A stretch of 35,203 nucleotides of DNA from Lactococcus cremoris subsp. cremoris NBRC 100676 (GTDB taxonomy: Bacteria; Bacillota; Bacilli; Lactobacillales; Streptococcaceae), in contig NZ_BCVK01000024.1 of the NCBI RefSeq assembly GCF_001591705.1, positions 1 through 35,203 of the forward strand, in the 5' to 3' direction. A program made the position numbers and the translations under genes. This document shows, one piece after another, positions 1 through 35,203 of this stretch; the stretch's first letter is position 1; each line of letters opens with the position of its first letter. The notes under the pieces are model-generated. The model saw only the letters and a list, made by a program, of their open reading frames with translations. It was not told where the DNA came from and did no database searches.

Positions 1-16
1 TATAATAAGTATTAAT

Positions 17-61
17 AAAAAATAAAAGGAGAGCCAATATAGAGCTTTCCTTTTATTTTTT
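17..61. terminator. Intrinsic terminator downstream of ribH
   Basis: A 13-base arm at 18-30 (A-rich, ending AAGGA) is perfectly complementary to 48-60, and a few more pairs are possible towards the loop. U-rich tracts on both sides let it work in either orientation. It lies just past the ribH stop, so it probably ends the riboflavin transcript. Confidence 0.75.
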
Positions 62-120
62 ATTAATTGATTTTCTTTGTAGAGCTCTTTAATTTTTTCT
101 GGTTTCAAATTTTAAACAAC

Positions 121-596
121 TTAAGATATTTTAGCCATCAAATCAACCATCTCAATCGCACCAACTGCTACCTCAAATCCTTTATTTCCTGCTTTTGTTC
201 CTGAACGTTCAATCGCTTGTTCAATATTCTCTGTCGTCAGTACTCCAAACATAACAGGGATATTTGAATTCAGTGAAACATGGGCAATCCCTTTAGAAAC
301 CTCGCTACAAACAAAATCATAATGTGAAGTAGAACCTCGAATCACCGTACCTAAGCAGATAATGGCATCATATTTATCTGAACTTGCCATTTTTGCGCAA
401 TAAGCGGAATTTCAAATGCTCCTGGCACCCAAGCAATATCAATTTGTTCTTCTTGAACACCATGTCTTTTGAGAGCATCTAAGGCCCCTGCTAAGAGTTT
501 TGCGTTGATGAATTCGTTAAAACGTGCAACTACAATTCCATATTTGGCATTTCCTGTTGTTAAATTTCCCTCAAAGACTGTCATTTTTCTATCCAT
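121..596 (-). pseudogene. ribH: 6,7-dimethyl-8-ribityllumazine synthase RibH, frameshifted
   Basis: Lumazine synthase condenses 5-amino-6-ribitylaminouracil with 3,4-dihydroxy-2-butanone 4-phosphate, the penultimate step of riboflavin synthesis. The family is recognisable in two pieces. The N-terminal part (596 to about 391) has the substrate motif VARFNEFIN and the [10 protein letters not shown] segment. The C-terminal part (390 to 121) has [15 protein letters not shown] and the GVLTTEN segment. They are in different frames: the first ends ...IAQKWQV and runs out of frame, while the second resumes with the expected MASSDKYD. The break is a run of five T (390-394, + strand) where six would restore one protein of about 158 residues. 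The second piece begins with an internal ATG, so a separate fragment could be made. It is the last gene of the rib operon. The lesion is either a real mutation or a homopolymer sequencing error. Confidence 0.85.
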
Positions 597-610
597 GCTT
601 TCTTTTTATT

Positions 611-1807
611 TTAATCGAACAAATGTCCCATTTTATTTTGCTTTACTTTTAAATAATCCTGATCAAATTCATTTTCTTTAATTTGAATTGGAACTCTTTC
701 TTTAACTGGTAGCCCATATTTTGAAAAATCATTGATTTTTTGTGGGTTATTAGTCATTAATCTTAAAGACTTCACACCAAGTGTTTTCAGAATTTGAGCA
801 CCTATGGAGTATTCACGCGCATCTTCTTCAAAACCTAGGGCTAAATTTGCTTCAATTGTATCAAGCCCCTCATCTTGAAGTGAATAAGCACGAAGTTTGT
901 TGATTAAACCGATTCCTCGCCCTTCTTGCCGAAGATATAATAAAACCCCTCGTCCCTCGGCATTTATCTGTGTTAGAGCTTGTTCTAATTGTTCACCACA
1001 ATCACATTTCATTGAGCCAAAAGCATCTCCAGTCAAACATTCCGAATGAACTCGGCAAAGCACTGCTTCTCCCTCTCCAATGTCCCCCTTAACTAGGGCG
1101 ACATGATGCTCACCATTTATTTTATTGACAAATCCAAAGATTTCAAAATAACCATATTTTGTTGGAAGTTTCGCTCTGGTAACTTGCTCAACCAGTTGTT
1201 CATTTTGTTTTCGATATTCTTGTATGGCCTTGATTGTGATAAAATTCAAGTCCCATTCTTTTGCTTTTTCTTGAAGTTCTTCTGTGCGCATCATGCTACC
1301 ATCTTCGGCCATTATTTCAACACAAACTCCCACTTCCTTTAGACCAGCAAGTCGTAACAAATCAACTGTTGCTTCTGTGTGTCCATTGCGTTCTAAGACT
1401 CCATTTTTCTTTGCAATCAGAGGAAAGACATGACCAGGTCTTCGAAAATCTTCGACTGAACTTTCTTCATCAGCAAGTTTTCTAATAGTCAGCGAACGGT
1501 CAAAGGCTGATACCCCTGTACTTGTCTCTACATGATCGACAGAAACAGTAAAAGCTGTCCCGTGGTTGTCTGTATTTCTCTCCGTCATTGCTGACAAATG
1601 CAGACTCTTAGCATATTTTTCACTCATCGGACTACAAATTAATCCCTTTGCCTGACTGGCCATGAAGTTTATCTTTTCTGGACTAATCATTTCGGCTGCA
1701 CAAATCAAATCTCCTTCATTTTCTCTATTCTCGTCATCAGTGACAATGATCATTTCGCCTGCTTTAAGGGCTGTTAAGGCTTCTTCTACTGTATTATATT
1801 GAAACAT
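611..1807 (-). CDS. ribBA: Bifunctional 3,4-dihydroxy-2-butanone-4-phosphate synthase / GTP cyclohydrolase II
   Basis: This 398-residue protein carries the two entry reactions of riboflavin synthesis. The N-terminal half (about 1-200) is DHBP synthase, with the acidic metal/substrate loop [10 protein letters not shown] at 24-33, RRPGHVFPL at 122-130 and GHTEATVDL at 142-150. The C-terminal half is GTP cyclohydrolase II, with the zinc cysteines C257, C268 and C270 in [16 protein letters not shown] and the RQEGRGIG loop at 293-300. The length is normal for a fused RibBA and no lesion is seen. It starts 11 bases after ribE ends, with an AGAGGAG-type ribosome site before ATG at 1807. Third gene of the operon; the older lactococcal name is ribA. 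Confidence 0.95.
814..820 (-). other. Chi-like heptamer
   Basis: Reads GCGCGTG on the minus strand, the sequence described as the L. lactis Chi site recognised by its RexAB nuclease. It lies inside ribBA. Two more copies, also on the minus strand, are at 10423-10429 and 21525-21531. Confidence 0.45.
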
Positions 1808-1818
1808 TTTATCTCCTC

Positions 1819-2466
1819 TTAAAATCCATAATCAATTATTTTATCCTTTGTCAGCAAGGAAGACCCTGTAAAAGAATCTTTCCCAGTAAGTAATTTTTCG
1901 ATATATTTACCCAATATATCGTTCTCCAAATTAACTTTATCTCCAACCTTCTTTGCAGACAATATGGTCTCTTTGATAGTATGAGGAATTATTGACACAC
2001 TAAAAGATTTTGAAGTCACATGAGCCACCGTAAGACTGATGCCATCAATCGTAATAGAGCCTTTTTCAACAACATATTTCATTAAGTCTACAGTTGTTTG
2101 AACTTCAAACCAAACCGCATTTTCTTCCTTCTTGATTGATAAAATCTTTCCTGTACCATCAATATGCCCTGAAACAATATGTCCGCCAAATCGACCATTT
2201 AGAGCCACTGCTCGCTCTAAATTAACTTTACTTCCTACTGTTAATTCCCCTAAATTTGAACGCTTGAAACTCTCTGGCATAACATCTCCTGTAAATTCTT
2301 TATGATTAAATGCGGAAACAGTCAAACAGAGACCATTTGTTGAGATAGAATCCCCAAGTTTTAAATCTTCTAAGATACTGGAAGCTCGAATGCTTAATTT
2401 AGACGACTTATCTCTCTTTTGAATTTGAGTTACTTCTCCTACTTCCTCAATAATTCCTGTAAACAT
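1819..2466 (-). CDS. ribE: Riboflavin synthase alpha chain
   Basis: Riboflavin synthase dismutates two 6,7-dimethyl-8-ribityllumazine molecules to riboflavin plus aminoribitylaminouracil. The 215-residue protein has the expected two tandem lumazine-binding barrels. Repeat 1 starts [12 protein letters not shown] and contains [12 protein letters not shown]. Repeat 2 starts at about residue 98 ([13 protein letters not shown]) and contains [13 protein letters not shown]. Its ATG shares one base with the ribD stop (TAATG), so translation is probably coupled to the end of ribD. It is intact although both ribD before it and ribH after it are broken. Called ribB in some lactococcal papers. Confidence 0.95.
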
Positions 2467-3553
2467 TAAATGAGCTCACTTTCTAATAATATATCTTCTC
2501 CTAAATAGACCACTTTCGGTCGGTCTAGTAAATAGGCTTGATTGGGATGCTCTACTCCTTGTCCATCAACAGGACTTGGAGCTTCTTTCCCACCAAATAT
2601 TTTAGGCGCAATATAGGCCTGAACTTTTTGAACAATTCCTGCTTTTAATGCTGAGGCGTTGAGTCTTGCTCCCCCTTCTAAAATAAGACTATCAATTTCT
2701 CTTTCTCCTAACTTAGTGATTAAATCTTTCAAATCCAAATGTTCAGATATGGAAGAAACTAGTAAAATCTCGCAACCGGCTTCAATAAAAGCTTGATGTT
2801 TTTGAATGTTTTCATTTGAGGTAGCAATGATTGTTGGAATTTCAAATGCAGTAGAAACAATCTTAGACGTAAGAGGGGTTCGAAGTTGAGTATCACAAAT
2901 AATTCTAATTGGATTTATCCCATTTTTTATTCTGGCAGTTAATTGTGGGTCATCTTTCAGAAGTGTTTCAACACCAATCATGATTGCCATGAAACGTGAA
3001 CGGTCTTCATGTACCTTTTGTCTTGCTTTTTCACCTGTAATCCATTTGGATTGACCTTTATAAGTCGCAATTTTTCCATCAAGAGTCATCGCATACTTCA
3101 TCATGACGTAGGGGGTTCTTTGAGTGACGTAATGAAAAAAATCTTATTTAAGTCTTTGCACTCTTTTTCTAGAACTTTTAATGAAACATCAATTCCAGCT
3201 TTTTTCATTGCTTCAATTCCCTTACCGGCTACTAAAGGATTTGGGTCTAGACTCCCAATGACTACACGCTTCACTTTATTTTTGATGATTGCTTCAAAAC
3301 AAGGCGGTTGCTTGCCTTGGTGGGCACAAGGTTCTAAGGTCACATAAATGGTTGACCCCTCCGGTGATTCTATACAAGATTTAAATGCATTGATTTCCGC
3401 ATGTGCTTCTCCATATTTCTCATGATAACCTTGACCAATAATTTGACCATCATTGACAATAATCGCTCCTACTTGAGGATTTGGATTAACGTTTCCCCCT
3501 CCTTTTCGAGCCAGTAGGATTGCTAAATTCATAAAATGCTCATCATTTTCCAT
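2466..3553 (-). pseudogene. ribD: Bifunctional diaminohydroxyphosphoribosylaminopyrimidine deaminase / reductase RibD, frameshifted
   Basis: RibD deaminates and then reduces the pyrimidine product of GTP cyclohydrolase II. The N-terminal deaminase (3553 to 3101) has the zinc motifs HAEINAF and PCAHQGKQPPC. The C-terminal reductase (3104 to 2466) starts MMKYAMTLDGKIAT and has LEGGARLNAS. They are in different frames: the deaminase ends ...LKEPPTS, whereas adding one base to the C5 run (GGGGG at 3111-3115 on +) gives ...LKEPPYVMMKYAMT, the normal family continuation. The deaminase TGA overlaps the reductase ATG as ATGA, so the two halves might still be made by coupled reinitiation. I place the start at the ATG at 3553 (MENDEHFMNLA), preceded by AGAAAGGAT, rather than at an upstream in-frame codon. 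First gene of the operon, also known as ribG. Confidence 0.85.
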
Positions 3554-3652
3554 CCATTTATCCTTTCTAAAAAAAATAAGCCCCAAAATAATATTTCAAG
3601 GGCTTAGGATAATTTTCTATTTTATTCAAGCAAAAAAATAGCTCAAAAAAAC

Positions 3653-3685
3653 CAAAAATGGAGTGAATTAGATAGATTCACTCCA
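3653..3685 (-). terminator. Riboswitch-controlled attenuator before ribD
   Basis: On the minus strand, TGGAGTGAAT pairs with ATTCACTCCA across a short loop (3659-3685), followed directly by TTTTTGG and another T run. It lies between the FMN aptamer and ribD, so it is the expected expression platform: FMN binding would favour this terminator and stop transcription. Confidence 0.85.
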
Positions 3686-3735
3686 GAGTTTAAGGCTAAA
3701 TAGAAATAATACTATCATGAGTATTATGGGTTTTT

Positions 3736-3844
3736 ATCTTCTTTCATCCAGACTATACTGTCGGCCTCGGAGTTTCACCGAATCATGCTGCTAGCAGCTC
3801 GCGGGCTATACCGCTGGTAGGGAATTTCACCCTGCCCTGAAGAT
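3736..3844 (-). ncRNA. FMN riboswitch (RFN element)
   Basis: Read on the minus strand, this about 109-base segment contains the conserved RFN blocks in order: ATCTTCAGGGCAGGGTG, AATTCCC, the GCGGTATAGCCCGCGAGC arm, GATTCGGTGAAA, and CTCCGAGGCCGACAGTATAG then TGGATGAAAGAAGAT. The ends pair (ATCTTC with GAAGAT) to close the multi-helix junction. The position directly downstream of the promoter and upstream of ribD fits transcriptional control of riboflavin synthesis by FMN. No base change is obvious in the conserved core. Confidence 0.97.
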
Positions 3845-3862
3845 TTATTAAATTGTAGCTAA

Positions 3863-3892
3863 AGTATAGCATTTAATTTTAAAGATTGTCAA
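3863..3892 (-). promoter_or_regulatory. Promoter of the rib operon
   Basis: On the minus strand there is a consensus -35 TTGACA (3887-3892), an 18-base spacer ending in TGC, and -10 TATACT (3863-3868), which makes an extended -10. It fires straight into the FMN aptamer. Confidence 0.85.
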
Positions 3893-3987
3893 GATATAAA
3901 AACGTATTCTTTAAAATAATTATTTTGAAGGTCCTATCAAAAGTCTAATGATATTTTTATTTATCAAATAATATTATATTTATATAT

Positions 3988-4016
3988 TTGCTCAAAAATT
4001 ACAATTTTGCTAAAAT
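3988..4016 (+). promoter_or_regulatory. Promoter of the corA-like gene
   Basis: TTGCTC (3988-3993), a 17-base spacer ending in TGC, then TAAAAT (4011-4016). The ATG at 4045 follows an AGGATAA ribosome site. This promoter is divergent from the rib promoter about 95 bases away; the stretch between is AT-rich with no other feature that I see. Confidence 0.65.
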
Positions 4017-4044
4017 GGCTCTATTAGAACAATAGGATAATATC

Positions 4045-4950
4045 ATGCAAGAAATAAAAATAAATGATCAGCTCACTTGGCTTTCTTTTAATGTTGAGGA
4101 TCTTAGAAATACTTCTGAGCTTGCTACTTATGGCATTGACCTAGAAACACTTCAATATGCCGAAGATAAAAACGAACGTCCCCATACAGAATTTATTCCT
4201 GACAGCCAAGACTTTGTGCTTATTTTTAATAGTTTAGATTTACTCAAGTCAGAAGCTCATTACAAGACAGTTCCCGTTACCTTTGTAGCTCAAAAAAATC
4301 GATTAATTACACTCTATCATCCAGAAAATGAATACTTAATTAATCAAATAAAAAGTTATTGTTTACAAAATAGGCCACAAACGGTCTATCAACTTCTTTT
4401 TATCAGTTTATTTTTAATTTCCGAGGCTTTCTTTCCTTATTTGGAAAAAATTGATAAGTCTAAAGAAGAAATTAATCAAAAATTGCGTGAAAAAACAACC
4501 AAGAAAAATTTGCTCGCACTTTCTGATATTGAAACAGGAATGCTCTACATTGTGTCTAGTGCCAATCAAAATACTTTACTACTTGAGCAGCTTAAAACTA
4601 AAAGTATTTACAGACAGTTCAATGAAACTGAAAAAGAACAGCTTGAAGATGCGATAATCGAAGCCCAACAGCTTGCAAGTATGACTCAGCTCAATGCACA
4701 AATTCTTGAACAGTTGGCCGGAACTTATAATAATGTCCTTAATAATAATCTAAATGATAATATGACGACCTTAACTATCGTATCAGTTCTTTTAGCTGGT
4801 TTGGCCGTCATTACTGGTTTTTTTGGAATGAATATTCCGCTTCCGCTCACTCATCAAAAAGATGCTTGGGTCTGGATTATTGGCGCCTGTATCATTCTTT
4901 GGCTACTATATGCTGCCCTCTTTCGTTATATTATTGGTCGAAGACAATAA
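4045..4950 (+). CDS. corA: CorA-family magnesium transporter
   Basis: A 301-residue protein of the CorA metal ion transporter family, which forms pentameric Mg2+ (sometimes Co2+/Ni2+) channels in the membrane. The long N-terminal cytoplasmic part is mixed alpha/beta and then rich in charged helix (about residues 130-235). Two C-terminal membrane helices follow. The first ends in the diagnostic signature GMN (about 261-263, in GFFGMNIPLP), and the second is the hydrophobic stretch VWIIGACIILWLLYAALF. The length and topology are typical. The gene stands alone between the divergent rib operon and the convergent parC, with its own promoter and a shared terminator. Substrate specificity cannot be read from sequence alone. 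Confidence 0.92.
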   Translation: MQEIKINDQLTWLSFNVEDLRNTSELATYGIDLETLQYAEDKNERPHTEFIPDSQDFVLIFNSLDLLKSEAHYKTVPVTFVAQKNRLITLYHPENEYLINQIKSYCLQNRPQTVYQLLFISLFLISEAFFPYLEKIDKSKEEINQKLREKTTKKNLLALSDIETGMLYIVSSANQNTLLLEQLKTKSIYRQFNETEKEQLEDAIIEAQQLASMTQLNAQILEQLAGTYNNVLNNNLNDNMTTLTIVSVLLAGLAVITGFFGMNIPLPLTHQKDAWVWIIGACIILWLLYAALFRYIIGRRQ

Positions 4951-4978
4951 AAAAATTCAGCAAAAGCTGATTTTTTTA
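4949..4978. terminator. Bidirectional terminator between corA and parC
   Basis: TCAGC AAAA GCTGA hairpin (about 4957-4970) with an A run on the left and a T7 run on the right, so U-tracts exist for both strands. It sits between the convergent ends of the Mg transporter gene and parC. Confidence 0.85.
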
Positions 4979-7450
4979 TTTTATTTTTACGCTTGCAATT
5001 TTTTCAAGATCATCAGCAATTGGATGTCCATTACTTGTTCGATCTGATAATGATAAATCGCACAAATTAATATCATATTTCTTGCCAGTCTCACTGATTA
5101 CTTCTAATACTTGTTCATCAGTTTCTTTTGTCGCTGGTGCTTTAGCTTGACTGAACAAATCTAATTCTTCGGTCAATGCTGATAAATCAGCAGTTGAATT
5201 GATTAAACCAGCCGCAAATACGGTATGGTTATTTGTCTTCAATGTCCGTAAAACTTGAAGACCTCGATTTGCTCGTGATGTGGCTGGAATATCCTCTGTT
5301 TTAACTCGTTTAATAAATGCCCGTTGAGTCAACAGATACCAACTATTTGAGTTGACAAAGAAAGCTGCTTTTATCTTATCATCATTTTTAAGATTCATTG
5401 CCTTCACACCTGCTGCTCTAGCACCCAAGACTGGGACATCATCCAGATTAAAGCGAAGGGCATAGCCATTTTCAGAAATAATCATGAGGTCAGTAAATTG
5501 AACAGGACTAATGAGTACAATTTCATCATCATTTCCTTTAAGTTTAGCATAAGGAGTTGACTTCGAGCGGTAAGTTCGCCATGGTGAAAAACTTTCACGT
5601 TCAATTTGTTTAATTTGTCCATTTCGTGTAACCACGACTAGATTTTCACCTGCAAATGCATCAACAATTTGAACATAAATTACTTTTTCATCAGATGAAA
5701 AATTAGAAAGACTTTGTGACAAATGTTCTCCAATATCCTTCCAGCGAACGTCAGAAAGTTCATGAATTGGACGGTAAATCACATTACCAAGATTTGTGAA
5801 AATCAAGAGATGTTGTGTTGTTTTAGCGTTAGCATAGTAAAGAAGTTCGTCATCATCACGTTTCCCGATTTCTTCAAGTGCTGATGAAGCAAATGACCGA
5901 GGTGATGTTCGTTTGATATAACCTGAACGAGTTACTGAAACGACAGTATCTTCAGCGACAATCAATTCACTGGCTTCTATCTCAATGGTTTGTACTTCAT
6001 CTTGAAGTTCACTACGGCGTGGTTTGGCAAATTTTTTCTTCACTTCACGCAGTTCGCGCTTCATTAAATTAAACAAGGTACGTTCATCATTAATAATCGC
6101 TTTAAGTTCAAGAATTTTTTGCTCTAATTCAGCTTGTTCATTTTGCAAAGTGACAATGTCAGTATTGGTCAAACGATAAAGTTGCAAAGTGACAATAGCT
6201 TCGGCTTGTTCTTCGGTAAATCCAAATGAAACTTTGATATTTTCTTTGGCATCTGCTTTATTTTCTGAAGCACGAATCGTTGCCACCACTTCATCTAAAA
6301 TAGAAACCATGCGAATCAGACCTTCAACAATATGAAGTCTTTTTTCCGCTTTATTTAGGTCAAATTGCGAGCGTTTGATAATGACATCTTCGCGGTGTTT
6401 AACGTAAGAACGGAGCATTTGTAAGACACCAGTTTGAACAGGTGTCATGTTGTCAATTGCGACCATGTTAAAGTTATAATTTACTTGTAAATCAGTATTT
6501 TTGAACAAGTAATTCAAAACAAGCTGACTATCTGCTTCTTTCTTTAATTCAATTGCAATCCGCAATCCTTCGCGGTCAGATTCATCACGAACTTCAGCAA
6601 TACCTGGCACTTTAGCATTGACACGAACATCGTCAATTTTCTTGACTAAGTTTGCTTTATTTAATTCAAAAGGAATTTCAGTAACAATAAGTTGCTCACG
6701 GCCGCCTTTCATTGGTTCAATATCAACTTTTGAACGAACAACGATGCGCCCTTTTCCTTTTTCATAAGCTTTTCTGATTTCACCTTTCCCTTGAATGATT
6801 CCGCCAGTAGGAAAATCGGGTCCAGGTAAAAATTCCATGATTTTTTCTACATCAGCTTTAGGGTGGTCAATCATATGAATGGTTGCATCAATGACTTCGC
6901 CAAGATTATGGGGTGGAATATCTGTGGCATAACCGGCTGATATCCCGGTTGAACCATTGACTAAAAGATTTGGAAAAGCAGCTGGTAAAACGGTTGGTTC
7001 TTTCTCTGTATCATCAAAGTTCCAAGCCTGACTTACGGTATCTTTCTCAATATCTGATAACAGGTATCCAGAAATTTCTGAAAGACGAGCTTCGGTATAA
7101 CGCATTGCGGCAGGTGGATCACCATCCATCGAACCGTTATTCCCGTGCATTTCAATTAAAGGTTCGCCCATTTTCCAGTCTTGACTCATCCGAATCATCG
7201 CTTCATAAATTGAGCTATCACCGTGTGGGTGAAAATTACCCATGACGTTCCCGACCGATTTGGCTGACTTACGGTAGGACTTATCAAAGGTATTTCCGTC
7301 TTTGTTCATCGAATAAAGAATTCGACGCTGTACGGGTTTTAAACCATCACGGATGTCGGGTAGCGCCCGCTCCTGAATGATATATTTTGAATATCGACCA
7401 AATCGGTCGCCCATTATATCTTCTAATGGTAAGGTTTGAATGTTTGACAT
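4976..7450 (-). CDS. parC: DNA topoisomerase IV subunit A
   Basis: ParC is the DNA-cleaving subunit of topoisomerase IV, which decatenates daughter chromosomes; it works as A2B2 with ParE, encoded about 2 kb upstream on the same strand. The 824-residue protein opens MSNIQTLPLEDIMGDRFGRY and has the Gram-positive ParC signature ALPDIRDGLKPVQRR. The quinolone-determining segment HPHGDSSIYEAM (about 74-85) has Ser at 79-80 and Glu83. The catalytic tyrosine is Y118 in AAMRYTEAR. The C-terminal third shows repeated beta-pinwheel blades (for example RSGYIKRTSP, RNGQIKQIER, ENGYALRFN). It has its own leader, apart from the operon that follows parE. The ribosome site is weak (AGAAAG). Confidence 0.97.
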   Translation of the reverse strand: MSNIQTLPLEDIMGDRFGRYSKYIIQERALPDIRDGLKPVQRRILYSMNKDGNTFDKSYRKSAKSVGNVMGNFHPHGDSSIYEAMIRMSQDWKMGEPLIEMHGNNGSMDGDPPAAMRYTEARLSEISGYLLSDIEKDTVSQAWNFDDTEKEPTVLPAAFPNLLVNGSTGISAGYATDIPPHNLGEVIDATIHMIDHPKADVEKIMEFLPGPDFPTGGIIQGKGEIRKAYEKGKGRIVVRSKVDIEPMKGGREQLIVTEIPFELNKANLVKKIDDVRVNAKVPGIAEVRDESDREGLRIAIELKKEADSQLVLNYLFKNTDLQVNYNFNMVAIDNMTPVQTGVLQMLRSYVKHREDVIIKRSQFDLNKAEKRLHIVEGLIRMVSILDEVVATIRASENKADAKENIKVSFGFTEEQAEAIVTLQLYRLTNTDIVTLQNEQAELEQKILELKAIINDERTLFNLMKRELREVKKKFAKPRRSELQDEVQTIEIEASELIVAEDTVVSVTRSGYIKRTSPRSFASSALEEIGKRDDDELLYYANAKTTQHLLIFTNLGNVIYRPIHELSDVRWKDIGEHLSQSLSNFSSDEKVIYVQIVDAFAGENLVVVTRNGQIKQIERESFSPWRTYRSKSTPYAKLKGNDDEIVLISPVQFTDLMIISENGYALRFNLDDVPVLGARAAGVKAMNLKNDDKIKAAFFVNSNSWYLLTQRAFIKRVKTEDIPATSRANRGLQVLRTLKTNNHTVFAAGLINSTADLSALTEELDLFSQAKAPATKETDEQVLEVISETGKKYDINLCDLSLSDRTSNGHPIADDLEKIASVKIK

Positions 7451-7538
7451 ATTTCAACTTTCTTTTTAGAAAATTTCTTTAATTTTTATACTAATTCTTT
7501 TATTAACTTATAATAAGAATGATTTTTACTGACAGTTC

Positions 7539-7559
7539 TTCTAGTCTATCAGACTAGAA
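7539..7559 (-). other. Hairpin in the parC leader
   Basis: TTCTAGTCT and AGACTAGAA form a perfect 9-base-pair stem with a 3-base loop about 90 bases before the parC ATG. No T run follows, so it does not look like a terminator. It may stabilise the leader or be a protein site. The rest of 7451-7683 is AT-rich. A likely extended -10 (TGGTAGAAT on the minus strand) lies near 7580, and two further copies of the TACTGAC word lie at 7527 and 7661. Confidence 0.4.
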
Positions 7560-7683
7560 TATAAAATCACTTTTCCTATTCTACCACAAAATTAAAACGA
7601 AAAAAACTGACACATTATTTATTGGGCAAAATCGATAAGATTGTTTATCTCTTGAAAAACTACTGACAGCTTAATTTGAAGTG

Positions 7684-7718
7684 AAAAAATTACTGACAAA
7701 GCTGTCAGTAAATTTTTT
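7684..7718 (-). terminator. Terminator downstream of the elaA-type gene, built from the TACTGAC word
   Basis: AAAAAATTACTGACA (7684-7698) and TGTCAGTAAATTTTTT (7703-7718) form a long hairpin with U-tracts on both strands. It ends the operon that runs from the isochorismatase-like gene. The stem is made of the window's recurrent TTACTGACA word in inverted orientation. Confidence 0.85.
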
Positions 7719-7722
7719 CATC

Positions 7723-8172
7723 TTAGAAGTTCAATATCATATTTACATGTTTAATATCATCTTCATAAAAGGGTTCTGAATTTTCAACAAAGCCAAATGA
7801 AGCATAAAAATCTCGTAAATAATATTGGGCCTCGATAGTCACTGCTGCTTCCCCATTTTCTTTGAGAACTTCCAAAGCCTTATCAATAAGACCACGTCCA
7901 AGATTTTGTCCACGAAATTCAGGATTAACAAGGACACGACCAATCGAAGCCTCATTAAATGAAATCCCTTGTGGAAGAAGACGACAAAGGGCCATCAACT
8001 CTCCTTTGTCATTTTCTAACCAAAGATGTTGCGCCACTTGGTCTTTACCGTCAAGTTCTTGGTAAGGACAATTTTGCTCCACAACAAAGACAGCCGTACG
8101 CAAACTCAAAAGTTGATACATCTCATCTGTTGTTAATTGATTAAAGTTTTTTAATTTCCAAATTGCTGTCAT
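7723..8172 (-). CDS. ElaA-type GNAT family N-acetyltransferase
   Basis: A 149-residue single-domain acetyltransferase of the ElaA subgroup of the GNAT fold, which uses acetyl-CoA; the substrate is unknown. The N-terminal LLSLRTAVFVVEQNCPYQELDGKDQ is the usual ElaA opening. The acetyl-CoA pyrophosphate loop is RGQNLGRGLIDKAL (about 97-110, R/Q-x-x-G-x-G/A), preceded by the strand IGRVLVNPEF. The C-terminal YLRDFYASFGF is the common Y-x-x-x-G-F ending. Its ATG overlaps the stop of the preceding exonuclease gene by four bases (ATGA), so it is translationally coupled as the last gene of that operon. Confidence 0.85.
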   Translation of the reverse strand: MTAIWKLKNFNQLTTDEMYQLLSLRTAVFVVEQNCPYQELDGKDQVAQHLWLENDKGELMALCRLLPQGISFNEASIGRVLVNPEFRGQNLGRGLIDKALEVLKENGEAAVTIEAQYYLRDFYASFGFVENSEPFYEDDIKHVNMILNF

Positions 8173-9002
8173 TTCTCTTCCTCCATAATCGTGACGAAAT
8201 TGGCTTTTTGCATTTCTTTTAGAAAATCAGAATGAATTTTCACTTTTTCTGAATTATGTAAACGAATTTTTAGACTTGAACCTGTAGAATATTCTCGTTC
8301 AACCGAAATTCCTAGGACTTCAAACCGTTCCCATTTTCGTTCCAAATTTTGCTGATAGTAGACCAAAGCCTTGGTAATGGGTAAGTTTAACTTTCGACGA
8401 ATGCTGTCAGTAATTTCATCAGAACTGTCACCAAATAAATCTAACTGACCAAGTTCGTCAGCAACTTCTGATTCTACTGATCGCTCAACTTCTTCAATTT
8501 TTTGTAAATATTGATAGAGTTTAGCTGTAATTAGACAGTCATTAAGGGCATCATGCGAACGTAAATCATTCATTTCCAGTAAATCTTTGAAATTTTCCAA
8601 AGCATAAGAGGACATGGTCAGAAGTTTTTTACTTTCTGCTAAAGTATCATAGACACGAAAAGCTTCAACATCGGTGATGGCGCAATCAATAATCGCTTGA
8701 TAGAGGAATGAAATATCAAAAGGTGCGTTATGTGCCACTAATAAATGACCTTTGATAAAATCTAAAAAATCGGGTAAGATTTCTTCAATCGTTGGTTGAT
8801 TTAACAAATCCGCTGGTTTTATCCCAGTCAATTGGGTAATTTCTGTCGAAACATAAGAACGTTGGTTTTTTACTAATTGATTGAATCTGGCAAGTTCTTG
8901 ATTATTTTCATCATATTTTACCGCACCAATTTGAATAATTTCATTTTTTTGTGCAGAAAATCCTGTGGTTTCAAAGTCAAATACGACATATTTCTCAGAC
9001 AT
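8169..9002 (-). CDS. DEDDh 3'-5' exonuclease (DnaQ/PolC-epsilon-like)
   Basis: A 277-residue exonuclease of the RNase T/DnaQ superfamily. Exo I is VVFDFETTGF with catalytic D9 and E11. Exo II is HNAPFDISFL (about 92-101). Exo III is RSHDALNDCLITAKLY, with the histidine and aspartate of the DEDDh type. Residues beyond about 180 (from the acidic DELGQLDLFGDSSDE onward) form an extra C-terminal region of about 95 residues that I do not recognise; it resembles an accessory beta-rich domain. It is not the replicative proofreading subunit in low-GC Gram-positives, where PolC carries its own, so a repair or RNA-processing role is more likely. It overlaps the preceding gene by 8 bases and the next gene by 4. 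Confidence 0.85.
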   Translation of the reverse strand: MSEKYVVFDFETTGFSAQKNEIIQIGAVKYDENNQELARFNQLVKNQRSYVSTEITQLTGIKPADLLNQPTIEEILPDFLDFIKGHLLVAHNAPFDISFLYQAIIDCAITDVEAFRVYDTLAESKKLLTMSSYALENFKDLLEMNDLRSHDALNDCLITAKLYQYLQKIEEVERSVESEVADELGQLDLFGDSSDEITDSIRRKLNLPITKALVYYQQNLERKWERFEVLGISVEREYSTGSSLKIRLHNSEKVKIHSDFLKEMQKANFVTIMEEEK

Positions 9003-9531
9003 TTTTATTTAGTTCCTCAATAATTTCTTTTGTTTTAATTACTTTCCCAAATTTAGGAATTTCTGTCAGCGTTTTCTGGAAGTTTTTTAACTTTCTGTCA
9101 GCGCAAGCATCTTCGATAATGAAAGACTCAAAAGCAGATTCAGCTCCATCCTTGGCTGTTTTGACGACACCATTACTCAACGAAACCCCAGTAACATAGA
9201 TTTTACTGACAGAAAGTTTTTTTAGCTCATCAGCTAAGCCATAGTCTGATTGTTTAAATGCTGATGGGCCAAATTTTACCAACTTATGCAGTCTTGAATT
9301 ATTATCTAATTCATCTTGTAGAATCATGCGAGAAAAAGCTTCTTTAGCGGATTTCCAAAGTATTTTTGGCTCAACTGTCACTAAATAAACCGGCTGATTT
9401 GCTTGGTCAAAAGCGGCAATCAGCGCTCGATTGTTCTCAATGATTTTATCCCAACCATAAGGTTCAGCTTTTTTTGCTAATTTCTTAATGAATGCTTGTA
9501 AATCAATAATAATTAATGCTGAATTTTGCAT
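8995..9531 (-). CDS. Isochorismatase-fold (cysteine hydrolase) protein with the catalytic Cys replaced
   Basis: A 178-residue protein with the isochorismatase/nicotinamidase fold. The first catalytic position, Asp10, is present in SALIIIDLQ, and Lys86 is present in LVKFGPSAF. The nucleophile motif is altered: in IYVTGVSLSNGVVKTAKDGA the residue aligned with the family cysteine (pattern G-x-x-x-x-x-C-V-x-x-T-A) is Gly121. As written it should lack the normal cysteine hydrolase chemistry, so nicotinamidase activity should not be assumed. It follows parE after a terminator and heads a tightly overlapping three-gene unit with the exonuclease and the acetyltransferase. Confidence 0.75.
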   Translation of the reverse strand: MQNSALIIIDLQAFIKKLAKKAEPYGWDKIIENNRALIAAFDQANQPVYLVTVEPKILWKSAKEAFSRMILQDELDNNSRLHKLVKFGPSAFKQSDYGLADELKKLSVSKIYVTGVSLSNGVVKTAKDGAESAFESFIIEDACADRKLKNFQKTLTEIPKFGKVIKTKEIIEELNKNV

Positions 9532-9594
9532 TGCTTATCTTTTCGTTATAAGAAAGTCTTTTAGATTTTCTTTCATTTTATCACAAATTAAAGC

Positions 9595-9616
9595 AAAAAA
9601 CCTCGAAAAATCGAGG
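9595..9616 (-). terminator. Terminator downstream of parE
   Basis: On the minus strand: CCTCGA TTTT TCGAGG followed by TTTTTTG. A compact GC-rich hairpin with a clean U-tract, located about 20 bases after the parE stop. Confidence 0.9.
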
Positions 9617-9637
9617 TAATTATTTGAATAAAATTGT

Positions 9638-11572
9638 TTAGAAAGCTGTATCTTCTTCCATCGTAAATTTCACATTATTTTCAATCCATTTACGACGTGG
9701 TTCAACTTTATCACCCATCAGCACGGAAACACGCTTTTCTGCTTGCGCTGCATCATCAATTGTTACTTGAATCAGTGTCCGAGTTTCTGGGTCCATCGTT
9801 GTTTCCCAAAGTTGGTCAGCGTTCATTTCCCCCAGTCCTTTATAACGTTGAAGATTTGCATTTTTACCAAACTGCTTACGAAGTTCTGCTAGCTCGCCAT
9901 CTGTCCAAGCGTACCCTATCTTCTCTTTTTTTCCTTTTCCTTCACTCATTTTATAAAGTGGAGGAAGCGCAATATAAACATGTCCAGCTTCTACAAGAGG
10001 TTTCATATAGCGATAGAAGAAAGTCAATAAAAGTGTTTGAATGTGTGCCCCATCAGTATCCGCATCGGTCATGATAATCACTTTATCATAATTACGGTCA
10101 GCCAAAGTAAAATCTGCACCAACACCAGCACCAATAGTGTAAATCATGGTATTGATTTCCTCATTTTTGAGAATATCTTGCATTTTTGCTTTTTCGGTAT
10201 TAATTACTTTCCCACGTAAAGGCAAAATAGCTTGAAATTTTCGGTCTCGTCCTTGTTTGGCAGAGCCGCCCGCTGAATCCCCTTCGACCAAATAAAGTTC
10301 ATTTTTATTTGGATTTTTTGTTTGGGCAGGTGTTAATTTCCCTGACAAAAGACCCTTATCTTTTTTAGATTTTTTACCATTTCGAGAATCTTCGCGTGCT
10401 TTACGAGCTGCTTCACGTGCTTCACGCGCTTTGATTGCTTTACGAATCAGGTTTTGAGCCAATTCACCATTTTCCATCAAATAAAAACTTAATTTTTCAG
10501 AAACGAGGCTGTCCACCACTGGACGAGCCAAAGGTGAACCCAATTTATCTTTGGTTTGTCCTTCAAATTGGAGATGTTCCTCTGGAATTAATACAGATAA
10601 AACTGCCGTTAAACCTTCACGATAATCAGACCCTTCCAGATTTTTATCTTTATCTTTAAGCAAATTGACTTTACGAGCATATTCGTTCATTGCCTTAGTG
10701 ATAGCTGTTTTTAAACCTGCTTCGTGCGTTCCGCCATCTTTAGTCCGAACATTATTAACAAACGAAAGAATATTTTCTGAATAGCCATCATTATACTGGA
10801 GGGCAACTTCAACTTCAAAACCATCTTGCTTTCCTTCAAAATAAAGAACTGGAGTTAAGCTATCTTTATCTTCATTCAGGTAGGCTACAAAATCCTGAAC
10901 TCCATTTTCATAATGAAATTCTTCTTTTTCATCCGTACGTTTATCTTCAAGACTAATCGTTACTTCTTTCAAAAGAAAGGCCGATTCATTTAAACGCTCA
11001 GAGATGATGTTATATTTAAATTCAGTTGTTGAAAAAATAGTAGAATCGGGCATGAAAGTCACTTTTGTCCCCGTTTTTGATTTCGGAGCTTTCCCTATTT
11101 TTTCCAAAGTAGTTGCTGGATGTCCTCCATTTTCAAAACGTTGGCGATAAACAGTCCCATCACGAGTGATTTCAACTTCTAACCAAGTAGAAAGAGCATT
11201 TACCACCGAAGATCCTACACCATGCAATCCACCAGAAGTTTTATATCCCCCTTGACCAAATTTACCACCAGCATGAAGAATAGTGAAAATAACCTCAACA
11301 GTTGGAATTCCCATCGCGTGTTTTCCGACAGGCATTCCGCGCCCTTCATCTTCTACAGATAAAGAACCATCAGCATTAATGGTCACTGTAATTTTATTCC
11401 CAAAACCAGATAAGGCCTCATCGACTGCATTATCTACAATTTCCCAAACCAAATGGTGCAAACCTGTTCCATCAGTTGATCCGATATACATCCCTGGGCG
11501 CTTTCTGACCGCGTCCAAACCTTCAAGGACCTGAATTGCACTGTCATCGTAATTATTAATATCTATTACCAT
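9638..11572 (-). CDS. parE: DNA topoisomerase IV subunit B
   Basis: ParE is the ATPase subunit of topoisomerase IV. The 644-residue protein has the GHKL ATPase features in order: IQVLEGLDAVRKRPGMYIG near the N-terminus, E44 and N48 in LVWEIVDNAVDEA, the DEGRGMPVG loop (about 75-83), and GGLHGVGSSVVNAL (about 114-127). The TOPRIM domain has YLVEGDSAGGSAKQGRD and, near residue 500, the metal-binding DADTDGAHIQ. The end (RYKGLGEMNADQLWETTMDP) is the usual type IIA subunit B tail. The normal length and intact motifs argue for a functional gene. It is transcribed from a consensus promoter about 95 bases upstream; plsY is divergent. Confidence 0.97.
   Translation of the reverse strand: MVIDINNYDDSAIQVLEGLDAVRKRPGMYIGSTDGTGLHHLVWEIVDNAVDEALSGFGNKITVTINADGSLSVEDEGRGMPVGKHAMGIPTVEVIFTILHAGGKFGQGGYKTSGGLHGVGSSVVNALSTWLEVEITRDGTVYRQRFENGGHPATTLEKIGKAPKSKTGTKVTFMPDSTIFSTTEFKYNIISERLNESAFLLKEVTISLEDKRTDEKEEFHYENGVQDFVAYLNEDKDSLTPVLYFEGKQDGFEVEVALQYNDGYSENILSFVNNVRTKDGGTHEAGLKTAITKAMNEYARKVNLLKDKDKNLEGSDYREGLTAVLSVLIPEEHLQFEGQTKDKLGSPLARPVVDSLVSEKLSFYLMENGELAQNLIRKAIKAREAREAARKAREDSRNGKKSKKDKGLLSGKLTPAQTKNPNKNELYLVEGDSAGGSAKQGRDRKFQAILPLRGKVINTEKAKMQDILKNEEINTMIYTIGAGVGADFTLADRNYDKVIIMTDADTDGAHIQTLLLTFFYRYMKPLVEAGHVYIALPPLYKMSEGKGKKEKIGYAWTDGELAELRKQFGKNANLQRYKGLGEMNADQLWETTMDPETRTLIQVTIDDAAQAEKRVSVLMGDKVEPRRKWIENNVKFTMEEDTAF
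10423..10429 (-). other. Chi-like heptamer
   Basis: GCGCGTG on the minus strand within parE, same orientation as the copies at 814 and 21525. Confidence 0.45.
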
Positions 11573-11666
11573 CTATTTTCCTCTCATCGAAAGCCCATAT
11601 CTTTTATCAGCAAGATCATCACTCGCTTTGTTCGCAATTTACTGACAAAAAATATTCATCTTGATT

Positions 11667-11695
11667 ATTGTACCTTGTTCAGAACGCTTTGTCAA
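11667..11695 (-). promoter_or_regulatory. Promoter of parE
   Basis: On the minus strand: TTGACA (11690-11695), 17-base spacer, TACAAT (11667-11672). The leader between it and the ATG at 11572 contains one TACTGAC word (11640). Confidence 0.8.
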
Positions 11696-11788
11696 AGGAC
11701 TGCTGAGAATTTCAAAAGCTAATCGTAAGATATTTGCTTCAATTAAGCCAATAAGTTTCAATATTGTCAGTAATCTTTAATAAAAATA

Positions 11789-11797
11789 TGGTATAAT
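11789..11797 (+). promoter_or_regulatory. Extended -10 promoter of plsY
   Basis: TGGTATAAT at 11789-11797 with no good -35 at the usual distance; GGAG lies 7-10 bases before the ATG at 11851. The 278-base gap 11573-11850 therefore holds the divergent parE and plsY promoters and two copies of the TACTGAC word (11640 and 11766, inverted relative to each other). Confidence 0.6.
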
Positions 11798-11850
11798 TGT
11801 ACAGTTAAAAGAGATTATCGATTTTAAACGAAATAAACTTCGGAGAACTT

Positions 11851-12492
11851 ATGCTTATTATTATTCTTCTTCTCATTGCCAGCTATCTTTTAGGGGCAAT
11901 TCCTTTTGGACTATGGATTGGCAAGATTTTTTTCAAAAAAAATCTTCATGATTATGGTTCAGGAAATACTGGAACGACCAATACTTTTCGTATTCTTGGT
12001 GTAAAGGCTGGGATTGCGGTCTTTATTTTTGACTTGCTTAAAGGAACTTTAGCAACTCTTCTTCCACTTATCTTCCATATTAATGGAGTCTCTCCTTTAA
12101 TTTTTGGATTGTTGGCTGTCATTGGTCATACCTTATCTATTTTCGACCATTTTAAAGGTGGGAAAGCTGTGGCTACTTCTGCTGGTGTCGTCCTTGGATT
12201 TAGTCCATTCTTTCTTCTTTATCTTCTCGTTATTTTCATTCTTGTTCTCTGGCTCTTTAGTATGATTAGCCTCTCAAGTGTTGTCGCCGCAATTTTTGCT
12301 CTGCTTGGAATTCTTATTTTCCCTAGCTTTGGATTTATTCTCACTTCCTATGATCTTTTATTCTCGATTATTATTTTTGCTTTGGCAATTATTATCATTT
12401 TTCGACATAAAACAAACCTCAAAAGAATCAAAAATCATTGTGAATCCCTTGTCCCCTTTGGTTTAAACTTATCGGGACAAAAAGAAAAATAG
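11851..12492 (+). CDS. plsY: Acyl-phosphate:glycerol-3-phosphate acyltransferase PlsY
   Basis: PlsY moves the acyl group from acyl-phosphate to glycerol-3-phosphate, the first membrane step of phospholipid synthesis in Gram-positives that use the PlsX/PlsY pair. The 213-residue protein is almost wholly hydrophobic with about five membrane segments. The three PlsY loops are visible: [12 protein letters not shown] (about 37-48), the [21 protein letters not shown] segment (about 92-112), and the C-terminal RHKTNLKRI (about 185-193). The gene is monocistronic and divergent from parE. Its stop codon is immediately followed by a palindrome that matches an NrdR box and also precedes a T run. Confidence 0.93.
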
Positions 12493-12507
12493 CACAATAT
12501 ATTGTGT
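12492..12507. promoter_or_regulatory. NrdR-box candidate 1, also possible plsY terminator
   Basis: GCACAATATATTGTGT is nearly identical to the NrdR-box consensus (ACACWATATATWGTGT type) and is a perfect palindrome over CACAATATATTGTG. It sits 41 bases centre to centre from box 2, about four helical turns. A T-rich run follows, so the same palindrome may help end plsY transcription, although a loop-less palindrome makes a poor RNA hairpin. Confidence 0.6.
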
Positions 12508-12532
12508 TTTTTTCTTTTTTTTACATAATTTA

Positions 12533-12548
12533 ACACTATATCTAGTAT
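12533..12548. promoter_or_regulatory. NrdR-box candidate 2
   Basis: ACACTATATCTAGTAT matches the NrdR consensus at most conserved positions (ACAC.ATAT.TAGT). It lies just upstream of the -35 element of the nrdH promoter. Paired boxes in helical phase in front of an nrd operon are the usual arrangement for this dATP/ATP-sensing repressor. Confidence 0.6.
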
Positions 12549-12555
12549 CTTTAAT

Positions 12556-12584
12556 TTGACTAGATATTTTTTTTACGCTAAAAT
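12556..12584 (+). promoter_or_regulatory. Promoter of nrdHIE
   Basis: TTGACT (12556-12561), 17-base spacer, TAAAAT (12579-12584). The leader then carries an AAAGGAG ribosome site directly before nrdH. Confidence 0.8.
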
Positions 12585-12664
12585 AAGACTATAAAAACTC
12601 GAGAAAAAGTCAAGGACTTTTTACTCCCGTCTAAAAATATATTGGCCCCAAAAGGAGATTTAAA

Positions 12665-12883
12665 ATGGTTACAGTTTATTCTAAAAACAATTGTATGCAA
12701 TGCAAAATGGTCAAAAAATGGCTTTCTGAACACGAAATTGCATTTAACGAAATCAATATTGATGAACAGCCTGAATTTGTCGAAAAAGTAATTGAAATGG
12801 GTTTTCGAGCTGCTCCTGTAATCACAAAAGATGATTTCGCCTTTTCTGGTTTCCGTCCTTCTGAATTAGCAAAGTTGGCTTAA
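12665..12883 (+). CDS. nrdH: Glutaredoxin-like protein NrdH
   Basis: NrdH is the small redoxin that reduces the class Ib ribonucleotide reductase NrdE. The 72-residue protein has the redox motif CMQC (C11-x-x-C14, in the NrdH-type setting [16 protein letters not shown]), the cis-proline region RAAPVIT, and the NrdH C-terminal signature FSGFRPSEL. Strong ribosome site AAAGGAG. It ends two bases before nrdI, and together they form the head of the nrdHIE operon. Confidence 0.95.
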
Positions 12884-12884
12884 T

Positions 12885-13307
12885 ATGAAACTTGCTTATT
12901 TCAGTGTGACTGGACAAACGCGTCGTTTTGTTTCTAAAACAGACTTGCCGAATGTCGAAATTACACCTGACGATGATTTAGAGATGGACGAGCCTTTCCT
13001 TTTGATAACTCCCTCTTATGCTGAAGAATCACCAACCGTTTCTAAATCAATAGACGTTATGGACCCGGTTTTTGACTTTATGGCTTATAATGATAATTAT
13101 AAACATTGTCGTGGAATTATCGGCACTGGAAATCGTAATTTTGCTGGCATCTATATTTTTACCGCTAAAGAAGTTTCAGCAAAATATCAAATTCCACTTT
13201 TATATGATTTTGAGTTTAATGGTACGCCAGCTGATGTTGCTGCCGTTGAAAAACTCGCTGCACAGCTTGATCAAGGAGCGAAAGTCACCTTTAAAAATCC
13301 GCTGTGA
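12885..13307 (+). CDS. nrdI: Flavodoxin-like protein NrdI
   Basis: NrdI is the flavodoxin-like FMN protein that generates the oxidant needed to assemble the dimanganese-tyrosyl cofactor of NrdF. The 140-residue protein starts [16 protein letters not shown], the FMN phosphate loop. It also contains the LITPSYAEE segment and [15 protein letters not shown] near the flavin ring. Length is normal. It directly follows nrdH and is followed by a hairpin that may partly terminate transcription before nrdE. Confidence 0.94.
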
Positions 13308-13315
13308 TTTTTTAT

Positions 13316-13350
13316 GGCTTCACCCTACTTGAGTGAAGCTTCTTTATTTT
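13316..13350 (+). terminator. Hairpin / possible partial terminator after nrdI
   Basis: GCTTCAC (13317-13323) pairs with GTGAAGC (13333-13339), followed by TTCTTTATTTT. It lies inside the presumed nrdHIE operon, so it may attenuate rather than fully end transcription. Confidence 0.6.
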
Positions 13351-13397
13351 AACTTTTATTTTATAATAACAAGTTTGAACTTATCATACATTTCAGA

Positions 13398-13423
13398 TTC
13401 ACTTATTTTTAAAAGTAAGTGAA
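13398..13423. promoter_or_regulatory. 26-base near-perfect palindrome before nrdE
   Basis: TTCACTTATTTTT and AAAAGTAAGTGAA are complementary over 13 positions with one mismatch that becomes G-U in RNA. It lies immediately upstream of the nrdE ribosome site (AAAAGGAG, 13433-13438). It could be an operator for an unknown regulator, or an mRNA stem at the nrdI-nrdE junction. No strong promoter is obvious between nrdI and nrdE. Confidence 0.5.
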
Positions 13424-13443
13424 TACTTTATAAAAGGAGTATT

Positions 13444-15612
13444 ATGTCTCTAAAACAACTTAAAGATGTAACTTATTTCAAGCTCAATAACGAGATTAAC
13501 ATCCCCGTGAATGGTAGCATTCCTCTTGCCAAAGATAAAGAAGCAATTACCGCTTTTTTCAAAGAGAATGTTGAACCTAATCGTTATGAAGCTGACACTT
13601 ATATCGATAAACTTAATTGGTTAGTTAAAGAAGAATACCTAGAAGCTGAATTTCTAGAAAAATATAAGCCAGAATTTATCACAAATCTTCGTAAAGAATT
13701 GAGTAAATTTGAATTTCATTTTGATTCATTTATGGCTGCTTATAAATTTTATAATCAATATGCCATGAAAAACAATGACGGTTCACTCTATCTTGAAGAT
13801 TTTGAAGACCGTGTGTTAATGAATGCTTTATACATGGCTGACGGTGATGAAAAATTAGCTAATAATCTTGCTTTTGCAATGATTAATCGTCGTTATCAAC
13901 CGGCTACTCCAACTTTCTTAAATGCTGGACGTAAACGTCGTGGTGAATTCGTTTCTTGTTTTCTTTTACAATTGACTGATGATATGAATTCAATTGGACG
14001 GACGATTAATTCTGCCTTACAACTTTCTAAAAATGGTGGTGGTGTTGGTCTTAATTTAACTAATCTGCGTGCTGCTGGTGCACCAATCAAAGGATATGAT
14101 GGAGTTGCCGCTGGTGTTGTGCCTGTCATGAAACTTTTTGAAGATGCTTTTTCTTATGCCAATCAATTGGGGCAACGACAAGGTGCTGGTGTAGTTTATT
14201 TATCACTTTTCCATCCAGATATCATGGAATTTTTATCAACTAAAAAAGAAAATGCGGACGAAAAAATCCGTGTTAAAACACTCTCACTTGGTGTTACTGT
14301 TCCTGATAAATTCTACGAATTGGTTAAAAAAGGCGAAACAATGTATCTTTTTGAACCTTACTTCGTTGAAAAATATTATGGTAAACCTTTTGCCGAAGTC
14401 GATATTACAGCTGAATACGACAAGATGGTGGCTAACCCAGAAATTCGTAAAACACCAATTAATGCCCGTGAGCTTGAACAAGAACTTTCAAAACTTCAAC
14501 AAGAATCTGGTTATCCTTATATCGTGAATGTCGATACGGTCAATCAAGCTAATCCTGTTGATGGGGTGATTTCAATGTCAAACCTTTGTTCTGAAATCCT
14601 TCAAGTTCAAACACCTTCTGTTTTGAATGATGACCAAACTTATAAAGTCGTTGGAACTGACGTTGCTTGTAACTTAGGTTCAACTAATGTCTTAAATATG
14701 ATGACTTCTAGTGATGAATTTGGAACTTCTGTTGAATCAATGGTTCGTGCTTTAACTTTCATTTCTGAAACTTCAAACTTGGATACTGTTCCAACTGTTC
14801 GTAAAGGAAACGATGAAATGCATGCCATTGGGCTTGGAGCAATGGGCTTGCATTCTTTCTTAGCTCAAAATCAAATTCATTATGATAGTAAAGAAGCCGT
14901 TGAATTCACAAGTGTCTATTTCATGTTGTTGAATTACTACACTTTGGTGGCTTCAAATAAATTGGCTGTTGAAAAAGGGGCTAGCTTCAAGAATTTTGAA
15001 AAATCGGCCTATGATGATGGTTCTTATTTTGATAAATACTTGACTCATGATTATTTTGCAGCTGTTTCTCCTAAAGTTCAAGAACTTTTCAAAGGAATTG
15101 CCGTTCCAACAATCGCTGATTGGACTGAATTACGCGATACTGTAAAAACTTCTGGTCTTTATAATTCTTATCGTATGGCTGTAGCTCCAAATGGTTCTAT
15201 TTCTTATATCAATGACTGCTCTTCTTCTATCCACCCAATCGTCAATCGGATTGAAGAACGCCAAGAAAAGAAAGTTGGGAAAATTTATTATCCAGCTGCT
15301 GGACTTGCCACTGAAACAATTCCTTACTACAAATCAGCTTATGATACTGATATGCGCTCGGTCATTGATGTTTATGCGGCTGCTACAGAACACGTTGACC
15401 AAGGATTGTCACTCACATTATTTATGCGTTCAACTTTACCAGAAGGTTTGTATGAATGGAAAGTTGCAAATAATAAAATGACCACACGTGATTTGTCTAT
15501 TTTGCGTAACTATGCTTACAAAAAAGGAATTAAAACAATTTATTACATTCGTACATTTACTGATGACCAAGAGGAAGTCGGTGCTAACCAATGTGAAAGT
15601 TGTGTCATTTAA
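13444..15612 (+). CDS. nrdE: Class Ib ribonucleoside-diphosphate reductase alpha subunit NrdE
   Basis: NrdE is the catalytic subunit that reduces ribonucleoside diphosphates to deoxyribonucleotides. The 722-residue protein lacks an N-terminal ATP cone, as expected for class Ib. Visible features are RYQPATPTFLNAGRKRRGEFVSC... with the first active-site cysteine, the loop NGGGVGLNLTNLRA, NLCSEI with the radical cysteine region followed by VACNLGS holding the second redox cysteine, and the C-terminal shuttle pair CESC in NQCESCVI. Good ribosome site AAAAGGAG. It is separated from nrdF by an unusually long 404-base spacer, whereas these two genes are commonly close together. Confidence 0.97.
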   Translation: MSLKQLKDVTYFKLNNEINIPVNGSIPLAKDKEAITAFFKENVEPNRYEADTYIDKLNWLVKEEYLEAEFLEKYKPEFITNLRKELSKFEFHFDSFMAAYKFYNQYAMKNNDGSLYLEDFEDRVLMNALYMADGDEKLANNLAFAMINRRYQPATPTFLNAGRKRRGEFVSCFLLQLTDDMNSIGRTINSALQLSKNGGGVGLNLTNLRAAGAPIKGYDGVAAGVVPVMKLFEDAFSYANQLGQRQGAGVVYLSLFHPDIMEFLSTKKENADEKIRVKTLSLGVTVPDKFYELVKKGETMYLFEPYFVEKYYGKPFAEVDITAEYDKMVANPEIRKTPINARELEQELSKLQQESGYPYIVNVDTVNQANPVDGVISMSNLCSEILQVQTPSVLNDDQTYKVVGTDVACNLGSTNVLNMMTSSDEFGTSVESMVRALTFISETSNLDTVPTVRKGNDEMHAIGLGAMGLHSFLAQNQIHYDSKEAVEFTSVYFMLLNYYTLVASNKLAVEKGASFKNFEKSAYDDGSYFDKYLTHDYFAAVSPKVQELFKGIAVPTIADWTELRDTVKTSGLYNSYRMAVAPNGSISYINDCSSSIHPIVNRIEERQEKKVGKIYYPAAGLATETIPYYKSAYDTDMRSVIDVYAAATEHVDQGLSLTLFMRSTLPEGLYEWKVANNKMTTRDLSILRNYAYKKGIKTIYYIRTFTDDQEEVGANQCESCVI

Positions 15613-16016
15613 TAAAACATAAACAATGATGCTAAAGCACCTATTGTTTATGCGAAAGCCGCTAGAGCGAACTTTCTATTTTCTTACTTGTTTTCATTCA
15701 TTGAAGTATCGTCAATGAATGGAAACGACGTAAACAAGATAAACAATAATGCTAAAGAATCTAGTGTTTATACGAAGGCCGCTAGAGCGGACTTTCTACT
15801 TTCTTACTTGTTTCATTTTTCCGAAAAATCGTCGGTCAAAGTGCGACGTATAACTATCAACATGACCTAGGGTCTAAAATAATTTACTGACGCCAAACTT
15901 TTGATAAATTATCGAAAGTTTTTGGTGTCATGAGCTAGCTATTTTTACTGACGACATTGTCAGTGATAAAAAATTTACTGACAGTAATTGTCGGTAGCTA
16001 AAAAGAGAGAAATAAT
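15613..16016 (+). repeat. Structured nrdE-nrdF spacer with a two-copy 80-base repeat
   Basis: No gene is seen here. Two imperfect copies of an about 80-base unit start at 15619 and 15739 (spacing 120). Each holds an ATAAACAAT...TTGTTTAT-type arm pair (15619-15627/15643-15651; 15739-15747/15763-15771) and a GAAAG-CCGC-TAGA-GCG-CTTTC hairpin (15654-15676; 15774-15796). Between the copies, CATTCATTGA and TCAATGAATG make a perfect 10-base-pair stem (15695-15721). Downstream is a long imperfect hairpin (15889-15929) and inverted TACTGAC words (15946-15964; another copy at 15976). The strand is uncertain but the element is transcribed if nrdE reads through to nrdF. Confidence 0.7.
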
Positions 16017-16994
16017 ATGTCTGAAACTGAAAATCTTACTGTCCCCACTTATTATAGTGCGATTGACTGGAATTCTATTGAAGATTCAATCGATAAATAC
16101 ACTTGGGAGAAATTAACTAGCCAATTCTGGTTGGATACACGTGTTCCTGTCTCTAATGACTTGGACGATTGGCGTAAATTGCCACAGCTTGAGCGTGATA
16201 CTTTTGCTAAAGCCTTCGCTGGATTGACTCTCCTTGATACTTTACAATCAGTAGATGGAGCTGAAGTCCTCAAACATGATGCGAGAACTCCTCAAGAAAT
16301 TGCTTGTTTCAATAATATCCAATTTATGGAGTCAGTCCATGCTAAATCTTATTCTACAATTTTCTCAACTTTAAATACTAAAAAGGAAATTGAAGAACTC
16401 TTTAACTGGGTGGATACCAATGTCTATATGCAGACAAAGGCTGAAATCATCAATAAGATTTATGAATCTGGCACCGCTCTTCAAAAGAAAGTGGCTTCTG
16501 TATTTCTTGAAACTTGCCTCTTCTATTCAGGATTCTATACACCTTTACTTTATCTTGGAAATAATAAGATGATTAACTCAGCAGAAATTATCAAGTTGAT
16601 TATTCGTGATGAATCTGTACACGGTACTTATATTGGTTATAAATTCCAGCTTGGTTTTAATGAATTATCTGAAGATGAGCAAAGTGAATTCCGTGATTGG
16701 ATGTATGAGCTCCTCTACAAACTCTACGAAAATGAAGAAAACTACTCTCATTTACTTTATGATAAAGTGGGTTGGACTGATGAAGTCTTAACTTTCTTAC
16801 GCTATAATGCTAATAAGGCCTTAATGAATCTCGGACAAGACCCACTTTTCCCTGATACTGCAGCCGATGTCAATCCTGTTGTCATGAACGGAATTTCAAC
16901 TTCTTCATCAAACCATGACTTCTTCTCACAAGTTGGTAATTCTTACCTCCTTGGTGAAGTGGAAGCAATGTCTGACGAAGATTATGACATTTAA
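16017..16994 (+). CDS. nrdF: Class Ib ribonucleoside-diphosphate reductase beta subunit NrdF
   Basis: NrdF carries the metal-tyrosyl radical cofactor that drives NrdE. The 325-residue protein has the ferritin-like dimetal ligands in recognisable helices: D-E positions in DTLQSVDGAEVLKHD, E-x-x-H in FMESVHAKSYS, and the second E-x-x-H in RDESVHGTYIG. The radical tyrosine is expected in the SYSTIF segment. The C-terminus (VGNSYLLGEVEAMSDEDYDI) is acidic, as needed for binding NrdE. The ribosome site is GAGAGAA. It follows the structured spacer and is terminated by a very strong hairpin. Confidence 0.96.
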   Translation: MSETENLTVPTYYSAIDWNSIEDSIDKYTWEKLTSQFWLDTRVPVSNDLDDWRKLPQLERDTFAKAFAGLTLLDTLQSVDGAEVLKHDARTPQEIACFNNIQFMESVHAKSYSTIFSTLNTKKEIEELFNWVDTNVYMQTKAEIINKIYESGTALQKKVASVFLETCLFYSGFYTPLLYLGNNKMINSAEIIKLIIRDESVHGTYIGYKFQLGFNELSEDEQSEFRDWMYELLYKLYENEENYSHLLYDKVGWTDEVLTFLRYNANKALMNLGQDPLFPDTAADVNPVVMNGISTSSSNHDFFSQVGNSYLLGEVEAMSDEDYDI

Positions 16995-17007
16995 TTAAAT
17001 AAATTTT

Positions 17008-17057
17008 AAAGTCTGTCAGTAATTAAGTTTATAACTTAATTACTGACAGACTTTTTA
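17008..17057. terminator. Very long terminator after nrdF
   Basis: AGTCTGTCAGTAATTAAGTT pairs perfectly with its complement across a 3-base loop (17010-17052), with A and T runs outside. The arms contain the recurrent TACTGAC word in inverted orientation. It works for nrdF and could also act on the minus strand. Confidence 0.9.
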
Positions 17058-17063
17058 TTTGAA

Positions 17064-17092
17064 CAAAAAAAGAGAAGATTTATCTTCTCTTT
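17064..17092 (-). terminator. Terminator after ftsX
   Basis: On the minus strand AGAGAAGAT pairs with ATCTTCTCT (17071-17090) and is followed by TTTTTTTG. It is immediately downstream of the ftsX stop. Confidence 0.9.
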
Positions 17093-17103
17093 CATTGTTA
17101 TTA

Positions 17104-18039
17104 TTAAATTTTAAGGAAACGACGCATTGATAAGAGGGCCCCGAATGAACCAATCAAAATACCAATTATAGCCATCAATCCAACAATGGCTGGAATGAAC
17201 TCGCTAGTCTCATACATCGAAAGTTTTTGTGATTGAAGACTTGGTGTCAGACTAACAAAAGCAAGACGATAAGCCCAAGCAACGATAAGACTTGGAATAA
17301 TTGAACCTAAAAGTCCAACCCAAGCTCCCTCTAAGAAGAATGGCCAACGAATATAACCATTTTTAGCCCCAACCAGACGCATGATTTGAATCTCACGTTG
17401 TCTTGATAGGATAGTGATTCGAATGGTGTTAGAGATCAAGAAGACCGCGACAAAGATTAATAAAATCGCTGCTGCAGTTCCCCAAGTTTGAACTCCTCGT
17501 GCAATTTGGAAAAGTTTTGCGGTATTGGCACCACCATAAGTTGCTTTTTCAATTCCTGAAAGTTTGGAAATTTTAGAAGTAACTGCTTTTACATTAATTG
17601 GCTTGTCAGCTTCAACGATATAAGCATCGTAAAGTGGATTTGCATCCCCTTTAAAAAGGTTCCAGTTATTTCCTAAGGCCTTAGTCAATTCTTGTAATTG
17701 AGCTTCTTTACTTGAAAAAGTTACTGTTTTTACATTAGGAATTTCTTTGATTGAATCATAAATCTTAAGATGGTCAGGATTATTAATTATTTTTTTATTG
17801 TTTTTTGGATCTTGAATCTTCACTTCCTGGTCATGGACGTCTAATTTCATATAGGCAACAATCCGGACATTGTTTTCAATTCCCTTAGTCAATCTTTGAG
17901 TGTTCAGGATAATTGAAAGGAAAAGTCCAACTAAAACCAAGGTAATTGTTACTGATGAAACAGCAGCAACTGTCATCCAACCATTACGTTTTAAGTTTTT
18001 GAGCGATTCCAAAATATGTTTGAAGAAATTTCTAATCAT
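17104..18039 (-). CDS. ftsX: Cell division protein FtsX
   Basis: FtsX is the membrane partner of the FtsE ATPase; in Gram-positive cocci the pair activates a peptidoglycan hydrolase at the septum. The 311-residue protein starts MIRNFFKHILESLKNL. It has one membrane helix near the N-terminus (VAAVSSVTITLVLVGLFLSI), an extracellular domain of about 120 residues, and three C-terminal membrane segments (around AAAILLIFVAVFLIS, WVGLLGSIIPSLIVAWAY and AIVGLMAIIGILIGSFGALL). I choose the ATG at 18039, which overlaps the ftsE stop by 8 bases, instead of an in-frame codon further upstream that lies inside ftsE. Confidence 0.95.
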   Translation of the reverse strand: MIRNFFKHILESLKNLKRNGWMTVAAVSSVTITLVLVGLFLSIILNTQRLTKGIENNVRIVAYMKLDVHDQEVKIQDPKNNKKIINNPDHLKIYDSIKEIPNVKTVTFSSKEAQLQELTKALGNNWNLFKGDANPLYDAYIVEADKPINVKAVTSKISKLSGIEKATYGGANTAKLFQIARGVQTWGTAAAILLIFVAVFLISNTIRITILSRQREIQIMRLVGAKNGYIRWPFFLEGAWVGLLGSIIPSLIVAWAYRLAFVSLTPSLQSQKLSMYETSEFIPAIVGLMAIIGILIGSFGALLSMRRFLKI

Positions 18040-18724
18040 CGTAGCCGTAAACTCCTTCCTCTTGGTCGCGGACAATTCGTCCGTTTTCAATAGCGATAAC
18101 ACGATGTTTTAAGGTGTTAACAATTTGGCTATTATGGGTCGCCATCAAAATAGTCGTCCCTTGAAGATTAATTTTTTCAAGCAAATTCATGATTTCCCAA
18201 GAATTTTCAGGGTCTAAGTTCCCTGTCGGTTCATCGGCAATCAATACTTTTGGTGCATTAGCAATCGAGCGGGCGATTGCCACACGTTGCTGTTCCCCAC
18301 CTGAAAGTTCATTTGGAAATGAACGAATCTTGTGTTTCAATCCAACGAGGTCAAGCACTTCATTGACCCGTTTTTTGATTTCGCGCGGACTTTTACCAAT
18401 AACTTCCATGGCATAGGCAATGTTTTCATAAACTGTTTTCTTTGATAAGAGTTTATAGTCTTGGAAAACCACACCTACAGAACGACGTAACAACGGAACG
18501 TCTCGACGTCTTAATTTAGATAAATCATATTGCGCAACTGTTCCAGAACCACGGTCAATCTTTAATTCACGATAAAGTAGTTTGATAAAGGTCGATTTCC
18601 CAGCTCCTGATGGTCCAACGATATAGGTAAATTCTCCCGCTTCAATTTCGAGCGAGATATTACGCAAAGCCGTTGTTCCATTAGAATATTTCTTGGAAAC
18701 GTTGCTTAGTTTTATAATACTCAT
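18032..18724 (-). CDS. ftsE: Cell division ATP-binding protein FtsE
   Basis: A 230-residue ABC ATPase that pairs with FtsX. Walker A is GPSGAGKST (about 38-46), the Q-loop lies in VGVVFQDYKLL, the signature is LSGGEQQR, Walker B is VLIADEPTGNLD, and the switch histidine is in ATHNSQ. The FtsE-type opening IIKLSNVSKKYSNGTTALRNIS is present. An AGGAAAGGT ribosome site precedes ATG at 18724. It overlaps ftsX by 8 bases, so translation is coupled. Confidence 0.96.
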   Translation of the reverse strand: MSIIKLSNVSKKYSNGTTALRNISLEIEAGEFTYIVGPSGAGKSTFIKLLYRELKIDRGSGTVAQYDLSKLRRRDVPLLRRSVGVVFQDYKLLSKKTVYENIAYAMEVIGKSPREIKKRVNEVLDLVGLKHKIRSFPNELSGGEQQRVAIARSIANAPKVLIADEPTGNLDPENSWEIMNLLEKINLQGTTILMATHNSQIVNTLKHRVIAIENGRIVRDQEEGVYGYDD

Positions 18725-18952
18725 AGTACCTTTCCTGTGTTAGATTTGACTGACAATTACTAACGAATGAGTCAGCAACTTATTAGTAAAATCCATATTT
18801 TAATCACTATGGATGCTTTTAAGAGGATTTTATCAAAAAACAAGAAAACGGGCACAGCACTGTACCTTTTTTATTTCTCGATAAGACTTCTCTTCCATTC
18901 TACTGACAGTAATAAATAAATTTCCCTCAGCAGAACTACTAATAATTATATC
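18725..18952 (-). other. ftsE leader region, no gene
   Basis: The 329-base gap between prfB and ftsE (18725-19053) has no convincing gene. On the minus strand it holds an extended -10 (TGATATAAT) just after the prfB terminator, and a second candidate (TGATAAAAT) around 18830. Between them lies a small hairpin (GGTACAGTGCTGTGCC, about 18853-18868) followed by a T-rich run. One TACTGAC word is at 18901. I infer one or two ftsE promoters, with a possible attenuating hairpin between them. Confidence 0.4.
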
Positions 18953-18986
18953 AAAATAAAAGTGCTTTAGGTAGCACTTTTATTTT
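18953..18986. terminator. Terminator after prfB
   Basis: AAAATAAAAGTGCT and AGCACTTTTATTTT form a perfect 14-base-pair stem around a TTAGGT loop. Located between the prfB stop and the ftsE leader. Confidence 0.85.
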
Positions 18987-19053
18987 ATAATCTTTTCATT
19001 AATAACTTTAATGTTTCGTAATTATTTCAACAACTCCAAGAACCAGCTTAATT

Positions 19054-20151
19054 TTAGAGGTTCCAACGAAGGTAAGCATTGATAAATCCGTCTATTTCAC
19101 CGTCCATAACGTTTGAAATTTGTCCTGTTTCATAACCAGTCCGTGTGTCTTTGACTAACTGATATGGCATGAAAACATAAGAACGAATTTGACTTCCCCA
19201 AGAGATTTCTGATTGGTCTCCTCGAAGTTCATCAACTTCTGCTTGCTTTTTATCCATTTCTAATTGATAGAGTTTTGACTTCAACATAGCCATGGCCTTG
19301 TCACGGTTACCATATTGTGTTCTATCCATTGTTGATTGGACAACAATCCCTGTTGGAACGTGAGTCAAGCGAACCCCTGTGGATACTTTATTGACATTTT
19401 GTCCACCTGCTCCTCCAGAACGGAAGGTATCCATTTTCACATCAGCATCACGAACTTCAACTTCAATTGAATCATCCAGTTCTGGCATCACGTCTACTGA
19501 AGTAAATGAAGTATGACGACGATTAGCAGAATCAAATGGCGATATGCGAACTAAACGATGAACTCCTTTTTCGCCGCGCAAAAAACCATAAGCATTTCGC
19601 CCAACAAAACGAATGGCTACTGATTTAAGTCCAGCAACATCTCCATCTTGATAGTCCAAAATTTCTACTTTAAAGCCATGCGCTTCACCCCAGCGGGTAT
19701 ACATCCGCATGAGCATTGAGCCCCAGTCCTGCGACTCTGTTCCACCAGAACCTGGATGGATTTCAAGTACCGCATTCATGTGGTCATAGGGTTGATTAAG
19801 CATGATTTCGAGTTCGTAAGATTCAATTTTTTGACCAAGAGCTGTGGTCATCTCTTCTAATTCGACTTGCATGTCTTCATCAGCTTCTTCCTGAAGCATT
19901 TCAAGCATGGTTTGAGCTTCTTCAAGCATGTTATTCATGGCTTGATAATTGTCGTATTTTGCTTTTAAAGCATTTGATTCGTCAATTACTTTTTGAGCCG
20001 CTGCTTGATCATTCCAAAATTCAGGCTGCGCCATATCATTTTCTAATAAAGCAATTTCTTCTTCCAAACGGTTAAGATCTAAGGAGTCACGAAAGCCATT
20101 AATCTTCTCGCTATACCCTTCAAGTAAATTTCTAATTTCTGATAATTCCAT
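19054..20151 (-). CDS. prfB: Peptide chain release factor 2, uninterrupted frame
   Basis: RF2 releases peptides at UGA and UAA. The 365-residue protein has the RF2-type N-terminus [17 protein letters not shown], the stop-codon recognition tripeptide SPF in [13 protein letters not shown], and the peptidyl-transferase motif GGQ in [18 protein letters not shown]. Unlike many bacterial prfB genes it needs no +1 programmed frameshift: the codons around residue 22 read [11 protein letters not shown] (TCC TTA GAT CTT) with no CTT-TGA slip site and no G-rich stimulator. An extended -10 lies six bases before the ATG and no Shine-Dalgarno is visible, so the mRNA may be leaderless. Divergent from the phosphoesterase gene. 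Confidence 0.95.
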
Positions 20152-20157
20152 AGTTGC

Positions 20158-20166
20158 ATTATACCA
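20158..20166 (-). promoter_or_regulatory. Extended -10 of prfB, predicted leaderless start
   Basis: On the minus strand TGGTATAAT is followed by GCAACT and then the prfB ATG. With a start site 7 bases past the hexamer, transcription would begin at the A of ATG. No ribosome site is seen upstream, and the -35 region is weak, as is usual for extended -10 promoters. Confidence 0.6.
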
Positions 20167-20273
20167 TATTCACCGCCTATAAGCCTAACCTAAGCTATTC
20201 AATAGAAAATGGACTTAAACTTTTTTATAATAGGAATCTCAAAAATTATATATTAGATAGAATTACTGACACA

Positions 20274-20282
20274 TGCTATAAT
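20274..20282 (+). promoter_or_regulatory. Extended -10 of the phosphoesterase gene, predicted leaderless start
   Basis: TGCTATAAT (20274-20282), then TTGACT, then ATG at 20289. The spacing predicts transcription starting at the A of the ATG. There is no Shine-Dalgarno. A TACTGAC word lies just upstream (20264). Confidence 0.6.
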
Positions 20283-20288
20283 TTGACT

Positions 20289-21194
20289 ATGACTAAAAAA
20301 AGACGATTGGCTATAATTTCAGATTTTCATTTGGACAGTAATCACTTTTCTATAGAGGAAATTGAACTTTTTATATCCCTTCTAAATGATTTACAAATTA
20401 CAGATTTACATTTTGCTGGAGATATTTCTAATGATTTACATAATATCTCTGAACCTTTTTTTCATCAATTAGAATCACTGACAGATTTATCAGTCACTTT
20501 TAGCCTTGGAAATCATGATATGGTTGAACTTTCTGAGGAAGAAATCTCTGTCAGTAATTTTAAAGTGAAAACTTTTGCATCGACCGCCTTTGTCAGTTTT
20601 CATGGTTGGTACGACTATTCCTTTATGAAAGAAAAAGCCGATTTTCAAAAAATTATCGCTTTTAAAAATTCCTTTTATTTTGACCGAAAAATCCATCGCC
20701 AATTTGATGATATCAAGACGACAGCTATCGAATTAGAGAAACTAGAAACTTTACTGACAGAATTGTCAGCAAAGCCAGAGATTGAGAGAATTATTGTCAG
20801 CACACATTTTGTCCCTCATCAGCAATTTATCATTAATACCCGCTATGAAAAATTTGCTCGCTTTAATGCTTATTTGGGCTCTCAGCATTTCCATGAACTT
20901 TTTTGCCACTTTCCAAAAGTTACGGACGTCATTTTTGGACATCTTCATCAAAGACGAACTCCCCTTAAGATTGATAACATTCTTTACCATGCGAGACCTC
21001 TTGGATATCCTTACGAATGGCAAATGGTCAATGAATTTTTAGCCAAATATCCACAATATCAGATTGCTGAAAATTGGCATTTGAGAAAACGTTATAATGC
21101 GCTTCGTAAAAGTTCCGATTGGCAAGCATTTCGAAGAGAAAACTTGATGAAGGAATTTCAATCGTCTTTGACAATTTTTGACTTAGACGACTAA
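20289..21194 (+). CDS. Calcineurin-like metallophosphoesterase
   Basis: A 301-residue phosphoesterase with the five metal-binding blocks in order: DFHLD (ISDFHLDSNH), GDISND, GNHD (SLGNHDMVEL), the histidine in VSTHFVPH, and GHLH (IFGHLHQRRT). The substrate is unknown: the fold covers nucleotide, protein and phospholipid phosphatases. I start it at ATG 20289 (MTKKRRLAIISDFH), not the in-frame ATG at 20154, because the promoter lies between the two and the family begins at the beta strand before DFH. The gene contains two exact TACTGAC/GTCAGTA words (20550, 20752). Divergent from prfB. Confidence 0.85.
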   Translation: MTKKRRLAIISDFHLDSNHFSIEEIELFISLLNDLQITDLHFAGDISNDLHNISEPFFHQLESLTDLSVTFSLGNHDMVELSEEEISVSNFKVKTFASTAFVSFHGWYDYSFMKEKADFQKIIAFKNSFYFDRKIHRQFDDIKTTAIELEKLETLLTELSAKPEIERIIVSTHFVPHQQFIINTRYEKFARFNAYLGSQHFHELFCHFPKVTDVIFGHLHQRRTPLKIDNILYHARPLGYPYEWQMVNEFLAKYPQYQIAENWHLRKRYNALRKSSDWQAFRRENLMKEFQSSLTIFDLDD

Positions 21195-21357
21195 TATTAG
21201 CCATCAGTATAAAAACTCACTTTTACTACATAAAAATTAAAAATCCGAACATTTATTAGCAATTTATTGTCTAAACTAAACATTTTTACTGTAAATTTCA
21301 TTTAAAAAATGGTATATTAATAGATGATAACTTTGAATTGAGAAAGAGAGAATAGCC

Positions 21358-21888
21358 TTGAAAATTCCGAAAGAAGGCGACTTCATCACGATTCAAAGCT
21401 ATAAACATGATGGGAATCTACATCGCACTTGGCGCGATACCATGGTTCTAAAAACAAATGAAAATTCAATTATTGGAGTAAATGATCACACTTTAGTGAC
21501 GGAATCTGACGATCGCCGTTGGGTCACGCGCGAACCTGCTATTGTTTACTTCCACAAAAAGTTTTGGTTTAACATCATTGCTATGATTCGTGAGGAAGGC
21601 GTTAGCTACTACTGCAATCTAGCGAGCCCCTTCGTCCTCGATAACGAAGCGCTGAAATATATTGATTACGACCTTGACGTGAAAGTCTTCAAAGATGGAG
21701 AAAAGAAATTACTCGATGTTGAAGAATATGAGCGCCACCGACGCAAAATGCACTATCCAAAAGAAATTGATCATATTCTAAAAGAAAATGTCAAAATTCT
21801 TGTTGACTGGATTAACAATGAAAAAGGGCCTTTTTCTAAAGAATACGTTGAAATTTGGTACAATCGTTATCATCAGTTAAAAAAATAG
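21358..21888 (+). CDS. Nucleoside tri-/diphosphate phosphatase, DUF402 family (Ntdp/YgaC-like)
   Basis: A 176-residue DUF402 protein. Family members studied in staphylococci and streptomycetes hydrolyse nucleoside tri- and diphosphates. It opens [24 protein letters not shown] and has the characteristic central block [19 protein letters not shown] and then the acidic/aromatic segment [28 protein letters not shown], whose aspartates are the likely metal ligands. The start is a TTG codon at 21358 preceded by GAGAGAA, consistent with the conserved family N-terminus. The stop is inside the following terminator. One Chi-like heptamer lies within the gene. Confidence 0.88.
21525..21531 (-). other. 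Chi-like heptamer
   Basis: GCGCGTG on the minus strand within the DUF402 phosphatase gene, opposite to that gene's own orientation. Confidence 0.45.
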
Positions 21889-21917
21889 TTACTGACTTTT
21901 TGTCAGTAACTTTTTTC
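21887..21917. terminator. Bidirectional terminator between the DUF402 gene and the FNT gene
   Basis: AGTTACTGAC and GTCAGTAACT form a 10-base-pair stem (21887-21911) with T runs following. It includes the last base pairs of both converging genes: the DUF402 TAG and the FNT TGA lie inside the stem. The arms are again the inverted TACTGAC word. Confidence 0.85.
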
Positions 21918-22706
21918 TTTATTTTTTAGTTCTTCTTGTTCCCTTGCTTGTCTTCGATAGCCTAAACTATAAAATCCAGCAACAAATATTGACCCTCCAA
22001 AGAGATTACCAAGATAAACAAATAGAAAATTATGAGCAAAATCGAGCCAGCTTGCTCCATTTTCAAAAATTGCCGCTGGAATGACAAAGGCATTAGCTAT
22101 ACTATGCTGAAAACCAATCGCAACGAAAGCCATAACCGGAAACCAAACTGCTAATACTTTTCCAGCAGCATTTTTAGCCCCATAACACATCCACATTGCC
22201 AGACCAACAAACCAATTACATCCGATTCCTGAGAGAAATTCTTGGGACCAACTAGCATTTATTTTCGATTGTGCTAAACTAAGAAGCTCCGTTTTGTAAG
22301 CTCCAATACCTGTCAATCCGACAAGATGTCCAAAAACAAAAGCGACAAAAATAGCACCAAGGACATTAAATACAGTAATGATTAACCAATTTTTTAGTAA
22401 TTCACTCAAAGTCACTTTTTTAGCAAAAAATGAAGTCGAAACAGCGGTCATGTTTGAAGTAATCAGCTCGCCACCACCCAATAAGATAACGATTAGCCCA
22501 ATTGGAAAAACACTCGCTCCAATCAAACTTGCAAGACTTCCTAGTTCGTCAGCTAACGAAGCTATCGCCCGAATATAAAGCAAGTAGCCAAAAGAAATCA
22601 TTGCCCCACCAATAAAACCAAGAACGGCTTTTTCTAAAAAAGGACGTTTTATTTTTTCCTGACCGTGGTGAATGGTCGCAGTTAAAATTTCTGCCGGATT
22701 CATCAT
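21903..22706 (-). CDS. Formate/nitrite transporter (FNT) family channel
   Basis: A 267-residue pentameric FNT-type channel for small monovalent anions such as formate, nitrite or hydrosulfide. The N-terminal MNPAEILTATIHHGQEKIKRP is typical. About six hydrophobic segments follow, including GFIGGAMISFGYLLYI, the central GGGELITSNM (start of the broken helix with the lower-affinity site), GIGCNWFVGLAMWMCYGAKNAAGK and FQHSIANAFVIPAAIF with the conserved pore histidine (H201 in GFQHSIANA). In a fermentative lactic acid bacterium formate export/import is a reasonable guess. The ribosome site is AGGAGAAA. ATG at 22706 and 22703 are both possible starts. Confidence 0.88.
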   Translation of the reverse strand: MMNPAEILTATIHHGQEKIKRPFLEKAVLGFIGGAMISFGYLLYIRAIASLADELGSLASLIGASVFPIGLIVILLGGGELITSNMTAVSTSFFAKKVTLSELLKNWLIITVFNVLGAIFVAFVFGHLVGLTGIGAYKTELLSLAQSKINASWSQEFLSGIGCNWFVGLAMWMCYGAKNAAGKVLAVWFPVMAFVAIGFQHSIANAFVIPAAIFENGASWLDFAHNFLFVYLGNLFGGSIFVAGFYSLGYRRQAREQEELKNKEKSY

Positions 22707-22823
22707 GTAATTTTTCTCCTGAAAGCGTATTTATAAAATAACTCATTCATTCTATCATAAATTATATTAGAATGCTAAAAAATACTGTATTTCTGGGTTT
22801 AGACAACATTTTGTTGCTCATTT

Positions 22824-22856
22824 TACAAAAAAAGCTATCTTGCTTAGATAGCTTTT
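22824..22856 (-). terminator. Terminator after the ABC transporter remnant
   Basis: AAAAGCTATCT and AGATAGCTTTT form an 11-base-pair stem (22830-22856), followed on the minus strand by a T-rich run. It ends the decayed ABC exporter operon just before the FNT promoter region. Confidence 0.85.
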
Positions 22857-22860
22857 AAAT

Positions 22861-24452
22861 TTATCCTGTAATTAAGTCACGTCTTTCATAAGCTTTATAG
22901 CCAATCAGAATTAATACAAGAGCTAATATTAATATCAAGCTGACTGTTGGAAGATTCATTTTCTCCACTGGTAATTTGGGAATCTGACTGTAAATGCTCA
23001 AATTCTCCAACCATTTTGGCAGATTCAATAATTTTCCAAGATAAGTCATAAAGAGTAAGAAGCCTAGATAAACCCAAATCACATCAGCGAACCGAGGAAC
23101 AAGACCCATTAGCAAGCTAAGGATAGCAAGGACAAAGATGACTGCAACAAGCCAAATCATCCCAGATTTCATAATTTCTGTAAAAGAAAGAACATTCTCA
23201 TTTCCCAATTGTTCAATAAATATCCCTCAAAGAGCCAAAAATTGTGCAACTATAACTGAAAAAATAGCTGTCAGCACATATGTGAAATAGACCTTTGCTC
23301 TTGAAAGTGGCAAAGCATAGAGTGCCTCTAAGCGATTTCTTCTTTCCTCACCCACCATTTTTATCAGTAATACCACTCCAAAGGCCGCAACTAATATCGA
23401 TAAAATAGAGAATAAAGTAACCATGAAGTTTCCTCTAATCGCCGAGGCCGCGGTTTCATTTCCCACAAAAATTTCTTTAACTGTTTTATTATTAGAAATA
23501 AATTGGTCCATTTGACCAAACATCGAACCATAAACCAGACCTAGCACAAAACTTCCAATAAGCCAGCCAAGAATCATCTTTTTTTCAAGACTTAAAATAA
23601 GACCAGGAAAACCAAATAAAGCTTTTTTACCTTGCGCTCTTCCTTGTCCCTCAGGCAAATAACCAGCTCCCACATCCCTTTTAAGCTCTAAAAAGTAAGA
23701 AATGACCAATAAAATCAAGGATAAACTAAATGTCAAAATGATACTGGTCCAATTTTCATGTCCTTTGACATACGGAAAGGCCAGATAAACCCATGATAGT
23801 GGATTAAACCATCCCAAAGAAAGATTGGTTGCATCTGTCCCCATTCGAATGATATAAAGCAATCCAAACAAACCAAAGGTCACCCCTTTAGTTGTACTCG
23901 CATCAGAGAAAACTTGCCCTAAAAGTAAGGCAAACATTCCCCAAAGTAGTCCTTGGGCGCTTGTGGTGAAAGCAAAGAGTAAATTACTTCCCAAATCATT
24001 TAAGCCTGTTACATTTTGCGCTTGAATGGAAAAGGCGAGTAGAATAGCCATTAGTAGATGTAAGAAAATAAGTTCAATTACTAGGGCCGTCGTGTTTGCT
24101 AATTTTCCGATAGAATAAGAACGAAAAAGCTCAGTAATTCCATCATCTTCTTCTTTTCTACTTCGATTGACAACATAAATAATCGAAATAATAGCAAAGG
24201 TGATACCTGTAATCAAAGTCATCGTTTGACCAAAAATAGGACCTAAACTATAATTTGCTGGACTATTTACAGGTGTGGGGCCAAATAAGCCAATCATTGC
24301 TGGATTTTTGACAAACATTGTATAAAGACTATTTGCCGTAGCTGGATTTGAGGTGACTTCCATTTTCCAGCCCCTGAAGCTGCAAATGCAAGCATTCCCA
24401 AAATCCAAAAAAGTAATTTTAGCCAATCTCTTTTGAGTAAGGCCCTAAACAA
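22861..24452 (-). pseudogene. ABC-2 type exporter permease, broken by a frameshift and an in-frame stop
   Basis: This is the membrane half of an ABC exporter, about 530 residues if repaired, with some twelve hydrophobic segments in two halves. I start it at a TTG at 24452 (FRALLKRDWLKLLFWILG). At 24363-24366 an AAAA run (minus strand) is one base too short: the frame reads GAGKWKSPQ, whereas one added A gives GAGKMEVTSNPATANS. At 23227-23229 an in-frame TGA interrupts ...VAQFLAL and the same frame continues GIFIEQLGNENVLSF to 22861, so this is a point nonsense, most simply TGG to TGA. Two independent lesions, plus one in the partner ATPase gene, point to genuine decay. The substrate is unknown. 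Confidence 0.85.
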
Positions 24453-24477
24453 AACACCTGTTTTATAAGCTTCCCCC

Positions 24478-25355
24478 TTACTGGTAATGACGCATAAAGA
24501 GGTCTTCAAGCGTTGGAGGAGTTGATTCAAGTTTATGTACTCATATTGTAAAAGTGTTTTTAAGATTTCATCAATTGAATCTGAATCAGCCTGAAAACTT
24601 GCTTCTCTGTCAATAATCTGCAAATCATGAACAGAAGCTAATTTTTCTAAATCATGAGGAACTTCTTCCGTTATAACCTTATACTGATACCTTGTCAAAT
24701 GTCGTAAATCTTCAAGAGAACCCGTCTCAACGATTTCACCCTTTCGAATAACCGCAACTCTATCAGCTAACTTTTCAACCTCTGATAAGATGTGACTGGA
24801 CAAAATGATTGCTTTTCCCGCTGTTTTTAATTTTTCCACTTCTTTTTGAAAAATGGCCTCCATCAATGGGTCTAACCCACTGGTTGGCTCATCAAAAATA
24901 TAAAGTTCAGCCTCCGTTGCTAAAGCTGCAATAAGCGCAATCTTTTGGCGATTTCCTTTGGAATAAGAGCGAACTTTTTTCTTTGGATTCAAATCAAATT
25001 TTTTTATCAGTTCATCCCGCTTCTCTTTGTTAATTTGTCCATGAAGTTTCAAAAACAAATCAATTGTCTCTCCACCCGATAAATTGGGCCAAAGATAAAC
25101 ATCTCCTGGCACATAAGCAATTTTTTTATGGATTTCAATTGAATCTTGCCAGACTTCTTTACCAAAAATTTGAGCCTTCCCTTTTGTTGCTTTAATAATT
25201 CCAAGTAAAATCCGAATATTTGTTGATTTACCTGCACCATTTGGTCCAATATAACCCAAAACTTCACCAGAATTAACCTCAAAAGATACATTTTTTAAGG
25301 CCTGAAACTTTCCGAAATTCTTTTGAAGTCCACTGACTTCGACAATTTTCGCCAT
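24478..25355 (-). pseudogene. ABC exporter ATP-binding protein, frameshifted near the 3' end
   Basis: An ABC ATPase of the drug/antibiotic exporter type with Walker A GPNGAGKST (about 36-44), a degenerate signature YSKGNRQK, Walker B LYIFDEPTSGLD and the H-loop in LSSHILSEVEKLADR. The last part is out of frame: after ...YEYINL the frame reads NQLLQRLKTS and runs on into the permease, whereas adding one base near 24527-24531 restores the usual ESTPPTLEDLFMRHYQ ending at a TAA at 24478. All catalytic motifs lie before the lesion, so a longer, altered protein could still be made. Excellent ribosome site (AAGGAGG) before ATG 25355. Its probable regulator, the TetR-type gene, is divergent. Confidence 0.85.
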
Positions 25356-25392
25356 TTTGTTCCTCCTTGATTAGCTTGATAAATTTGTACTC

Positions 25393-25559
25393 TGAACTAT
25401 TCTTATACTTATTGTTCATATTTTACCCTTAACTTTTATAGAGTTCAAGAAAAGTTATCTAAAAATACAACCAATAACCTTTTAACAACCCTCTTTTCAA
25501 AATATAAACTATTTTATTTTTATAGTTCATATTGTACTCTTTTATTTGAAATAGTTCAA
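25393..25559. promoter_or_regulatory. Repeated ATAGTTCA half-sites, candidate TetR operators
   Basis: The octamer ATAGTTCA occurs at 25522-25529 and 25551-25558, and inverted (TGAACTAT) at 25393-25400. The last direct copy is part of a palindrome, TTGAA-ATAG-TTCAA (25546-25559), which overlaps the -35 element of the tetR-type gene. A looser copy (ATAGAGTTCA) lies near 25438. The 279-base gap 25356-25634 holds nothing else except the divergent promoters and one TACTGAC word (25604). Confidence 0.5.
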
Positions 25560-25574
25560 CAATAAAGTTATAAT
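25546..25574 (+). promoter_or_regulatory. Promoter of the TetR-type gene
   Basis: TTGAAA (25546-25551), 17-base spacer, TATAAT (25569-25574). The -35 lies within the TTGAAATAGTTCAA palindrome, which suggests autorepression. Confidence 0.65.
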
Positions 25575-25643
25575 TTTGTTATATGTAATTTCTATAAAAA
25601 ATTTACTGACAGATTACTCTGTCAGCTAGAAAGTGTGTTTGTA

Positions 25644-26201
25644 GTGAACCAAACTGAACAAAAGAAAAAAGCAATTTTAGAAATCACTTTTCAATTACTA
25701 AACGAAAAAAGAATAAAAGATATAAAAATCGAAGAAATTGCTAAAAAAGCGGTTGTTTCTAAGGTAACTCTTTTCAAATACTATCAAAATAAAAGTCATT
25801 TGATGAACTATGTTCTTCTAAAATCTTTTGAGCACATGGTCGATGAAATCGAGGAAATCATTAATGGTGACCTTGATTTTACAGATACTTTTCAGGCTAT
25901 CATTGATCTTGAATTGAAACAACTTAAAGTGTTCAGTCCTGTTTTTTCAGAAAATCTAATGACTCAATACTCCGAAAGTCCTGATTTTTTTGATACTGAT
26001 GCTCTTTTACCCCAAGCAAAAATTTACGAAAATCTTTTTGAAAAAGGACAAAAAGAAGAAAAAATTTCTAAAGAATACACTAAAGAAGACTTTCTTTTCA
26101 TCATAAATATTTTTAATTCTGGAATGAAGGGCTTGTCAATAGAAAGACTTTTAGAAAAAACCGAACTTCTTTCTCGCTTCTTTCTTAATGGTTGGAAATA
26201 A
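25644..26201 (+). CDS. TetR family transcriptional regulator
   Basis: A regulator of about 185 residues with an N-terminal TetR helix-turn-helix: KKAILEITFQLLNEKRIKDIKIEEIAKKAVVSKVTLFKYYQNKSHLMNYV, where VSKVTLFKYYQNK is the recognition helix and its usual continuation. The C-terminal ligand domain is helical and not conserved enough to name a ligand. Start is uncertain: GTG at 25644 is 10 bases after AGAAAG, and an in-frame GTG at 25635 would add three residues. It is divergent from the ABC exporter genes, so it most likely represses them and itself. It appears intact although its targets are decayed. Confidence 0.85.
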   Translation: MNQTEQKKKAILEITFQLLNEKRIKDIKIEEIAKKAVVSKVTLFKYYQNKSHLMNYVLLKSFEHMVDEIEEIINGDLDFTDTFQAIIDLELKQLKVFSPVFSENLMTQYSESPDFFDTDALLPQAKIYENLFEKGQKEEKISKEYTKEDFLFIINIFNSGMKGLSIERLLEKTELLSRFFLNGWK

Positions 26202-26235
26202 TAAAAACTGGCTCATTATCAAGCCAGTTTTTATT
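26200..26235. terminator. Bidirectional terminator between the tetR-type gene and whiA
   Basis: AATAAAAACTGGCT (26200-26213) pairs with AGCCAGTTTTTATT (26222-26235), a 14-base-pair stem with A/T flanks. It overlaps the stop codons of both converging genes. Confidence 0.9.
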
Positions 26236-27151
26236 AACTTTCAACTTTTTTTAAATCATTCGAGCGTTCAACCAGTTTTCTCAATCGATGGTTGACTCCA
26301 GATTTTCCCAATGGTGGGTCCAGTAATTCGCCCAATTCTTTAATCGTTGCTTCTGGATTTTCTAAACGTAAACGAGCGATTTCTTTTAAAGAGGGTGGAA
26401 GTTGTTCTAATTCTTTTTTTTCATTAAGAAATTGAATAGCATCAATTGCTTCTTGAGCAGCCATTACGGATTTAGCAATATTAGCATTTTCAAAATTGGA
26501 CTGACGATTAGCTAATCCCCGCATTTCACGCATAATTTTAGCTTCTTCAAATTTCAATCTCGCCTTCATTGCGCCAATCAAAGTCAAAAAATCCATTATT
26601 TCTTCTGCTTTTGATAAATAAAGAATCCACCGATTTTTTCGTTCAATCACTCGAGCATTTAAGCCAAAATCTCGAAATATTTCTTGTAAATCCTCAGCAT
26701 GTTCCTGATAAACATTGGCGATGGATAATTGATACTCCCCTTTTTCAGGATTATGCAGAGCTCCGGCCGACAAAAATGCGCCACGCAAATAGTCTTTTTT
26801 AATGAATTCATCATTTTTAACAAATTCAGGGACACCATTATCCAGCATCAGTGAATCAGCCAAACTCAATTCATCTAATAATTCGCCAGCACCCTCTGTG
26901 ATAAAAACAGTATAAACCCGATTTTTAGAAAGTGTTGTCTTTTGATGAACACGAATCTCTGCATGAATTTCATAGAGTTCTTGAAGCATTTGATAAATGT
27001 ATTTAGCCGTACCAGCATTTTCTGTCGTAATCGATAAAGTTAAACCATTAAAAATTCCAACAGAGCCATTCATTCTTACAAGGGCAAGAAGGGCACCAGT
27101 TGTGGCTAAATTACGGGTTAATTCTTTTTTTACATCACTTGTGAAACTCAT
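26234..27151 (-). CDS. whiA: Sporulation/division transcription factor WhiA
   Basis: A 305-residue WhiA (DUF199) protein. It begins SFTSDVKKELTRNLA, has a LAGLIDADG homing-endonuclease-like region (for example FIKKDYLRGAFLSAGALHNPEKGEYQL) that lacks nuclease activity in known family members, and ends with a helix-turn-helix (LKEIARLRLENPEATIKELGELLDPPLGKSGVNHRLRKL). In actinomycetes it controls sporulation genes. In Firmicutes it is linked to division and chromosome segregation. It is third in the conserved rapZ-yvcK-whiA cluster, separated from yvcK by a 95-base gap that holds a hairpin. No strong ribosome site is seen. Confidence 0.95.
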   Translation of the reverse strand: MSFTSDVKKELTRNLATTGALLALVRMNGSVGIFNGLTLSITTENAGTAKYIYQMLQELYEIHAEIRVHQKTTLSKNRVYTVFITEGAGELLDELSLADSLMLDNGVPEFVKNDEFIKKDYLRGAFLSAGALHNPEKGEYQLSIANVYQEHAEDLQEIFRDFGLNARVIERKNRWILYLSKAEEIMDFLTLIGAMKARLKFEEAKIMREMRGLANRQSNFENANIAKSVMAAQEAIDAIQFLNEKKELEQLPPSLKEIARLRLENPEATIKELGELLDPPLGKSGVNHRLRKLVERSNDLKKVES

Positions 27152-27215
27152 AATTTTTTCTATTCAGGTTAAAAAACCCTGTCTTGTTCCTTCCTCTTAA
27201 ACTCTTTATCCGTTT

Positions 27216-27248
27216 AAAATTACTGACAAATCCTGTCAGTAATTTTTT
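27216..27248 (-). terminator. Hairpin between yvcK and whiA, built from the TACTGAC word
   Basis: AAAATTACTGACA and TGTCAGTAATTTT pair around a 5-base loop, with a T run on the + strand and a shorter one on the minus strand. For the minus-strand operon it would partly terminate or protect the yvcK 3' end before whiA. Confidence 0.6.
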
Positions 27249-28230
27249 AATGTCTAAATTCTTGACGTTGAGAAATGGCAACAATTTCTTTGGCAACAGC
27301 TTCTCCATTATGGAAGGCACCACCATCACGCAGTTCCAGAAAATTATTAGAAATTACATTGACTTCTTCAGCCTTCAATGATGCAAAATCATGATCAACT
27401 TGGACCAAATACTCATCAAATTTATTTGTATTCATATATTCTTCTGGCACTTCTTGAATATTCACAAGAACTGTATCAATCACTTTTGTTCCAATATGTT
27501 CATTCAAAACACGAACGTGGTCAGCATCCGTGAAATGCTCTGTTTCACCACGTTGAGTCATAATATTACAAACATAGATAATTTTAGCCGATGTTTTCCA
27601 TAAAGCCTCACAGATTTCGGGAATAACAATATTAGGTAAAATTGAAGTGAAAAGTGAACCCGGTCCCAAAACAATCGTATCTGCTTCCATAATTGATTTA
27701 ACAACATTTCGTGAAGCAATTGGGCTTTCGCCATTGACAGTTTGAGTCAGGTAAACATGGTCAATCAAGCCTTTATAGCCTGCAATTTGGCTCTCACCGC
27801 TTACCTCATGACTATCTTTAAAAACGGCATGTAATGTCAATGCTGCATCAGATGAAGGGTAAATTTTCCCTTCAACATGAAAGAATTGAGCCAAGGTTTG
27901 AATCGCACGATAAGTTGATCCTTGCATTTCAGAAATTGCGGCAATAATTAAATTCCCAAGAGGGTGTCCTGCCAATTCTCCATCAGATTTATCAAATCGA
28001 TACTGTAAAATATCGGCATAAAATTTAGGCATGTCTGACATTGCAATCAATACATTTCGCAAATCACCAGGAGGAGCGATACTGACTGCTGAACGAATCC
28101 GTCCAGAAGAACCTCCATCATCCGCAACGGTTACAATCGCTGTTAAATCAACTTTTTCTTTACGTAATGCTTTTAGAACGACAGGAATTCCGGTCCCACC
28201 ACCGATAACGACAACTTTAGGATTGCTCAT
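27247..28230 (-). CDS. yvcK: YvcK family protein (gluconeogenesis factor, CofD-like)
   Basis: A 327-residue protein of the YvcK/CofD-like family. In Bacillus it is needed for growth on gluconeogenic carbon sources and for cell shape, and it binds UDP-sugars. Visible motifs are the N-terminal nucleotide loop [29 protein letters not shown] (about 35-47), PPGDLRNVL and [11 protein letters not shown]. Length is normal. Its ATG overlaps the rapZ TGA by four bases (ATGA). Confidence 0.94.
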
Positions 28231-29114
28231 GAACGATTTACCGTTTCCTTTCTACGGTCTTTGTCTCTATGACTAACATTTAGATGCCACTTTTCTCTTA
28301 AAGCAGCAGAAACTCGTTCAGCAAAGGCCACTGAGCGGTGTTGACCTCCGGTACAGCCAAAAGCAATTGTCAAAACTGATTTCCCTTCTTTTTTATAAGC
28401 AGGGAGAATCGGAACCAACATCTTCATCAAATTTTGATAGAATTCTTCAGATTGCGGATGTTCCATCACATAATCATAAACTTCTTGATCTGTTCCATTT
28501 TTATCACGTAATTCAGAAATATAATGTGGATTCGGTAAAAAACGGACATCAAAAACCAAATCAGCATCCAATGGCAAACCGTACTTAAAACCAAAAGACA
28601 TCACTTCAATTCGGAAAGTTGATTCTGTACTTGTCGCAAATTTTTGCAAAATTCTTGCTCGAAGATTTCTTGGTGTTAATTCACTGGTATCAATCACTAC
28701 TTCTGATAAATTTTTTAAATCAGCTAAAATCTCACGCTCTTTAGTAATTCCATCCAGTGTTCGACCATCAATTGCCAGTGGGTGGCTTCGTCTAGTCTCT
28801 TTATAACGTGAAACCAATTCAGTATCGTTGGCATCTAAAAACAACAATTTAAAGTTCACACTCGTGTTATCTGTCAATTCGGTCACAATACTTTGAATAT
28901 CTTCAAAGAAAGCACGCGAACGCATATCAACGACTAAGGCCACTTTATCAATTTTATTATCAGGTGTATTCAATAGCCCAACAAATTTTTCAATTAAATT
29001 TGGTGGCATATTGTCCACTGTAAAATAACCCATATCTTCAAAGGATTGAATCGCAACTGTTTTGCCTGCGCCAGACATTCCTGTAATGATTACAATATTG
29101 AGTTTATTGTCCAT
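28227..29114 (-). CDS. rapZ: RNase adapter / nucleotide-binding protein RapZ (YvcJ)
   Basis: A 295-residue P-loop protein of the RapZ/YvcJ family, which binds nucleotides; in enterobacteria it guides RNase E to small RNAs, whereas in Firmicutes the role is less clear. The Walker A is [14 protein letters not shown] (about 10-23). The family blocks [26 protein letters not shown] and [19 protein letters not shown] near the C-terminus are complete. GGAGGAAAGAG before the ATG at 29114 is a good ribosome site. First gene of the rapZ-yvcK-whiA cluster. Confidence 0.95.
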
Positions 29115-29178
29115 CTCTTTCCTCCATTTTCATCTTATCATTCCAAATGATAATTTTTGCTCTATCTTAGTTTCTAAA

Positions 29179-30624
29179 TCAAAGCATTGGTGCAATTAAG
29201 CGAGCCAGTCCTTCTTTAAAACGAATCATCTTTGATCTTTCTTCATAACGCTCTAAAGTCAATGGACGGCTTAACTTCAAGTCTTTCATAAAATCATTTC
29301 GCAATTTTTGTGAAATATCATAATCATAAATAACAACATTTGCTTCAAAACATAATTGTAAGCTTCGATAATCCAAATTTGCCGAACCAACTGAGGCATA
29401 CTCTCCATCAATAATTAACGTTTTAGAATGAACAAATCCATTTTCATAAGTATAAACCTTGGCACCATATTTAACTAAATCAGCGGCATGGAAATATGTC
29501 GCCCAGTAAACCAGCGGATGGTCTGGCTTGTTAGGAATTAACATTTTAACTTGTACACCTGATAAAAGGGCCAATTTTATTGACTCATGCAAGGCATCAG
29601 AAGGAATATAATAGGGCGTTTGAATGATAATTTCTCGTTCAGCACCAGAAATCATCTTCATGTAAGTCAATTTGATTTGCTCTTTATCCTCATCTGGACC
29701 AGAAGTCACAAGTTGAGTCGCTACATGTCCTTCAACAATAGAATCTGGAAAATAAGGTTCTCCCTCAGTCACTTCAAAATGATGTTGTGAATTCCAGTCT
29801 AAGATAAAACGATGCTGTAAGCTATAAACAATATCACCAGTCAATCTCAAATGATTGTCACGCCAATATCCAAATTTTTTCGTAATTGAAACATATTCAT
29901 CACCGACATTGAATCCACCTGTATAGCCAACTACACCATCAATCACAACGATTTTACGGTGCAAACGGTAATTTGTTCGGGGATTAACTAAGGGCATAAT
30001 CAAGGGGAAAAATTGAGCCACATGTCCACCAGCTTCTTGAAGCTCTTTAAAGCTGGACATTTTAGTCTTATTTGAACCCCAAGCGTCAATTAAAAGTTTC
30101 ACCTCTACTCCACGTTTTGCGGCTGCCAGTAAGGCATCGTAGATTTCATGACCCGTTCGATCCATTCTAAAAATATAATATTCCATATGGACATGATGCT
30201 TGGCTTGATTTATATCTTCTATCAAAGCGTTAAATTTCTGGCGTCCATCATTAAAAATTTTGACACCAGTATTTGTTGAAATAATCGATTTTTCTTCAAC
30301 ATAAAGCATGTGAATTAGTTGACCAATCACATGATTTTTTCTCATTTTTTTAATAAACAATCTATCTGTATATGATTTCTCCGCATGTTCAAGTTGTTTT
30401 TCAAAGCCAAGTTGAAACCTTTTACGGTCTTTAAAAATACGATAATGTGAAATTCCACGACCAATGAGTAAATATAAAATAAAGCCTATAATCGGCAATA
30501 AATTAACTACAAAGAGCCATGACCAAGTTGCTGCTGTTGATTTTCTTTCCCTAAAAATAATGACAAAGGATAAAATAACATTAAGAAAAAAAAGTGCCAG
30601 CTCAAAAAGTGCAATAAAACTCAT
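29179..30624 (-). CDS. cls: Cardiolipin synthase
   Basis: A 481-residue membrane phospholipase-D-type enzyme that joins two phosphatidylglycerols into cardiolipin. It has two N-terminal membrane helices (FIALFELALFFLNVILSFVII and WLFVVNLLPIIGFILYLLIG) and two HKD motifs: HRKIVVIDGVVGYTGGFN (about 235-252) and HSKTLIIDGEYASVGSANLD (about 413-432). I use the ATG at 30624 (MSFIALFELA), preceded by GGGAGAAA, rather than the upstream in-frame codon. It has its own extended -10 promoter. Confidence 0.94.
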   Translation of the reverse strand: MSFIALFELALFFLNVILSFVIIFRERKSTAATWSWLFVVNLLPIIGFILYLLIGRGISHYRIFKDRKRFQLGFEKQLEHAEKSYTDRLFIKKMRKNHVIGQLIHMLYVEEKSIISTNTGVKIFNDGRQKFNALIEDINQAKHHVHMEYYIFRMDRTGHEIYDALLAAAKRGVEVKLLIDAWGSNKTKMSSFKELQEAGGHVAQFFPLIMPLVNPRTNYRLHRKIVVIDGVVGYTGGFNVGDEYVSITKKFGYWRDNHLRLTGDIVYSLQHRFILDWNSQHHFEVTEGEPYFPDSIVEGHVATQLVTSGPDEDKEQIKLTYMKMISGAEREIIIQTPYYIPSDALHESIKLALLSGVQVKMLIPNKPDHPLVYWATYFHAADLVKYGAKVYTYENGFVHSKTLIIDGEYASVGSANLDYRSLQLCFEANVVIYDYDISQKLRNDFMKDLKLSRPLTLERYEERSKMIRFKEGLARLIAPML

Positions 30625-30659
30625 AATAATTTCTCCCAATCCCCCAGTTTACTCCTTCC

Positions 30660-30668
30660 ATTATATCA
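30660..30668 (-). promoter_or_regulatory. Extended -10 promoter of cls
   Basis: TGATATAAT on the minus strand, about 36 bases before the cls ATG. The -35 region is weak. The upstream flank is the terminator region of the flp operon. Confidence 0.55.
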
Positions 30669-30735
30669 AAAAACAAGCCCTTTTGTTGATAATCCTCATT
30701 GTTTACTTAGGTTTCATTTTTTCATTAAAAATAAA

Positions 30736-30805
30736 ATACTGACAGAATCAATTCGTCAGTATTTTTTTGATTATATTTTTTCCGTCAGTAAATAAATTTA
30801 CTGAC
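30736..30805 (-). terminator. Double hairpin after the flp gene
   Basis: Two consecutive hairpins are each made of inverted TACTGAC words. 30784-30805 is GTCAGTAAA-TAAA-TTTACTGAC. 30736-30762 is ATACTGAC...GTCAGTAT, followed on the minus strand by TTTATTTTT. The second has the U-tract and is the probable terminator of the flp operon. Confidence 0.8.
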
Positions 30806-30815
30806 AGAAATTTGT

Positions 30816-31505
30816 CTAAGCATATTCATCTTCAAGTCTTTCATAATCTAAAATTTTGAAAGATTTTCCGTAATGCTCGACCAATCCCTTCTCTTCTAAG
30901 AGACGAAGTTTCCGGCTGATTGTTTCAGGAGTCGTGCCAATAAATGCTGACAAATCCTTCAAAGTCATTGGAATTTGTACATAAGATCCGTCAGTAATTT
31001 TAGCCAAATCCAATAAATAGTTAGCAAGACGCATTTCTACAGATTCCATCATCAAAAACTTGGCTTGTTGCTCCGTTTCATTTTGTTTCACAGCGTTCAT
31101 TTCAAGAAGACGGAGGGAAAGTTGAGGTTTAGCGAGTAAGAGTTCCGTAAAATCGGATTTTCTGACAAAACAAATCGTACTATCCGATAGAGCTTCGCCA
31201 AATAAGTTTTTATTGACAAGGCCGAAAATGGATTTTTCTCCTTCATATCCACCAGGTTCAATCACTCTTAATAGCTGTTCTTTTCCAGTGGATGAGATTT
31301 GATATATTTTTAAACTTCCTTTGGCAACTATTGTCAAAAGTGGCTCTGCCGATGGTTGGATAACCGTTTCACCTTTTTTGACTTTTTTGTGTTGAACAAT
31401 TTCTTCAACTTGAGCAAGCTCATCTGGACTCAAGTCAAAAAAAAGCGGGACTAGCTGGATACAATGGTGGTCACTTAAATGCTCATCAAAATCTTTAATC
31501 GTCAT
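30816..31505 (-). CDS. flp: FNR-like Crp-family regulator (Flp)
   Basis: A 229-residue regulator of the Crp/Fnr superfamily, matching the lactococcal FNR-like proteins FlpA/FlpB; I cannot say which paralogue. Residues about 17-140 form the cyclic-nucleotide-type beta-barrel. The C-terminal helix-turn-helix (LKDLSAFIGTTPETISRKLRLLEEKG) carries the E-T-I-S-R recognition helix typical of proteins that bind TTGAT half-sites. It lacks the Fe-S cysteine cluster of enteric FNR but has Cys15 and Cys112, the spacing expected for a redox disulfide in FLP proteins. In L. lactis these proteins are linked to zinc content and oxidative stress. Start: ATG 31505 after GAGGAGGAAG, overlapping the upstream gene. 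Confidence 0.93.
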   Translation of the reverse strand: MTIKDFDEHLSDHHCIQLVPLFFDLSPDELAQVEEIVQHKKVKKGETVIQPSAEPLLTIVAKGSLKIYQISSTGKEQLLRVIEPGGYEGEKSIFGLVNKNLFGEALSDSTICFVRKSDFTELLLAKPQLSLRLLEMNAVKQNETEQQAKFLMMESVEMRLANYLLDLAKITDGSYVQIPMTLKDLSAFIGTTPETISRKLRLLEEKGLVEHYGKSFKILDYERLEDEYA

Positions 31506-32034
31506 CTTCCTCCTCAATAAATTCGCCTATCGTTTTTCCAAGTTCTCCTGCAAAATAGCGAATAATAGACAAATTATAGCCGTAAATCTTGCGAATTGCA
31601 AGTTCTAAGCTAAATTTTTCTTCCTTTTGTGCTAGTTTAATCGCTCGTCCGATAAATAAATTTTGGTTCTGAAAATCATTGATAAAGTTTTCTATCAATG
31701 CTTCATCTGTCCAATACTTGGCTTTGGGGTCATTTTCAATGAATTTATGATTGCTGACAAATTCGTCAAGCGTCGTTGGGACCAATTCATTTTCATCAAG
31801 TAACTGCTCAGAAATAAGATAAAACCATTCGTCTTCTTTTAGGGCAATTTCACGAAATTTTATGCGATAATCTGCACTTTTAGCATAAAGCCCTGCCTGC
31901 ATCAGACTTATTTTTTCATAAAAAATATTAGACAAAACATGACTCAACATCGCACCAGCAGTTGGTTTATGGTGGTCAATCTCAGATTTTTTGACTTCTG
32001 CTTCATATTTTTCATCAATACTTACTTCAATCAT
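31495..32034 (-). CDS. Dps/ferritin-like protein upstream of flp (orfY-type)
   Basis: A 179-residue protein corresponding in position to orfY of the described lactococcal flp operons. Its sequence resembles the four-helix Dps fold: AGAMLSHVLSNIFYEKISLMQAGLYAKS, then EWFYLISEQLLDENELVPTTLDEFV (compare the Dps D-x-I-A-E-R...L-G...P-T-T-L-x-E-Y block), then DEALIENFINDFQNQ. The usual ferroxidase histidines and the Asp of D-x-x-x-E are not conserved as far as I can see, so iron oxidation is doubtful. The tail is very acidic (EFIEEEDDD). The ATG at 32034 follows AAGGAGGG. It overlaps flp by 11 bases. Confidence 0.7.
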   Translation of the reverse strand: MIEVSIDEKYEAEVKKSEIDHHKPTAGAMLSHVLSNIFYEKISLMQAGLYAKSADYRIKFREIALKEDEWFYLISEQLLDENELVPTTLDEFVSNHKFIENDPKAKYWTDEALIENFINDFQNQNLFIGRAIKLAQKEEKFSLELAIRKIYGYNLSIIRYFAGELGKTIGEFIEEEDDD

Positions 32035-32048
32035 TTTTCCCTCCTTGC

Positions 32049-32276
32049 TCAAACTAGCGTAACTTTTGAGATTTGCACGGGATATCCGAGCTTTTCAACT
32101 TTAGTGACTAATTCGTCAGATTTGACGATATTTTCGTCAAACTCAGCTTTGACTTTTGAGGCATTAAACAAAACTTTGGCAGAAATCACTCCCTTTGTCC
32201 CAGTCATGGACCCTTCGATTTTTGCAAGACAAGATGGGCAGCTTAGCTCATCAAGTTTCATAATTATTTTAGACAT
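32049..32276 (-). CDS. Heavy-metal-associated (HMA) domain protein, orfX-type
   Basis: A 75-residue single HMA domain with the metal-binding pair Cys13-x-x-Cys16 in DELSCPSCLAKIE and the usual beta-alpha-beta continuation (KGVISAKVLFNASKVKAEFDE). Such proteins bind Cu(I), Zn or Cd and deliver it to P-type ATPases. The methionine often found before the first cysteine of copper chaperones (MxCxxC) is replaced here (LSCPSC), so copper cannot be assumed. First gene of the HMA-Dps-like-Flp operon, matching orfX of the described L. lactis flp operons, and positioned behind an FNR box. The metal ATPase just upstream has no HMA domain of its own and is a natural partner. Confidence 0.88.
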   Translation of the reverse strand: MSKIIMKLDELSCPSCLAKIEGSMTGTKGVISAKVLFNASKVKAEFDENIVKSDELVTKVEKLGYPVQISKVTLV

Positions 32277-32307
32277 CTTTTTTCCTTCTTTCTTTAACTT
32301 TTCTCTT

Positions 32308-32349
32308 ATTTTACCGCTATTCTAATCATAAAAAATTGATTTGTATCAA
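32308..32349 (-). promoter_or_regulatory. FNR/Flp box and promoter of the flp operon
   Basis: TTGAT-TTGT-ATCAA (32336-32349) is a perfect FNR-type site. The -10 of the operon is TAAAAT (minus strand, 32308-32313). With a start 7 bases past the -10, +1 is 32301 and the box is centred at -41.5, the class II activator position. There is no good -35, as expected for an activated promoter. The box lies across the end of the ATPase gene. Confidence 0.8.
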
Positions 32350-34208
32350 TTAATCTTTTTATTTTTATAAGAAATCAAGCGCATCCCATTTAAAATAACC
32401 ATCAAAATCGACGCTTCATGAATAAACATTCCCGTACCCATATTGACAAAATTTGGAACAAATCCTGTCCCACCTAAAATCAAGCTGACAAGTAGAAAAA
32501 TGACGACAGCAATTGCAAGCCCAATATTTTGACGCATATTTCTCACAGTATTGTTTGCCAATCCGTAAGCCTGAACTAACTCAGCAAAACTAGACTTCAT
32601 CAATACAACATCAGACGTTTCGATCGCAATATCTGTACCAGAACCCATGGCAATCCCAATATCGGCAAGGGCAAGCGACGGACTATCATTAATCCCATCA
32701 CCAATAAAAGCAAGCTTATGTCCTGACGATTTAAATTCACTGACAATTCTTGCTTTATCTTCTGGCAGCAGATTCGCATGAACTTCATCAATTCCCAATT
32801 CCTTTGCAACATTTCTGGCAGTCACTTCATTATCGCCGGTCAACATCACCATTTTCTTCATTCCATTACGCCTTAGGGCTGTCAGCGCTTTTTTAACTTC
32901 TGGACGGATTTCGTCAGCAATTCCGTAGATTAATTTGAGCTGACCAGCTTTTGCAACAAGCACGATCGACATCCCTTTTTCTTCTACTTCTCTCAAACTT
33001 TGTTTTTGAGAATCTGTCAGTAAAATTTTATGGGCTGTCAGTAATTTTTCATTTCCAATCAATAGGTCATCAGCAATAATTCCCTGACCTTTAATCACAT
33101 CAAGCTCTTCAATTTTTCCCTTTGTAGCACCACTCCCAATAAACCTGACAATCGCAGTCGCAAGTGGGTGATTAGACTGACTTTCAATCGTAGATATTTT
33201 CGTCAGTAAATTTTCGGAAATTTCGCCAAACTCTTTAACTAATACAACCTCTGTTTCACCTTTTGTCAGTGTTCCTGTTTTATCAAAAAGTAAGGTATCG
33301 ATCCGACTAAAAGTGTCCATCACCTCTCCTCCTTTAATCAATAGACCGTTTTTCGCTCCATTACCAATCGCAGCAACATTAGATACCGGCGCACCAATCA
33401 CTAAGGCTCCTGGGCACCCCAATACCAAAATCGTAATGGCAAGCTCCAAATTTTGACTCACGAGCCAAGTTAAAATGGCAATCAAAAGCACGACTGGTGT
33501 GTAATATTTTGCAAAACGGTCAATAAATTTTTCAGCAGGTGATTTAGTATCTTGTGCTTCTTCAACTAATTCGATGATTTTTCCAAAAGTTGTATCTTCG
33601 CCCACTTTTTCAGCAGTCACATAGAGGATTCCATTTACTAAAATACTCCCTGAAAATACTTGCTCGCCACTGTTTTTCTCAATTTCTCGAGACTCTCCTG
33701 TGATGGCGGCTTCATTGATAAAAGCAGAACCGCCGTAAACTCGACCATCTACAGGCACCTGACTTCCTGTTTTTATCAGAAGCATATCGCCTACTTTGAC
33801 TTTGTCAATATCAATCTCTCTTCCATCCGCAAAAAGCGCTCTTGTCGGCGCCATTTGCGACAGTTCTTTAATTGATGACCGCGTTTTTTCAAGCGTTCTT
33901 TTTTCCAGATAAGTTCCGAAAGTAAATAGGAAAGTTACAATGGCAGATTCTTCAAATTCTCTAATGAAAATCGCACCCACTACCGCAATCGTAACCAACA
34001 AGTCAATTGAAATTTGTTTGAATTTTAAAGCCTGATAAGCGTGGATTCCAATCGGTAACCCACCCAAAATTGAAGCGATGAGCATTGTTAAATTCCAAGC
34101 TAATTCATTAGCAAAAACATATTTCCCCAAGAAACCAAACCCAATCAATATCGCTGATGCCAGCATCAAGCGATTTGCATTTTTTTGTAACCATTTTTGA
34201 AAAGCCAT
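32346..34208 (-). CDS. P1B-type heavy-metal-transporting ATPase
   Basis: A 620-residue metal-pumping P-type ATPase with all core motifs: the TGES actuator loop (AAITGESREIEK), the phosphorylation site DKTGTLTKG, the P1B-specific HP in QSNHPLATAIV, the nucleotide-binding GDNEVTARNVAKELGI, and the hinge GDGINDSPSLALADIGIAMGSG. The transmembrane metal motif is CPG (VLGCPGALVIGAPVSN) rather than the CPC of classical Cu and Zn pumps, so the substrate is uncertain; Zn, Cd or Co are all possible. It has no N-terminal HMA domain, but a separate HMA protein is encoded next. I start at ATG 34208 (MAFQKWLQKN) after AAAGGATA, not at the upstream in-frame ATG, because the promoter lies between them. Confidence 0.92.
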   Translation of the reverse strand: MAFQKWLQKNANRLMLASAILIGFGFLGKYVFANELAWNLTMLIASILGGLPIGIHAYQALKFKQISIDLLVTIAVVGAIFIREFEESAIVTFLFTFGTYLEKRTLEKTRSSIKELSQMAPTRALFADGREIDIDKVKVGDMLLIKTGSQVPVDGRVYGGSAFINEAAITGESREIEKNSGEQVFSGSILVNGILYVTAEKVGEDTTFGKIIELVEEAQDTKSPAEKFIDRFAKYYTPVVLLIAILTWLVSQNLELAITILVLGCPGALVIGAPVSNVAAIGNGAKNGLLIKGGEVMDTFSRIDTLLFDKTGTLTKGETEVVLVKEFGEISENLLTKISTIESQSNHPLATAIVRFIGSGATKGKIEELDVIKGQGIIADDLLIGNEKLLTAHKILLTDSQKQSLREVEEKGMSIVLVAKAGQLKLIYGIADEIRPEVKKALTALRRNGMKKMVMLTGDNEVTARNVAKELGIDEVHANLLPEDKARIVSEFKSSGHKLAFIGDGINDSPSLALADIGIAMGSGTDIAIETSDVVLMKSSFAELVQAYGLANNTVRNMRQNIGLAIAVVIFLLVSLILGGTGFVPNFVNMGTGMFIHEASILMVILNGMRLISYKNKKIN

Positions 34209-34238
34209 TTTACAGTATCCTTTTATTTTTATAATTAC

Positions 34239-34280
34239 AGTATAGTTCAAAAACAAAAGAATAAAATTGATTTCTGTCAA
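34239..34280 (-). promoter_or_regulatory. FNR/Flp-type box and promoter of the metal ATPase gene
   Basis: On the minus strand TTGAC-AGAA-ATCAA (34267-34280) is an FNR-type site with one mismatch. The -10 TATACT is at 34239-34244. With +1 at 34232 the box is centred at -41.5, identical to the flp operon. The -35 is otherwise poor. Confidence 0.7.
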
Positions 34281-34307
34281 TAAAAAAACTAGCAAAAAAT
34301 TGCTAGT
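34281..34307 (-). terminator. Terminator insulating the metal ATPase promoter
   Basis: On the minus strand ACTAGCAA-TTTT-TTGCTAGT (34288-34307) is followed by TTTTTTTA. It would stop transcripts arriving from the IS side immediately before the FNR box. The interval 34308-34378 shows nothing else. Confidence 0.75.
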
Positions 34308-34378
34308 ATTCAAAAATAGAATGCCGGAAATAATCGAATTTTAAGGACTATTCCAAAAACCTATTATTTCTATAAGGA

Positions 34379-35203
34379 ACCCGAATTGCTAGTTGATTAT
34401 TTAGCCATGACTTGATACCCGATAGAATATCTTAAAGTCTCTGGTTCCAGTGATTTAGCTGATTTTAACAGTAAAGAATACGCTAAAAGTATCATCTCTA
34501 ATTTCAATTGAAAACCTTGAGGCGAACGACTTTTACAACGCTCAGCTCCTAGATTTGTCAAAAAAGAGAAAACTCGCTCAATCACTTTTCTACGTTTTGA
34601 AAAATTAGGGAAAAGGATTTTCTTTTGCTTCATGTTCTTCCTGACAGGTGTCATTAGATCAATTCCTTCTAATTCCAGCCTATCATGCAGTGACTGACCT
34701 AAATATCCCATATCTCCAAGGACTGTTGGTGTCCCAAATTGACTCAACACTTCCTCGGTCATTGAACTATCAGCCATTGAAGCAGGAGTAATTGTGTAGT
34801 CTATGACATAGCCTGATTCACTGACTAAAGCATGACATTTACATCCATAGAAGTACTGTCCCTTTGTAGCATTGTAGCCAACATTTGCATAATCTCCAAG
34901 ACCTTTGCTTCTGAAATTACGAATAGGCTGACACAAAGGAATGGGGAAGCTGTCAATAATGGATACACTCATTCCTTCAACCTCTTTAAAGACGAGTGCT
35001 TGGCGAATGACTTGGATACTCGGTAAGAGGGCATTACAACGGCGGACAAAGCGATAATATTCTAGGAAATTAGGAAATAAACTTTGAGCAAGTTGGTGCT
35101 TAGCTTTAAGCGTTTCACTAAAATGCAGTACGCCCCAGAGGTAACAAGCGATAACTAAGCAATCTGATGTTGCGAGATGGACGTTCTTTCGGTTTTGAAC
35201 CCC
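34379..35203 (-). mobile_element. IS982-family insertion sequence, partial at the window edge
   Basis: The transposase gene (34397 onward) is of the IS982 family. The element's left end is probably at ACCCGAATTGCTAGTTGA starting at 34379, since IS982-family ends begin with AC(C); this boundary is inferred because the other end and the target duplication are outside the window. IS982 elements are abundant in dairy lactococci. Confidence 0.75.
34397..35203 (-). CDS. IS982-family transposase, 5' end outside the window
   Basis: A DDE transposase whose frame is open without interruption from the TAA at 34397 to the edge of the window (268 residues seen). IS982-type transposases are about 296 residues, so about 28 N-terminal residues are missing. 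Motifs: the N-terminal stretch TSDCLVIACYLWGVL; the first catalytic aspartate in SIIDSFPIPLCQPIRNFRS; YFYGCKCHALVSESGYVIDY; the second aspartate in VLGDMGYLG; and the glutamate in RRKVIERVFSFL. An internal ATG at 34972 is not the real start, because the sequence upstream of it (SLFPNFLEYYRFVRRCNALLP) is typical transposase. It appears intact. Confidence 0.88.
   Translation of the reverse strand, partial: GVQNRKNVHLATSDCLVIACYLWGVLHFSETLKAKHQLAQSLFPNFLEYYRFVRRCNALLPSIQVIRQALVFKEVEGMSVSIIDSFPIPLCQPIRNFRSKGLGDYANVGYNATKGQYFYGCKCHALVSESGYVIDYTITPASMADSSMTEEVLSQFGTPTVLGDMGYLGQSLHDRLELEGIDLMTPVRKNMKQKKILFPNFSKRRKVIERVFSFLTNLGAERCKSRSPQGFQLKLEMILLAYSLLLKSAKSLEPETLRYSIGYQVMAK

Follow-up and report, generated by a model that had tools for sequence, protein, structure and literature searches.

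The window analysed here, a stretch of 35,203 nucleotides from Lactococcus cremoris subsp. cremoris NBRC 100676, raises the question of why one seven-base word, TACTGAC (complement GTCAGTA), recurs so often within it. The window holds 34 copies against 1.9 expected (100 dinucleotide shuffles, largest count 5); base composition predicts 4.3, close to the figure of about 4 in the original prediction. That prediction had placed about 30 copies, and all 30 of its coordinates are exact TACTGAC or GTCAGTA sites; the copies at 236, 5489, 6158 and 28080 were missed. Three of these lie in the first 7.5 kb, from which the word had been described as absent, two of them within the topoisomerase IV A gene.

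On a gene map built from open reading frames of at least 90 aa, 12 of the 34 copies fall inside genes and 22 outside. The genic copies occupy the 824-aa topoisomerase IV A gene (4976–7450, minus strand; copies at 5489–5495 and 6158–6164, both minus), an exonuclease (RNase_T) gene (8406–8412, minus), an isochorismatase-family gene (9204–9210, plus, antisense), a Metallophos gene (20154–21194, plus; 20264–20270 and 20752–20758, plus, and 20550–20556, minus, antisense), a CofD-family gene (27247–28230, minus; 28080–28086, plus, antisense), a Crp-type regulator gene (30816–31517, minus; 30990–30996, minus) and an E1-E2 ATPase gene (32346–34313, minus; 33016–33022, 33037–33043 and 33202–33208, all minus). 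Outside these frames, a copy at 236–242 (minus) sits in an 89-aa frame (121–390, minus) by the riboflavin genes, and intergenic copies occur at 7527–7533 (plus, spelled TTACTGACAG), 7661–7667 (plus), 11640–11646 (plus), 11766–11772 (minus), 18901–18907 (plus) and 25604–25610 (plus). As had been noted for the nrd genes, the word is missing from the nrdE (13444–15612) and nrdF (16017–16994) frames, though three copies lie between them (15885–15891, 15946–15952 and 15976–15982, all plus).

Six inverted pairs in the window fold as hairpins (z −4.4 to −11.3). The A/T-tailed hairpins comprise a terminator-like structure at 7691–7710 (copies at 7691 plus and 7704 minus; −18.5 kcal/mol, z −5.95), one between convergent genes at 21890–21908 (21890 plus, 21902 minus; −15.3 kcal/mol, z −5.99), one at 27221–27241 (27221 plus, 27235 minus; −15.6 kcal/mol, z −8.48) and one at 30737–30761 (30737 plus, 30755 minus; −12.5 kcal/mol, z −4.37). 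The others are a hairpin with a 22-bp stem after nrdF at 17015–17047 (17015 minus, 17041 plus; −29.4 kcal/mol, z −11.30) and a hairpin at 30784–30805 (30784 minus, 30799 plus; −12.6 kcal/mol, z −5.67). Judged only by structure and position, the inverted pairs appear to serve as terminators, as originally proposed. Word density was highest in convergent intergenic DNA (5.06 and 5.52 copies/kb) and lowest in divergent intergenic DNA (0.49 and 0.23), a distribution that fits the co-option of uptake sequences as terminators described in Neisseria and Pasteurellaceae (PMC1852404).

The over-representation is real and much wider than the window. The original prediction had proposed to be judged by genome-wide counts and by the reach of the enrichment beyond terminator stems. 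Counts in the strain's own genome are far from chance: TACTGAC occurs 1453 times against 413 for the reversed word, and TTACTGACAG 547 times (252 forward, 295 reverse) against 6 for its reversed control (4 and 2). The corresponding TTACTGACAG and control counts in four further genomes are 824 and 11 (G007), 344 and 8 (G016), 274 and 5 (G011), and 256 and 7 (G001). The consensus is AAAAwTTACTGACAGAA, with the core CTGAC. The enrichment also extends into coding DNA, where TACTGACA exceeds expectation from synonymous-codon shuffles in six sampled genomes (G000, 65 against 10.2; G007, 83 against 10.1; G011, 30 against 3.8; G001, 29 against 3.4; G016, 12 against 1.3; G005, 14 against 1.3). The word is not merely a terminator repeat, because this coding excess is 6- to 11-fold on both strands; it is also present in both frames that are free of an in-frame stop. 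In 10 of the 16 genomes sampled, a member of the word family came top of an unbiased scan of coding 8-mers, and the 5-mer CTGAC is roughly twice as frequent in genes as expected (G000, 698 against 341; G007, 639 against 330). In five garvieae-branch genomes, no word-family member was among the nine words listed for them in that scan, and CTGAC stands at 0.97- to 1.20-fold. Within G007 genes the word shows a sense excess (59:24 where 5.6:4.5 was expected), and the spacing of word clusters is near random rather than regular (CV 1.1).

The excess is largely missing from phages. Seven Lactococcus phages, whole or part and totalling 260.7 kb, contain TACTGAC 33 times against 23.0 expected, whereas a 435-kb host sample contains it 286 times against 26.2; the fold excess is 1.4 in phages and 10.9 in the host sample, and for CTGACAGA it is 2 (13 against 6.5) and 15.8. 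The word is therefore near chance in the phages counted, yet some excess remains, with 16 copies of TACTGAC against 8.0 in three temperate phages. In G007, TTACTGACA is absent from a TP901-1-like prophage stretch (L057). Another word-poor stretch (L051), with RecA-like, UmuC-like and sugar genes and no phage match, looks acquired; two more (L050 and L046; five frames of each scanned) are mixed and include ordinary genes such as RNase R. The contrast between core and mobile DNA in word density is thus only partly shown, since the word-poor stretches of G007 hold ordinary genes as well as mobile DNA.

Turning to its distribution, the word is confined largely to one branch of the genus. None of 227 family genomes outside the genus carries more than 17 copies of TTACTGACAG, which rules out a word common to the whole family of lactic acid bacteria. 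Counting CTGACAGA over 335 genomes identified one strongly enriched genome outside the genus (G045, 994 against 18); the remaining non-genus genomes were below 4-fold among those compared by eye, many Streptococcus lying at 1- to 2.7-fold. G045 and G249, the genome in which locus L192 lies, give the same CTGACAGA counts. In a tree of 30 rows, built from ComGA only and leaving out L. insecticola (a stop lies in its read), the 11 rows of one Lactococcus branch bear the word or a kindred spelling (weakly so in two cases), and the five garvieae-branch genomes lack it. Spelling differs between related species, and most dialects keep a CTGAC-like core. L. nasutitermitis has a dialect with a different core (CTGAC only 1.2-fold), and in L. 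termiticola, which lacks the word, CTGAC is mildly raised (146 against 107). The dialects at L192 and L193 are defined from one 20-kb locus each together with CTGACAGA counts. Word sites are conserved between close species beyond background: in 67.6 kb of orthologous DNA of G000 and G007 (85.8% identical), the word is retained at 20 of 24 and 20 of 33 sites, against 35.8% of composition-matched 8-mers, and between G011 and G001 (93.4% identical) at 10 of 11 sites both ways, against 60.9%. In species pairs at 74–77% identity, shared sites were not clearly above control.

Six genomes carry a near-strict dyad, TGTCAG-N2-CTGACA; L. hircilactis and dk101 are among those with a dyad spelling. Among spacings of 0–12 bases, two-base spacing accounts for 51 of 51 dyads in G013, 22 of 23 in G005, 16 of 17 in G002, 7 of 7 in L192, 18 of 23 in G001 and 33 of 57 in G011. 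Divergent inverted half-sites at this spacing, with a variable centre, recommend the idea that the word is a chromosome-wide site of a cytoplasmic dimeric DNA-binding protein (for instance a nucleoid organiser) that has nothing to do with uptake, with CTGACA as half-site and the full dyad in some species. We consider this rather unlikely. The two-base dyad is rare in G000, G007 and G012, and none was seen in the G016 sample. The word is present in 18 of the 20 stretches sampled evenly across G007, whereas the organiser sites we know of are few or confined to a region. Its near-chance frequency in phages and its absence from the prophage stretch count against such a protein, and protein binding by itself would not explain more than 1000 copies, many of them in genes.

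The self-versus-phage contrast, together with copies genome-wide on both strands, would also suit a self-marker that makes word-bearing DNA safe from a nuclease-dependent system of defence or repair distinct from RexAB/Chi. Here the Chi site of Lactococcus, which we take to be GCGCGTG read by RexAB, served as an internal positive control. Chi resembles the word in its excess in the coding DNA of several word-bearing genomes, but it is polar to replication (leading:lagging 24:4, 20:2, 23:8 and 39:11 in four genomes), whereas the word has little or no polarity over the same stretches (77:83, 38:43, 96:66 and 117:95; the leading-strand excess of 96:66 is that of G007). The word shows neither the leading-strand orientation of a Chi site nor the strong origin-to-terminus polarity of KOPS/FtsK-type sites, which rules out both identities. 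A nuclease marker is very unlikely: the word would be a second, non-polar marker beside a polar Chi in the same genomes, and phages are not depleted of it but carry it at chance frequency or somewhat more.

Hyper-abundant words without known uptake function do exist, among them HIP1 of cyanobacteria, a palindrome that is also found in genes, and the lactococcal word could similarly have been raised by mutation or methylation-repair bias. It resembles HIP1 in being short, hyper-abundant and present in genes; unlike it, the lactis-group word is non-palindromic and has an A-tract, its spelling shifts between related species, and the hosts' phages show little of the excess, all of which leaves such a bias with very little probability. 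Least credible of all is an intrinsic-terminator or small palindromic repeat family, spread as a mobile or template repeat with incidental coding copies: inverted pairs are indeed many and some are A/T-tailed (43, of which 27 tailed, in 435 kb of G000; 52, of which 22 tailed, in 400 kb of G007), but copies are neither solely intergenic nor always paired, and the excess that coding DNA shows over synonymous shuffles, on either strand and in either stop-free frame, with 154 solo coding copies that share almost no flank past about six bases on each side and so are not insertions, already refutes a terminator-only repeat and a repeat family as the whole explanation.

The machinery for natural transformation is widespread in the genus: all 18 genomes gave a match to the ComGA-type ATPase, and 17 of 18 gave one to ComEC. 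Since comG and comEC genes are also present in the five garvieae-branch genomes, which lack the word, the machinery alone does not predict it, and competence genes are ruled out as its sole determinant. Both comGA and comEC look broken into two frames in the strain's own genome, which probably makes this strain non-competent, unless the draft is at fault. Transformation upon ComX overproduction has been reported for L. lactis KF147, for L. cremoris KW2 and for 15 members of a further panel of 16 L. lactis strains, a panel that received a 3.7-kb fusA-rpsL-dacA PCR product as donor (PMC11244767). In the matching G007 region, the gene that follows rpsL holds two complete TTACTGACAG copies; that the donor corresponded to such a word-bearing region is suggestive only.

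Overall, what the sequences show is a word of double-stranded DNA, in great excess on either strand both within and between genes, near chance in the phages counted, conserved between close species and split into dialects. With modest confidence, we favour the reading that it is a DNA uptake sequence for self-recognition in natural transformation within one Lactococcus branch. The likeness to uptake sequences drawn in the original prediction is partly supported. It holds in the computational tests: the word is in strong excess across the genome whichever strand is read, lies in coding as well as intergenic DNA, forms inverted pairs that fold like terminators, has little or no replication polarity, is scarce in phages and mobile DNA (seven phages and one prophage stretch), is retained at shared sites in close species and varies in clade-limited dialects on a common core, and the hosts have a competence pilus and ComEC (with the apparent splits noted above). 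Against it stand the garvieae relatives, which have competence genes and no word, and the dyad, which also fits another dimeric binder. A more specific version, which we judge evenly balanced, is that of a Gram-positive uptake sequence with dialects including the dyad, by which Lactococcus and a related streptococcal lineage from termite guts would recognise kin DNA by sequence, through their competence pili or ComEA; it would have arisen independently of the two proteobacterial systems and settled again on a short fixed core. In such an uptake system, a DNA-binding part of the competence machinery would bind word-bearing DNA better, the minor pilins at the pilus tip being the first receptor candidates and ComEA the second. 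Imported kin DNA would recombine into the chromosome, copies would build up by biased uptake and recombination, convergent pairs arising in this way may be retained where useful as transcription terminators, and drift in receptor specificity could yield dialects.

The uptake signal sequence (USS) of Pasteurellaceae has an A/T-rich flank, as does the lactococcal word, although the words themselves differ. Both are used in terminator pairs (PMC1852404), and a minor pilin has been predicted as the USS receptor (PMC12616744). For H. influenzae, uptake has been mapped by sequencing the DNA recovered from cells given sheared genomic DNA (PMC7811141). Like the DUS of Neisseriaceae, the lactococcal word is a clade-limited, non-palindromic word of about ten bases with hundreds to thousands of copies, inverted pairs acting as terminators, and species dialects built around one short invariant core (CTG in the DUS, CTGAC in most lactococcal dialects; PMC3630211). 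Exact 10-mers are fewer, at 547 and 824 against the about 1900 DUS reported for N. meningitidis and N. gonorrhoeae (PMC3630211). The lactococcal hosts are Gram-positive and some species show a near-strict dyad; DUS has the receptor ComP, whereas the lactococcal word is a candidate uptake sequence.

We know of no earlier Gram-positive DNA uptake sequence, and a search of the literature turned up no comparable word described in lactococci or other Gram-positives. In three papers that name Lactococcus, the printed TACTGACAG belongs to a primer (two papers) or to a 'CRISPR consensus' (one). Sequence-specific uptake is regarded as a speciality of Neisseria, Haemophilus and their kin, and outside the two genera uptake is described as almost always sequence-independent (PMC12040237). 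If the uptake reading is true, Lactococcus, a food bacterium and Gram-positive, would add a third case independent of the other two, and would change the view of how competence pili choose DNA. It would also give studies of receptor evolution a monoderm model in which dialects occur naturally, and might account for the erratic natural transformation of lactococci or help to improve it.

The 35.2-kb window contains 34 copies of the word TACTGAC (complement GTCAGTA), against a mean of 1.9 and a maximum of 5 in 100 dinucleotide shuffles. All 30 places listed in the original prediction are correct; four copies, at 236, 5489, 6158 and 28080, had been overlooked, and the claim that the first 7.5 kb lack the word is wrong because the first three of these lie there. 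By a map of open reading frames of at least 90 aa, 12 of the 34 copies are intragenic and 22 lie outside; the word-bearing genes encode topoisomerase IV A, an exonuclease, isochorismatase-family, metallophosphoesterase and CofD-family proteins, a Crp-type regulator and an E1-E2 ATPase. Six inverted pairs form hairpins (z −4.4 to −11.3). The copy at 236 falls in a minus-strand region after the riboflavin genes (121–596), where two short overlapping frames of 89 and 81 aa are perhaps a single split gene. Elsewhere, a DDE transposase gene (34397–34972, a 191-aa open frame) adjoins the E1-E2 ATPase gene, and 93 bp within nrdE (15153–15245) show 85% identity to a ribonucleotide reductase gene carried by Lactococcus phage P1048.

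Across the 2.34-Mb genome of NBRC 100676 (G000), TACTGAC is present 689 + 764 times on the two strands versus 207 + 206 for the reversed control word, and the 10-mer TTACTGACAG 252 + 295 times versus 4 + 2. Within 435 kb of this genome, 109 copies of TTACTGACAG were counted where a dinucleotide model predicts 0.64; one-base variants within CTGAC numbered 0–6 each, with 12 for the final C→T, and the commonest variant was G→A at the last base (n = 46). Eighty solo intergenic copies from G000 and a second genome, G007, give the consensus AAAAwTTACTGACAGAA; in 154 solo coding copies TTACTGACA is retained, A-richness on either side is weak, and flanks further out are almost unshared. We infer that G000 is L. 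cremoris-like and G007 L. lactis-like from their 85.8% mutual identity and a shared match to a gapB-promoter primer printed for L. lactis, the first 21 genome-matching bases of which are exact in both.

The excess extends into coding DNA. When codons were shuffled among synonyms within each gene of at least 600 nt, TACTGACA exceeded expectation on the sense and antisense strands, respectively, in G000 (44 vs 6.7; 21 vs 3.5), G007 (59 vs 5.6; 24 vs 4.5), G011 (12 vs 1.7; 18 vs 2.1), G001 (15 vs 1.7; 14 vs 1.7), L. taiwanensis G016 (4 vs 0.6; 8 vs 0.7) and L. hircilactis G005 (5 vs 0.3; 9 vs 1.0), and coding copies occupy both stop-free reading frames. In an unbiased scan of coding 8-mers, the word or its dialect headed the list in 10 of the 16 genomes sampled: these six, L. 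fujiensis (G002), L. nasutitermitis (G009), G012 and Lactococcus sp. dk101 (G013). For the garvieae-branch genomes (G003, G004, L. ileimucosae G006, L. garvieae G008 and L. petauri G010), the nine words listed do not include it; in the sixth genome without it, L. termiticola (G017), unrelated palindromes lead. The core CTGAC is enriched 2.0-fold in coding DNA of G000, 1.9-fold in G007, 1.4- to 1.9-fold in G011, G001, G016, G002, G005, G012 and G013, and 1.2-fold in G009, whose dialect carries TTGAC; the five garvieae-branch genomes stand at 0.97- to 1.20-fold. In L. termiticola (L118–L120), the palindromes TCAGCTGA and TGAGCTCA are prominent in coding DNA, and coding CTGAC is mildly up (146 vs 107, 1.4-fold).

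Among the 18 Lactococcus genomes, TTACTGACAG numbers 824 copies in G007, 547 in G000, 344 in G016, 274 in G011 and 256 in G001, falling to 56 in G005, 40 in G012, 29 in G013, 16 in G009 and 15 in G002; the remaining eight hold 2–8 copies, like controls, and none of 227 genomes from elsewhere in the family exceeds 17. The k-mer scans resolved dialects: TTACTGACAGA in G000, G007 and G016; GTACTGACAG in G001, G011 and G005; GCACTGACA and GTGCTGACA in G002 and G013, with GAGCTGACA additionally in G013; TTACTGACGAA and AATGCTGACG in G012; TTTTGACAG in G009; TTCTGACGG in L. insecticola (coding TCTGACG 23 vs 4.7 in a 20-kb locus); and GCGCTGACAGA in a termite-gut Streptococcaceae MAG, which rests on a 20-kb locus (coding GCTGACAG 15 vs 0.8 expected) and a genome count of CTGACAGA (994 vs 18 for the control). 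A second over-represented set in G011 (L061–L070), GGACAGCG, CTATCTCCGC and GACAGCGTAG, may be a separate dispersed repeat. On a ComGA tree, one branch (support 83/84) comprises 11 rows, each with a form of the word; its weak members are L. fujiensis and MAG BP5 (CTGACAGA 5.2- and 3.9-fold), and no dialect was found in the single 15-kb locus scanned of MAG BP5. The garvieae group and L. termiticola, whose placement is uncertain, form another branch (81/84), without the word; for L. formosensis of this branch, the search covered a 21-kb locus.

A dimeric chromosome-binding protein that reads the word remains a serious rival, chiefly because in some species the word takes a dyad form, TGTCAG-N2-CTGACA, with variable centre and mostly a single spacing. 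Among divergent pairs at spacings of 0–12, the two-base spacing accounts for 51 of 51 in G013, 22 of 23 in G005, 16 of 17 in G002, 7 of 7 in the termite-gut MAG, 18 of 23 in G001 and 33 of 57 in G011, where 19 more have spacing 4. The dyad is scarce in G000 (3), G007 (5) and G012 (1), and none was seen in the G016 sample; in these four, convergent, terminator-like pairs at spacings of 4–8 predominate. The 16 convergent pairs in G016 may include a local repeat (CTGACAGAGC, 8 copies).

A Chi or KOPS identity was rejected, since word orientation relative to GC skew, compared stretch by stretch, is near balanced (leading:lagging 77:83 in G000, 38:43 in G011, 96:66 in G007, 117:95 in G012) whereas GCGCGTG, taken as Chi, is polar in the same stretches (24:4, 20:2, 23:8 and 39:11, respectively). 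The G007 ratio is a mild polarity, and coding copies there also lean to the sense strand. Copies per kb in G000 and G007 were 5.06 and 5.52 in convergent, 2.16 and 2.18 in tandem, and 0.49 and 0.23 in divergent intergenic DNA; spacing of word clusters is approximately random (CV ~1.1).

Seven Lactococcus phages (260.7 kb, some partial) carry TACTGAC 33 times vs 23.0 expected, TTACTGACA 5 vs 3.1 and CTGACAGA 13 vs 6.5, compared with 286 vs 26.2, 160 vs 3.7 and 155 vs 9.8 in 435 kb of G000; three temperate phages reach about 2-fold for TACTGAC (16 vs 8.0), and lytic phages are at chance. TP901-1-like phage matches cover 64–76% (five records listed) of one 20-kb segment of G007 that lacks TTACTGACA, and other word-poor stretches of G007 are of mixed content. 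One 20-kb stretch without TTACTGACA near the skew switch (L051, 1.32–1.34 Mb) carries genes for transporters, sugar modification and RecA-like and UmuC-like proteins and appears to have been acquired. Between G000 and G007 (67.6 kb), 20 of 24 and 20 of 33 sites of the 8-base word, depending on the reading side, are unchanged, compared with 35.8% of 3775 8-mers matched for composition; for G011 and G001 (93.4% identical), 10 of 11 are kept in either direction against 60.9%. Six more distant pairs (73.9–76.8% identity) share 0–4 of 1–22 sites, with controls at 10.8–15.9%, and this lack of a clear excess points to turnover.

Turning to competence, ComGA-type matches were found in all 18 Lactococcus genomes and ComEC matches in 17, that in G003 within a short frame of 386 aa. 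In NBRC 100676, comGA (L121) and comEC (L127) each appear split across two frames, which may mean that the strain is non-competent or that frame errors are present in the draft. The comG operon of L. hircilactis (L096) appears interrupted after comGB by phage-like genes, whose frames by eye resemble a repressor and a recombination protein. In one study (PMC11244767), ComX induction is reported to allow transformation of L. cremoris KW2 and L. lactis KF147; of another 16 L. lactis strains, 15 were also transformed, the donor for those 16 being a 3.7-kb PCR product amplified between fusA and dacA primers. The G007 counterpart of this region holds TACTGACAG within TTACTGACAG at L260:3939 and 4216, plus partial copies; the frame containing both (3662–5035) should be dacA by gene order.

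PMC12040237 terms sequence-specific uptake an outlier, and the cases it names are Neisseria and Haemophilus. For L. lactis Lac3, in which no Cas proteins were detected, a genome paper (PMC10151293) prints a "CRISPR consensus" that includes an inverted word pair, which suggests that the word went unrecognised there; this consensus is probably a misread terminator repeat. No earlier report of such a word in lactococci was found, most subscription literature lying outside the search. The lactococcal word bears the genomic signature of a DUS/USS-like word, and to our knowledge words with such traits are known only from the DUS/USS systems of Neisseriaceae and Pasteurellaceae. We infer an uptake preference and a receptor for it: competence pili or ComEA would bias uptake toward word-bearing DNA, which would then recombine into the genome.
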